Shown: positions 1-48,504 of the stretch, piece after piece | Numbering within the stretch: the first letter of the stretch is position 1 | Layout of the letters: each line of letters starts with the position of its first letter | From: Hellea sp. | GTDB taxonomy: Bacteria > Pseudomonadota > Alphaproteobacteria > Caulobacterales > Maricaulaceae | Reading direction: 5' to 3' | Assembly (NCBI GenBank): GCA_013002305.1 | Contig: JABDKG010000004.1 | Location: 1-48,504 of the forward strand | Length of the DNA: 48,504 nucleotides | Notes under the pieces: model-generated | What the model was told of the DNA's origin: nothing | Seen by the model: the letters and a program-made list of their open reading frames with translations, nothing else | Database searches by the model: none | Translations under genes and position numbers: made by a program

Positions 1-154
1 TATAGGTTGGGATTTTCGTTTGCGCCACTTCAGTGGCGCGCTCGCCCACAGACCAGGTAAAAGGGATGCGGCGATAACGCAGATAGGCCCGCATTTTCAT
101 AGAAAACGGGGACATGGTGTTACCATAAAGCGTGTAATAGGGTTTGGGTTCCAT
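1..154 (-). CDS. Glutathione S-transferase-like protein, N-terminal part (cut by window edge)
   Basis: Only the first 51 codons are present; the gene runs off the left edge. The translation begins [20 protein letters not shown] and continues as a thioredoxin-fold GST N-terminal domain. The pattern Y-x-LYG-x3-S-x-F-x2-K-x-RAY-x-R-x2-RIP is shared with the complete GST-like protein at 9851-10996, so the two are paralogues. The start codon lies 2 nt after the stop of the DJ-1/PfpI gene on the same strand, so they should be cotranscribed from the operator-bearing promoter at 1025-1049. The fold is clear from the N-terminal motif. Substrate and full length cannot be judged. Confidence 0.75.
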
Positions 155-156
155 GT

Positions 157-1005
157 TTAGCGTTCCGTCACGAGGCGCATCATTTCATGTGCTGTGACAT
201 GGCCGGAGTTTTGGTTTTGACCCGTCACGAAACGGCCTTCATCATCGACCACTGTGTGCGTGGCGAACAAGTCTTTCTTGGCCGTACTGGCTTCAAATTT
301 CGCGCCGGCTTCCCGCAAGGCACTTTCGGGATGAAGGGGCGTAAAGTTGATTTTCAGTTCGTCAATTTGCTTATCCGTCACGCCAGACATTTTGCGGCCT
401 GCGATTAAAAGATTACCATCTTTGTCTTTGGCTTTAACGAGGCCAAGAGGGCCGTGGCAGACGCCGCCAATGACGGCGTCGCTCTCAAAATAGGCCTGAC
501 TGATTTTTTCGGCCAAAACGTCGGACTGACCAAGGTCATAAGCCGCGCCCCATCCGCCCGCGAGAAAGATAACATCGTAGTCAGTGAAATCCACATTGTC
601 GATTTTCAGCGAATTTTGGATTTGGTCCTGAAATTTTGTGTCTTTGCGGGAGCGTTTGTCAGCGCCCGTAATGATCATGAATTTGTACGACATAGGATCA
701 ATGGGGATTGCGCCGCCTTTGATGCTGGCCACATCAACGCTCATGCCTGCGTCTTGAAAATCGTAATAGGGGACGGAGAGTTCCGAACCGAAAACGCCCG
801 TCGCTTTGCCTTCGGTTTCACCGGGCTTGTTGAGGACGCCGTGGCTTGTGGTGACAATCAGAGCGCGTCCGTTAGGCACTTCATAGCTAGGCCCGTCATA
901 GTCAGGATGAAGGCCTTGGCTTTTTAATATGGAGGGCAAGGCAGTTGCGAAAATAACAGCCCCAAGGAGCAAAATGCCTAACAATATAAGCAGCTTCTTT
1001 TTCAT
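157..1005 (-). CDS. DJ-1/PfpI family protein, membrane-anchored
   Basis: A 282-aa type 1 glutamine amidotransferase-like protein of the DJ-1/PfpI superfamily. An N-terminal hydrophobic segment (residues about 4-24) looks like a signal anchor or signal peptide, so the domain should face the periplasm. The nucleophile elbow is GGVCHGP with Cys183 followed by His184. A conserved acidic residue precedes the VPYYDF segment (Glu75), as in Hsp31/glyoxalase III-like members. Activity could be glyoxalase, deglycase-like or hydrolase; the sequence does not decide. An AAGGGA ribosome site precedes the ATG. The gene heads a small operon with the partial GST and has a perfect palindromic operator about 20 nt upstream of the start. 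Confidence 0.9.
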
Positions 1006-1024
1006 GATTTTCCCTTTGCAGTCT

Positions 1025-1049
1025 ATTATGGCACCGTTAGTGCCATAAT
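1025..1049. promoter_or_regulatory. Operator site 1 of the TGRCA-N7-TGYCA regulon (DJ-1/GST operon)
   Basis: A perfect inverted repeat: ATTATGGCA, 7 nt (CCGTTAG), TGCCATAAT; the arms extend to 10 bp with a 5-nt spacer. It lies 20-44 nt upstream of the DJ-1 ATG at 1005. The right arm read toward the gene contains CATAAT, a 5/6 match to a -10 box, so binding would block the promoter. Closely matching palindromes occur at five more places in the first 18.3 kb, so this is most likely the site of the TetR protein encoded at 6519-7130. Confidence 0.8.
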
Positions 1050-1123
1050 GCGTAAATCAAGTCAATTAAAGGGACGGTTTTACATATCAGGTGCGTATGT
1101 AATTAGGAAAACAAAGGCCGTAA

Positions 1124-2722
1124 TTATCGGGCAGAACGGCTAACACGCATGGGATCATCCAGAGCAATGATCACAGGTTCCTGGTCAGCCGGACCTGGAG
1201 CTGTATAGCGCACTCCATCAAAGGGTTCCGGTCCGGGGCCCCCTGGGTTGAAGAAGGCACTGTACCCACCTTCAAGTGCGGGAATTTCGACGAAGGTCAC
1301 ATTACGTGCAGCCGCTTCGTCTCCGGTGAGAATGATATCGATATAGTTGTCGCGATCTTCGTTGTAACAGTCATCGTAATAAATGCCAGCATCCGGATCA
1401 AGGCGTTGGCCCAAATCTGCGAGGCCTAACACCTGCAAAGTACCGCCTTCGACCTGATAATCTTGGCCGACATTTTCCAGAAGAACGGTTTCGCCATTGG
1501 CCCCTCGCACATGGACACGGAAAAAACTCTCATAACTATCTGGGGTCAATGACCGCAATCCATCGGGGGAGAAGCCACCCGTTGTTAAAACCCGCAGCCG
1601 ATAATCTGCGTCGTCGCCATAGAGCGCAAACTCGTCATTCGGGAGGGCTCCCGAGTTCTGGACAAGAACGGGTATACCGCCTTCACCAACCGGGGCATTC
1701 CCGACAGCATTCAGCTTGGCCCCGACCAAAACTGGGCCCGCATCATAGGCAGATCTATCGGTGGTCCAATGCAGACCCACAGCGCCCACTTCTTGCGCGC
1801 CTGGACCGACGAGTGTGAGAGGTGTAGCATCTTCGACAATATCGAGACGCACCGGAAACACGGCATCAGCTTCATCTTGCAGACCACGATTGCCAAAATC
1901 ACCGAATGTAACAACGACATTGCGTTCACTAAGTTCCCAATTAGGGAGCAAGGTAATGGCATTGGGAAAGACAATCTCGCCTGTATTGAGGGTAAATTGA
2001 AAATCACTGACATCCGCCGTTTCCAAAGCCACAGGCCAGCTAAACACGATCGGTAAGCCATCATCAAAGGCAGAATGTCCTTTGATAACATTCGCAGTCC
2101 CGTCCTGGGGGGTCGCAGTCGTGAGTGTGACATTGTCCCCATTGGTACATTGGACTGAACCAACCCATGCGCCTCCGGCGTCACGGACGGCGCTCTCTGT
2201 GATCTCTGGAATGGCGATGATATTATCAAACCCCATACCTGCTGACAGGATCATCGGGTCTTCGGCCCAATAGTCGGCCGCCGTCAAAGCACCATTGAAT
2301 GTCGTACTGACAAGTTGATTTTCCGGGACGGGTGACACAGATACAGTGATACTGTCCGTTACGGTTTCCGTACCATCGCTGACTGAAAGCTCAAAGACGA
2401 TATCTTGTGGAGACGCCACATCAGGTGCAATGAAATTCGGAGCTTCGATCATGCTATCACTGAATTGCATATAGGGGCCGGAAGTTCGGGACCAGCTATA
2501 GGTCAACGTGTCATTATCCGCGTCACTCACGGTCGGTGAGAGCTGCACCATCTCGTCTTCCGCCACGCTTTGATCCGCCCCGGCATCGACCACCGGTGCG
2601 CTATTGGACGGAGGAGGTGGAGGAGGAGGTGAAACGGGTGTTGTACTGCCACTGTCAGAACACGCTGACAAGCTGAGAGTGAGCATAGCAGCAAACGAGA
2701 TTGGTAACAGATGAGAGTTCAT
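1124..2722 (-). CDS. PKD-like domain lipoprotein, ECF-dependent
   Basis: A 532-aa secreted lipoprotein. The start at 2722 is chosen because it gives a signal peptide ending in a lipobox (SLSAC) and has GGAG about 8 nt upstream. An in-frame ATG at 2866 would add 48 residues of KKSCS repeats before the signal peptide, which is implausible. After the lipobox come a Pro-rich linker and one PKD/Ig-like repeat (APVVDAGADQSV to about ITVSVSPVP). The long remainder, about 400 residues, I do not recognise; it includes an acidic, Asp-rich YYDDCYNEDRDN segment. It is divergent from the ECF sigma gene and preceded by an ECF-type promoter, so it is a likely sigma target at the cell surface. Function unknown. 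Confidence 0.85.
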   Translation of the reverse strand: MNSHLLPISFAAMLTLSLSACSDSGSTTPVSPPPPPPPSNSAPVVDAGADQSVAEDEMVQLSPTVSDADNDTLTYSWSRTSGPYMQFSDSMIEAPNFIAPDVASPQDIVFELSVSDGTETVTDSITVSVSPVPENQLVSTTFNGALTAADYWAEDPMILSAGMGFDNIIAIPEITESAVRDAGGAWVGSVQCTNGDNVTLTTATPQDGTANVIKGHSAFDDGLPIVFSWPVALETADVSDFQFTLNTGEIVFPNAITLLPNWELSERNVVVTFGDFGNRGLQDEADAVFPVRLDIVEDATPLTLVGPGAQEVGAVGLHWTTDRSAYDAGPVLVGAKLNAVGNAPVGEGGIPVLVQNSGALPNDEFALYGDDADYRLRVLTTGGFSPDGLRSLTPDSYESFFRVHVRGANGETVLLENVGQDYQVEGGTLQVLGLADLGQRLDPDAGIYYDDCYNEDRDNYIDIILTGDEAAARNVTFVEIPALEGGYSAFFNPGGPGPEPFDGVRYTAPGPADQEPVIIALDDPMRVSRSAR

Positions 2723-2798
2723 GGTGGGGCTCCGAATAGGTGTAGGATTGGTGTCTGAAAAAAGTGCGGCAAAGTTATTTAAACAAACCGGGAGATGT

Positions 2799-2843
2799 TT
2801 TTTGCTGCAACTCTTTTTGCTGCAACTCTTTTTGCTGCAACCC
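2799..2843. repeat. 15-bp tandem repeat, three copies
   Basis: Three consecutive units of TTTTTGCTGCAACTC (the third ends CCC) lie in the predicted 5' leader of the lipoprotein gene. The unit is a multiple of three, so translated in frame it reads as a repeated SCSKK. The leader from the predicted transcription start (about 2897) to the start codon (2722) is about 175 nt. The repeats could be a leader peptide, an RNA structure element or neutral slippage. Confidence 0.85.
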
Positions 2844-2902
2844 TGTGCAACTCTCTGAACCTTCAACTTTCATCGCATCTGCCTCATATTGTTTGATAGT
2901 TA

Positions 2903-2931
2903 TTAGACGTTCGGCAGACCAAGAACATTCC
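2903..2931 (-). promoter_or_regulatory. ECF sigma promoter driving the lipoprotein gene
   Basis: Read on the minus strand: -35 GGAATGTTCT, then -10 CGTCTAA, with exactly 16 nt between GGAATG and CGTCTA. The sigma gene on the opposite strand has the same -35, the same -10 and the same spacing at 3011-3039. Identical elements in both directions around an ECF gene are the usual sign of autoregulation plus a linked target. Confidence 0.75.
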
Positions 2932-3010
2932 TGACCCTCACAGATTTTTTTCGTTCACCATTTGACAAGTCGCGAAAGCCATATTTTTTTCAATAAATTC
3001 GTTCTGATTG

Positions 3011-3039
3011 GGAATGTTCTGCGCCGTGTATTCGTCTAA
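3011..3039 (+). promoter_or_regulatory. ECF sigma autoregulatory promoter
   Basis: -35 GGAATGTTCT at 3011-3020 and -10 CGTCTAA at 3033-3039, 16 nt between GGAATG and CGTCTA, matching the divergent promoter at 2903-2931. The expected transcription start falls at about 3044-3046, on the ATG at 3044. The sigma mRNA would therefore be leaderless or nearly so. The promoter also rules out the longer reading frame that starts at 3008. Confidence 0.72.
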
Positions 3040-3043
3040 GTAT

Positions 3044-3619
3044 ATGAGAATGCTGGAGACCTATTCGGATACGGAGCTGATTGCGGCTGTCAAAGGCGGC
3101 AATCAAAGAGCCTTTGGCGAAATCGTCAGGCGGTATGAAGGCATCGTGGCATCTACCACCATCAGCATGCTGGGACCGGGCAGCGAGGCTGAAGATGCAG
3201 GGCAGGAAACAATGATCAAATTGTATAAATCATTAGACCAGTTCAAGGGACAGTCCAAATTGTCGACTTATCTGACCCGTATCGCCATAAACACATCACT
3301 GGATAGTCTGAGACGGCGGAAGAAACAGATGTCCCGTTTCTTTTCCATGACGGATGATGAAGGCACCAAATGGGACAATTATAAAGCTTCAGATAGTGAT
3401 CAAGGACGGGACTTTGAATTAAAACAGGCTATCGGCAAAGCAATGGCCAGCTTGAAGCCAGAATTTCGTGCAGTCGCTGTCTTGCGCCTGATCCAAGGGT
3501 ATAGCACACGCGAAGTCGCGGATATGTTGGACATTGAAACAGGGACAGTTTTATCACGTCTGTCCCGGGCAAAGGCGCAACTGGCAGACGGATTAAGAGA
3601 GGATTTTCGAAATGACTGA
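3044..3619 (+). CDS. ECF-type RNA polymerase sigma factor
   Basis: A 191-aa sigma-70 family factor of the extracytoplasmic-function group. Region 2 covers roughly residues 15-85 (AFGEIVRRYEGIV; EDAGQETMIKLYKSLDQF; LSTYLTRIAINTSLDSLRRR). Region 4 is near the C-terminus, with the helix-turn-helix YSTREVADMLDIETGTVLSRLSRAK. There is no region 3, as expected. The start at 3044 (or ATG 3050) is preferred because the -35 and -10 of its own promoter lie inside the longer frame from 3008. It heads an operon with a putative anti-sigma factor (8-nt overlap) and a CpxP/CnrX-like membrane protein, implying response to an envelope signal. Confidence 0.92.
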   Translation: MRMLETYSDTELIAAVKGGNQRAFGEIVRRYEGIVASTTISMLGPGSEAEDAGQETMIKLYKSLDQFKGQSKLSTYLTRIAINTSLDSLRRRKKQMSRFFSMTDDEGTKWDNYKASDSDQGRDFELKQAIGKAMASLKPEFRAVAVLRLIQGYSTREVADMLDIETGTVLSRLSRAKAQLADGLREDFRND

Positions 3620-4031
3620 TATTCGCACACAGTATTTAATTGAGCGTGCTATCGACGGTAATTTGACGTCCGAGGAGCAGCAAGAGCTACAGGATCTGAA
3701 AACGCTTTATCCGGAATTGGAAAGTCAAATCTCTGCTGAACTCAGTCTGGCCAATCTCATACAGGCACAAGCTCCGAGCTCATTTGGACCAAAATTTCAC
3801 GCCATGGTCATGGAACAGATTGCTCGGGAAGCTGAAAACCGGCCCGTCCTGCTTGATACGGATTTCGTAGATCGGTTGTGGAATCTGTTTCCAAAGATCG
3901 GTTTGCCATCTCTCGGCACAGCTTGTCTTTTTATGGTTGCGAATGCGAACGCAGCCGCCGCCGAAACCCCTATAATTGATGCTCTGTTCGGTTTACCTTC
4001 CGAACCGCTGCAGATGTTTTTTATTATCTAG
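3612..4031 (+). CDS. Putative anti-sigma factor
   Basis: A 139-aa protein starting inside the end of the ECF sigma gene, an arrangement typical of cognate anti-sigma factors. The N-terminal 70 residues are helical and charged (TSEEQQELQDLKTLYPELESQI). A short moderately hydrophobic Gly/Ala stretch around residues 97-118 could be a single membrane segment, and only a short tail follows. I see no zinc-binding HxxxCxxC motif, so it is not a ZAS-type anti-sigma. The call rests on position and general architecture, not a recognised domain. Confidence 0.55.
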   Translation: MTDIRTQYLIERAIDGNLTSEEQQELQDLKTLYPELESQISAELSLANLIQAQAPSSFGPKFHAMVMEQIAREAENRPVLLDTDFVDRLWNLFPKIGLPSLGTACLFMVANANAAAAETPIIDALFGLPSEPLQMFFII

Positions 4032-4040
4032 GAAAGACAC

Positions 4041-4430
4041 ATGGCCCAACGATCAATGATGAAACCTCTTACCCTACTTTTACTGACCTTGTTTGTCGGC
4101 ATGGTTTTAGGGGCTGCTATAACCGGAAAGGTTGTCCAGTCCCGTTTGGCCAAATTCAATAATCTCTTAAGCGAAGCTGGCTTCGCACAGATATTAATGG
4201 ATGTCATTGAGCCTGAGAGTGAAGCGCAACGCGCAGAACTCTTGCCTGTTCTTGAAGAAACGGGACGACATATTCAGGAAGTCAGAGCAAATGCCCGAAG
4301 AGGTATTCTTATCCATTATCAGGAGCTCGAAGCAGAGTTATTGCCCATTTTATCAGAAGAACAAGCAAACCGATTGCAGAGTTGGCGCGACAAATTACGA
4401 GTCCGAATCGACGAACATTCTAAAAGGTAA
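4041..4430 (+). CDS. Membrane-anchored CpxP/CnrX-like periplasmic protein
   Basis: A 129-aa protein with one N-terminal membrane helix (LTLLLLTLFVGMVLGAAI) and a fully helical, charged periplasmic part with an LSEEQANRLQ segment. This resembles the LTxxQ-type helical hairpins of Spy/CpxP and the heavy-metal sensor CnrX. It is the third gene of the sigma/anti-sigma operon, with GGAAAG before the ATG. By analogy with CnrYXH it may sense a periplasmic stress and relieve the anti-sigma factor. No Met/His-rich metal site is visible, so the ligand is unknown. Confidence 0.6.
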   Translation: MAQRSMMKPLTLLLLTLFVGMVLGAAITGKVVQSRLAKFNNLLSEAGFAQILMDVIEPESEAQRAELLPVLEETGRHIQEVRANARRGILIHYQELEAELLPILSEEQANRLQSWRDKLRVRIDEHSKR

Positions 4431-4648
4431 GAACGGTAAAGGGTTGTTGTTCTTTGAGCTTTGAACAAACAAGGTTTTAGAAAAGTGCCTCTAAAAACTA
4501 AGGTTCGGCGCTAGAGTCAAAAGCCTCTCTCATCCGTTTGTGATTTTCTTCCTGGATTTCGAGAAACTCATGTATTGGACGTTTCGATCTGAACAAACTT
4601 TCCTTCATTACACATATTTCATTGGGGTTATTGCGGTCACAAAAAAAA

Positions 4649-4666
4649 TTGACACTATTGATGTCA
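4649..4666. promoter_or_regulatory. Operator site 6 of the TGRCA-N7-TGYCA regulon (sulfatase gene)
   Basis: TTGACA, 7 nt (CTATTGA), TGTCA, with arms weakening to TTG/CAA outside. The core has the same spacing as the other five sites. TTGACA at 4649-4654 is also a consensus -35 box; 17 nt downstream lies TATTGA. The site sits 37 nt before the sulfatase ATG at 4703, inside the longer possible reading frame, which argues for the later start. Confidence 0.6.
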
Positions 4667-4702
4667 CAACATATTGAGAAAGTCAATAAGCGGGAGAAGC
4701 GG

Positions 4703-6457
4703 ATGAGTCTGAAAACCTATTTTGCATTTGTCGTAGCCCTTCTGTTTCCGTTTGTAACTGTGGCGCAAGAAAACGACCAACCAAACATTGTCATGATTCT
4801 GGTGGACGATTCCGCGCTGATGGATTTTGGCGTTTATGGCGGAGAAGCAGAGACGCCTAACATTGATGCGCTCGCAGCCCGAGGCGCTATGTTCACCCAA
4901 TACCGAACCTCGCCGCTCTGTTCTCCGACACGGGCTATGCTTCTGACGGGAGTCGATAATCATCGAACAGGCATCGCCACTATTCCTGAGGTCATCCCGC
5001 CGGAGCAAAAAGGCAAGCGCGGTTATTCCATGTCGCTGGAGCCGACCGTTTTGACCATTGGGGATCACCTGCGGGCCAATGGTTACCGGACTTTGATGAC
5101 GGGGAAGTGGCATATGGGCGAGACAGGCAATGACATGCCTCACAATCATGGGTTTGACCGGTCATTCGCTTTGGCAGCATCCGGGGCGGATAATTGGGAA
5201 GATAAATCCTATATGCCTTATTACGCCGAAGCGCCTTGGTATGAAGACGGCGTTTCAGCTGACCTTCCAGAAGATTTTTATTCCTCGAAATTCATTATCG
5301 ATAAGATGATGAATTATCTGGAAGAAACGGATCAGACAAAACCCTTTCTGGCCTATCTCCCGTTTCAGGCCATCCACATTCCCGTGCAGGCCCCGCCTGA
5401 ATTTACCGCTAAATATAAAGGGCGCTTTGACAGAGGCTGGAATGAGCTTCAGCGGGCCAGACATGAACGGGCGCAAGATTTGGGGTTCATTCGTAAAGGC
5501 GCGCCCCTAGCGCCTATGCCAGAGGATGCGCGGGCGTGGGACGATCTGGATGATGAAACCCGGGAGATTTACGCGGCCCGCATGGCAGTCAATGCGGGCA
5601 TGCTGACGGCTATGGATCATCATATCGGACGCTTTGTGAATTATCTCAAAGAGAACGGCGAATATGAAAATACGATTTTTGTCGTGACCTCCGATAATGG
5701 ACCAGAGCCCAATAGAGGCGACCATGACAGGCGTCTGGCCATATGGATGAAACTCAGCGGTTACAACATTGACCTCGATGGCATCGGAGAAAAAGGAAGC
5801 TGGGGCTTTATTGGTACGGAATGGGCCTTGGCCGCTTCTTCTCCGGGAACGTTGTATAAGTTTTACGCCACAGAAGGGGGCATTCGGGCGCCGCTGATTA
5901 TGGCGGGGCCGGGTATAGCACCCATGCGTGTCGATAGCCCGGCTATGGTAACAGATGTAACACCGACCCTTCTGGACATGACACGAGCCTCTACGGATTT
6001 TGTAGGGTTTCAATCCATGACCGGGCGGAGCCTTCTACCGGTTTTAACGGGGGAAGCCGAGACAGTTTACGGGCCGGATGATGTTCGGGCTATCGAAGTT
6101 TCCGGCAATACCGCGCTCTATAAAGGCGATTATAAAATCCTGCGCAGCGTTCCACCCATTGGTGATGGGAAATGGCAGCTTTACAACCTCTCAGATGACC
6201 CTGGTGAGACCCGCGATTTAAGCCAGGCAGAGCCTGAGCGGCTGCAAAAATTGTTGCAGGAATATTCTAGATATAAAGTCTCTATGGGTGTGCTCGATAT
6301 GCCGTTTGGTTATAACTCCAGCGCACAAATCGCGGCCAATACCGTCAAACGCGTGCGGGCGCGATATGGTAGGCTCTTTTTGCTGATAGGGTTGGTTTTT
6401 TCTCTGGGACTTTGGATATTGATCAGAAGATTAAGGCGAAGGCAGCGAGTAAAATAA
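4703..6457 (+). CDS. Sulfatase (arylsulfatase-type, formylglycine-dependent)
   Basis: A 584-aa type I sulfatase. The signal peptide is MSLKTYFAFVVALLFPFVTVAQ. Metal-site residues follow (VDDS, Asp35-Asp36) and the formylglycine motif C73-S-P-T-R77, whose Cys needs oxidation by a maturation enzyme not found in this window. The lysine/histidine motif TGKWHMGE and SDNGPEP are also present. A C-terminal hydrophobic helix plus an Arg-rich tail suggest attachment to the membrane with the catalytic domain periplasmic. The start at 4703 gives the signal peptide and has GGAGA upstream. Carrying regulon site 6, it probably removes sulfate from the substrate handled by the neighbouring TetR-controlled operons. 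Exact substrate unknown. Confidence 0.92.
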   Translation: MSLKTYFAFVVALLFPFVTVAQENDQPNIVMILVDDSALMDFGVYGGEAETPNIDALAARGAMFTQYRTSPLCSPTRAMLLTGVDNHRTGIATIPEVIPPEQKGKRGYSMSLEPTVLTIGDHLRANGYRTLMTGKWHMGETGNDMPHNHGFDRSFALAASGADNWEDKSYMPYYAEAPWYEDGVSADLPEDFYSSKFIIDKMMNYLEETDQTKPFLAYLPFQAIHIPVQAPPEFTAKYKGRFDRGWNELQRARHERAQDLGFIRKGAPLAPMPEDARAWDDLDDETREIYAARMAVNAGMLTAMDHHIGRFVNYLKENGEYENTIFVVTSDNGPEPNRGDHDRRLAIWMKLSGYNIDLDGIGEKGSWGFIGTEWALAASSPGTLYKFYATEGGIRAPLIMAGPGIAPMRVDSPAMVTDVTPTLLDMTRASTDFVGFQSMTGRSLLPVLTGEAETVYGPDDVRAIEVSGNTALYKGDYKILRSVPPIGDGKWQLYNLSDDPGETRDLSQAEPERLQKLLQEYSRYKVSMGVLDMPFGYNSSAQIAANTVKRVRARYGRLFLLIGLVFSLGLWILIRRLRRRQRVK

Positions 6458-6518
6458 CAGCAGATATGCCATTGGTTTTCTCTTGATGTGAAAAGTGATG
6501 CGCTGAAGCCTGTATCAG

Positions 6519-7130
6519 CTAAATATCGTTGATTAGAGCTCCGACCATATGGGTCATGACAGCTTTTGTATCATCGAGAGAAAGACCACGGTCTTCCCGT
6601 AGACGCCGGACATTTGAATAACATAATGTGGCATCAAGAGATAAAAGCACTTTGTCATAGTCCGTCAGGTCTTTGGGTAAAACGGCTTTTATGGATGATA
6701 ATTCTCTGAGTCTGGCGCGTTTGTGTTCATCCATCATGATTTCGGATTTGTGGCGGCGAACTTGTACGGTCGCATGAGGGACCAGAACCCTGTCCCAGAG
6801 GTTTGCTGTACGTTCCACCAGTTCCAGAATCTGACTTTTCCAGTCAGATGACTGAAATGGCTTCATCAAATCCGGGGCAATGTCGGCTTCGGCGACCAGC
6901 ACCAGTTCCCGGTGAATGGCATCCATGTCTTCGAAATGGCGGAATACGGATCTCAGACCGACGCCGGCTTCTTCTGCAATCTCTGCGGCGCTGGGGTCCA
7001 TATCGCCTTCGAGCATGAGTGCCCACATGGCCTCCAAAATTTTCTGGCGAGACCTTTGAGAACGCTGACGGCGTCCGTCAGGCGCTTTGTCATTGTCGAC
7101 GACTTCTAGTTTTGGTTTTTTTGAACTCAT
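6519..7130 (-). CDS. TetR/AcrR family transcriptional regulator
   Basis: A 203-aa regulator with an N-terminal helix-turn-helix: RSRQKILEAMWALMLEG, then PSAAEIAEEAGVGLRSVFRHF. The C-terminal ligand domain is variable. It is the last gene of the four-gene operon starting at 9731, whose promoter carries operator site 2. It is the only DNA-binding protein in the first 18 kb besides the ECF sigma, which makes it the natural candidate to bind the six palindromes and repress its own operon. Ligand unknown; a hydrophobic substrate of the surrounding pathway is likely. Confidence 0.92.
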   Translation of the reverse strand: MSSKKPKLEVVDNDKAPDGRRQRSQRSRQKILEAMWALMLEGDMDPSAAEIAEEAGVGLRSVFRHFEDMDAIHRELVLVAEADIAPDLMKPFQSSDWKSQILELVERTANLWDRVLVPHATVQVRRHKSEIMMDEHKRARLRELSSIKAVLPKDLTDYDKVLLSLDATLCYSNVRRLREDRGLSLDDTKAVMTHMVGALINDI

Positions 7131-7139
7131 ATCCGTAAA

Positions 7140-8216
7140 TTACCTGAAATTAGCCATCCCGTCTTCATAGATGATGGCGTCGCTGTCAACCGGCAGGCGG
7201 ACAATGGTCCCGTCCTGACTAACTGTAATCTTACCATCAAATTCGGCGTTCGTACCTTTCACGAACACAGGAATGAGCAGGTCATTCGGCAGCATAGGTA
7301 CGATATGATAAAGGACCAAATCCCGGGCATTGGCTTGCTTCGCCGTCTTGGCTGCGTCGACCGGGGAGGTGTGATAATCCTGAATATCGAAGAGAATTTT
7401 CTCCAGACCTTTCGCGCCGTTTTTCTTGGCGATCCCTTCCATGGTTTGAACCATTTCCATGTTGAGCGCTTCATGGAACATCACGTCCACATCTTTGGCG
7501 TAACCGGCAATGCGAATGTCATAGGCTGTGTCACCTGAAATATAGATGGACCGGTCTTTGTAATCGATGCGATAACCAAAGGCGGGATGGACAGGCTCAT
7601 GTGTGACCATTGTCGCCGTAATTTTCACGCCGTCATTGTCATAGACGACTTTGCTACCATTCACGAGTTTGATTTCATGAGCAATCGCACCAAAAGATGC
7701 TGGATTAGCAACAGCGACTCCGTGATGAGCTGTCCGGTATGTACTGTCGATCTGATAGGCCATATTGAAACCGTCGACGACCTGTGATGTTCCGACCGGG
7801 CCATAAACTTTGGTGGGTTCCGTCCGGCCACTATTGATCCAGGTCCCCAGTAACATTTGACCCAACCCGTCAATATGGTCTGAGTGCAAATGAGTCAGAA
7901 AGATACCTTCTACTTTATCTACAGTAAAACCCATCGGCGCAAGATTTTGGGAGCCTTTTGTGCCTGCATCAAAAATAAATGATTTTTCTCCCGCTTGAAC
8001 GGCAATGCAGGGGCCACTGCGTTTGGCGTCAAATAGAGGTGACCCTGCACCGCAGATATAAACATGAATGCCGTCCTCGAGTTGCGCAGTCGGTGCACCC
8101 AAACGTTCTGAGAGTACCCGTTCAAATCCGCGTTCTGCGATTTTAGGTAAGACCAGTTTGCGCGCTGCGAACAGAACAATCAGCAGGCCTAATCCAAATA
8201 GTAAGAGCTTTTTCAT
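7140..8216 (-). CDS. MBL-fold metallo-hydrolase, membrane-anchored
   Basis: A 358-aa metallo-beta-lactamase fold hydrolase of the RNase Z/arylsulfatase (AtsA)-like branch. An N-terminal membrane helix (about residues 3-17) anchors it. The metal motif is H109-L-H111-S-D113-H114-IDG. Further ligands are probably the His of HEPVHPAFGYR, the Asp of ISGDTAYD and the His of LVLYHIVP. This predicts a periplasm-facing di-zinc esterase, lactonase or sulfatase. It sits 2 nt after the small membrane protein gene and 9 nt before tetR in the same operon. Substrate unknown. Confidence 0.87.
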   Translation of the reverse strand: MKKLLLFGLGLLIVLFAARKLVLPKIAERGFERVLSERLGAPTAQLEDGIHVYICGAGSPLFDAKRSGPCIAVQAGEKSFIFDAGTKGSQNLAPMGFTVDKVEGIFLTHLHSDHIDGLGQMLLGTWINSGRTEPTKVYGPVGTSQVVDGFNMAYQIDSTYRTAHHGVAVANPASFGAIAHEIKLVNGSKVVYDNDGVKITATMVTHEPVHPAFGYRIDYKDRSIYISGDTAYDIRIAGYAKDVDVMFHEALNMEMVQTMEGIAKKNGAKGLEKILFDIQDYHTSPVDAAKTAKQANARDLVLYHIVPMLPNDLLIPVFVKGTNAEFDGKITVSQDGTIVRLPVDSDAIIYEDGMANFR

Positions 8217-8218
8217 GG

Positions 8219-8593
8219 CTAGGCCTCCTTTTTTGAAAGCTTGAGGGCAGTGAACAGCATGGCTGTGAGTACAAGTTCTATAATGATAGGCTGGCCTGCG
8301 CCGGGGCCAAACCCATGGGCCACAATGTCAAAGACACGCCCGATAATCGTCACGCCAAATAAAGCAATGGGTATCCAAAGCAAATGGCTTTTACCTTGAA
8401 AGAGGGCCAGTGCGCTGGCGCCAGCCCCAACCAGGAAAACGGCACCAAAGTCACCAACGATGGCGCCCCGTCCGGCTGCGTTATCGGCAGACACGCCAAG
8501 CGCCGTGCCCAGCAGTTCCGGCGATAAAAATGCTAAACTTCCCATCAGCAGCCCAAATAACATGGGAATGAATATCAAAATTTTTCTAAGCAT
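8219..8593 (-). CDS. Small integral membrane protein, DUF4345-like
   Basis: A 124-aa protein with four predicted membrane helices (residues about 4-24, 45-65, 70-90, 100-118) and few charges. The pattern of an early P-x-LLG loop and a central GRGAI-x-GDFGAVF segment recalls the DUF4345 family; the match is by eye. It lies between the DsbA-like and MBL genes with 10-nt and 2-nt gaps, so it is part of the same operon. It may be a membrane partner or transporter accessory. No catalytic motif is visible. Confidence 0.7.
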   Translation of the reverse strand: MLRKILIFIPMLFGLLMGSLAFLSPELLGTALGVSADNAAGRGAIVGDFGAVFLVGAGASALALFQGKSHLLWIPIALFGVTIIGRVFDIVAHGFGPGAGQPIIIELVLTAMLFTALKLSKKEA

Positions 8594-8603
8594 GTTTTCC
8601 CCT

Positions 8604-9731
8604 TTAGCTTAATTTTTGCAACGCGTTTTCGATGACCCATAACCGGTCTTGTCCCCATGTGACCGTATCGCCAACCCGAAAACTTGGTACGCCCCAGACT
8701 CCGAGCTCCATCATCTCAAGCCGGTTGGCCTCGGCAATGGCGCGCCAATCTTCATTGCCCAGAATATCTTTGGCTTCGGCCCAGTTTAAGCCGGCCCGAT
8801 CAACAATCTTCTGCAGGCCTTTATGGCTTCCGGCATCTGTACCTTCGGCCCACACGCAAGTTAAAAACGCATTGACATATTCATAGCCCCGGCCTTGCTC
8901 GCGCGCCCAGGGCAAAAGCGAATATCCCATTTCAACAGGCTTCCCGACCGGGTCCATAATTTTGCCGAAGGGAACGCCTAGTCGCCGCGCTTCTCGCGCT
9001 GTGTCCAAAGGGATATATCTCTTTTTTGCAGGTGGAACAGGAAGGCCGCGCATAACCATGGGCAGGACAAAACGAAGCTTTAAATCGGCGGCGTAAGCAT
9101 CGGCCATGGCTTTGACGCGGTCACGCACAATGGCGGTATAAGGCGAGCGAAACGATAAATACCAATGCAGCTCTGCGCTGGTATTACCGGAGCCCGTAGG
9201 CTTGGTCGGGGGTTCGTAGATCGGAGCTGCAACCCCGTCTTTTCGAGCGCCTAATTGGGTGAGGCGATCTTCGAGATAGTGCAGGCGGTCGAGCCCCCAA
9301 TACCATTCGCCGCCATAGTAAAGCGTGCCGCCCAGATAGTGACCCAGTTTTTCTCTTTTTGCATCAGAGACAGATGTATTAGTTGCCGGCGCGCGATCCT
9401 GGATTTCAAAATCAATTCCGGCCTTTTTGGCCAGGCGCATGGCATCCATTTTGGAATATTCGACAAGCTTTTCGCGTTCCGGCGCCGCCGCATCATCCGG
9501 AGGACTGACAAGGTGGGTAATCAGCTCGACCTTATAGGTCTCAACAAAACGCGGCAGGACCTTTTCGAGGAGCTGCGAATAGGGATCCGATGGATCATGA
9601 AAGAACTCAACTTTGTGGGCTTCACCCTTTGTCACGCGGCTACGTTCAAATTTCGCGCGTTGTTTATTGAGCCGGTCTTCTCCGAGGAGTTTCTGCGCAG
9701 CGCGCGGGACGATGAAGGATTTTAGAGACAT
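8604..9731 (-). CDS. DsbA-family / 2-hydroxychromene-2-carboxylate isomerase-like protein, two-domain
   Basis: A 375-aa protein with two thioredoxin-fold, DsbA/kappa-GST-like domains in tandem. Domain 1 (about 35-150) starts VEFFHDPSDPYSQ. Domain 2 (about 185-370) starts LHWYLSFRSPYTAIV and ends WGVPSFRVGDTVTWGQDRLW, the layout of HCCA isomerases (SPY motif near the N-terminus, cis-Pro region GVPSF). Neither domain has a CxxC, so it is not a disulfide oxidoreductase; a glutathione-dependent isomerase role is more likely. It is the first gene of the minus-strand operon, divergent from another GST-like gene with operator site 2 between them. Confidence 0.85.
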   Translation of the reverse strand: MSLKSFIVPRAAQKLLGEDRLNKQRAKFERSRVTKGEAHKVEFFHDPSDPYSQLLEKVLPRFVETYKVELITHLVSPPDDAAAPEREKLVEYSKMDAMRLAKKAGIDFEIQDRAPATNTSVSDAKREKLGHYLGGTLYYGGEWYWGLDRLHYLEDRLTQLGARKDGVAAPIYEPPTKPTGSGNTSAELHWYLSFRSPYTAIVRDRVKAMADAYAADLKLRFVLPMVMRGLPVPPAKKRYIPLDTAREARRLGVPFGKIMDPVGKPVEMGYSLLPWAREQGRGYEYVNAFLTCVWAEGTDAGSHKGLQKIVDRAGLNWAEAKDILGNEDWRAIAEANRLEMMELGVWGVPSFRVGDTVTWGQDRLWVIENALQKLS

Positions 9732-9785
9732 AAATTTCTATAGACTCAAACTTGGAAGATTCCCCAATTTATTCTTGATTTTATC

Positions 9786-9810
9786 ATTATGACATTGTTA
9801 GTGTCATAAT
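9786..9810. promoter_or_regulatory. Operator site 2, shared by the two divergent operons
   Basis: ATTATGACA, 7 nt (TTGTTAG), TGTCATAAT: a perfect palindrome with 9-bp arms, centred in the 119-bp gap between the DsbA-like gene (minus) and the GST-like gene (plus). Both strands read CATAAT in the downstream arm, a near -10 box, so one bound repressor could silence both directions. The minus-strand operon ends with the tetR gene, giving a feedback loop. Confidence 0.82.
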
Positions 9811-9850
9811 ATAAATACCGGAGCAGGTAAAGCGCATTTTAGGACAAAAT

Positions 9851-10996
9851 ATGACGTCGACAGACTACATACTCTACGGCATGCAAGCGTCGCTCTTTAC
9901 CGGCAAGGCGCGGGCCTATATGCGCCGAAACCGTATTCCGGTGACGGAGCGCGGAGCCGGTCATTCGGAGTTCATGACCCGTATTTATTCGCATATGCAG
10001 CGCTTTATCATGCCGGTGATTGAATCCCCTGAGGGGGATATCATTCAGGACGGAACGGATATACTGGAATATCTTGAAAGGCGGGGATTAGGACACGAAC
10101 CGCTCTTCCCCGAAGACCCGGTCACCAAGGCGGTGTCGTTATTATTTCAGCTCTTTGGCAATGAGGGCCTATTGCGCCCGGCCATGCATTACCGCTGGAA
10201 TTTTGACGACGATAATCTGGCGTTCCTCAAGGTCAGTTTCAGGGATGTCATGCCTGTTGATATGGGCGCCAAGGCCAATGATGCCGGGTTTGATCATGCT
10301 TCGGGCCGTATGCGCAAAGCGGCCAAAGCTTTTGGGGTTTTTGATGAATCCATCAAGCTTATCGAAGAGAGCTATGCGGAGTTTCTAGCATTGTTTAGCG
10401 CGCATTTAGAGCGCAGTTTTTTCTTACTAGGGGACCGTCCGACCATTGGGGATTATGGCCTGTTTAACCCGCTATATGCCCACTTGGCCCGGGATCCAAA
10501 GCCGACGTTTCTGATGAAAACGACTGCGCCTTTGGTTTGGAACTGGGTTGAGCGGATGAACCGACCTGAGGTCACCGAAGAACATACGTTGGTTGAGCCT
10601 AAAGAAGGTCAGTATGCAGTCGATGAATTGCCGGAAACTTTAACGGCTCTGATGCGCTATGTGGGCGAGGAATATGCGGCGGAATTTTCCGCTCAAGTTG
10701 ATTTTACGGATAACTGGCTGGCCGATCAGGGCGAAAACCCGGAAAAAGTCAAAGCGCCTTTGGGACGGGGCATCGGCTTTGCGGCGTTTGAATGGCGCGG
10801 CATTGAAATGTCTTCTGTCGTTATGCCGTATCGTTTCTATCTGGCGCAGCGCCTATGGGACCATTTCGACAGTTGTTCGGAAAACACACAAGCCGACATT
10901 CGCAGCCTGTTTGCCAAGACGGGTCTGGAACCCTTCCTCGACAAACGACCCAGCCGCCGGGTCCTGCGCAAAGACTATCATGAGGTCTGGGCTTAA
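9851..10996 (+). CDS. Glutathione S-transferase family protein
   Basis: A 381-aa protein, longer than a usual GST (about 200-230 aa). The N-terminal thioredoxin-fold domain (YILYGMQASLFTGKARAYMR; VMPVIESPEGDIIQDGTDILEYLE) is followed by a helical GST C-terminal domain with the signature FLLGDRPTIGDYGLFNPLYAHL. About 130 extra residues at the end I do not recognise. The Ser of ASLF is a plausible glutathione-activating residue. AGGA precedes the ATG. It is the first gene of a five-gene operon followed 3 nt later by the dehalogenase-like hydrolase, and is paralogous to the partial GST at 1-154. Confidence 0.87.
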   Translation: MTSTDYILYGMQASLFTGKARAYMRRNRIPVTERGAGHSEFMTRIYSHMQRFIMPVIESPEGDIIQDGTDILEYLERRGLGHEPLFPEDPVTKAVSLLFQLFGNEGLLRPAMHYRWNFDDDNLAFLKVSFRDVMPVDMGAKANDAGFDHASGRMRKAAKAFGVFDESIKLIEESYAEFLALFSAHLERSFFLLGDRPTIGDYGLFNPLYAHLARDPKPTFLMKTTAPLVWNWVERMNRPEVTEEHTLVEPKEGQYAVDELPETLTALMRYVGEEYAAEFSAQVDFTDNWLADQGENPEKVKAPLGRGIGFAAFEWRGIEMSSVVMPYRFYLAQRLWDHFDSCSENTQADIRSLFAKTGLEPFLDKRPSRRVLRKDYHEVWA

Positions 10997-10999
10997 GTC

Positions 11000-11941
11000 A
11001 TGGAATTTAACCGAAGCCCCGATAGCTGTTTTGACAATCTGGCGGATTATCCCTTTGCGCCCAATTATGTAGAGGTGGATGACCAGGAAGGCGGCAAGCT
11101 TCGCATGCACTATGTGGATGAGGGGCCTAAAGATGGCACGTTGGTGGTTATGCTGCACGGCAATCCAACTTGGTCTTATATGTGGCGTAAGCTCATTCCT
11201 GTTTTGGCGGAGAATGGCTACCGCGCCATCGCCATTGACCATATTGGGGCCGGGCGTTCCGACAAACCTACCAAGATGATCGACTATACGATTGCTCGTC
11301 ATGAGGCCTGGGTGAAACAGGCATTATTTGAAGAATTAGGCGTCAAAGACGCGCATTTCATTTTACATGATTGGGGCGGAATAACCGGGTTGCGGGCCAT
11401 CGCTGATAATCAAGACAAAGTGTCATCCATCATTATGTCCAATACAGGTTTGGCCGGCAGAAATCCCGATAAACCCATAAAAAAAATGGCCAGAAAGGGC
11501 GCAGGGTTCTTGCGGGCCTTTCAGCTTTGGATTCGCGTGAACAAGGGATGGAAATTTTGGAAGACGATTTCAAAAATTACGCTCTCGGATATGCCTGAAG
11601 CTGATATTGAGAGTTACGCCGCGCCTTATCCGCACAGGTCCTATCTCACAGGCATTCGGCAATTTACGCAAATGCTGCCGACCCGAAATGATAATCCCAT
11701 GTTGACGGAAAACTGGCAGGCTTTGCAGAAGCTTAAAAATTTCGAAAAGCCGTTTTTGAACCTTTTTTCCGATAAGGACAAAATCGCGCCAAAAGGCTAT
11801 AAGTCCGTCCGGCCCGCTATTCCCGGGACACGCGATTATGAGCCGATTATCCTCAAAGGTGGATCACATTTTCTGTTGGAAGATATCCCGCAAGACTATG
11901 CGCGCGAAGTGCTCAAATTTTATGAAAGTTTGAAGGCATGA
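11000..11941 (+). CDS. Haloalkane dehalogenase-like alpha/beta hydrolase (HLD-I type)
   Basis: A 313-aa alpha/beta hydrolase. The nucleophile elbow is HDWGG with Asp124, not Ser, followed by Trp125. The oxyanion region is HGNPTWSYMW (residues 53-62), the acid is probably Asp260 (or Asp258) in LFSDKDK, and the base is His290 in GGSHFLLED. Xanthobacter DhlA uses Asp124, Trp125, Asp260 and His289, and the N-terminal YPFAPNY and HYVDEG segments also resemble it, so this is close to subfamily HLD-I. A Trp near 177 could be the second halide ligand. Epoxide hydrolase activity is an alternative. It overlaps the next gene by 4 nt (ATGA). Confidence 0.87.
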   Translation: MEFNRSPDSCFDNLADYPFAPNYVEVDDQEGGKLRMHYVDEGPKDGTLVVMLHGNPTWSYMWRKLIPVLAENGYRAIAIDHIGAGRSDKPTKMIDYTIARHEAWVKQALFEELGVKDAHFILHDWGGITGLRAIADNQDKVSSIIMSNTGLAGRNPDKPIKKMARKGAGFLRAFQLWIRVNKGWKFWKTISKITLSDMPEADIESYAAPYPHRSYLTGIRQFTQMLPTRNDNPMLTENWQALQKLKNFEKPFLNLFSDKDKIAPKGYKSVRPAIPGTRDYEPIILKGGSHFLLEDIPQDYAREVLKFYESLKA

Positions 11942-12933
11942 CCTCTCAATATCGCATGACTCGTTTTCGAACTGCCGAAACCGGCAATGATATTTTTGAA
12001 CTGACCCATGATGATCCGCCGCCTGTGCAGGACGGGGAGGTTCTTGTCCGGTTTGACTGGATTTCCGTTGACCCGGCTATGAGCGGCTGGACGACCAATA
12101 AACGTAGCTACATGCCGCCCGTCAAACCCGGTCAGATCATGCGCGCTTTCGGAATAGGCGAAGTTACGGAGTCCAAATTTGATGGATTGCAAGTGGGTGA
12201 CTGGGTCACCGGATTCACGGGCATGCAGACCGAAGGCGTGCTCAGAGGCAAACATTTTCGAAAAGTCGATGTGAGCCTAGCGCCGCCCAATCATTTTCTC
12301 TCAGGTCTCGGCATGACCGGCTATACGGGCTATTTCGGCATGATGGATATCGGCCAGCCCAAACCCGGAAAAACGGTTGTTGTATCGGCTGCGGCCGGGG
12401 CCGTCGGAACGATTGCGTCGCAAATGGCGCGTAATAGTGGAGCAAGGGTCATCGGCATTGCCGGTGGCCCGACCAAATGTGCATTCTTAACGGATGAGCT
12501 CAAGCTTGACGGGGCGATCGATTACAAAAACGAGAGCATCAAAGATGGGCTGGATAGAGAATGCCCCGACGGCATTGATGTTTACTTCGACAATGTTGGC
12601 GGCGAAATTCTCGACGCTGTGTTGGCGCGCATAAACTATAAAGGCACTATAGTCGTCTGCGGGGCCATTTCGCAATACGCCGATTGGCATACACAACAAG
12701 GTCCAAAGAACTACATGCAACTTATCGCACAAAGCGCCAAGATGCAGGGCTTTACCATGAAGGATTATATGCACCGGATTCCCGAGGCATTTACGGCGCT
12801 TCTAACTGCGCAGAAGAGGGGTGACCTTATTTTTCGCGAGCATATTGTTGAAGGTATCGAAAGCTTCCCGGAGGCTTTTGAAATGCTGTTCTCGGGCGGC
12901 AATCACGGCAAACTATTGATAAAGGTAAGATGA
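11938..12933 (+). CDS. Zinc-independent NADP-dependent oxidoreductase (MDR, leukotriene B4 dehydrogenase-like)
   Basis: A 331-aa medium-chain dehydrogenase/reductase. The N-terminal GroES-like domain lacks the zinc-binding Cys cluster. The Rossmann domain carries AAAGAVGTIASQMA and then GARVIGIAGGPTKCAFL, the NADP-binding region typical of the prostaglandin/leukotriene reductase branch. GLTGYTGYFG-like text (LGMTGYTGYFGMMDIG) and the FDNVGG motif also fit. It should reduce an alpha,beta-unsaturated ketone or aldehyde. It is translationally coupled to the hydrolase upstream and the membrane protein downstream by ATGA overlaps. Confidence 0.92.
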   Translation: MTSQYRMTRFRTAETGNDIFELTHDDPPPVQDGEVLVRFDWISVDPAMSGWTTNKRSYMPPVKPGQIMRAFGIGEVTESKFDGLQVGDWVTGFTGMQTEGVLRGKHFRKVDVSLAPPNHFLSGLGMTGYTGYFGMMDIGQPKPGKTVVVSAAAGAVGTIASQMARNSGARVIGIAGGPTKCAFLTDELKLDGAIDYKNESIKDGLDRECPDGIDVYFDNVGGEILDAVLARINYKGTIVVCGAISQYADWHTQQGPKNYMQLIAQSAKMQGFTMKDYMHRIPEAFTALLTAQKRGDLIFREHIVEGIESFPEAFEMLFSGGNHGKLLIKVR

Positions 12934-13568
12934 TGAATTGGTATATTTGGATAGTTGCAGCGCTGGCTTATTTGGTATTTGCCGCGTGGTATTTTAACTG
13001 GAAAGGTCCGTTAAAACCCGATGAGATCAAACTCTATGCAGAGCGGTTTGCAGCGAACTCAAGCCAGTCTCCAACAGATCCGGAAATTTTATTGAAATTC
13101 ATGGAAGAAGATGACGGCAAAGAATTTGTCATGCTTAACTTGGTCAGATTCCATCAAGGCGAAGTTGAGCATCCGGAAACTGGCGAAAGCTCGACAGGGC
13201 CGGAACTCATTCAAGGATATTTTGGTCCATTTAGTAAAGCGCTATTTAAACGAGGCGGGCACCCCGCAGTTCTGGCGCGAAAAAAAGGGGGATATATTGA
13301 TAGTTGGAATTCTACTGCAGATGAGGGATTCCATATCGTCAGTATGATGCGTTATCGTAGTCGCCGCGATCTGCTGACATTGGCCACGGACCTGCGGTTC
13401 AAAGATAGCCATAAATTCAAACTCGCGGCTATCGATGGAACAACGTCTTTCCCAACCCATATTCAAATGAGCACTTATCTGAGACCCAAAATTTGGGTAC
13501 CGTTATTGCTCTTACTTTTAGCGTCTCTGGCGCAGAACGCTTTATTCTTTTTTGAATTGAGGAAATAG
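12930..13568 (+). CDS. Membrane protein with DUF1330/dimeric barrel-like central domain
   Basis: A 212-aa protein with membrane helices at both ends (residues about 4-23 and 188-207). The central part (about 58-175: EFVMLNLVRF, LFKRGGHPAVLARKKGGYID, IVSMMRYRSRRDLLTLATD) reads like a ferredoxin-like alpha/beta barrel of the DUF1330 type, in which small oxygenases and isomerases occur. The domain assignment is by eye. It overlaps the MDR gene by 4 nt and is followed 2 nt later by the DUF2855 gene, so it belongs to the same transcript. Confidence 0.7.
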   Translation: MMNWYIWIVAALAYLVFAAWYFNWKGPLKPDEIKLYAERFAANSSQSPTDPEILLKFMEEDDGKEFVMLNLVRFHQGEVEHPETGESSTGPELIQGYFGPFSKALFKRGGHPAVLARKKGGYIDSWNSTADEGFHIVSMMRYRSRRDLLTLATDLRFKDSHKFKLAAIDGTTSFPTHIQMSTYLRPKIWVPLLLLLLASLAQNALFFFELRK

Positions 13569-13570
13569 AC

Positions 13571-14662
13571 ATGCAGGAACTTTTGATCGACCGCGACAAT
13601 TACCGGAACACAAAAATCGTTGAATCCGAGTCCCGACCTTTAGCCGACGGCGAAGTTCGTGTCGCCATAGATAAATATGGCCTGACAGCTAATAATGTTA
13701 GCTATGCGGTTTCCGGCGATATGATTGGGTATTGGAAATATTATCCTGTGAGCTCCGATGACGGCGTCAATTGGGGCAAGGTCCCTGTTTGGGGTATGGC
13801 CGATATCGTTGAGAGTAAGTGCGACGGTGTCGAGGCAGGCGAACGGATATACGGATTTTTACCCATGGCGAGCGAAGTCATTATGAGGCCGGGCAAACTC
13901 AAAGCGGCATCTTTCGTGGATGTGGCCGAACATCGTCAGCCTTTGCCGGAGCTTTACAACGGCTATAATCGAACGGCGGGCGAGCCGGCGCTTTACAAGA
14001 CTTTGGAGAATGAGCGCTGCCTTTTATTCCCGCTCTTTGTCACGGGTTACGTTCTGGCAGATTTTCTGGAAGACAATAATTATTGGGGCGCGGAGCAGGT
14101 CTTAATCGGGTCAGTCTCATCCAAGACAGGGTTCGGCATGGCGGCTTTCGTCAATTCCGAAACAGATTTTGGCGGTAGGATTATTGGCCTCACATCCCCG
14201 GGGAACAAGGCCTTTGTAGAAAGCCTGGGTGACTGCCATCAGGTCGTCACTTACGGCAATGAAGCCGAAATCGATCCATCCAAAAAGTCTGTTTATGTGG
14301 ATATGTCTGGCAATGGCGAACTGCGCAATAGGCTCCATAATCATCTCGGTGAGAATATGGTGCGCTCTATCGGCGTCGGCGCCACTCATTGGGAAGAGCG
14401 GCGAGGGGGCGGCGACATGCCAGGCGCCAAGCCGGAGTTTTTCTTTGCGCCCGCTCAAATCGGTAAACGTAATAAAGATTGGGGCCCTGGCGTTTTGTTC
14501 CAGAAAGCCTACGCAGCCGGCGCGCAGCTGGCCGCCCGTACGTCCGATAATCTAGATGTGGAGTTTTTAAACGGCATGGAAGCCGCCCGCGATATCTGGA
14601 TTGAAACCCTGGACAACAAAGTCTCGCCAAAGCGCGGCATTATGGTGTCTCTAAAGGGGTAG
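13571..14662 (+). CDS. DUF2855 family protein
   Basis: A 363-aa protein of the DUF2855 family, which is distantly MDR-like. Visible are an N-terminal GroES-like start (GEVRVAIDKYGLTANNVSYAVSGDMIGYW), the MASEVIMRPGKL segment, LLFPLFVTGYVLADFL, and a Rossmann-type stretch (QVLIGSVSSKTGFGMAAF; GGRIIGLTSPGN). GAGGAAA precedes the ATG. The family has no established reaction known to me; members often accompany lipid or xenobiotic pathways. It is the last gene of the plus-strand operon. Confidence 0.87.
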   Translation: MQELLIDRDNYRNTKIVESESRPLADGEVRVAIDKYGLTANNVSYAVSGDMIGYWKYYPVSSDDGVNWGKVPVWGMADIVESKCDGVEAGERIYGFLPMASEVIMRPGKLKAASFVDVAEHRQPLPELYNGYNRTAGEPALYKTLENERCLLFPLFVTGYVLADFLEDNNYWGAEQVLIGSVSSKTGFGMAAFVNSETDFGGRIIGLTSPGNKAFVESLGDCHQVVTYGNEAEIDPSKKSVYVDMSGNGELRNRLHNHLGENMVRSIGVGATHWEERRGGGDMPGAKPEFFFAPAQIGKRNKDWGPGVLFQKAYAAGAQLAARTSDNLDVEFLNGMEAARDIWIETLDNKVSPKRGIMVSLKG

Positions 14663-14665
14663 TCA

Positions 14666-14683
14666 ACTCCCGAAGCGGGGAGT
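14666..14683 (+). terminator. Possible terminator hairpin after the DUF2855 gene
   Basis: ACTCCC, 6-nt loop, GGGAGT directly after the stop codon. There is no T tract, so intrinsic termination is uncertain. It separates the five-gene operon from the desaturase promoter. Confidence 0.35.
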
Positions 14684-14699
14684 GAAGCCTTAGCTGGAT

Positions 14700-14726
14700 T
14701 GTATTGACATTATAAGTGTCAATACA
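14700..14726. promoter_or_regulatory. Operator site 3 of the TGRCA-N7-TGYCA regulon (desaturase gene)
   Basis: TGTATTGACA, 7 nt (TTATAAG), TGTCAATACA: a perfect palindrome with 10-bp arms. TTGACA at 14704-14709 is a consensus -35 box, so a bound repressor would cover the promoter. It lies 37 nt before the likely GTG start of the desaturase-like gene. Confidence 0.82.
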
Positions 14727-14763
14727 TAGTGTCCATCAACGCCTTTAGTTGATGGAGCAGACT

Positions 14764-15645
14764 GTGAACCCGAACTCTCCTTTTGCCGAAAATACCGATG
14801 ATTTAGAGCTTTTCAAAAAGCTCATGCAAAAGCCAAAACTTGCCTGGCCGACGGTCACCCTTTTAGGGGCGGCATTCGTTATTTTCGGCGTGTCAACTTA
14901 TGCCCATATCACCGAAAGATTGCCGCTCGGTTGGGCGATGTTTTTCAACGCAGTCGCATCCTATATGGCTTTTCCCGCGGCTCACGAGGCGACCCATAGC
15001 GCCGTTTGTTCAAACCGAAAGGTGAATGATTTTGCCGGGCGCATTTCAATGTTGCTACTCGAGCCCGGGCCTTTTTTTCCAGTATTCCGATTTATTCACA
15101 TGCGGCATCACAGGTTCACCAATGACCCTGTCAAAGACCCTGATGTCTATTCCGGGACGGGTCCAAAATGGTTGCTACCGTTTAAATGGCTGACATTGGA
15201 CTTTATCTATTTCAAAAATTATCTGGCACCTGATGTTTTCAAGAAAAGACCCAAGAAGGAACGGTATGAATTCTATTTTGCGGTTATATTTGTCTTCAGC
15301 GTTATAGCGGTGATGATTGCGGCTGGTTGGTTGCAATATTACCTATTGCTGTTCTTCATTCCGACACGCATCTCTAAGTTTTTCATCATTATCGGTTTTG
15401 ATTTTCTGCCCCATTATCCGCATGAGGCTTATGCCAAAGAAGAGCCCTATCGATGCACGTCGAACCGTGTTGGTATGGAGTGGTTGCTGACGCCTTTATT
15501 CTTGTATCAGAATTATCATCTCGTGCACCATCTCTACCCGGCCGTGCCGTTTTATCGCTACATCAAGATCTGGAATTCCCGGAAGCAATTTCATGAAGCG
15601 CAGATTCCGGCGATCGTCGATACATTCTCGCTAAAGCCGAGATAG
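14764..15645 (+). CDS. Membrane fatty acid desaturase/hydroxylase family protein
   Basis: A 293-aa integral membrane di-iron enzyme. The His boxes are HEATH (in AAHEATHSAVC), HMRHHRF, and HLVHH (in NYHLVHHLYP), the pattern of fatty acid desaturases, beta-carotene hydroxylases and related oxygenases. Several hydrophobic segments flank them. The start at GTG 14764 is chosen because GGAG lies 6 nt upstream; in-frame TTG 14749 and ATG 14752 lack a ribosome site. It has its own copy of the regulon operator. It could hydroxylate or desaturate the pathway substrate, or adapt membrane lipids during exposure. Confidence 0.87.
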   Translation: MNPNSPFAENTDDLELFKKLMQKPKLAWPTVTLLGAAFVIFGVSTYAHITERLPLGWAMFFNAVASYMAFPAAHEATHSAVCSNRKVNDFAGRISMLLLEPGPFFPVFRFIHMRHHRFTNDPVKDPDVYSGTGPKWLLPFKWLTLDFIYFKNYLAPDVFKKRPKKERYEFYFAVIFVFSVIAVMIAAGWLQYYLLLFFIPTRISKFFIIIGFDFLPHYPHEAYAKEEPYRCTSNRVGMEWLLTPLFLYQNYHLVHHLYPAVPFYRYIKIWNSRKQFHEAQIPAIVDTFSLKPR

Positions 15646-15651
15646 GCTCAA

Positions 15652-15677
15652 TAAAAAAGGCCCGCTTGAAGCGGGCC
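15652..15677 (-). terminator. Rho-independent terminator of the TonB receptor gene
   Basis: A perfect 9-bp-arm palindrome GGCCCGCTT-G-AAGCGGGCC (15659-15677). On the minus strand it is followed by TTTTTTAT, a proper T tract for the gene ending at 15716. It may also stop plus-strand transcription of the desaturase gene. Confidence 0.85.
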
Positions 15678-15715
15678 AGTTATTCGAGATTACCAATCTC
15701 GGGGAAGACTTTAGC

Positions 15716-18178
15716 TTAGTCCCAGTTAAGCCGTAGCGTCGCGCCATATGTACGTGGCGGTTCAAAAAATCCGGCAAATGATCCGGCCTGTAGCGGCGCG
15801 TCAAAGACGATGTTCTGCACGGTCTCATTGGTGATATTTTTTGCCCAAACCTCAAAACTCCAGAATGAGTCTTCAGGCACTAATGCGAGACTCGTATCAA
15901 ATGTCCAGAACGAGGGCTGCTGCGCGACTGGGTCGAGGTCCTGAGCCGTATTATATTCCGAGCGATAACGATAGGCGCCGCGGGCCAACAGATTATGTTT
16001 ATTGGTGACGGGCAATTCATAGGTCATGTTACCTGTCAAGCTGACATCGGATATGAAGTTTGGTTTTTGGCCCGTCAGGTTTTGAACGCTTTGCCCGGCA
16101 CTAATTTGTGCTTGGGTGGGACCTGCAGCTGTAAAAGTTTTATATTTGATATCCTGAAATGAAGCGGAGCCGGTGTAATTCCAGCGATCGCTGAACTGTA
16201 CGCTATAGTCGAGCTCTGCGCCGTGCCCCTCCACGGAGCCCGCGTTCCGGATTGTGAAGACCGTACCGTTAAACGAATTGGCCTGGAAGTTCTCAAGTTC
16301 TTGTAAGAAGAAGGCCATGTCCAGCTTGACCTTGCGGTCCAGCCACCGGGTCTTGAGACCAAGCTCAAACGTTTCGGCTTGTTCCGGCTGAAAGGTCACC
16401 GCATCGCGAAGGGACTGGGTCGGCGTTAGACTTGGATCAATTGCGACTAACGCGTCATAGTTAGACACACGGTCCGGGACGCCAGCAATTGTGTTGGGGC
16501 CAGTCCTCGTTAGATTAAAGCCGCCGGATTTATATCCCTGAGCATAGCGGAAATAGGCATTGTAATCCGGTGAAAACTCATAGGAGAGACTGCCTGTGAC
16601 AGAAAAATCATCATCGCTGTAATCAACGTCAAACGGAACAACGGCTGGCGCAATCTGTAATTGCCGGATGCCTATAAATAATCCGCCAAAAATAGTCCGA
16701 AGATCGACTTGGGAGAATGGATCTGTTGCATTGATATTATAGTCGGCCTGTTTGCTTTCATCTGTATAACGCGCGCCGATGGACAGATCGAGTTGATCCG
16801 TTGCGTGCCAGGTTGCATTGCCAAACACGGCGAAACTTTCGGCATTATAATCAAAACTATCCGCCGATGCCACACCATCCGCAGCAAATGTTCCGCGCGG
16901 CACCATTTGATTGTTTTCAACCAGATTAAGAACGGGCTGTCCGAAAACCACCGGTAGCAAGTCGTCGAAATAGGCCCGCGTATCGGTTCCGAATTCCAGA
17001 ATATTGAGCGCATCAATATGCTGATCGGAGTAAAAACCGCCGATCAGCCAGTCAACATCTTGAACGCCGTCTGACGACAGGCGGAGTTCCAATGATTTTT
17101 CGTTCAGGTCCTGCCTATTACTGGCTGTAAACATGTCAAGATTTGTAAAATCACCCTCGGTCAATGGTATATATTCAAAGGTGCGATAAGCGCCGATCGC
17201 CGTCGCCGTCATACCGCCGAGATCCCATTCGGCTTCTGCCGATACGCCTTTGTCTTTAATTGGATCGGATAGTTTTTGCGTGTCTGTGTTCAGGCTGACT
17301 TGCCGATTATCAATGTCGACGATTGTTCCGCTATAGGGGCCAATCATGCCGGCCGTTCCGGACAATATCTGCCCGCCATTGGCCTGTACTGCGGCTGCGG
17401 CAGGGCCGTTAAGGATCGGCGTCGCCGCGCAGCAGACTTCGTCCATTTCGCTCACATCACCGATTACCCGCAGAGAGAAATCATCAGACGGTTCCCAAAG
17501 GATTTGCCCGCGCAGGGTCCAGCGGTCACGATCATTGAGCGAGCCGCCATCATTCAGGTTTTCAACATAACCGTCGCGGTTCTGATAGGAACCCGCCAGG
17601 CTAAAGGCGAGCTCGTCGCTGAGCCCGTCGGAATAAGCCGCCCGAATTTGTTTGAGATTGTAATTGCCAACCGAAACATCGGCTTTGACGCGGCGGTCAA
17701 AACTTGGCTTGGACGTTCGCACATTGACAACGCCGGCCGATGTGTTCTTTCCAAATATAGTACCCTGCGGCCCGCGCAGGACTTCGACCTGTTCAATATC
17801 GATGTAATCGCCAAGAGCAGAACCCGGACGTCCGCGATGGACGCCGTCAATGATGACACCGACAGATTGTTCAAGACCGGTGTTTTGGCCGGCTGTGCCT
17901 ATGCCGCGAATGGCAAAAACTGATGTCGAGGCGCCGGTAGACTGATTAAAGGTCAGGGAAGGCGCCGAATTTTGAAGATCCGAGATGTCACGGATTTGGG
18001 CTTTGTCCAGCTCTTCTCCGGAGACAGCTGTAACCGGGACGGGAACATCAAAAATCGTCTCCGGCCTTTTGGTCGCCGTAACGATAACTTCGTCCTCAGC
18101 GGTCTGTGCAACAGACGGTAGAGAGAGCGATGCAGAAAGAGCTGTTGTCACAGCTAATATGGTTAAGCGTGATGCCAT
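15716..18178 (-). CDS. TonB-dependent outer membrane receptor
   Basis: An 820-aa TonB-dependent receptor. Signal peptide to about residue 24 (LSLPSVAQ), TonB box DEVIVTA (about 29-35), plug domain with SVFAIRGIGTAG and VEVLRGPQGTIFGKNTSAGVVNV, then a 22-strand barrel ending in an aromatic-rich strand (YGATLRLNWD). It resembles the large receptor class that sphingomonads and marine alphaproteobacteria use for aromatic, steroid or lipid-like compounds rather than a classic siderophore receptor; no siderophore genes are nearby. GGGGAA precedes the ATG. Two copies of the regulon palindrome sit upstream, so it is probably the uptake step of the TetR-controlled pathway. Confidence 0.93.
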   Translation of the reverse strand: MASRLTILAVTTALSASLSLPSVAQTAEDEVIVTATKRPETIFDVPVPVTAVSGEELDKAQIRDISDLQNSAPSLTFNQSTGASTSVFAIRGIGTAGQNTGLEQSVGVIIDGVHRGRPGSALGDYIDIEQVEVLRGPQGTIFGKNTSAGVVNVRTSKPSFDRRVKADVSVGNYNLKQIRAAYSDGLSDELAFSLAGSYQNRDGYVENLNDGGSLNDRDRWTLRGQILWEPSDDFSLRVIGDVSEMDEVCCAATPILNGPAAAAVQANGGQILSGTAGMIGPYSGTIVDIDNRQVSLNTDTQKLSDPIKDKGVSAEAEWDLGGMTATAIGAYRTFEYIPLTEGDFTNLDMFTASNRQDLNEKSLELRLSSDGVQDVDWLIGGFYSDQHIDALNILEFGTDTRAYFDDLLPVVFGQPVLNLVENNQMVPRGTFAADGVASADSFDYNAESFAVFGNATWHATDQLDLSIGARYTDESKQADYNINATDPFSQVDLRTIFGGLFIGIRQLQIAPAVVPFDVDYSDDDFSVTGSLSYEFSPDYNAYFRYAQGYKSGGFNLTRTGPNTIAGVPDRVSNYDALVAIDPSLTPTQSLRDAVTFQPEQAETFELGLKTRWLDRKVKLDMAFFLQELENFQANSFNGTVFTIRNAGSVEGHGAELDYSVQFSDRWNYTGSASFQDIKYKTFTAAGPTQAQISAGQSVQNLTGQKPNFISDVSLTGNMTYELPVTNKHNLLARGAYRYRSEYNTAQDLDPVAQQPSFWTFDTSLALVPEDSFWSFEVWAKNITNETVQNIVFDAPLQAGSFAGFFEPPRTYGATLRLNWD

Positions 18179-18212
18179 TGATATTTCCCCTGGTTACATT
18201 TGTTTTCCGCTA

Positions 18213-18237
18213 TATATGGCACATTAAGTGCCAATAC
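18213..18237. promoter_or_regulatory. Operator site 4 (proximal, TonB receptor promoter)
   Basis: Core TGGCA, 7 nt (CATTAAG), TGCCA, with weaker flanking symmetry. Read toward the gene it includes TTGGCA, a near -35 box. It lies 35 nt upstream of the receptor ATG at 18178. Confidence 0.65.
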
Positions 18238-18243
18238 AATAAT

Positions 18244-18269
18244 AATTTGGCATTTTAGGTGTCATTAAT
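18244..18269. promoter_or_regulatory. Operator site 5 (distal, TonB receptor promoter)
   Basis: Core TGGCA, 7 nt (TTTTAGG), TGTCA. One arm differs from perfect symmetry, so it should be weaker alone. Its centre (18256) is 31 bp from that of site 4 (18225), close to three helical turns, which would place two repressor dimers on the same face of the DNA. Confidence 0.55.
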
Positions 18270-18328
18270 TCAGGCAAGACATGAAAAGTCGATGCAGGAT
18301 AATCGAATAGGCTAAGCGTCAAAGGACA

Positions 18329-18352
18329 GCGCGCACGGCAAGCCGTGCGCGC
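18329..18352 (-). terminator. Strong hairpin downstream of the hsp20-yfdX operon
   Basis: GCGCGCACGGC, AA, GCCGTGCGCGC: perfect 11-bp arms, 26 nt after the stop of the last operon gene at 18378. On the minus strand it is followed by TGTCCTTT, only a weak T tract. It probably acts as terminator or RNA 3'-end stabiliser. Confidence 0.6.
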
Positions 18353-18377
18353 CTCGGGACTGCACCCCTTGTTTGGA

Positions 18378-18710
18378 TTAAGACGGGTAGGCTACAACTT
18401 TATTTGTGTAGACCCGTCCATCATGTTCAAAAGTGTAAGTGTCGATGACCTCGAGGTCGAAATCGACCTTAGGAAGTTCGTTCGGGCTGACCACCTTATT
18501 GTAATATAGGCGGCCGTCCTGGCCGATGACCGGGATTAGGCCGTCCGGGGCCGCTACTGCGCGGTCAATCAGGGCTTCCTCATTATATATCGCCGTCACA
18601 CTGACGTCGGCTGCCGGCTGAGCCTGCTGCGCCATATCCGCCTGTGCGCTGAGCGGAAACAGGAGGGTCGCTGTCGCCGCCAACGTGGCTGCTGTAAGTG
18701 GTTTCATCAT
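18378..18710 (-). CDS. Small secreted protein of unknown function
   Basis: A 110-aa protein with a clear signal peptide (MMKPLTAATLAATATLLFPLSAQA). The mature part contains two similar segments, GRLYYNKVVSPNE and GRVYTNKVVAYPS, each preceded by an acidic strand, so it may be a small beta-domain made of a duplicated unit. I do not recognise a family. It follows the YfdX gene by 27 nt in the same direction and is probably the last gene of the heat-shock operon, suggesting a periplasmic stress role. Confidence 0.75.
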   Translation of the reverse strand: MMKPLTAATLAATATLLFPLSAQADMAQQAQPAADVSVTAIYNEEALIDRAVAAPDGLIPVIGQDGRLYYNKVVSPNELPKVDFDLEVIDTYTFEHDGRVYTNKVVAYPS

Positions 18711-18737
18711 ATTTAGTTCTCCTTTCAGTTTGGGGGG

Positions 18738-19685
18738 TTAAGTTTCATCATTTTGGCTGGCTAAGGCCTCGATCTGGCGACGAAGGGATGAAAACAATCC
18801 GCCAGTATCGCCCTTGCGATCGACCTGCTTCTTTAGCTTATCCAGGTCGCTCTCAAGCGCACGGTAGAGGTCGATATCGCCATACCCAAGGGCTTTGGCC
18901 ATTTCGACCTGATAGGCCGCGTTGTTGCGCAGGACCTGCGCAGCTTCGATCCGGTCGTCCTGGCTCATCTCTTCGCCGTCCGTTTCTATCTCGTCAGCAA
19001 GATAGGATTGAGCCAGATCCAGCATGGATTGTGCGCGGATCAAGGGGATCGGCGCGATCACATCCTGAACAACGAAAGTGCCCAGAGCGGTATCAAGCAC
19101 GACCCGCGCGGCTTCCATCTCGCCGTCATCGATCAGGGCGGCCGCTGACTTTAAGGCGTCAGGATAGGTACCGAGCGGCATATTTGTTGTTGTCACGCGC
19201 ACTTCACTACCAAAGTCCTTCATCAACAGACGCGCCTCTTGCAGTTCGCCTGATTTCACCAGCGCCTGTATTTCATTTCGCATTTCCTTGATGTCATCGA
19301 CACTGGCGATGAGGTCGAGCCGGGCCGTGCTGACATCAATTGGCGCCAAGGCCAAGCTCGGTTCGCGGGCTAAAATTATGTCCAGCTCGCCGGTCGCGCC
19401 GGCCAGGGCTTCCAGAGCGCGCTCGGAATCTCCGTCTTCCAGCGCCGCGATTGCGTTATCGGTTTCTTTGACAGCGCTCACAGCGCGACTGAACAGTTTC
19501 GCACGTTTTTCATCTGCCTGCCGGGTTACTTCTGCATTTAGCGAAGTTTCAACGCTGGCTTCGGCTTCGGTTTGGTGGGCCGGCGCGGATGCCTGCGCGA
19601 AAGCAGGCGCTGCAATTAACATGGTAGAGCCAAGTAAGCCCACGGCGAGTTTTTTAAAGTTTTGTGTTTGCTTTGATAAAGTCAT
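18738..19685 (-). CDS. yfdX: YfdX family protein
   Basis: A 315-aa secreted helical protein of the YfdX family. Signal peptide to about residue 30 (STMLIAAPAFAQA). Family-like segments include LDIILAREPSLALAPIDVSTARLDL, NMPLGTYPDALKSAAALIDDGEMEAARVVLDTALGTFVV and IPLIRAQSMLDLAQ. YfdX proteins occur in the heat-resistance loci of Enterobacteria, next to sHsp genes, and are thought to act as periplasmic chaperone-like factors. Here too it follows three Hsp20 genes. The C-terminal 40 residues are charged and predicted coiled coil. Confidence 0.88.
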   Translation of the reverse strand: MTLSKQTQNFKKLAVGLLGSTMLIAAPAFAQASAPAHQTEAEASVETSLNAEVTRQADEKRAKLFSRAVSAVKETDNAIAALEDGDSERALEALAGATGELDIILAREPSLALAPIDVSTARLDLIASVDDIKEMRNEIQALVKSGELQEARLLMKDFGSEVRVTTTNMPLGTYPDALKSAAALIDDGEMEAARVVLDTALGTFVVQDVIAPIPLIRAQSMLDLAQSYLADEIETDGEEMSQDDRIEAAQVLRNNAAYQVEMAKALGYGDIDLYRALESDLDKLKKQVDRKGDTGGLFSSLRRQIEALASQNDET

Positions 19686-19708
19686 TGTAAGCTCCTGTCT
19701 GATCTAGG

Positions 19709-19739
19709 GCCGGAGAGCCTGCAAACCCGACTCTCCGGC
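19709..19739 (-). other. Intercistronic hairpin between hsp20 and yfdX
   Basis: GCCGGAGAG, 13-nt loop, CTCTCCGGC: perfect 9-bp arms in the 65-nt gap between the third hsp20 and yfdX. There is no T tract on either side. It is more likely an RNA-processing, stability or attenuation element than a full terminator. Confidence 0.6.
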
Positions 19740-19750
19740 GTTGGGTGATG

Positions 19751-20293
19751 TTATGCAGCGCGCACGTCGATCCTTTTTGTGATTGACTTTGCGCCGCCAG
19801 TTTTGGGCACGGTCACGGTCAGAACGCCGTTCTTAAACCGGGCTTTTGCGGCCTCCGGTTTAACGCCGGACGGAAGCTGAACTGTGCGGTAAAATGAGCC
19901 GTAATTCCGTTCCTGCACAATTCGCCCATCCTCTTCTGTCCGGTGTTCTTCATTGCGTTCGCCGCGGATGGTCAGAACATCTCCGGTGAAGGACACTTCT
20001 ATTTCCTTGTCCTCCAATCCGGGTAGATCGACACTCACCGAGACCTTGTTTTTTCCTTCGCTAATATCCAGGCTCGGCTGGGTAAATGCGCCAGCCCCCT
20101 GAAAATCGCGGGGTAGAAATGCGGTTTCGAACCGATCAAAAAAACGGTCGAAAACACTGTTAATATCCCCGCGAAGGGACTGGATAGCCTGGCTTTGACT
20201 ATCGGTGCGATCCTGGAGCCGTTCCGGAGCGCGGATTGATCGCGCGCCGTCTGATTTACTCCGACCCCAAGGTACGAGATCGCGAACTTTCAT
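19751..20293 (-). CDS. Hsp20/alpha-crystallin family small heat-shock protein (third copy)
   Basis: A 180-aa cytoplasmic small heat-shock protein. The N-terminal 70 residues are long and charged for the family. The alpha-crystallin domain runs from about 75 to 170 with VSVDLPGLEDKEIEV, LTIRGER, YGSFYRTVQLPSGV and the A-x3-NGVLTV signature (ARFKNGVLTVTVPK). The tail RIDV is a weak I-x-I/V anchoring motif. It is third of three hsp20 genes in a row, 25 nt after the second; the different N-terminus suggests a hetero-oligomer subunit. Confidence 0.93.
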   Translation of the reverse strand: MKVRDLVPWGRSKSDGARSIRAPERLQDRTDSQSQAIQSLRGDINSVFDRFFDRFETAFLPRDFQGAGAFTQPSLDISEGKNKVSVSVDLPGLEDKEIEVSFTGDVLTIRGERNEEHRTEEDGRIVQERNYGSFYRTVQLPSGVKPEAAKARFKNGVLTVTVPKTGGAKSITKRIDVRAA

Positions 20294-20318
20294 TATTGCC
20301 TCCTTTCTTTAATCAGGT

Positions 20319-20714
20319 TTACGCGGCTTTGACGTTGATCTTGCGTGCCTTGGCGCTTTCCGCTTTCGGGAGCTCAAGGCGCAAAACACCGTCTTTCAAA
20401 GCGGCATCGATTTTGGCTTCATCCAATTGATCCGATAGCGCAAATGCACGCTCATAATCGCCTTCGCCATACTCGGAATAGATCATTTTCCAGCCATCGC
20501 GGTCGCTGGTCTTGGCGCGTCCGCGAATGGTCAGGACATGCTTCTCTAGCGAAATATCGATATCGTCTTTGGCAACGCCGGGCATGTCGAGTTCGATGAC
20601 GAGCTTGTCACCAAGATCAAAAATATCGGTCGGCGGCCGGTAGGTCACCGGCGCGCGGTAATCGTCCAGATGGCTAACACTATTGTCGGACTTTGTTGTC
20701 AATTCTTTGCTCAT
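20319..20714 (-). CDS. Hsp20/alpha-crystallin family small heat-shock protein (second copy)
   Basis: A 131-aa small heat-shock protein with a short N-terminus. Alpha-crystallin domain from about residue 27: LVIELDMPGVAKDDIDI, LTIRGRA, GDYERAFALSDQLDEAKIDAALKDGVLRLELPK. The C-terminal I-N-V (KINVKAA) fits the I-x-I/V motif. GGAGAG lies just before the ATG. It holds client proteins during heat or oxidative stress, with refolding by DnaK/ClpB. The divergence among the three copies argues for old paralogues rather than recent duplication. Confidence 0.93.
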   Translation of the reverse strand: MSKELTTKSDNSVSHLDDYRAPVTYRPPTDIFDLGDKLVIELDMPGVAKDDIDISLEKHVLTIRGRAKTSDRDGWKMIYSEYGEGDYERAFALSDQLDEAKIDAALKDGVLRLELPKAESAKARKINVKAA

Positions 20715-20738
20715 ATTACTCTCCTTTCCGTAAGTTGG

Positions 20739-21173
20739 TTATCCGTTGACAGTGATACGGCGGGGTTTGTCTTCTTCCGGCCGGCGCATTTCAATTTCTA
20801 GAACGCCGCTATTCAGGCGGGCCTCGACACTGTCCGGGTCGGCCCGGAAGGGCAGTTCAACGGCGCGGGAAAATTGACCCTGGCTGCGCTCGCGGCGGTG
20901 CCAGGCATCTGCTTTTTCCGCGTCGTCTTGACCGGACTTGCCCTCAATACGCAGCGTATCGCCATGCACCGTGATGTCGAGATTATCATTGTCAAAGCCC
21001 GGAATTTCGGCCGTGACAAGCAAGCCGTCATCTTTGGCATACATGTTAACGGCGGGGTAATTTGACCGGCCCATGGACGAATTTGATTCGAACAGCTGGT
21101 TCATGGATTCCTGCATCCGGCGCAATTGGGATAAAGGACTCCAGCCATAATTACCGGGATAGGTTGTATACAT
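20739..21173 (-). CDS. Hsp20/alpha-crystallin family small heat-shock protein (first copy)
   Basis: A 144-aa small heat-shock protein. The start at 21173 is chosen because AAGGAGGT lies 8 nt upstream; the frame stays open to 21332 but without a family N-terminus. The protein begins MYTTYPGNYGWSPLSQLRRM, like IbpA/HspA class A proteins. The alpha-crystallin domain contains VTAEIPGFDNDNLDITV, LRIEGKS, GQFSRAVELPFRADPDSVEARLNSGVLEIEMRRP, and the tail has RRITV. It is the first gene of the operon, with a leader of about 250 nt. Confidence 0.93.
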   Translation of the reverse strand: MYTTYPGNYGWSPLSQLRRMQESMNQLFESNSSMGRSNYPAVNMYAKDDGLLVTAEIPGFDNDNLDITVHGDTLRIEGKSGQDDAEKADAWHRRERSQGQFSRAVELPFRADPDSVEARLNSGVLEIEMRRPEEDKPRRITVNG

Positions 21174-21455
21174 TAGTTTGACCTCCTTTTTACGTTTCCA
21201 ATCTGCTGACTTTGCGCTCGCGCGGCGCGCGGGCGCTCTAGCCGTCATGTTTGCGGGAATGGTTCGGTGCCGGATAACAAATGGAGGGGAATGATCGGCT
21301 GGTCGTGATTGTGACCAGCCCATCCCGTCCAAACGAGCGACCTAAATCTCAAGAGGCTCTAACGATTACCAGAACCCCTCTCTGATTTCGCGTCGCGAGC
21401 CCCGGCATCGGTGACCCGCGGCTAGGAGGTAATAATCGAAAAATTCCATTTCAAG
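21174..21455 (-). promoter_or_regulatory. Long heat-shock leader and possible RpoH promoter
   Basis: On the minus strand CTTGAA (21450-21455) is followed after 14 nt by TTATTA, resembling an RpoH promoter; this is a weak match. The predicted leader holds an 8-bp hairpin GGCTGGTC-8 nt-GACCAGCC (21297-21320). A CCCCTCC segment nearby could pair with the GGAGG of the first hsp20 ribosome site. Alphaproteobacterial hsp20 genes often carry ROSE-type RNA thermometers; I do not see the canonical ROSE anti-SD box, so the thermometer is a hypothesis. Confidence 0.35.
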
Positions 21456-21639
21456 ATTTCTGGGAATTAAAAATTCGTAAGTTTTTCAGACCCGAAAAAC
21501 GGCAATTGTCACGCCATAGAAATCCTCAGCAATCCACTCCGCTGCGGCCGCGCCAGAGAAGTCGCCGGTTCCCGAAAAACGTCACTGCAGATCGAGGAAT
21601 CAATTTGAGTTTTTGGTTTTTATCGTCAATATAGCTTGG

Positions 21640-21659
21640 ACACCGCGCTTCAGCGGTGT
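21640..21659 (+). other. Hairpin upstream of the VOC gene
   Basis: ACACCGC, 6-nt loop, GCGGTGT: perfect 7-bp arms, about 45 nt before the VOC start codon. The stretch from 21456 to 21704 holds no gene that I can support; it contains this hairpin and presumably the VOC promoter. Confidence 0.5.
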
Positions 21660-21704
21660 GAGCGGGTGGGGATTGGTTCAGACCCGGCAACAAAGGGAAA
21701 TATA

Positions 21705-22082
21705 ATGTTCAGCCATGTCATGCTCGGCGCCAATGATGTCGAAGCTTCGAAAACTTTTTACGATGCCGCGCTCGGCGCAATGGGCGCGAAGCCCGGTAAG
21801 GTCGATCCCTATGGTCGGGTGATGTATTTTCACAGCGGCAGCCTGTTTATGCTGACCGCGCCCATCGACGGGAAAAAGGCGACATCCGCCAATGGTAGTA
21901 CAATCGGGTTTACGGCGACCACACCCGAAGAAGCCGACGCTTTTCACAAGGCCGGACTGAAAGCCGGCGGAAAAGCCATTGAAGATCCTCCCGGTTGGCG
22001 GGAAGGTGCGGGTATGCGTCTCTATCTGGCCTATTTGCGCGATCCCTCCGGGAATAAAATATGCGCCATGTGCCGGGGGTAA
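21705..22082 (+). CDS. VOC (glyoxalase/bleomycin resistance) family protein
   Basis: A 125-aa vicinal-oxygen-chelate fold protein with two beta-alpha-beta3 modules: MFSHVMLGANDVEASKTFYDAALGAMG and the C-terminal AYLRDPSGNKICAMCRG (DPSGN motif). Metal ligands of true glyoxalase I are only partly evident (His4; a Glu in the second module is not obvious). A role as dioxygenase or lyase is not supported; many such small VOC proteins are uncharacterised. The start at 21705 has AGGGA 7 nt upstream; the longer frame lacks one. Confidence 0.87.
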   Translation: MFSHVMLGANDVEASKTFYDAALGAMGAKPGKVDPYGRVMYFHSGSLFMLTAPIDGKKATSANGSTIGFTATTPEEADAFHKAGLKAGGKAIEDPPGWREGAGMRLYLAYLRDPSGNKICAMCRG

Positions 22083-22099
22083 AGTGCCGGGGGTAGGAT

Positions 22100-22564
22100 C
22101 TAGGCCTTACCCGCCTGAAACTCCGTCTCAGCCATTTCTTTGAGCATGGCGTGGGCCTTATCCTGGGCGTTATTTTTACTGAACTTGGAGGCGAGCCACA
22201 TGATCGGGGACATGATTTTCATAAAGCCTTTCATCTTGATTTCGCTATCCTGCGTCAGCTCGGTTTGCGTATCGGAGTTGGCTTTGAGGATATAGTCGAC
22301 ATCCAGATCAAACATCTTGCCGGTGATGTAGCACCGCAGACGCTCATTTTCTGAATAGGCGGTAATCTCGCCAACCATCTCCATGCGTTTGCCATTTTCC
22401 AGATAGACCTGGCGGAATTTAGATCCGACCTTTTCAGGTGTTTCGATGAGGGGCTCATCTTCGACCAGGCTGGGAATCCATTGACGGAGACGTTCATTAT
22501 CCTCGAGCCATAAAAAGACAATATTTGCCGGCGCGTCGATGATAGTCGTTTTAGATGTTTTCAT
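22100..22564 (-). CDS. SRPBCC (START/polyketide cyclase-like) family protein
   Basis: A 154-aa helix-grip fold protein. It starts with the typical strand and helix KTTIIDAPANIVFLWLEDNERLRQWIP and has a long C-terminal helix (SPIMWLASKFSKNNAQDKAHAMLKEMAETEF). Such proteins bind hydrophobic ligands in a deep cavity; the specific ligand is unknown. It is convergent with the VOC gene, with only 17 nt between the stops, and stands alone on its strand. Confidence 0.85.
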   Translation of the reverse strand: MKTSKTTIIDAPANIVFLWLEDNERLRQWIPSLVEDEPLIETPEKVGSKFRQVYLENGKRMEMVGEITAYSENERLRCYITGKMFDLDVDYILKANSDTQTELTQDSEIKMKGFMKIMSPIMWLASKFSKNNAQDKAHAMLKEMAETEFQAGKA

Positions 22565-22639
22565 GATCTCTCCCCTTATTTTTGAAGGTATTATAGGGAA
22601 TGAACGGCCTTTTGACTAGCGCTTGTACCTCGCTGCTGG

Positions 22640-22999
22640 CTAGTCAGTCTCTTGGATAGATCTCAGATAGGCGATCAGCCCGTCAATCTCTTTGACTGAA
22701 AATTCGAAATCCGGCATATCCGGATGGCCGACATGAATATGTTCGCGAAAATCGTCGGCCAGAGAAACCGAGTTGTAATTGGCCAGAACGGCGCGCAGCG
22801 GCGGTGCATCCTTGCGCGGGCTTGTGCCGGTTTTCTCGGTGTTGTGGCAAACGGCGCAGTGGGTCTTGGCGATATCCTGACCGAGTTCGATAAAGCTGCT
22901 GCCTGTTTCAATTTCAAAGTTTGTGCCCTGCGTTTTCTGGCAGGCGGGCAAAGTAAATACCAGCGTCAGGGCGGCGGCTGTTATACATCCTCGGAGCAT
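22640..22999 (-). CDS. Class I cytochrome c lipoprotein
   Basis: A 119-aa exported mono-heme cytochrome. The lipobox TLPAC puts the lipidated Cys at residue 20. The heme site is C48-A-V-C51-H52, and the Met axial ligand is probably in HPDMPDFEFS. The end EIDGLIAYLRSIQETD is the usual C-terminal helix. It should carry electrons in the periplasm, tethered to a membrane. It follows the toxin gene by 3 nt on the same strand, probably by chance of packing; no oxidase or dehydrogenase partner is adjacent. Confidence 0.9.
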   Translation of the reverse strand: MLRGCITAAALTLVFTLPACQKTQGTNFEIETGSSFIELGQDIAKTHCAVCHNTEKTGTSPRKDAPPLRAVLANYNSVSLADDFREHIHVGHPDMPDFEFSVKEIDGLIAYLRSIQETD

Positions 23000-23002
23000 T
23001 AT

Positions 23003-23326
23003 TTATATCAACCTTTTAATATGGGCGGGCAGATTTGAATTTTGATGAAGAAAATCCAAGACTTCGACCATTTTATCGGTCTCGCGTAGAATAATATAAT
23101 GCCCACCCTCACGGAAATAGGTTAAATCATCTGCTACTGATGGTCCGGGCATAAGCACAGCGCATGGTCGTGGGTGTGGCGGCTGATTATTGGCGATCAT
23201 ATTGATACGGTCGATTATGACGTCTTGATAGGTGAGCGCTTGTCGCTCGCCAAAGATCTCAATCGTCCAAATGAAAATTTCGGTAAGGCTATGCTCTGCT
23301 TGTGGCGTTAACCGCCAAGGCTTCAT
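23003..23326 (-). CDS. parE: ParE/RelE-superfamily toxin
   Basis: A 107-aa toxin of the RelE/ParE fold: LTPQAEHSLTEIFIWTIEIFGERQALTYQDVI, then RPCAVLMPGPSVADDLTYFREGGHYIILRETDKMVEVLDFLHQNSNLPAHI. The R-x-G-x-HYI-I-R and VLDFLHQ-x-N segments match the ParE type, which acts on DNA gyrase, rather than ribosome-dependent RelE. The ATG overlaps the antitoxin stop by 4 nt. The pair forms an autoregulated type II module. Confidence 0.88.
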   Translation of the reverse strand: MKPWRLTPQAEHSLTEIFIWTIEIFGERQALTYQDVIIDRINMIANNQPPHPRPCAVLMPGPSVADDLTYFREGGHYIILRETDKMVEVLDFLHQNSNLPAHIKRLI

Positions 23327-23607
23327 GAGCCCGCCTTGGCCCGAGCCGTTTTTAACGCCCGCCGCACCGCATTTTCACCTGTTCCATTTGCAAAGTTTCC
23401 CGCGTCTGCTTCGTCCAATGATCTAGCCAAACGCGCACGAATTTCAGCAAGTTCCGCTGCCTCCCGATCATGACCATTACGCAAAACCCGCAGGCCATCG
23501 CGAACGACTTCACTTGCACTTTGATATTCACCGCTCTTGACTAGGTCATCAATCCAGCGACCCCATTGCGACGTTAAGGCTATGCTTTTGGTGTTTTTGG
23601 CAGGCAC
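23323..23607 (-). CDS. parD: ParD-like ribbon-helix-helix antitoxin
   Basis: A 94-aa antitoxin. The N-terminal ribbon-helix-helix reads SIALTSQWGRWIDDLVKSGEYQSASEVVRDGLRVL, the CopG/ParD pattern. The C-terminal half is charged and flexible, as expected for toxin wrapping. The GTG at 23607 is preferred because GGAG lies 5-6 nt upstream; a longer open frame to 23646 lacks one. It is the first gene of the module, with a palindromic operator 41 nt upstream. Confidence 0.87.
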   Translation of the reverse strand: MPAKNTKSIALTSQWGRWIDDLVKSGEYQSASEVVRDGLRVLRNGHDREAAELAEIRARLARSLDEADAGNFANGTGENAVRRALKTARAKAGS

Positions 23608-23647
23608 AAATGCTCCTTTAAACAGGTGTAGAGCGCACAATAACACA

Positions 23648-23668
23648 GGGTGGTAATAATTACTACCC
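23648..23668. promoter_or_regulatory. Palindromic operator of the ParDE module
   Basis: A 21-bp near-perfect palindrome, GGGTGGTAAT-A-ATTACTACCC, with one mismatched pair per arm. It sits 41 nt upstream of the antitoxin start and is the expected ParD or ParDE binding site for autorepression. Confidence 0.65.
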
Positions 23669-23773
23669 CTGCAAATGTTGCAAGCGCAGCCGCGAAAGTC
23701 ACCGGATATTCGTCATTTGGCTAATGTCCTCTTTTGCCCCGAAGCGACGGACGTTTCTCCCCAATTGCGGACG

Positions 23774-23821
23774 TTAGCAGTTCTGATCCTTGACGTGTTT
23801 TGTTAGGGAGCGGAGGAGCAT
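23774..23821 (-). pseudogene. Truncated tandem copy of the DUF6090-like gene
   Basis: A 15-codon reading frame, MLLRSLTKHVKDQNC and stop, starts at the stop codon of the upstream gene (TAATG overlap). It matches that gene's own N-terminal segment VLLRRITKHVKDQNWFAV and then breaks off at the Trp position. It is best read as the remnant of a tandem paralogue deleted almost entirely. Confidence 0.7.
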
Positions 23822-24582
23822 TATTGGGTCTCCGTATGTTCGATGCCCAGTTCGGCTTCGAGCGCGGTTTTCAATGCATCTGCATTTTGCCGGTATTGGC
23901 CTTCGGCTTCGCCAAGATACCAGGAAGAGTAATTCCGGAGATTGGCGAGGCAGTTGCGCAAGCGCGCCAGATCCTCGGCGGCTTCGCTGATGGGGACGCC
24001 CAAATCCCAATCCCAATAGATATCCATGCACCGGGAGTCGACTTCATCCTGATTATCGTCCATCTGCAGGCCGGCGGTGGACAGGGCGGGGAAATCATAG
24101 CCATAGGTGGTGCTGATCTTGCGCCTGAGTTCACTCGGAAGGGCCAACATATGGCCTTCTTTCTCCATCGTGTCGTAAACCGTATCGCGGGCCAGAAGCG
24201 TCCGGTTATTGTCACTGCCGAGGTTGATATCGACTGCGATTTTTTCATGATCAGGCTGCGGTTCTAAAAGTGCATTGGTTGCGCGCCGAAACGCATTGAT
24301 CCGAGTTGTTTGCGCCGCCGCGACGACGTCCAGTCTCTGCAGGTCCATATTCAGATCGTCCAGCAGCATAGTCAGTGATGAAGTCGCCGCTTTGTGTAGG
24401 GCCTGCCGGTCGCTCCATGCATTGATCTGGAAAGCAATCAGGATACCGGCCACAACGATGAAAAAGTCGAGGAAAACCGCGAACCAGTTCTGGTCTTTGA
24501 CGTGTTTAGTAATGCGCCGAAGTAGCACCCCAATCCCCTTTTTTTGTTGGGGCACTATAGGACGTCTTTCGGAGGAGGCCAA
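23821..24582 (-). CDS. DUF6090-like membrane protein
   Basis: A 253-aa protein with a short basic N-terminus, one membrane helix (FAVFLDFFIVVAGILIAFQINAW, about residues 33-55) and a helical extracytoplasmic domain. The TKHVKDQNWFAVFLDFFIVVxGxLIAFQ pattern is typical of the DUF6090-like family, whose genes often stand in tandem arrays. Role unknown. A truncated copy of the same N-terminus follows directly. Confidence 0.78.
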   Translation of the reverse strand: MASSERRPIVPQQKKGIGVLLRRITKHVKDQNWFAVFLDFFIVVAGILIAFQINAWSDRQALHKAATSSLTMLLDDLNMDLQRLDVVAAAQTTRINAFRRATNALLEPQPDHEKIAVDINLGSDNNRTLLARDTVYDTMEKEGHMLALPSELRRKISTTYGYDFPALSTAGLQMDDNQDEVDSRCMDIYWDWDLGVPISEAAEDLARLRNCLANLRNYSSWYLGEAEGQYRQNADALKTALEAELGIEHTETQ

Positions 24583-24600
24583 GTCGAATAGTTTTAATCA

Positions 24601-24714
24601 CCGCTTATCCCCGCGCAGGCGGGGATCTAAACAGGGTGACAGGTACCTGGGACCGAGAAGAAAATTTATTATTCTGATAGATGTTCAGACCCCCGCCTGC
24701 GCGGGGGTGAGCGG
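24601..24714. repeat. REP/MITE-like inverted repeat element (114 bp)
   Basis: Two 33-nt arms in inverted orientation, 24601-24633 and 24682-24714, differ at only a few positions. Each has its own hairpin core (CCCCGCGCAGGCGGGG and its counterpart). They flank a 48-nt centre. Each arm resembles the interspersed GC-rich repeats common between genes in alphaproteobacteria. The element lies between the DUF6090-like and msrA genes and codes for nothing. Confidence 0.8.
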
Positions 24715-24730
24715 AAAATGTGGGTGCAGG

Positions 24731-25312
24731 TTAGCCCCGAACCGGGATAGGACAACTCACCCCAGTACCGCCAATGCCGCAATAGCCCTGTGGGTTTTTG
24801 GCGAGATATTGTTGATGGTAGTCTTCGGCTGGGTGGTACTTTCCAATAGCCGCGATTTCGGTTGTGATTGGGCCAAAACCATCTTTGATGAATAGAGGTT
24901 CGTAGCGCTCTTTGGCGGCGTTGGCCGCCGCGACCTGCGTGTCTGAATAGGTATAAATCGCGCTGCGATATTGCGTGCCTCGGTCGTTGCCCTGTCTATC
25001 GCCTTGTGTGGGATCGTGATTTTCGAAAAACACTTTTAGGAGATCGTCATAGGTGATGACTTTGGGGTCATAAACGACATGCACGACTTCGGCGTGATTG
25101 GTTGTGCCGGTACAGACATGTTTGTAGTCCGGGTTTGATGTGTCGCCTCCAGCATAGCCAACGCTCGTCACATAAACGCCGTCCAGCTGCCAGAAAATGC
25201 GCTCAACGCCCCAGAAACAGCCCATGCCGAACATGGCCTGCTCATGCCCTTGCGGGAATTCGGAAAACATATTGTGACCGCTTAAATGGTGGAGTGGGTT
25301 CTCAGCTAGCAT
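24731..25312 (-). CDS. msrA: Peptide-methionine (S)-S-oxide reductase MsrA
   Basis: A 193-aa protein. The catalytic motif is GCFWG (in [16 protein letters not shown]), followed by [28 protein letters not shown], the MsrA signature. [22 protein letters not shown] and the Cys-containing tail [14 protein letters not shown] provide the conserved core and possible resolving Cys. The start at 25312 has AGGAG 8 nt upstream and overlaps the end of the amidohydrolase gene by 11 nt; an earlier in-frame start lies inside that gene. It repairs oxidised methionine. Confidence 0.95.
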
Positions 25313-26063
25313 AAGCCTGCTCCTTGTGCTCCGCAGCGTAGTAATTGACGACCGGGGTGAGGGCTTTGGCCATTCGCTGCGCAATCTTTTTGGCTTTGTC
25401 ATCGGTGTCGATCATGGCCTGATTAATCTCGATGGCGAGATGCGGCAGTTCCCGGCTCGCAATACTGGTGTCGACCGTATAGTTGAGGACATGGGCGGAA
25501 TAGGGCTCGTTGACCATGACGCGCCAACCCGGCTCCATTTCCGCCAGAGCTTCCATGAACATGTCGGCGCTCAGCTCGTCATGTTTAACCAGCAGTCCGA
25601 ATTCAAGTTCGCGGTTGTCGCCCATATCCATCTTGGGCGTAAAGCTATGAACGGAAATCGCCAGGCCGCGCCCCATTTTATCGAGCTCGGTGTCAAGCGC
25701 CTCATGATAGGGCGTGTGATATTTCGCAATACGATCATCCTTTTGGGATTGATCCAAAGCGCGATTGCCGGGGATTAAAGTCCCGTCGCTCTCAACCGGT
25801 ATCAGGCAGGGGTAACGATGGTCGCGATTTATATCAATTAGCAGCCGCGAGATGTTGGCGAGCTGTCCGGCGCATCCAAATTCTTTGCACAGCGTCTTGA
25901 CCACAACATCCGTGCCGATATCCCAGGCAATATGGCGCGTGAGATCGTCGCCGGAAAGGCCGAGATTATCATATTCATCTGGAATGCGGTGCGAGGCATG
26001 ATCTCCGAATATCAACAACGGAATGTCGCGCTGGGCGGGAATGGATATATAGGCGGGGTGCAT
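25302..26063 (-). CDS. N-formylglutamate amidohydrolase family protein
   Basis: A 253-aa zinc-dependent amidohydrolase of the FGase family: [19 protein letters not shown] (His-rich metal segment), [53 protein letters not shown] and SVHSFTP. The family removes formyl or acyl groups from glutamate-like amides; histidine degradation genes are absent here, so another substrate is likely. It lies between a carboxylate-amine ligase gene and msrA in one operon. Confidence 0.9.
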
Positions 26064-26117
26064 AAGGAACTAGATAGGCGCAATACGCCGGGATTTAAAG
26101 AGGCGAATTCAGGCGGA

Positions 26118-27251
26118 TTAATTTAATCCACTGACCGTTTCACCGATCAAGTGATCCACGACATCTTTTAGCGCGTCGGTTTTGGACCTCCCGCCTTCGA
26201 TAGACTTATCAAAGACCTCGACTTGCCGGCATGCAGAAGATCCGCGTTTGACGATGGTTTGGGTATGCATAAGTTCATCAACGCAACCCAGCGCCTCGGC
26301 ATGCTGCATCAAGAACCCGACCATTTCATCATTGAGATCCTTAAAAGGACGGCATTCCCCGCGGCCAAAATCTATTAGATCGCCTTTGACACCAAAGCGC
26401 TGCGCTAGCCACCGATTTTCGGCAATCAGAAGTGCGGGATAATCGCGCCATCTAATATTGCGTTCTTTAAGGTGGATCAGCATCCGCGTGATACATTGAT
26501 AGGTCGCGACAATGGCGAGTGTATCTTCAAGATTGGTGCACATATCTGTCACTCTGGACTCGAGCGTTGGAAACCGTACGCTGGGTCTTAGATCCCACCA
26601 GATTTTACTGGCGTCTTCGATCACGCCGGCGCCGACCAATGTTCCAACCAAGCGCTCATACTCTCCGTAAGAGGCGATCGATTCAGGGACGCCCGTACGC
26701 GGCATGCCATCAAACACCGAAAGCCGGTAGGACTTCATACCCATCTTATCGCCTTCCCAGAACGGAGAACTGGTCGACAACGCCAATAGATGCGGCATGA
26801 AATATCGGATCTGATTCATCACATCTATGCGCAAGGCAGGATCGAGTATGCCAATATGGACATGCGTGCCGCAAATCAACATACGCCGGATTGCGCCTTG
26901 CAAGTCCGCATCAAGTTGCTGATAACGTTCGCCTTTTGTGGGTTTCTGGTCTCGCCAATTTGTAAATGGATGGGTTGAAACCGCCATCAAGCGATAGCCA
27001 AAATCTTTAGCAATAGCAGCGAGCGTGAGACGCATTCGGGTTAAATGCGCCCGCGCCTCGCTAACGTCATTACAGACGGGAGTCGCAATTTCGATCTGAC
27101 ACCGTAAAAACTCAGGCGTCACGCAATCGCCGAGCGCGTCGTGGCAGGTTTTAAAAAAATCATCCGGGGGATTTGCGACGGCTTCTCGGGTTGCAGGGTC
27201 AACGACGAGATATTCCTCTTCGACCCCTAATGTCAGTTTTTGATCCGGCAT
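26118..27251 (-). CDS. Carboxylate-amine ligase (YbdK / glutamate-cysteine ligase 2 family)
   Basis: A 377-aa protein starting LTLGVEEEYLVVD, the signature of the GCS2/YbdK family. RCQIEIATPVC, GYRLMAVSTHPF, CGTHVHIGI and WWDLRPSVRFPTLESRVTDMCTNLEDT match the ATP- and substrate-binding core. The ATG at 27251 has GAGGGG immediately upstream and is chosen over 27272. Members form amide bonds from carboxylates and amines with ATP; many have only weak gamma-glutamylcysteine activity. With the amidohydrolase downstream it may make and unmake the same type of amide. Confidence 0.92.
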   Translation of the reverse strand: MPDQKLTLGVEEEYLVVDPATREAVANPPDDFFKTCHDALGDCVTPEFLRCQIEIATPVCNDVSEARAHLTRMRLTLAAIAKDFGYRLMAVSTHPFTNWRDQKPTKGERYQQLDADLQGAIRRMLICGTHVHIGILDPALRIDVMNQIRYFMPHLLALSTSSPFWEGDKMGMKSYRLSVFDGMPRTGVPESIASYGEYERLVGTLVGAGVIEDASKIWWDLRPSVRFPTLESRVTDMCTNLEDTLAIVATYQCITRMLIHLKERNIRWRDYPALLIAENRWLAQRFGVKGDLIDFGRGECRPFKDLNDEMVGFLMQHAEALGCVDELMHTQTIVKRGSSACRQVEVFDKSIEGGRSKTDALKDVVDHLIGETVSGLN

Positions 27252-27498
27252 ATCCCCTCCCAAGAATGCCATGCTAGCATAGGATGGATTACAGGAAAAG
27301 TTTGATAAGAGTCAGAGTTTGTGCAAAATTGAAAATAAAATGTTTTGGCATAATAGTTCCTTCAGATCGCAAGAGGGCCAGCCAATTGGATAAAATTACT
27401 GAACATAGAGCAAAACAGATATTAGCATAAAATAGCACCTTAATCGGACTTGAATTTAGCGGCGCGAGGTTTATAACGCGCTTGCTTCACTTCGGGCT

Positions 27499-27554
27499 AA
27501 ACCGCCGGGGAAAATGACCTGGTAAGGTGAGGTGGCCGAGTGGTTTAAGGCGCA
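27499..27554 (+). repeat. Upstream copy of a 56-bp direct repeat containing a tRNA-Ser 5' half
   Basis: The 56 nt at 27499-27554 recur exactly at 27623-27678, an offset of 124 nt. The repeat begins AACCGCCGGGGAAAATGACC and ends with the first 30 nt of tRNA-Ser. In this copy the tRNA stops after GGCGCAC and is followed by unrelated sequence with a GCGAGCC-ACA-GGCTCGC hairpin and an AAGCGTACGCTT palindrome. It is a pseudo-tRNA half, the result of a partial duplication. Confidence 0.88.
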
Positions 27555-27648
27555 CCGCCCGCGAGCCACAGGCTCGCAGACATTAAAGATAAGCGTACGC
27601 TTGTCTCCAACCCCTCGGAGTTAACCGCCGGGGAAAATGACCTGGTAA

Positions 27649-27739
27649 GGTGAGGTGGCCGAGTGGTTTAAGGCGCACGCTTGGAAAGCGTGTTTAGGTT
27701 AATAGCCTAACGTGGGTTCGAATCCCATCCTCACCTCCA
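27649..27739 (+). tRNA. tRNA-Ser (anticodon GGA)
   Basis: A 91-nt class II tRNA. The acceptor stem GGTGAGG pairs with CCTCACC and CCA is encoded. The D arm is GGCCGAGTGGTTTAAGGC, the anticodon arm CGCTT-GGA-AAGCG reads UCU/UCC serine codons, and a long variable arm (TTTAGGTTAATAGCCTAA) and T loop GGTTCGAATCC follow. The discriminator base is T rather than the G usual for bacterial tRNA-Ser. A 5'-half duplicate lies 124 nt upstream. Confidence 0.95.
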
Positions 27740-27826
27740 GAGTTTCATTTAAACATTTGAAAATCTTTTCACGAATTACTACAAAATAAATAACGTGATT
27801 GCGAAGCAAATCGGAGGATTGGAAAC

Positions 27827-28912
27827 ATGACAAATAGTACATTGAAACGTCCGAGTGCAATGGCCGTTAGAATCTTTGGTCTTCTGGCCCTGTCTAGTGT
27901 GTCCATAACGGCCTTGGCCGGAGAAAAAGCCCCTGTTCCTGCAGATAAATTTGATTTGTCTCAGTGGAATATTACCGTGCCGGTTGATAGAGACGGCGAC
28001 AAAAAGCCGGATGTCATCCCTGTAAAAAAACTAAAAAAATATTCTCATCCTGCTTTTTTCTATCTTGATGAACACGACCGCATGGTTTTTGCCAGTCCCA
28101 ACAAGGCAACGACGACCAAAAATTCCAGCAATACGCGTAGCGAATTACGGCAAATGTTGCGCGGAACAAATACGGGTATCAAAACTCACAGTGCGGGCAA
28201 TAATTTTGCGGTCCGTGCGCGCAAAGGATCGGATAAATACGGATCTGTTGGTGGGCGTTTGGACGCGACCTTGCATGTAGATCATGTTGCAAGGCGGGCG
28301 GGTGACCCGGACACGAAAGCCGCTTACTCTGCTGTTATTGGGCAAATTCATGCTGTTAAATATGACAATACTTCATCGGGTTTTGGTTACGGCAATGAAC
28401 CGATAAAAATTTATTATAAAAAATTTCCAGATCATGAAACCGGATCTGTTTTCTGGAATTATGAGCGTAACCTCGCAAAAGATGATCCTAACCGGACAGA
28501 TATCTCTTACCCGGTGTGGGGAAATACTTGGGAGAATAAGAATGACCCTGGCGCGGCGGGCATCGCTTTGGGGGAAAGCTTTAGCTACACAATCAACGTC
28601 CATGAAAACACCATGTACCTAACCTTCGCCTCTGATACACACGGCACGGTTAAATATACACGGAGTTTGGTGCATAATGTTGATGCTTATGGCAAGGTCG
28701 ACGTGCTTGATAACAAGTATAGTTATGCCGGCGATTCCCTCTATTTCAAAGCTGGTATTTATAACCAATGCAGCACCAAAACGGGCGGCGGGCTATGGTA
28801 TGCTGGGTGCCCTGGAACCGGGGAATGGGCAGTCGACAAAGCTAATGGCGATTACGCGCAGGCAACATTTTCAAAGCTGACAGTAGGACCCTCAACTCCG
28901 CCGGAGGAGTGA
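27827..28912 (+). CDS. Polysaccharide lyase family 7 alginate lyase
   Basis: A 361-aa secreted enzyme. Signal peptide about residues 1-31 ([15 protein letters not shown]). All three PL7 signatures are present: R104-S-E-L-R108, Q173-I-H175 and Y306-F-K308-A-G-I-Y312-N-Q314, which form the active-site cleft on a beta-jelly roll. QIH favours polyguluronate- or mixed-acting enzymes; this is a family trend, not proof. It cleaves alginate from brown algae or biofilms by beta-elimination. No other alginate genes lie nearby, so it is solitary here, flanked by tRNA-Ser and a terminator. Confidence 0.93.
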   Translation: MTNSTLKRPSAMAVRIFGLLALSSVSITALAGEKAPVPADKFDLSQWNITVPVDRDGDKKPDVIPVKKLKKYSHPAFFYLDEHDRMVFASPNKATTTKNSSNTRSELRQMLRGTNTGIKTHSAGNNFAVRARKGSDKYGSVGGRLDATLHVDHVARRAGDPDTKAAYSAVIGQIHAVKYDNTSSGFGYGNEPIKIYYKKFPDHETGSVFWNYERNLAKDDPNRTDISYPVWGNTWENKNDPGAAGIALGESFSYTINVHENTMYLTFASDTHGTVKYTRSLVHNVDAYGKVDVLDNKYSYAGDSLYFKAGIYNQCSTKTGGGLWYAGCPGTGEWAVDKANGDYAQATFSKLTVGPSTPPEE

Positions 28913-28928
28913 GGTTTCTGACCAATCA

Positions 28929-28974
28929 CAGGTTAAAAACCTGGGACCTATCTGAGAACATTTCACGAAATGTT
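28929..28974 (+). other. Two hairpins downstream of the alginate lyase gene
   Basis: CAGGTT-AAA-AACCTG (28929-28943) and AACATTTC-AC-GAAATGTT (28957-28974) follow the stop codon, ahead of the terminator at 29038-29062. Between 28913 and 29240 I see no gene, only these structures and the terminator. Confidence 0.5.
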
Positions 28975-29037
28975 GCCTCATTCTTGTGAAAGTTTAGCCG
29001 TTTGTTTCGGGTTGAGGTTTAGAGTTATTAAACTTAA

Positions 29038-29062
29038 AAACCCGGCCGAATTGGCCGGGTTT
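29038..29062. terminator. Bidirectional terminator after the alginate lyase gene
   Basis: AAACCCGGCC-GAATT-GGCCGGGTTT, with T-rich sequence on the plus side and A-rich (TTAAAAA) on the left, so it can work in both directions. It probably ends the alginate lyase transcript and may also stop readthrough from the Pr6Pr gene at 29241. Confidence 0.85.
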
Positions 29063-29240
29063 GATTTGGATGTTAGAAAACCCTATTGTCGGTGAATGTA
29101 TCTATTCTGCGCTAGATTGGATTACATCCGGATGTTGGAATGTAGGCGTCAATTTTTGCTTTGCAGCGTTGGGGGCGAGGGTCAAATTTATTCTACCAGA
29201 GCCCGAATTTTACAGTCACAGCTCTTAGTAAGACTGTTTT

Positions 29241-29846
29241 TCATGCGCGACTGTTGGATATCAAACGGATCACCAAGCCGAGTCCCAAAAACAGCGCTAC
29301 AAACCCTATCTGGCTTTTAATCACTCCGGCCCAGCCGACAATATCTGGGTCCATGTAAAAATAGGGATAAGTGCCGTCCACCAGAGCGCCGCGCGCTATG
29401 GCGTAAAGTCCATAGCCGAGCGGAAATACCAGCCAGACAAATGGGCTGGATAGCGCAATCTTTTCGCGGCTTTTCGTCAAGAGCCATACGAAAACAGTGC
29501 CGATTGGAACAATTGTATGATGAGCGATATTGGTGATGCCGAGTATGCCGACCGGATTATGATCCGACGATAAAAGACCATGATAGACGACGCCGACAAT
29601 GGTGATCCATAATGTTAAGGCCGTGAGCCAGCTATAGGATAAAAACCGTCCTTTGACGGCGCTGATGACAAAAAAGAGCCCAATGATGATATTGGTCAGA
29701 ACCGTGAAATACCGGATCATGTCCCATAATACGATCAAGCCATTATCATAGTTTGGTTCCTGCAAATGGCCGATGACCTGAAGGATCGTCGCGCCGATGG
29801 CGATGGCGCCGATTAAGCCGGTCAAAAATCGCAAAAACAGATTCAT
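29241..29846 (-). CDS. Pr6Pr family integral membrane protein
   Basis: A 201-aa protein with six predicted membrane helices. The pattern YFTVLTNIIIGLFF, TLWITIVGVVYHGLL and NIAHHTIVPIGTVFVWLL, then FPLGYGLYAIARGALVDGTYPYFYMD, matches the Pr6Pr (FAR-17a/AIG1-like) family. Function is not established; relatives in eukaryotes include fatty-acid-ester hydrolases with a Thr/His pair, here possibly the HH of IAHHT. It follows the GT2-methyltransferase gene with no gap on the same strand, so they are cotranscribed. Confidence 0.85.
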   Translation of the reverse strand: MNLFLRFLTGLIGAIAIGATILQVIGHLQEPNYDNGLIVLWDMIRYFTVLTNIIIGLFFVISAVKGRFLSYSWLTALTLWITIVGVVYHGLLSSDHNPVGILGITNIAHHTIVPIGTVFVWLLTKSREKIALSSPFVWLVFPLGYGLYAIARGALVDGTYPYFYMDPDIVGWAGVIKSQIGFVALFLGLGLVIRLISNSRA

Positions 29847-31769
29847 CTAAATCGCAATAAACTTTTCAAACTCTGAATAAGATGAGATCTGCATCATTGT
29901 GTCGAGATGTTCAATGCTGTCGATCGCGTAATCCTCTTCGAAAATTCCGCGCTCAATATCTTTGTAATTTTCTTCGAGAACAGTGCTGTTCGGGTCGGGG
30001 TTTTTCACAACCGCCAAACCCTTGCGATATTGGCCTATAAATGTGTGGAAGACACCAACCTCGAGGTCAGGCCGGTATTTTCGAAGTATCGGAACGATTT
30101 TATAAACGTCGCCGGTCCAGGCATTAAAACGCCGGTCACGCTCGGCCATTTCCATCTGCTCGGGCAGCACGTCGTCAAACATGATGACGCTGCCGGGCTT
30201 GCAATATTTTTCTACATTAATGAAATCGCGAACCACATATTCGGCTAGGTGCATTCCATCAATAAAAGCCAAATCAATCCCGTCGCCCATCAGGCGCTGG
30301 GCGCGTTTTTTCTGCTTGAAAAAATTATCGCTTTTTTCTTTAAACAGGCGGGTACGCGGCGGCAGCGGCGTCGTCACGGCAAAAGCCGGATCAACCCCGA
30401 CGCATCGACATTTGGCCAAAGCCATACTGAAGCCCTTATCAACCCCGATTTCAAAGTAAATTTCGGGCTGACGAACCTCATGAAGGCGGCGCAGGAAATT
30501 GAGGTAGTTCATGGCCTCAGGTTCAACGCCGAACTGTTTGGCGACCTCTGGCAGCTGTCCGATCGGTTTAAGCGGTGGGCGCGCTTCGCGCTCATCGGTC
30601 AGGCCTCCGGCAACCAATTTGGGATGAAAATTATTTTCGATTCCGGCGCGCGCGCGGGCAACATAAATATTGGCAAGCTTGGTCAATAAACCCTGTTTAA
30701 CCTGCCCATATTCATGCGAAATGGTCGGGATTTTCTCACAGGATTTGCGCAGAGTCCCGTAAACTTGCGGGCTCTTGAGATTGAGCAAAGTTTCAAGGCC
30801 GGTCACCTCAGTATAACGCTGACGAAATTTCTCGACCAGCTGGTCTCGTTCCTCGGGTGATTTTCGTGTTGTCGTGCCGTCATGATCCTGGTGAAACGTT
30901 CCCTCGCCCGGCAGGATGACATAGGTGTTATCGGCGTGATTGGTCAGACGGGAGAATATCTCAAGATTGGCATAGCCCGCACCCGGTTCGTCAAACCGCT
31001 CATCAAACGCGCCGCAATCTTCAAGGACTTCTTTGGTCGTGATCAGACAATTGGTTTCAATGGCGCCGTGCAAGACGCGCTGAATATTCTCGCTCGGAAA
31101 GAGCGCATATTTAAAAAGATTATAGCCTTTTTGAGGCCATTCCAGTCGGTTGAGCCACCAGGTCTCGCGCTTCCACGCATCGGTAATCGGATTGAGATTT
31201 TGTGACACTTTGCCAAGATAATATTGCGGCACATTGATGACGGGGCGGTGATAAAGCTGGCAAACTTCGCGGGTGTTTTTAAAAACGCCCGGCGAGAGAA
31301 TATGGGCACCGTCAATAATCAAGGCGATGGTCGAAAATTTAGCGTGCGCTATGGCGGCGTTTAGCGCAAACACCGGGCTCGGTTTGCCTTCGGTTCGCAG
31401 GATTTTGGAAATAAATGGAAAGCGTTGCTGTAGATCATCCGGTAGCGGCTCGGTCGAACCATTATCGGCGATGATCACTTCAATTTTATCTTTTGCCGCA
31501 TTTTGATATGCTGGCGCGCAGGACTGCAGAGTTCGTTCGATATGTTTCGGGATATTATAATAGGCAATAATGATCGTCAGCCCATCAAATTGATGTGGCC
31601 CTTTGGCAAATCCCTGGGTTTTTTCGTTCAATATAAGTGCATTGGCCTCATCCAGCATAATCTGGCTTTTATGATATTTCTCGCGCTCGGCTTTGAGACT
31701 GTCTTTCAGACCTTCGATTTCGGATTCCAATCCGTCTATGATCTGTTGATTTTTCTGCTTTGGCGTCAT
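29847..31769 (-). CDS. Glycosyltransferase family 2 - SAM methyltransferase fusion protein
   Basis: A 640-aa multidomain protein. Residues 1-45 form a coiled coil. Residues about 62-310 are a GT-A glycosyltransferase (LTIIIAYYNIPKHIERTL, EVIIADNGSTE, ALIIDGAHILSPGVF, with a DGA in place of the usual DxD). Residues about 430-600 are a class I methyltransferase (YFEIGVDKGFSMALA, CVGVDPAF, DLAFIDGMHLAEYVVRDF, GSVIMFDDVLP). It probably builds and methylates a surface glycan. The tandem oxygenase genes are divergent from it across 135 nt. Confidence 0.87.
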   Translation of the reverse strand: MTPKQKNQQIIDGLESEIEGLKDSLKAEREKYHKSQIMLDEANALILNEKTQGFAKGPHQFDGLTIIIAYYNIPKHIERTLQSCAPAYQNAAKDKIEVIIADNGSTEPLPDDLQQRFPFISKILRTEGKPSPVFALNAAIAHAKFSTIALIIDGAHILSPGVFKNTREVCQLYHRPVINVPQYYLGKVSQNLNPITDAWKRETWWLNRLEWPQKGYNLFKYALFPSENIQRVLHGAIETNCLITTKEVLEDCGAFDERFDEPGAGYANLEIFSRLTNHADNTYVILPGEGTFHQDHDGTTTRKSPEERDQLVEKFRQRYTEVTGLETLLNLKSPQVYGTLRKSCEKIPTISHEYGQVKQGLLTKLANIYVARARAGIENNFHPKLVAGGLTDEREARPPLKPIGQLPEVAKQFGVEPEAMNYLNFLRRLHEVRQPEIYFEIGVDKGFSMALAKCRCVGVDPAFAVTTPLPPRTRLFKEKSDNFFKQKKRAQRLMGDGIDLAFIDGMHLAEYVVRDFINVEKYCKPGSVIMFDDVLPEQMEMAERDRRFNAWTGDVYKIVPILRKYRPDLEVGVFHTFIGQYRKGLAVVKNPDPNSTVLEENYKDIERGIFEEDYAIDSIEHLDTMMQISSYSEFEKFIAI

Positions 31770-31904
31770 GGCGCTCTCATAAGGGTAGAACGGGCCGCAC
31801 GCAAACGGAAAGCCGTGTGAGAATGCAATTTGATTTTAACCCGTGATATGCCATATATCCGCTCGCAACTAGGAACTTATTGGCAAGATACTGCCTGACA
31901 ATCT

Positions 31905-32921
31905 ATGCAACGATTTGACGAAAAAATTGCAGAAGTGAAACGTCTTTATGAACAGACGGGGCATTTGCATCACTTGGTGCGCCTTAGAAACCTTCGGGTC
32001 AAATTCGGCCAGCAATTATCGCGCCGCGCCGAAGCAAATGGAAAGTTAGAGGGTAAGCCCGATATAAAGCCGGCAAAAAACCCGTTCCCGGATGTCGAAA
32101 ATGATATTCCGGAAGTTCCCTATCAAGATATGACCGCAGACATGTTATCCGGCGCTATCCAGCATCAAGGGGCATTGATAGTTCGGGATTTTTTCCCACC
32201 GGAAGCCATTAAAGCGCTGCGCGATGGGATTGACGCGACTTTTGATGAAAGCGCTAATTATTTCTCCGGCGATTCCAAAAAACTAGAAGATCGCGATGCC
32301 AATTCACCTTGGTTCCGGCTCGATCTACCTGTCAAAGACGTCTATGATAAGGGCAGCGTCGTTTTCATGATGATGACAGGCTCAGTTTGGACATTTTTAT
32401 CGCCGGTCGTTTGCCATCGTCTCCTAGGCGCTTTCGAGCAGGCGGGGCTAAGATCAACGCTGGATCAATATTTTGAGGGCCGCACTTGCTTGTCGTTTAA
32501 TAAATCTGTCCTGCGGCGGATGGAGCCGCTTAAAGAGCCTTCAGAGTGGCATCAGGACGGCGCATTTATGAGCGGCGGCATTAAGAGCGTCAATTTGTGG
32601 ATTGCTTTGTCAGATTGCGGCGCTGGAACCGATTGCCCGGGCATGGACTTTGTTCCAAAACGTCTTGATAAAATAATGCCGACAGGCGGAGAGCACGGAG
32701 TTTTTAAATGGTCGGTTTCTCCTCATTCCATCGATAAATGGTTCAAAGATACACCGCCCGTAACGCCGACCTACAAAGCCGGCGACGCAATTTTCTTTGA
32801 TCATTATAATCTCCATGCGACGTCCTACTCGCCGGATTACACGAAACAGCGCTACGCGCTTGAAACCTGGTTTTTTGCCGAAGAATTTGCGGCTCATAAT
32901 CAAAGCCCGACCTATTGGTAA
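31905..32921 (+). CDS. PhyH-like Fe(II)/2-oxoglutarate dioxygenase, first of a pair
   Basis: A 338-aa protein of the phytanoyl-CoA dioxygenase superfamily. The N-terminal helical segment (about 1-45) is followed by a jelly-roll core. Metal ligands are H216-x-D218 (EWHQDGAF) and His304 (NLHATSY), and the 2-oxoglutarate-binding Arg is in KQRYALETWFF. Others of this superfamily hydroxylate lipids, glycans or natural products. It stands divergent from the GT2-methyltransferase gene and is followed 1 nt later by a clear paralogue, so a role in modifying the same glycan is likely. Substrate unknown. Confidence 0.87.
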   Translation: MQRFDEKIAEVKRLYEQTGHLHHLVRLRNLRVKFGQQLSRRAEANGKLEGKPDIKPAKNPFPDVENDIPEVPYQDMTADMLSGAIQHQGALIVRDFFPPEAIKALRDGIDATFDESANYFSGDSKKLEDRDANSPWFRLDLPVKDVYDKGSVVFMMMTGSVWTFLSPVVCHRLLGAFEQAGLRSTLDQYFEGRTCLSFNKSVLRRMEPLKEPSEWHQDGAFMSGGIKSVNLWIALSDCGAGTDCPGMDFVPKRLDKIMPTGGEHGVFKWSVSPHSIDKWFKDTPPVTPTYKAGDAIFFDHYNLHATSYSPDYTKQRYALETWFFAEEFAAHNQSPTYW

Positions 32922-32922
32922 T

Positions 32923-33912
32923 ATGCCACAACAGGATCTAATTAGGCAAATCCGGCAGTTGTGTCGGAAATATACTGAGAGCGGAGATCCTCAATTACTG
33001 TCGGAAATTCGCGACCTCAGAATCGTCGCCGGGAAGGCTCTGGAAAGTCCGCAGGAGAGTATTGCGCCGATTATCGATGTGCCGGACCTTTTTTCTAATT
33101 GCCGAGACAGATTGCCGGAAATAGAGGCTGATAAGCTCAATAAACGCGCGCTACAAAGCGCGGTGCAGCATCACGGTGCATTGATCATTAGGAATCTTGT
33201 ATCTCCGGAGAAATCGGCAGAGCTGCGAGAGTGCCTCGATCAGGCATTTGCGGCATTTACGGATAGTCAAACGGGTAGTTTCGAAAATACATCCGAGTGG
33301 CTCGATATTGAAATCCCGGACAAGCGAAAAATTTTGCGCATGGGCGCGATGTCCATAATGTTTAAATATGGCGCTCTGTGGACGTTCTTAAGCCCCAAAA
33401 CCCTCGAGCGCGTCATCGCACTTTTTGATGATATGAAATTAAAGCCGGTGCTGCGCAATTATTTTGGTGATCGGCCCTGTTTGTCTTTTAACAAGTCGGT
33501 GATCCGGCGCATGGAGCCTCTGACCGTGCCATCTGACTGGCATCAGGACGGCGCTTTTATGACCGGGCAAGTTAAAAGCCTGAATTGCTGGATCGCGCTG
33601 AATGAGTGCGGCGCGGGAACGGATAGTCCGGGTATGGACTTCATTCCCAAACGATTTAACCACGTCGTTGAAACTGGGAAAAATAAAGCCCGTTATGACT
33701 GGACCATTGCGCCGGATACTGTGAAAGAAAAATTTAAAGAAACGCCGGCAGTCAGGCCGCGTTTTGGTGAAGGTGACGCGGTCTTTTTCGACCATCTTTG
33801 TCTACACAGTACGTCTTTTGATCCCGCCTATACGCGGCGGCGTTATGCGATTGAAACCTGGTTTTTCTCACAGCAATATGCGCCGGAAAACCAAAAACCC
33901 GCCATTTGGTAA
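32923..33912 (+). CDS. PhyH-like Fe(II)/2-oxoglutarate dioxygenase, second of a pair
   Basis: A 329-aa paralogue of the preceding protein along its full length, including the N-terminal helices (IRQIRQLCRKYTESGDPQLLSEIRDL). Ligands are H207-x-D209 (DWHQDGAF) and His295 (CLHSTSF), with Arg in RRRYAIETWFF. Both copies keep all catalytic residues, so both should be active, perhaps on successive positions. The start at 32923 follows the stop of the first gene by 1 nt and gives an N-terminus like the paralogue; the frame is open further upstream. Confidence 0.87.
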   Translation: MPQQDLIRQIRQLCRKYTESGDPQLLSEIRDLRIVAGKALESPQESIAPIIDVPDLFSNCRDRLPEIEADKLNKRALQSAVQHHGALIIRNLVSPEKSAELRECLDQAFAAFTDSQTGSFENTSEWLDIEIPDKRKILRMGAMSIMFKYGALWTFLSPKTLERVIALFDDMKLKPVLRNYFGDRPCLSFNKSVIRRMEPLTVPSDWHQDGAFMTGQVKSLNCWIALNECGAGTDSPGMDFIPKRFNHVVETGKNKARYDWTIAPDTVKEKFKETPAVRPRFGEGDAVFFDHLCLHSTSFDPAYTRRRYAIETWFFSQQYAPENQKPAIW

Positions 33913-33913
33913 A

Positions 33914-34195
33914 CTATCCACGTTTGAAGAACCGGATAATCGCGCGGACTGGCGCGGTAATGCGCCAGCTCGTTGAATTGGAGTAGCTTTTAACTTCAGC
34001 GCGGGCACGCTCGGCCTCGTTGCGCATCATAATGATCATTCGATCTTTCTGCGTTGCTTCCTCGCGCTTTTCGTTCAGTAATTTTAAAAGCATGTCGCGC
34101 TCGGTGCGCAGCTTTTCATTGGCGAGTGAGAGCTCATTGACCTGTTTAGTCAATTTCTGAAGCCTTGGATTTTTCGGGCGTTTTTGCTCAGCCAT
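33914..34195 (-). CDS. Small coiled-coil protein with glycosyltransferase-type tail
   Basis: A 93-aa protein. Residues about 10-65 form a charged coiled coil (KLTKQVNELSLANEKLRTERDMLLKLL). It ends NSTSWRITAPVRAIIRFFKRG, a tail often seen at the ends of bacterial glycan-synthesis glycosyltransferases. The start at 34195 is preferred because the hppA terminator lies at 34254-34281, within the longer frame. It is convergent with the oxygenase pair, 1 nt apart. It may bring glycan enzymes to the membrane; this is inference. Confidence 0.65.
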   Translation of the reverse strand: MAEQKRPKNPRLQKLTKQVNELSLANEKLRTERDMLLKLLNEKREEATQKDRMIIMMRNEAERARAEVKSYSNSTSWRITAPVRAIIRFFKRG

Positions 34196-34253
34196 AATCC
34201 CACCTGCCATTCTCTTAAACTTTGCTTTTTCCGCAACTTGCGCGACATAGGCC

Positions 34254-34281
34254 AAAAAAAAGCCCTGCGCAAGGCAGGGCT
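34254..34281 (-). terminator. Terminator of hppA
   Basis: AGCCCTGC, 5-nt loop, GCAGGGCT; on the minus strand it is followed by a run of seven T. It lies 24 nt after the hppA stop. Confidence 0.88.
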
Positions 34282-34304
34282 TCAAATTCTAAAATTGAAA
34301 GCGT

Positions 34305-36419
34305 CTAGTGACCGCCAGCCAGAACGGCGAGCATCAGAAGCGCAATGATATTGGTGATTTTAATCATCGGGTTCACCGCTGGACCGGCTGTATCCTTGTA
34401 AGGATCGCCGACTGTGTCGCCCGTCACAGAGGCTTTGTGGGCTTCAGAGCCCTTGCCGCCGTGATTGCCATCTTCAATATACTTCTTGGCATTATCCCAA
34501 GCACCGCCGCCGGCTGTCATAGACAGGGCCACAAATAGACCGGTAATAATAACGCCGATCAACATCGCGCCGAGCGCAGACAGAGCCTGTGCAGGTCCTG
34601 CAACTGCTTTGACGAGGAAGAAAACGACGATTGGTGACAGAATAGGCAAAAGTGATGGTTTAATCATTTCGCGGATCGCTGCGCCGGTCAGAAGGTCAAC
34701 CGCTTTGGCGTAATCCGGGCGAGATGTGCCCTTCATGATACCAGGGTCGGCTTTGAACTGACGACGAACTTCTTCAACAATGGAAGCCGCTGCGCGTCCA
34801 ACAGACTGCATCGCCCAAGCGCCAAACAGATAGGGCAGAAGTCCACCGATAATCAGGCCAACCAGAACATAGGGGTTGGCGAGATCAAAAGAGACGTTCA
34901 TGCCGTCAAAGAATGAGCCTTCGGTCGCCGTTGCTGCAAAGTGCTTAATGTCTTCGGTATAGGCCGCAAACAAAACAAGCGCGCCAAGACCGGCAGAGCC
35001 AATGGCGTAGCCTTTGGTGACCGCTTTGGTGGTGTTACCAACCGCGTCGAGCGTATCCGTCGTGTTACGGACTTCCGGCTCAAGCTCGGCCATTTCAGCG
35101 ATACCGCCGGCGTTATCAGTCACAGGACCAAAAGCGTCGAGCGCCACAATCATACCGGCAACGCCGAGCATAGCTGTTACAGCCGTGGCGATACCGTAAA
35201 GGCCGCCAATATTGAATGTCGCAATAATTCCGACAACGATGACAAGCGCTGGCAGGGCCGTAGCTTCCATAGAGACTGCAAGTCCTTGGATGACATTGGT
35301 GCCGTGACCGGATTCAGATGCTGCTGCGACTGATTTAACCGGACGGAATTTCACGCCGGTATAATATTCTGTAATCCAGACGATCAGGCCGGTGATAACC
35401 AGTCCGATAATGGCGCAATAAAGCAGATCCATACCCGTGAAGGCTGCGCCTTCAATGGCGTCAAATCCAAGCATTTGCTTTGTCACAAGAGCAATAGCTC
35501 CAACAGACAAGAGACCGGTAACACCTAGGCCTTTATACAAAGCCCCCATGACATTTGTCGAACCTTTGCCCAGACGGACAAAAAACGTTCCGACAATGGA
35601 TGTTATGATACAGGCTGCGCCGACCGCCATTGGATAGAGCATCAGCGTTTCATTATTGGAAAACAGGATGGATCCGAGAACCATAGTCGCGGCAATTGTC
35701 ACAACATAGGTTTCGAAAAGATCCGCTGCCATACCGGCACAGTCACCAACATTATCGCCAACATTATCAGCGATAGTCGCAGGGTTGCGTGGATCATCTT
35801 CCGGGATACCAGCTTCGACTTTACCTACAAGGTCGCCGCCAACGTCAGCACCTTTTGTAAAGATACCGCCGCCAAGACGGGCAAAAACAGAGATCAAAGA
35901 CGCGCCAAGTGAAAGAGACACAAGGCCCTCGACAACTTCGCGGCTCGCAAATCCATGGCCAGCGCCTTGGGTCAGAACCATATAGTAGACAGCCAGGCCG
36001 AGTAGCGCGAGGCCAGCCACGAGCATGCCGGTGATAGCACCGGCGTTAAACGCCACTTTCAGGCCATCGCCGAGGCTTTTACGGGAGGCTTCGGTTGTGC
36101 GGACATTGGCCTGCACTGACACAAGCATGCCGATATAGCCGGCTGCGCCGGATAAAACAGCGCCGAGGATAAATCCAACCGGGGCGATCCAGCTTTTAAA
36201 GAGGAAAAACAATACGGCAGTCACAACCACACCGACGATGGCGATGGTTTTGTACTGCTTGTTTAGGTAAGCGCGCGCACCCTCTTGAATAGCGCCGGCA
36301 ATTTCGTTCATACGTTCATTGCCTGTTGACTGTTTCATCAGTCTTGCCCGGGTTATGATGCCGTAAAGTACGGCCAGCACACCCGCGCCAATTATAAGAT
36401 AAAGTGGATTCATAGTCAC
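34305..36419 (-). CDS. hppA: Membrane-bound proton-translocating pyrophosphatase (K+-independent)
   Basis: A protein of about 704 aa with some 16 membrane helices. It hydrolyses PPi and pumps H+. Catalytic segments: [47 protein letters not shown] and [16 protein letters not shown]. The K+-independence signature is visible in NTTKAVTKG, with Lys and Thr three apart (positions 460/463 of the family numbering). GTG 36419 has AAGGAG 6 nt upstream; ATG 36425 would abut the ribosome site and ATG 36413 is the other option. A CGGGC-GTTT-GCCCG hairpin precedes the ribosome site. It lies downstream of ppa, so both PPi enzymes are adjacent. Confidence 0.96.
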
Positions 36420-36628
36420 ATTCATCTCCTTCAATTTCCGGGCGTTTGCCCGTTTCGTAAATTTAATGAAGTTGGCCGTGCGAGCTGCACGCTTCCCCTC
36501 GCGATATGTGAGATTGGCCGTAATCCCCCTCAGGACTACGCTTCCACTCGCGTGATGGCGGGCAAACTAACGATTCAGCGCTCAGAATCAAGGGCGAATT
36601 AAGGGAAAAATTTAAGGGAAAATACTGC

Positions 36629-37156
36629 TTATTTAGCGGCTGCTTTAACGCCCGCAAGAATGAGCTCTTCGGCCTTTTCCCGACCTTCCCAGCCGATGAC
36701 TTTGACCCATTTCTCTTTCTCCAGATCTTTATAGTGATCAAAGAAATGTGTGATGCGTTCCATCATTATCTCGGGCATATCTTCAAGCGACTGAATTTTA
36801 TTGTAAAACTGTGTCAGTTTCGGGTGCGGGACGGCTAGGATTTTCTCGTCAATTCCGGCTTCGTCTTCCATCATCAAGACGCCGATCGGGCGGGCACGAA
36901 CCACAGACCCCGGCATCAAAGCCCGGTTACCGTAAACCATCACATCGGTTGGATCACCATCATCAGAGAGTGTGTGCGGAATGAAGCCGTAATTACACGG
37001 ATAGCGCATGGAGGTATAAAGAAAGCGGTCGACAAACATCGCGCCCGAGGCCTTATCCAGCTCATATTTTATCGGCTCGCCGCCGAGCGGAACTTCGATA
37101 ATAACATTAATATCAGACGGTGGATTTTCTCCGGCCGGAATTTTGGACATATCCAT
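36629..37156 (-). CDS. ppa: Soluble inorganic pyrophosphatase
   Basis: A 175-aa family I pyrophosphatase. The signature DDGDPTDVMVYG carries the metal-binding aspartates, and ARPIGVLMMEDEAGIDEKILAVP and HFFDHYKDLEKEKWVKV are typical of the bacterial hexameric enzyme. It hydrolyses PPi to drive biosynthetic reactions in the cytoplasm. It is upstream of hppA on the same strand with a gap of about 210 nt, which holds the hppA leader and no gene. Confidence 0.96.
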   Translation of the reverse strand: MDMSKIPAGENPPSDINVIIEVPLGGEPIKYELDKASGAMFVDRFLYTSMRYPCNYGFIPHTLSDDGDPTDVMVYGNRALMPGSVVRARPIGVLMMEDEAGIDEKILAVPHPKLTQFYNKIQSLEDMPEIMMERITHFFDHYKDLEKEKWVKVIGWEGREKAEELILAGVKAAAK

Positions 37157-37258
37157 TGTGGCACTTTCTCATTGACGCGCAGCCTATGCGCGCGGCTGAT
37201 ATAGCGCTTATAAATGAATGCAAGCCTAATGTGTAGTTCGGTGGTGTTTGGCGCTAGA

Positions 37259-37879
37259 TTAAGTGACCGATGTCGCCCAGATCGCCCATATTCCCGATAC
37301 GATCATAACCAGACCTATGAAAATGTTAAAAATTCGGGCCTGCTTTTCGTCGCGTAGGGCGCGCCGAATGCCCGTTGCCCCATACGCATAGACCGCAAGC
37401 CCCAGAAGCTCCGTAACGGTCACCGTCGCGAGCATGATCCAGAACTGGGTCAGGACCGGGAGTTCGGCATCGAAATAGGCGGGAAGTAAAAGTCCGAAAT
37501 AGACGAGGGGCAGCGGGCTGGAGATTTGCAGGGCGACGCCTTGGCCGTAGAGATGACTGCGTTTGGGGGCTTCTCCGGTATGGTCAAGATCAGGCGGAGG
37601 GCCGGTCATGGTGGTGAACGCCATATAGAGAATGACGAGGAGTCCGAGGCCTTTCATGCCAAGCAGGAGTGCGGGGAACGCTTTGACCAGCGCAAACGCG
37701 CCGCTGGCGGCGAGCAAGAGCCAGATCACATTGGCGCTGGCAATGCCGAGCGCGGGCAGCATGGCGGGTTTAAATCCGTAACGAAAGGATGAGGCCAGCA
37801 CGAGCATGACGGCCGGGCCGGGTGTCAGACCTCCAATACCAAACAGCGCGACAAGCGCGAGCCAGACGTCGAGGGACAT
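37259..37879 (-). CDS. LysE/RhtB family amino acid exporter
   Basis: A 206-aa membrane protein with six predicted helices. The start LFGIGGLTPGPAVMLVLASSFRYG is the family signature (TPGP motif in the first helix), and NVIWLLLAASGAFALVKAFPALL and ATVTVTELLGLAVYAYG follow. Members export basic or neutral amino acids or homoserine lactones; the substrate cannot be told. It lies 13 nt downstream of argG on the same strand, so it may be cotranscribed, which would suit arginine export, but this is speculative. Confidence 0.88.
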   Translation of the reverse strand: MSLDVWLALVALFGIGGLTPGPAVMLVLASSFRYGFKPAMLPALGIASANVIWLLLAASGAFALVKAFPALLLGMKGLGLLVILYMAFTTMTGPPPDLDHTGEAPKRSHLYGQGVALQISSPLPLVYFGLLLPAYFDAELPVLTQFWIMLATVTVTELLGLAVYAYGATGIRRALRDEKQARIFNIFIGLVMIVSGIWAIWATSVT

Positions 37880-37892
37880 CTAGCTTTCCGGA

Positions 37893-39116
37893 CTAGTCAT
37901 TACGTCCCGCTTTTTGGTTGCGAGCCTTTAGGAGCCGCAAACGGAGCGCGTTGATTTTGATGAATCCGCCTGCGTCGGCTTGATCATAGACATCGTCTTC
38001 TTCGAAGGTGACGTGTTCCTGTGAATAGAGCGAGAAAGGCGATGTCCGGCCAACGATGTCGACATTGCCTTTATAGAGTTTGAGCCGCACCGTGCCGGTC
38101 ACGAGTTCCTGTGACTTATCAATTGCCGCCTGCAGCATTTCACGCTCGGGCGAATACCAATAGCCATTATAGACCAGCTCAGCATATTTCGGCATCAGCT
38201 CGTCTTTCAGGTGCATCGCGCCTTTATCCATGGTGATCTGTTCTATTCCGCGGTGCGCCATCAGCAAAACCGTGCCGCCCGGCGTTTCGTAAATCCCGCG
38301 TGATTTCATCCCGACATAGCGGTTTTCCAGCAGGTCAAGCCGGCCAATGCCGTTTTCGCCGCCAAGCTCGTTAAGCTTCGTCAGGATGGTTGACGGGCTC
38401 ATGGCCTTCCCATCAATAGAAACGGCGTCGCCGCGTTCAAATCCAATTTCAATATAGGTGGCTATATCCGGCGCGGCTTCGGGCGAGACAGTGCGCTGAT
38501 AGACAAATTCCGGTGCCTCGATCGCCGGGTCCTCGAGCGCTTTGCCTTCGGATGATGTGTGGAGCAGATTGGCGTCCACAGAGAACGGCGCTTCGCCGCG
38601 TTTATCGAGCGCGATTTCGATGCCGTGCTTCTCGGCATATTCGATCAGCTTGGTGCGGGAGTTGAGGTCCCATTCGCGCCACGGCGCGATGACCTTGATG
38701 TTGGGATCAAGCGCGTAATAGCCAAGCTCGAACCGGACCTGATCATTGCCTTTGCCGGTGGCGCCGTGACAGACAGCGTCGGCGCCAACCATATTGGCGA
38801 TCTCGATCTGGCGCTTGGCAATCAGGGGCCGCGCGATGGATGTGCCCAGCAAATAAAGGCCTTCATAGAGCGCGTTGGCGCGGAACATCGGAAAGACGAA
38901 ATCGCGGACAAATTCTTCGCGCAGATCATCAATGAAAATTTCTTTGACGCCAGCAGCTTCGGCTTTGCGGCGCGCCGGTTCCAGCTCTTCGCCCTGACCC
39001 AGGTCAGCGGTGAAGGTGACGACATCATAGCCCTTTTCTTCCTGAAGCCATTTCAGGATGATGGATGTATCCAGACCACCGGAATAGGCGAGGACGACTT
39101 TTTTCGGGCTACTCAT
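37893..39116 (-). CDS. argG: Argininosuccinate synthase
   Basis: A 407-aa enzyme of arginine biosynthesis; it joins citrulline and aspartate with ATP. The PP-motif [12 protein letters not shown] near the N-terminus binds ATP, and [14 protein letters not shown] and [22 protein letters not shown] are family signatures. The start at 39116 has GGAG 6 nt upstream and gives the usual length; the frame is open to 39215 across the divergent MscS gene's start. No other arg genes are in the window. Confidence 0.97.
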
Positions 39117-39213
39117 TTTAATCTCCAAATGCGAAGGCCGCGCTATATCGCCTAAATGATTTACAAAAGCTAGCGCCGATTTTATAGCAGATTGAGATTT
39201 TAGAGAGAGAATC

Positions 39214-40839
39214 ATGTCCCCCAGACTGCTCAGAGCCTTTTTTATTGTTTTAATTTGCTGTTTTTCGCTGATTTTTACGCAGAATGTTGATGCGCAAACG
39301 ACAGAGGAAACCGAAACGCCGGTGGCCGAGCAAGTCGATGATCAGACCGCACCTGAAACACCCGTCGAGGCTCCCGAAGCGGCGCCCGAAATCGATCCGG
39401 CTGAGGCTCAGCTACTTGAGCTCGCCCGACAGAAAATTGAGACGGACCGAGCGTATTATCAGGCGCTGACAGAAAGCGCGAAGGCTGAGGATATAGCCGT
39501 AACCGAGACCGAAGCTGATCTGCCCGTCGAATCCGGGCCGAGCTTGTTTGACCCGGCTAATCTGAAAGCCAAGGCTCAGGCCGCGCTTAAACAAGTTATT
39601 AGCTGGCTTAAAGATCCGAGCTTTTTGGCGCAAATTGGCGCGATTATTTTGGCCTTCTTCCTGGCGCCAATATTTGCGGCGCAGCTTCGAAAGAAGTTGT
39701 TTTTCTTCCGCGACCCTCCGGAAAAAGGCATGAAATTAAAGATCGTCCGCGACTATGTGTACCGCGTCCGGAACTTCCTACGAGCCATCATGCTTGTGGC
39801 CCTATTGGCTCTGTTTGCGGTGATCTTAAAAGCCATCCCTATGTTTGAGCAAACATGGATGGTGAAAATCGCTCAGGGCATCGCTGTTGTTTTTCTAATT
39901 TACCGAGCGATTAAAGAATTCCTTTCCAATGAGCTGTTGCAAAAAATAGGGATTTGGACGGCTATTCCTTTAGCGTTGCTCGCCGTCTTTGGCTATTTAG
40001 ACGACTTTGTCGCCCTCCTAGACGGAACGATAGTCATACCAATGGGCGATTCTCCGATCACCGCTATGACGCTCGTAAAACTGGGCGTTTTTGGCGGCCT
40101 ATTTTTCTATCTGGGAAATCTCTCAAGCGCCAAGGGGCAGGATGCCATTCGGTCGCAGGAGAGCCTCGACGACTCAACACGCGAGGTCGTGGCGAAACTT
40201 TTCCAGATTATACTATTTGTCGCCGTCGTCATTTTGGTCATGAGCTTTGCCGGCATTCCGCTGTCTGGTCTGGTTTTGATTTTTAGTGCGGTTGGTTTGG
40301 GTGTTGGTCTGGGTCTGCAGCCTATCGCGGCGAATTTTGTCTCCGGCTTCATCATCTTGTTTGACCGCTCAGTTCGGAAGGGTGACTTCATCGTTCTTCC
40401 AGACGGTCAGGAAGGATACGTGGAGGCCATCAATATGCGCTCGACAACCGTCGAAACCACGGACGGAAAAGACATCATGGTGCCTAATACGACCTTTATA
40501 GATAACACCTATGAAAACTGGACCCATACGGATCCTGCGCAGCGTTATGAAGTCTATTTCGGGGTTGCTTATGATACGGATATTGAAAAGCTCGAAGACA
40601 TTCTCATCCCGGCGATCTCCGCCTATGATAAAGTCCTGATGAAACCCGAAGTGCCTGATCTGGAGCTACGGGAATTCGGGCCTTACTCAATCAATTTCGC
40701 GATCGAGTTTTGGGTTTCCGGGATTGATGACGGTGAGAACAAATTTACCTCGGACCTTAATTTCATCGTCTGGAGAACGCTCAAAGAGAACGGCATCGTC
40801 ATGCCGCTTCCGCAGCGTGAGGTGAAGAATTTAAAATAA
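39214..40839 (+). CDS. MscS family mechanosensitive ion channel
   Basis: A 541-aa membrane protein. Signal peptide about 1-27 ([17 protein letters not shown]), then a Glu/Pro-rich periplasmic region (about 30-115), four or five membrane helices, and the MscS core: [38 protein letters not shown] (pore helix and beta domain). The C-terminal cytoplasmic alpha/beta domain reads [20 protein letters not shown]. It releases solutes at hypo-osmotic shock. It is divergent from argG. Confidence 0.93.
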
Positions 40840-40842
40840 AGT

Positions 40843-41262
40843 TCAGCCTAGATTTGACATCGCTTTGACGTCGGCGAAGGTCAGCTTACCAAGCACAATA
40901 TCGCCCTCGCCAAGGATCTCGATAATTGTGTCATCGCCGTGGCCGCGTACGCTGTAAAACACAATTGCACCGTCCGGGCCGCCGCCTTCCAAGTGACTGT
41001 CATCGCGTTTGCCGCGATAATAATTGCCGGCGGTTCGGCGATCGCGAACCGAACCGTCATCCTCATATATGATAAGCTCACCGGAGAGGATCAGCATATT
41101 GGTTTGCGAGACATGGCGGTGATTGGCGATCATTTTATCAGGTGCGAATCGAAAGACAGCATCTGCGATTTGCCGCGCTAGATCGACATCGAGAACGCAG
41201 ATTTCCAGACCCTCGACGCCGGGCATCGGAATAAATTGAAAAGTGAGATCTGTTTTTTTCAT
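40843..41262 (-). CDS. Cupin-fold protein
   Basis: A 139-aa single-domain cupin: MIANHRHVSQTNMLILSGELIIYEDDG gives the HxH motif, and GGGPDGAIVFYSVRGHGDDTIIEI the second strand set. No Glu follows the HxH at the canonical spacing, so metal binding is uncertain. It lies 1 nt after the DUF2207 gene on the same strand. A sensor or small dioxygenase-like role is possible; no substrate can be named. Confidence 0.78.
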   Translation of the reverse strand: MKKTDLTFQFIPMPGVEGLEICVLDVDLARQIADAVFRFAPDKMIANHRHVSQTNMLILSGELIIYEDDGSVRDRRTAGNYYRGKRDDSHLEGGGPDGAIVFYSVRGHGDDTIIEILGEGDIVLGKLTFADVKAMSNLG

Positions 41263-41263
41263 A

Positions 41264-43015
41264 CTACCAGCCTCCGCCGCCTCCGCCGCCGCCGCCGCCT
41301 CCAGAAAATCCTCCGCCGCCAGAACCTGAAGAGCCGGAGCTTTGCGGCGCGGCTGAACTGACGCCGCTACTAATATTTGAAACCATACTGTCCGTCAGGC
41401 TGCTAATGCTGTTATAATTGCGGCTCGAACCACCCCAGTGGGGTTGATATTCTTTGGCCTCAACCGGCATGACTTTCTCAAAATAGCGGCTCCAAGGTTC
41501 TTCGACGTTCAGCGCAATGGCGTAGGGAAGTAATTGTTCATAACGCTCGACGGTCATAGGCGGCGGGCGATCCCCGTGTATATCAACCGCGTCCAGCTTT
41601 TGTTTTTCCGCGGTTTTCATAAACAAGCGAAAACCTTGCAGTTCGGCGCGAATTTTTTGGCCTTTCCGCGTTGGAGCCGGCATTAAAAACATGAATATGA
41701 CATTGAATAGGATGAGCCCGCCTATCATTGCCCAAATCCAGCCAGAAGTCATACGAGAAATCTGCGAAATGACAATTGCGATGGCCGTGATCGAGAGCAA
41801 AATCCCTAAAATTATATAGCCAATATTGACCTTGTAATAGTCAAGTCCATAGGCGGCGCGAAGCCGTGATTTAAAGGCTGTATAAGAAGAGTTGAAATGC
41901 GAATTGACCTGTCTTTGTAAGGTAATGGCGGACTTGCGGCTTGATGGGAATAGCCTGTTAAACAGATAATCTTCTTCTGGGTTAAGATTAAGACGCGCTT
42001 CCGAACTTTGGGCTAATTTGGTTTTTTTTGACAGTTTTCGATCCAGCGGTGTGATCACCGTTTTCTTCTTCGCCGCATCAATATTGAGCCAATTTTTGGT
42101 CGTCAGCCCCATCAGGGTCGCGGTCAAAGCCCGGTGACCGCGTACGCCGCGATAATATATGTAGCTAGCGGCCGCGGGAGAATATCCTTCTGGCGGTTCG
42201 TAATGCGGAAATACGGGCTGCTTGGCGGGATCGCGGCCGACTTTGTTCCAAGCGCGCAAATAGAAAGCGCTAATGCCCGCAAAAGTCAGAGAAAATAGCG
42301 CCAGCGCGCCATTTCGAAGCCACCAGAGATAGCGTTTGGTACTATTGGGGGTATCCCAGAATACGCCTTTTTCAAATTGCAAAGAAACCGTCATGCCCTC
42401 CCGCGGTGCAAATTTCGATGTCGCTTCAATTTTGTAAGGATTGGTCAAACGAGTCATTCTTGCAGCGCTTGAACTCTGTCCCTGCGCTCCGGTATAAATG
42501 TCATGACCCATGAGCCTCACGCCGGGCGGAACAGAAATTGTCGCGGTCGCACTTTCAATCGGGAAGGCCCAGTAATTGCCGGTCAGATTCCAATAAATCT
42601 CGTCAAATTCATCAAAGCGGCGGAGCTGATCTTTGACCACATAAGAGACTTCATAAGTGTGGTCTTGATAGGGCAGATAGACATTGGCATTGCCAATTCG
42701 CACGCGCAAAGCATTGCCGACTGTCGATATCTCATAAGGTTCTTTTTTATCGTTTCGCTTAACCAATTCAATGTCATATCGGACCGGAACATTTTCGCCC
42801 TCGACCTCTTGATATTTTGGCAGATCGCGAAAAATCCCGCGATTGATCTGGTTGCCCTCAACGCTCACGGTTATTGTCTCAGTAATGTGAAAATCACCGT
42901 CCAGGTCGACTTTAATATCGACATCGAATGATTTGATGGCTTCTTCTGCGCCTGCGCTGAGCGTCAGCCAAAAAGCTGCGCCGATGATGAAAAATATTCG
43001 CCCCAAAAATTTCAT
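41264..43015 (-). CDS. DUF2207 domain membrane protein
   Basis: A 583-aa protein. Signal peptide, then the DUF2207 domain with IKSFDVDIKVDLDGDFHITETITVSVEGNQINRGIFRDLP and the IYWNLTGNYWAFPIESATATISVPPGV segment, one membrane helix at about 240, a cytoplasmic part, two more helices at about 405-450 and a C-terminal Gly/Ser-rich tail ending in a long Gly run plus Trp. The family is regularly paired with LemA, as here (3-nt gap). Function is unknown; a membrane-stress role is usually suggested. Confidence 0.9.
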   Translation of the reverse strand: MKFLGRIFFIIGAAFWLTLSAGAEEAIKSFDVDIKVDLDGDFHITETITVSVEGNQINRGIFRDLPKYQEVEGENVPVRYDIELVKRNDKKEPYEISTVGNALRVRIGNANVYLPYQDHTYEVSYVVKDQLRRFDEFDEIYWNLTGNYWAFPIESATATISVPPGVRLMGHDIYTGAQGQSSSAARMTRLTNPYKIEATSKFAPREGMTVSLQFEKGVFWDTPNSTKRYLWWLRNGALALFSLTFAGISAFYLRAWNKVGRDPAKQPVFPHYEPPEGYSPAAASYIYYRGVRGHRALTATLMGLTTKNWLNIDAAKKKTVITPLDRKLSKKTKLAQSSEARLNLNPEEDYLFNRLFPSSRKSAITLQRQVNSHFNSSYTAFKSRLRAAYGLDYYKVNIGYIILGILLSITAIAIVISQISRMTSGWIWAMIGGLILFNVIFMFLMPAPTRKGQKIRAELQGFRLFMKTAEKQKLDAVDIHGDRPPPMTVERYEQLLPYAIALNVEEPWSRYFEKVMPVEAKEYQPHWGGSSRNYNSISSLTDSMVSNISSGVSSAAPQSSGSSGSGGGGFSGGGGGGGGGGGW

Positions 43016-43018
43016 CTA

Positions 43019-43567
43019 TCAGTCTCCAAAACTTGTATCGGGCAGGGCGACGGCTTCGTCCATTTCGAAATATTCGCGCGCGCCAAATCCAAAGATACCG
43101 GCAAGTAAATTAACCGGAAAGCTCTGAACGAGCGTGTTTTTTTCGCGCACGGCCCCATTATAAAAACGGCGTGAATATTCGATTTTATTTTCTGTGTCTG
43201 AAAGTTCGTCCTGTAGGTCGAGAAAGTTCTCATTGGCTTTAAGATCCGGATAGTCTTCGGCAACCGCCATTAGCCGCGAGAGGGGCCTTTTAAGGGCCGC
43301 TTCGGCAGCGGCTCGATCTGACATGACATCGGCGTTCAAAGCTCGGTTGCGTTTTTCGGTAACTTCAAGAAATAGGTTTTTCTCATGTTTGGCGTAGGCT
43401 TTGACCGTATCGATGATGCGCGGGATCAAATCAGCCCGGCGTTTAAGCTGTACTTCTATATCGGACCAGCCATTTTCAACCAATTGCCGCGCCGCCACCA
43501 GCTTATTGAATATCCAGATTACCAAAGCGGCAAAAACCACCAAAATAACAAATAAAACCCAAGTCAT
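43019..43567 (-). CDS. lemA: LemA family protein
   Basis: A 182-aa protein with an N-terminal membrane helix (VLFVILVVFAALVIWIFNKLV) and a helical bundle: NGWSDIEVQLKRRADLIPRIIDTVKAYAKHEK, VAEDYPDLKANENFLDLQDELSDTENKIEYSRRFYNGAV, VQSFPVNLLAGIFGF. These are the classic LemA signatures. It heads an operon with the DUF2207 gene and the cupin gene. The role of LemA is unresolved. Confidence 0.95.
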   Translation of the reverse strand: MTWVLFVILVVFAALVIWIFNKLVAARQLVENGWSDIEVQLKRRADLIPRIIDTVKAYAKHEKNLFLEVTEKRNRALNADVMSDRAAAEAALKRPLSRLMAVAEDYPDLKANENFLDLQDELSDTENKIEYSRRFYNGAVREKNTLVQSFPVNLLAGIFGFGAREYFEMDEAVALPDTSFGD

Positions 43568-43576
43568 AATTGCCCC

Positions 43577-44398
43577 TTATTTCTCTACTATATCCGTTTT
43601 TGAACCTATTGGCAGCTTCAAACTCCAAAAAAGTGAAGCGGGCTTTTGGCTTTGATATTCTGAAAGGCCAATTGTCATGTTCTGATGCCCTTTGGCCGGT
43701 TGGGCCCGATAAGTATTAAAGATAAAGTCCCATAGGCTCAGATTAAAACCGTAATTACTGTCGGTTTCGGTTTGGATGACCGAATGATGTACCCGGTGCA
43801 TATCCGGCGTCACGATCAAAAAGCGGAGCAATTTGTCGATTTTTTTGGGCAGCTTCAAATTGGAATGATTGAACATTGCACTGCCATTTAAAACGATCTC
43901 GAATATTAAAACCGCAAAAGCCGTTGGACCAAGGGCAAGCACGATCGCGCATTTATACAGCATGGATAAAACGATTTCGCCGGGGTGAAATCGCAGCGCT
44001 GTGCTCGCGTCAATATCGCGGTCGCTGTGATGGACTTTGTGCAAGCGCCACAAGATCGGGATTTTATGGGTCAGGACGTGCTGCAGATAGATAAATAAAT
44101 CGAGGATAAGCAGGGCTATTATAAACTTGATCCAACTTGGCCCATCCCATTGGTTAAGCAGGCCCAAATTGTGAGACGCGGTGTAGCTGGCGGCAGCAAT
44201 GGCGGTAAGCGGCCCTAAGAGTCGCACTGCAACCATATTGATTAGTCCCATAGAGAGGTTGGTCCGCCAACGCTCGGTGCGTCCTAAGACGGCGTAACGT
44301 CTGGGCCATAACGCCTCAAGCGCGAAAAATAGGGCCAAAAGACCGGCGAATATGCCGACTCTAAGCCAAATCTCGAAATCACCCGAAACATCCATCAA
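43577..44398 (-). CDS. Sterol desaturase family (fatty acid hydroxylase) protein
   Basis: A 273-aa integral membrane di-iron oxygenase. His boxes HVLTHK, HKVHHSDRDID, and HRVHHSV plus a further His after MFNHSN give the family pattern H-x3-H, H-x2-HH, H-x2-HH. Several hydrophobic segments precede them. It should hydroxylate a lipid or isoprenoid chain at the membrane. It lies 9 nt upstream of lemA on the same strand, a loose association. Confidence 0.9.
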   Translation of the reverse strand: MMDVSGDFEIWLRVGIFAGLLALFFALEALWPRRYAVLGRTERWRTNLSMGLINMVAVRLLGPLTAIAAASYTASHNLGLLNQWDGPSWIKFIIALLILDLFIYLQHVLTHKIPILWRLHKVHHSDRDIDASTALRFHPGEIVLSMLYKCAIVLALGPTAFAVLIFEIVLNGSAMFNHSNLKLPKKIDKLLRFLIVTPDMHRVHHSVIQTETDSNYGFNLSLWDFIFNTYRAQPAKGHQNMTIGLSEYQSQKPASLFWSLKLPIGSKTDIVEK

Positions 44399-44504
44399 TG
44401 CAGCATAACAAGGCTATTCGCCGGATAACACCAGAAATTAAGACTGATTTTAAGGGAGATTTAATCGGAATTTGGTAGAAGGAATCGTTGGTGAGGGAAA
44501 AGCC

Positions 44505-44891
44505 ATGGATTTGATTTTAAACAATATTCTGCCGTTGGCAGGAACAATCACCTTTATCTTAGGTCTATTGAGCGTGAAATATGATAAATATTTCAAGCTT
44601 TCACTTTTATTGCTATTTCCGCTGGCCTGGGCTGTAGCCAAATTTGCACCGGGCTTTTTGCACGTCGCTTCGGCTTCTGAAAGCGGCGGGTTTCTGACTT
44701 TCTACGTTTATTTGTTTGAAAGCATGACGGATTATCAGCAACTGACCGTAAAAATCCTGCCAATTGTCTTTATGGCCGGTTACGCTATTGCGTGGACTTA
44801 TATGACCCATTTCTACAAAGAGCGTATCGAAACCATAGTCGAGCAAAAAGCCCGTGTCCGAAAATATTACGGCGTCCAAGAATTTGATTAA
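44505..44891 (+). CDS. Small membrane protein of unknown function
   Basis: A 128-aa protein with three or four hydrophobic helices (ILPLAGTITFILGLL, LSLLLLFPLAWAVAKF, ILPIVFMAGYAIAWTYMTHF) and a basic cytoplasmic tail ending KYYGVQEFD. The start at 44505 gives the first helix at the N-terminus, with GAGGGA upstream. I do not recognise a family. The SDR gene follows 70 nt later on the same strand. Confidence 0.72.
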   Translation: MDLILNNILPLAGTITFILGLLSVKYDKYFKLSLLLLFPLAWAVAKFAPGFLHVASASESGGFLTFYVYLFESMTDYQQLTVKILPIVFMAGYAIAWTYMTHFYKERIETIVEQKARVRKYYGVQEFD

Positions 44892-44961
44892 TATCGCTTC
44901 CCGATTGAATTAAATCCGGGCTCTGATAGTGTCCGCGCCGAAATCACTGCGCGGATAAATC

Positions 44962-45762
44962 ATGATAGAAAAACGACTTTGCCTGATCACAGGTGCTTCT
45001 GCCGGAATAGGCGCGGCGATCGCGCGTGAATATGCGGGAAGAGGATGGGATCTGGCCCTGACCGCCCGCCGCGAAGAGCCGATGATCGAACTTGCTCAAT
45101 CGCTCAAAAAACAATTTGGAACGACCAGTCATATTTTCCTGCTGGATCTTTTCGGCGATGGGGCAGTCAATGATTTGATGGCGCGAATTGATGCCAAAGG
45201 CCTGCAAATCGATGGTCTGGTTAATAATGCCGGTTATGGTCACCCGGGGACCTATCTTGATAGTCCTTGGGAAGATCACGCCAAATTTTTGCAATTAATG
45301 CTGCGCGCGCCTTGTGAGCTTACCCATGCTGTGCTGCCGTCCATGAAAAAACAAAATTTTGGCCGGATCATTAATGTAGCATCGCTGGCTGGGCACATTC
45401 CAGGTTCACGCGGCCATACTCTATATGCCGGTGTCAAAAGTTTCTTGATCAAATTTTCGCAAAGCCTGAACCTCGAAATGGAAGAGCATGGAGTCCATGT
45501 ATCAGCGCTTTGTCCCGGGTTTACCTATACTGAATTTCATGACGTCAATGATACGCGAAAATCCGTGTCCAAACTTCCGGACTATATGTGGATGGATGCT
45601 GATGAGTGCGCCGAGCAGGGGGTTGAGGCTTGCGAGCGTAACCGCGCTGTTTACATTCCGGGTCGGGTCAATAAGCTTGTGGCGGTGCTCGCGCGCTTAT
45701 TGCCGGAGAGCTTGGCGCTAAAACTCATGGCCAAGAATTCTGAGAAAATCCGAAAGGGATAA
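44962..45762 (+). CDS. Short-chain dehydrogenase/reductase
   Basis: A 266-aa SDR. Cofactor motif TGASAGIGAAIA at the N-terminus, followed by TARREE (the basic residues favour NADP), NNAG in LVNNAGYG, INVASLAGHIP and the catalytic Y-x3-K in TLYAGVKSF. HVSALCPGFTYTEFHD closes the core. The closest general type is the YqjQ/dehydrogenase-reductase group; the substrate is unknown. It precedes pyrF with a 1-nt gap and is probably cotranscribed. Confidence 0.92.
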   Translation: MIEKRLCLITGASAGIGAAIAREYAGRGWDLALTARREEPMIELAQSLKKQFGTTSHIFLLDLFGDGAVNDLMARIDAKGLQIDGLVNNAGYGHPGTYLDSPWEDHAKFLQLMLRAPCELTHAVLPSMKKQNFGRIINVASLAGHIPGSRGHTLYAGVKSFLIKFSQSLNLEMEEHGVHVSALCPGFTYTEFHDVNDTRKSVSKLPDYMWMDADECAEQGVEACERNRAVYIPGRVNKLVAVLARLLPESLALKLMAKNSEKIRKG

Positions 45763-45763
45763 T

Positions 45764-46444
45764 ATGTCCGATCCGCGCCTATATGTGGCCCTTGACCTTC
45801 CTTCGATCGAACTGGCCCGAGATATGGTCAGGCGGCTCGGCGATGCTGTTATATCTTACAAAATCGGCCTGCAGCTTTTGCCGCTTGGCGGCGCCGAATT
45901 TGGGCGTGAACTCGCAGCCATGGGCAAAAACGTTTTTCTCGATTTCAAACTTCACGATATTGACGCGACCGTCGAAAAAGCGACTCGGTCCATATCTGAG
46001 ATCGGCGCGGACCTATTGACCGTCCATGCCCGGCCAGATGTAATGCGTGCAGCGGCAAAAGGCAGAAGCGGCAATCTTAAAGTTTTGGGTGTTACCGTAT
46101 TGACCTCGCTCGATGAGCAGGCGCTGATCGATATAGGCTTTCATCATACGGCGGAAGAATTGGTGCTGCACAGGGTCCGGCAAGCCTTCGAGGCCGGTAT
46201 TGACGGAGTTGTAAGCAGTCCGCTTGAAGCGGTTAAAATTCGGGCGATGGTTCCAAGAAATTTCCTTGTAGTCACGCCGGGTGTGCGAATGGCGCAAGAT
46301 GATAGAGGGGATCAGAAACGCATAGCGACACCGTCAAGCGCGCTTAAATCCGGGGCATCACACATCGTCGTTGGCCGCCCGATCACTCAGGCCAACAGCC
46401 CGCGCGATGCGGCACTGCGTATCTTAGAGGATATGGCAAAATAA
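45764..46444 (+). CDS. pyrF: Orotidine 5'-phosphate decarboxylase
   Basis: A 226-aa enzyme of UMP synthesis, decarboxylating OMP. LYVALDLPS begins the barrel; the catalytic Lys and Asp lie in FLDFKLHDIDATV (the DxKxxD motif). VVTPGVRMAQDDRGDQKRIATPSSAL and SHIVVGRPITQANSP form the phosphate-binding end. Length is normal. No other pyr genes are in the window. Confidence 0.96.
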   Translation: MSDPRLYVALDLPSIELARDMVRRLGDAVISYKIGLQLLPLGGAEFGRELAAMGKNVFLDFKLHDIDATVEKATRSISEIGADLLTVHARPDVMRAAAKGRSGNLKVLGVTVLTSLDEQALIDIGFHHTAEELVLHRVRQAFEAGIDGVVSSPLEAVKIRAMVPRNFLVVTPGVRMAQDDRGDQKRIATPSSALKSGASHIVVGRPITQANSPRDAALRILEDMAK

Positions 46445-46462
46445 AAGCCCCTTTCGGGGCTT
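46445..46462. terminator. Bidirectional terminator between pyrF and the secreted protein gene
   Basis: AAGCCCC-TTTC-GGGGCTT, followed by GAATTTTA on the plus side and preceded by ATAAA, so T-rich on both strands. It lies just past the pyrF stop at 46444 and before the end of the convergent gene at 46475. Confidence 0.8.
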
Positions 46463-46474
46463 GAATTTTAGGTC

Positions 46475-46984
46475 TTACCAGCCGCAGCTGCGCGGCATTT
46501 GCGGGCGCGGCATCATAGGCGCGGCGCAAACCGGCATCGGATGATAAACCGGGTAATAGACTGGAGTCGGGACCGGAACCGGCACATGATAAACGGGCGT
46601 CGGGACCGGGTACCGAACATAGATCACTGGGTGCACAACCTGAACATATTGACGCTGAACACGCTGGGTCTTTTTCATTACGGAATAACAACCGAGAACT
46701 TTCTCGCCGGCGCCAAGTCCATTGACAGTAACCGGGCAGGATGTTGGTTGCAAAAACTCATTTGCGCCCAAACCGTTCAGATGAACAGGACCCTGCATTG
46801 AAGCCGATGATGAAAATGGCACAAATTGCGCGCCATAGCTGCCTTGGCTGGTCCAGCTGGAGCTACTGTGGCTTGAGGCTGTACAATATTGGCTGCCATT
46901 TTGGCACCCTGCTGACGCTGGTGCTGACATTGCAGCTGTCATCGCGATTACCGCTGCCCCTTTGATGAAGAATGATTTTTTCAT
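46475..46984 (-). CDS. Secreted Cys- and Pro-rich protein of unknown function
   Basis: A 169-aa exported protein. Signal peptide MKKSFFIKGAAVIAMTAAMSAPASA, then a Ser-rich part with CQNGSQYC, a central GPVHLNGLGANEFLQPTSCPVTVNGLGAG segment and a C-terminal part of repeated Pro-Val-Tyr units (VPTPVYHVPVPVPTPVYYPVYHP). Six cysteines suggest disulfides. The arrangement of a Cys pair, Ser-rich stretch and later Cys resembles the protein at 47079-48089. Perhaps an envelope or adhesive component; no family recognised. Confidence 0.75.
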   Translation of the reverse strand: MKKSFFIKGAAVIAMTAAMSAPASAGCQNGSQYCTASSHSSSSWTSQGSYGAQFVPFSSSASMQGPVHLNGLGANEFLQPTSCPVTVNGLGAGEKVLGCYSVMKKTQRVQRQYVQVVHPVIYVRYPVPTPVYHVPVPVPTPVYYPVYHPMPVCAAPMMPRPQMPRSCGW

Positions 46985-47078
46985 CTTACTTACCTTTCAC
47001 TTATTCGGCTTATTTGCTGATATTGTTCTTATCAGTTCAAGCCATTTCGCCTGAAACGCGAAGTTTCAGTTTTCGTTA

Positions 47079-48089
47079 TTAACGCCCGTAGCGAGATCCG
47101 CCTGCCATAGTTGGCATGGCATATGGTGAGTGTATCATATGCGGCGCTGTCTGGCATCCGGCAACCGGAGTCGGAACGCCGATGACTTGGCGCTGTACAT
47201 TCATCATAGGTGCCTGACGCTTACAGATGACCTGCGTTGCCTGCATTCCGCCAAGCGTTGTCGGGCCGGATACTTTTTCGTAATAAGATCCGTCTGCTGA
47301 CATTGAGCCGGGATAAACATTTGTTTGCGGGGCCATGCGTACAGTCTGATTGACAACACCGAGTGATTGGCCGCCGATCATGCGAGACATGCCCATATGG
47401 CCTGCGCCCATTGTCGTGACCGGCGCGATTGAACCATGTTCGACAATAATGGAAGAGGCTGATGAACGCGCCACCATGGAGGGATGAGGCGCTATACCGC
47501 CGGATACGAGCGGCTGAGGACGTGTCATTCCGCTATCAAGAACGGCTTGAGCGTTTGCGTGAGAGCGATCAACAATAGAGGTAGGAACATGCGCGATACC
47601 TGGAACCGTTTCGAGGGAACCATAAATACGCGGCGTAAATTTAGAAGGATCATAGCCGCCGCCAACATGGACAACGCGCTTGGTTGGTTGCGGCGCAGTG
47701 CGCATCTTTACAGGTGCAGGCGCGGCTAATCTTGGCATCGGAGCCGGAGCCTGTAACCCGCCTTGACGACAATAATGGGTCGATTCCGGCATGCAGCCTT
47801 TGGTAAAGGCTGAAGGCGCGTCCGTCAGGCCGGCCGTCGGGCCCATACCGTGAACGCGGGTGATATTGACGCTCGGCGTTCCAAGGAACTGAACCGACCG
47901 CATATGACCCATTGGCTGCTGCGAATAAACATGCATCGGATCAATCGAGGCTGACCCTGACGAATGTGCAATGACTTGAGGCTGACAGTTCTGACCATAT
48001 TGACCACATCCACCAGCTTGGGCCGCTGCTCCCATAAACCCAACACTTAAACCGCCCAATATAGCAGCTGACTTCAACAAATGACGCAT
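47079..48089 (-). CDS. Secreted Met/His/Gln-rich protein of unknown function
   Basis: A 336-aa exported protein. Signal peptide to about residue 26 (LSVGFMGAAAQAGG), followed by CGQYGQNC. The mature chain is low in charge and rich in Met, Pro, Ser and His, with sections such as PAPVKMRTAPQPTKRVVHVGGGYDPSKFTPRIYGSL and GAGHMGMSRMIGGQSLGVVNQTVRM. The N-terminal CxxxxxxC plus HSSGSAS resembles CQNGSQYC plus SSHSSSS in the next gene, so the two may be distant relatives. It lies 94 nt upstream of that gene on the same strand. Function unknown; a surface or matrix role is possible. Confidence 0.75.
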   Translation of the reverse strand: MRHLLKSAAILGGLSVGFMGAAAQAGGCGQYGQNCQPQVIAHSSGSASIDPMHVYSQQPMGHMRSVQFLGTPSVNITRVHGMGPTAGLTDAPSAFTKGCMPESTHYCRQGGLQAPAPMPRLAAPAPVKMRTAPQPTKRVVHVGGGYDPSKFTPRIYGSLETVPGIAHVPTSIVDRSHANAQAVLDSGMTRPQPLVSGGIAPHPSMVARSSASSIIVEHGSIAPVTTMGAGHMGMSRMIGGQSLGVVNQTVRMAPQTNVYPGSMSADGSYYEKVSGPTTLGGMQATQVICKRQAPMMNVQRQVIGVPTPVAGCQTAPHMIHSPYAMPTMAGGSRYGR

Positions 48090-48168
48090 GAGCGCACTCT
48101 CCTATTTTCGGGCAATTGCCCACCATTATTGCCATTTTTGGCATTGTTAATTTTGACAGGGGAGCGGC

Positions 48169-48372
48169 TTAGAAATCGTAAGCTATGCCGCCGCGTTCCC
48201 AATCGCCAAAGCGAGTTGGTTCAGCCCCCTTAGGACCGCCTTTTTCATTTGGGCGCTTTGACAGGTCGTGCTTGGCCGCAAGGCGGCGGGCCTCGGCTTC
48301 CTCAAGAGCCCTGCGTGCTGCAGGGGTTAAAGTTTTGCCGGGCGCGGCGTTGGTTATTGTCTTATCTGACAT
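48169..48372 (-). CDS. DUF1674 / SDHAF4 family succinate dehydrogenase assembly factor
   Basis: A 67-aa protein ending PNEKGGPKGAEPTRFGDWERGGIAYDF, the conserved C-terminus of the DUF1674/SDHAF4 family, which binds flavinylated SdhA and helps it join SdhB. The N-terminal half is helical and charged (PAARRALEEAEARRLAA). The ATG at 48372 is preferred, with GGGGG just upstream; the frame is open to 48444 without family-like sequence. The remaining sequence up to 48504 shows no gene I can support. Confidence 0.88.
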   Translation of the reverse strand: MSDKTITNAAPGKTLTPAARRALEEAEARRLAAKHDLSKRPNEKGGPKGAEPTRFGDWERGGIAYDF

Positions 48373-48504
48373 AACCCCCACTAAGCGCAACTTTGTCAAA
48401 ACGTCAATCGAAACAGACGTTTCCTGTGCATCGTCTTGATACAATAAGAGGCATAAAATTTGATTAAGTGAGAGTTGACTGTTTATTAAGCATAATCGCC
48501 CTGA

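Follow-up and report, generated by a model that had tools for sequence, protein, structure and literature searches.

TetR-family proteins such as KstR, PsrA and DesT act as local repressors of catabolic gene clusters, and circuits in which a TetR protein works through several local operators are already known. The locus analyzed here resembles these systems in having one TetR protein, near-palindromic operators overlapping promoters, signs of self-control and several operons of what appears to be one pathway. To our knowledge, its operator and gene set match none of the KstR/PsrA/DesT-type systems. The locus was found in Hellea sp. (GenBank assembly GCA_013002305.1, contig JABDKG010000004.1). 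The window, meaning the whole stretch of 48,504 nucleotides that was analyzed, is an entire contig (C67) of a 2.94-Mb genome in 102 contigs (G000). It is likely to hold a local regulon, governed by one TetR repressor, through which a lipophilic sulfate ester would be taken up and degraded.

Scanning the window with the pattern TGRCA-N7-TGYCA gave matches at 1029, 4650, 9790, 14705, 18217, 18248 and 46925 (seven against 0.14 expected; none of 100 shuffles reached seven). The first six are the palindromes listed in the first-pass annotation, at the places given there; the seventh lies within an ORF (46475-46984, minus strand) and breaks the sharper, strict form TGRCAY-N5-RTGYCA. Operator O1 (1025-1049, core 1029-1045) precedes the DJ-1/GST operon and is conserved in Hellea-group loci. 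O2 (4650-4666), a weak palindrome, precedes the gene for sulfatase A, and its orthologous site in genome G038 is the full palindrome TGACACTATTAGTGTCA. O3 (9786-9810) is common to two divergent operons and occupies the same place in three other loci (L023, L026 and L027). O4 (14700-14726) precedes the desaturase gene; the strict motif also stands before its orthologues in two Hellea-group genomes (G021 and G036), and no operator of its own was found for this gene in Hellea balneolensis DSM 19091 (G014), a named strain with the same cluster. O5 (18213-18237, core 18217-18233) and O6 (18244-18269, core 18248-18264) are the near and far sites of the TonB receptor gene, 31 bp apart. Three palindromes (O1, O3 and O4) indeed have perfect arms of 9-10 bp outside a centre of 5-7 bp, and those at 4650, 18217 and 18248 are weaker in their arms. 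Distances from site to start codon, taken as differences of coordinates, were 24 (DJ-1), 45 (GST1), 59 (DsbA-like protein), 28 or 31 (desaturase, for a TTG or ATG start) and, for the TonB receptor, 39 from the near and 70 from the far site. For sulfatase A, the distance from O2 is 37 if ATG 4703, our own reading, is the start; the longest ORF begins at TTG 4622, ahead of O2. The range of 20-60 nt proposed earlier covers all of these (24-59) except the far TonB site. A strict site was not found directly upstream of the extracytoplasmic function (ECF) sigma/anti-sigma genes (3008-4430) or of the PKD lipoprotein gene inside the stretch.

The TetR-family regulator (6519..7130, minus strand; PF00440 over cut-off) is encoded by the last gene of the DsbA operon, and its relatives in the PDB match mainly in the DNA-binding part. 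The same operon encodes an anchored hydrolase of the metallo-beta-lactamase (MBL) fold (7140..8216, minus; HLHSDH motif), nearest to PNGM-1 and then to arylsulfatase 8gyg and RNase Z, a small membrane protein (TM124; 8219..8593, minus; conserved place, 64-74% identity) and a protein resembling DsbA and 2-hydroxychromene-2-carboxylate isomerase (8604..9731, minus; PF01323 on 190-372). The C-terminal half of the latter carries the match, and by eye the N-terminal half resembles a second copy. On the plus strand, the divergent operon starts with a long GST (GST1; 9851..10996), for which no sequence match was found in the PDB at E 0.01. Its model is confident (pLDDT 85) and nearest to StyI (9qd3), with LigF also listed. 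Next come a protein of the haloalkane dehalogenase subfamily (HLD; 11000..11941), an MDR double-bond reductase of CurA/PTGR1 type (11938..12933; below the cut-offs of those models), a membrane-anchored protein (TM212; 12930..13568) that keeps a conserved place and gave no Pfam match, and a DUF2855 protein (13571..14662; PF11017, E 3e-95). The model of the last resembles a PTGR1-type MDR; as its confidence is low (pLDDT 51), the likeness is tentative, and the DUF2855 protein may be an MDR relative.

The HLD protein scored 300.5 bits against NF002043 (cut-off 265). It has D124-W125, W177, D260 and H290, all five catalytic positions, which were presumed to correspond to those of DhlA. Among 27 members of its family, D, W, D and H are kept in every one and F-x-x-W in 23 (by eye). 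It is a predicted haloalkane dehalogenase with the subfamily I residues. Outside these two operons, the cluster encodes an exported sulfatase A (4703..6457, plus; CSPTR formylglycine motif; PF00884, E 6.6e-58), an FA_desaturase-superfamily enzyme (14749..15645, plus; nearest NCBIfam model CrtR hydroxylase, below cut-off), a TonB-dependent outer-membrane receptor (15716..18178, minus; PF00593 and PF07715) and a membrane-anchored DJ-1/PfpI-family protein (157..1005, minus; PF01965, E 2.5e-11). The GST that had been placed after DJ-1 was confirmed as the second gene of that operon: the 5′ part of a third long GST (1..156, minus; GST N-terminus by translation) starts at 156 and is cut off by the contig end. 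A scan of 19 window proteins found no monooxygenase that would make the epoxide of a GSH-dependent styrene/isoprene pathway.

The reverse complement of the left end of the window and the start of contig C20 share 127 exactly identical bases, and the GST gene starting at 156 goes on in frame on C20. This contig is therefore very probably the next one past the left edge of the window. Gene order on the window and C20 matches that of H. balneolensis, except for an extra GST and a small ORF. On C20, a strict site (C20:5599) precedes an operon of GST2 and sulfatase B; it would probably sit about 5.5 kb past the window edge. Given the overlap, the regulon probably extends past this edge with a seventh operator, so that the six operators first described all stand in the window, but the total is probably seven. 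Sulfatase B, which has the motif CAPSR, is similar to S1 sulfatases, those of carrageenan type among them. Of 83 members of the sulfatase cluster, 57 have a C/S-x-P-x-R motif at residues 40-130 and 26 lack it there. The Hellea genome as a whole encodes five PF00884 sulfatases, two of which belong to the putative regulon, and gave two matches to PF03781, the family of the formylglycine-generating maturase (FGE), both outside the window.

Genome-wide (2.94 Mb), the loose pattern TGRCA-N7-TGYCA occurred at 30 places, against 13 for a reversed control. As it was too common, the loose form proposed by the first-pass annotation was dropped as a genome-wide test and sharpened to the strict form. The latter occurred at nine places, read by eye from the list of loose matches: the six sites here, C20:5599 and two sites on C49 and C66, both within ORFs. 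H. balneolensis likewise has two strict sites within ORFs (C2:37546 and C1:605211), and all four ORF-internal sites were taken as chance. When A/T flanks were demanded on both sides, six matches remained in the Hellea genome, against none for the control, and all were in the cluster, C20 counted: five of the six window sites plus C20:5599, the site at 4650 failing at its right flank. A fully symmetric form, TGRCACTNNNAGTGYCA, proved too strict, missing every site in the own genome; it occurred in nine of 137 family genomes, six of which have a TetR match. The per-genome count of the A/T-flanked motif was likewise rejected as a discriminator of TetR carriers, at least one match being present in 90 of the 137 genomes; in genus g18, where TetR matches are only weak and partial, up to six scattered matches to the motif occur. 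The counts for genomes that have the TetR protein overlap with those for genomes that do not, and it is clustering, not count, that separates the two groups.

The TetR protein was searched for in the 137 family genomes, and 16, the own genome included, gave a match at E 1e-10 or better. Orthologues with 54-71% identity are present in five other Hellea-group genomes (G014, G021, G032, G036 and G037, the last with two), and G023 has a fragment at a contig end. No relative was found in the plasmid collection. The first-pass annotation had pointed to related genomes with the TetR orthologue as the place to look for the motif, and there it was found before orthologous genes: in Hellea-group loci, the strict motif precedes GST1/DsbA, DJ-1/sulfatase A, GST2-sulfatase B and the TonB receptor gene. 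In seven other Hellea-group loci (L023, L024, L026, L027, L028, L082 and L089), the DJ-1 orthologue follows a strict site at a distance of 18-24 bases. The GST1/DsbA site stands farther off, 327-676 bases from the gene starts, on contig C27 of G037 and in G032. HLD orthologues (86-88% identity) occur in four other genomes of the 137, all four with the TetR protein.

For a broader comparison, named genomes were scanned with the TetR alignment, yielding 131 relatives, the best 80 of which were kept as loci (1.33 Mb in total). Many of these belong to related strains and cannot be counted as independent. The loci were gathered with a recognition-helix pattern, so conservation of this helix is no evidence; as they were chosen by helix and not by operator, the test is fair for the operator. 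The strict motif occurred at 100 sites in 63 of these best 80 loci. Setting these half-sites 0-4 or 6-15 bases apart, 15 alternative spacings in all, gave 0-3 hits, and 719 permuted half-sites gave a mean of 1.4 and a maximum of 34, the top three permutations closely resembling the true half-site in sequence. The other 17 of the 80 loci have no strict motif. Ten of them have some one-mismatch copy, AT-flanked on both sides in six (L121, L129, L135, L137, L143 and L149; by eye and without a control). Among the best 80 loci, nine with at least two core genes lack a strict site; conversely, six with a strict site lack any core gene within the locus stretch. In more distant TetR loci of the family (to ~30% identity), six of nine have the strict motif within 3.5 kb; in two of these, its distance to the TetR match is ~450 bases or more. 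In several lineages, tetR itself has a strict site a short way upstream.

A set of 90 sequences contains 120 strict sites. Of these, 107 stand no more than 300 bases ahead of a system gene, none falls inside one and 13 are near no known system-gene start, the starts being extrapolated from tblastn. O2 of the window is missing from this upstream list because the sulfatase query starts at the upstream TTG. Genes found near the TetR gene in the best 80 loci of 131 were those for sulfatase (59), MBL (49), DsbA (42), FGE (35), HLD (30) and GST (30); desaturase and MDR genes are rare there outside Hellea (1 and 2 of 80). By record title, these best 80 relatives are mostly from Hyphomonadaceae, sphingomonads, Caulobacterales (including Caulobacter), Comamonadaceae and other beta- and gammaproteobacteria, marine HTCC2207 among them; a few are labelled Mesorhizobium, Myxococcales or Acidobacteria. 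Recognition of TGRCAY-N5-RTGYCA by the TetR protein (6519-7130) is well supported by this comparison. The earlier proposal of one TetR protein over a multi-operator regulon gains support in the same way from the 63 of 80 loci and their unique 5-bp spacing.

At the TonB receptor gene, O5 occupies the 17 bases between TTGTAT and TATATA (TATAAT-like) boxes. A sigma-70 consensus scan gave no excess over shuffles (17 vs 19.9), so the promoter boxes are proposed from conservation only. A double operator with sites 30-31 bp apart precedes the receptor gene in four of four loci (window, G014, G021 and G037), and receptors at double-operator promoters elsewhere are only 30-40% identical to that of the window. 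This arrangement fits steric repression by two dimers on one DNA face. The DsbA-TM124-MBL-TetR and GST1-HLD-MDR-TM212-DUF2855 operons diverge from O3; the TetR operon is therefore probably self-repressed.

As the comparison supports, the sites lie in promoter regions: those of six operons or genes in the window and, on C20, that of GST2-sulfatase B. We propose that TetR dimers free of ligand would occupy the -35 and -10 boxes or the DNA between them and shut off transcription; import would be controlled more tightly by a pair of dimers three helical turns apart at the TonB promoter. The substrate or an intermediate would free the repressor from DNA. The compound would enter through the TonB receptor and lose its sulfate to the exported sulfatases, perhaps also to the MBL enzyme. 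The remainder would be processed by the GSTs, the isomerase-like protein, the dehalogenase-family hydrolase, the desaturase-type enzyme and the MDR reductases, its product reaching beta-oxidation as a CoA ester. Relatives add further candidates: the G037 operon has a 592-aa ligase, clustering with an AMP-binding enzyme, between its HLD and MDR genes, and near the TetR gene of HTCC2207 lie genes for a PQQ-type dehydrogenase, an SDR, a CoA ligase and an enoyl-CoA hydratase. The sulfatases, MBL enzyme, GSTs, HLD, MDR, ligases and dehydrogenases together suggest a route of desulfation, oxidation and CoA activation for a lipophilic alcohol sulfate, and point to glutathione and hydrolytic dehalogenation steps within it. 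The gene content suggests a lipophilic, possibly halogenated, sulfate ester as substrate, with sulfate as a theme inferred from family names. The first-pass view of an import and conversion system for a hydrophobic compound remains a reasonable inference, which is here narrowed to a sulfate ester with a lipophilic part.

How far the halogen belongs to this proposal can be weighed from the HLD family. A variant with no halogen, in which the enzyme acts on esters or epoxides and the compound taken up is simply a sulfated steroid, a sulfated terpenoid or an alkyl sulfate, comes close to an even chance: the cap Trp is missing in four of 27 HLD family members, alpha/beta hydrolases drift in substrate and sterol sulfates are common in diatoms. 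Yet the Hellea enzyme keeps the nucleophile, the neighbouring Trp, the cap Trp, the acid and the His, and scores above the NCBIfam cut-off for haloalkane dehalogenases. The boldest reading, a regulon for eating chlorosulfolipids or like halogenated algal sulfate lipids, which would be the first in bacteria, is doubtful. Chlorosulfolipids join sulfate, chlorine and an alkyl chain, and those of danicalipin type carry two sulfates. Here the TonB receptor would import them, the two exported sulfatases would take off the sulfates, the dehalogenase and the long GSTs would remove the halogens, and the acid would pass through a CoA ligase to beta-oxidation. No bacterial chlorosulfolipid breakdown was found in the open literature by title or abstract. 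If the substrate were a halogenated sulfate lipid, the regulon would be a biological sink for compounds which, according to the accessible part of one report, occur in coastal seawater during blooms (PMC13413282).

The same TetR regulon could instead serve defence, detoxifying electrophiles or halogenated compounds that the TetR protein senses, with reactive molecules removed by the GSTs, DJ-1, MDR reductases and dehalogenase; this is rather unlikely, though the StyI-like fold of GST1, the PTGR1/CurA type of the MDR and the presence of a DJ-1 family member all agree with it. The nearest precedent found, in the marine alga-degrader Zobellia, slightly raised its odds. The TetR gene ZGAL_235 lies there next to the haloalkane-dehalogenase-like gene ZGAL_234, near a carrageenase gene; in the part of the report available, ZGAL_234 is likened to DbjA, up-regulated by carrageenan and suggested to help during cell-wall breakdown, with no sign there of a common operator or of a regulon of sulfatases and GSTs (PMC5613140). 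By analogy, this precedent favours a defence role for such enzymes. Catabolism of a sulfate ester nevertheless accounts better for the exported sulfatases and FGE near the TetR gene (59 and 35 of the best 80 loci of 131), for the TonB receptor gene with its double operator and for the CoA ligases and enoyl-CoA hydratases in relatives, and no efflux pump was found among the 19 window proteins scanned. A regulon that strips sulfate from organic matter as a sulfur supply is very improbable. Sulfatase A is closest to the arylsulfatase of P. aeruginosa, an enzyme made under sulfate starvation, but control is by a TetR protein, most genes of the regulon would work on carbon skeletons and seawater is rich in sulfate. 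Least probable is a reading in which the TetR protein is a bystander and the palindromes are read by some other regulator, for instance the ECF sigma factor encoded inside the stretch (3008-3619). Motif and TetR stay together across lineages, with sites shortly upstream of tetR in several; the window ECF protein was matched in only three of the best 80 loci of 131, and ECF sigma promoters are not known to be palindromic.

Open full-text literature, in which most subscription journals are missed, was searched for the gene set, and no description was found. It likewise gave no paper on DUF2855, none on H. balneolensis with sulfatase, none on HTCC2207 with sulfatase and GST, and none joining dehalogenase, sulfatase, GST, TetR and operon. 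The TetR protein and its operator in Hyphomonadaceae, sphingomonads, Caulobacter, Comamonadaceae and HTCC2207 would mark a spread-out, uncharacterized pathway. The shared operator links genes without an assigned role (DUF2855, the long GSTs and the DsbA-like protein), and the ligand of the one repressor, once found, would reveal which substrate the system as a whole acts on.

Compared with described enzymes, the DsbA-like protein is longer than 2-hydroxychromene-2-carboxylate isomerase (2imd, E 4.6e-9), which its C-terminal half matches, and no naphthalene pathway genes were noticed beside its gene. GST1 has the StyI/IsoI-type GSTs as its reference, StyI being its top fold match (TM by target 0.72); it is more than 100 residues longer than the solved StyI chain and 16% identical to it. 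Styrene and isoprene pathways, in the descriptions available to us, use GST pairs. The window HLD matches the haloalkane dehalogenases 4mj3 (E 4.7e-70) and 1b6g over nearly its full length with the catalytic residues kept, and has HGN where 4mj3 has HGE. Sulfatase A matches its best solved relative, the P. aeruginosa arylsulfatase (1hdh, PF00884), over ~508 residues (E 4e-110) and, unlike that enzyme, belongs to a putative TetR regulon with lipid-type genes.

Genes for an ECF sigma factor, a likely anti-sigma factor and a small membrane protein were located at 3008-4430 of the window, between two operators. No strict site (TGRCAY-N5-RTGYCA) of their own was found for these genes, and the group is probably an independent unit. 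Near the TonB gene (15716-18178, minus strand) but outside the regulon, a gene for a YfdX-family protein was observed at 18738-19685. Because positions 1-127 of the window overlap exactly, over 127 bases, with the start of contig C20 of the same genome, the assembly graph very probably continues from the left end into C20.

In genus g18 (genomes G118, G119, G125, G126, G128 and G129), TetR gave weak partial matches at most, or none; the motif with A/T required on both sides gave 4 to 6 scattered matches per genome, and the control 0 or 1.

On contigs labelled Acidobacteria or Sulfopaludibacter (loci L111, L113, L114 and L125), the cluster layout resembled that of Hyphomonas MAGs, which may reflect misbinning or transfer. 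Genome G037 carried two TetR genes (contigs C27 and C34; 70-71% to the window TetR), each accompanied by the GST1/DsbA operons; this pair may stem from duplication, or the bin, with 8% contamination, may be mixed.
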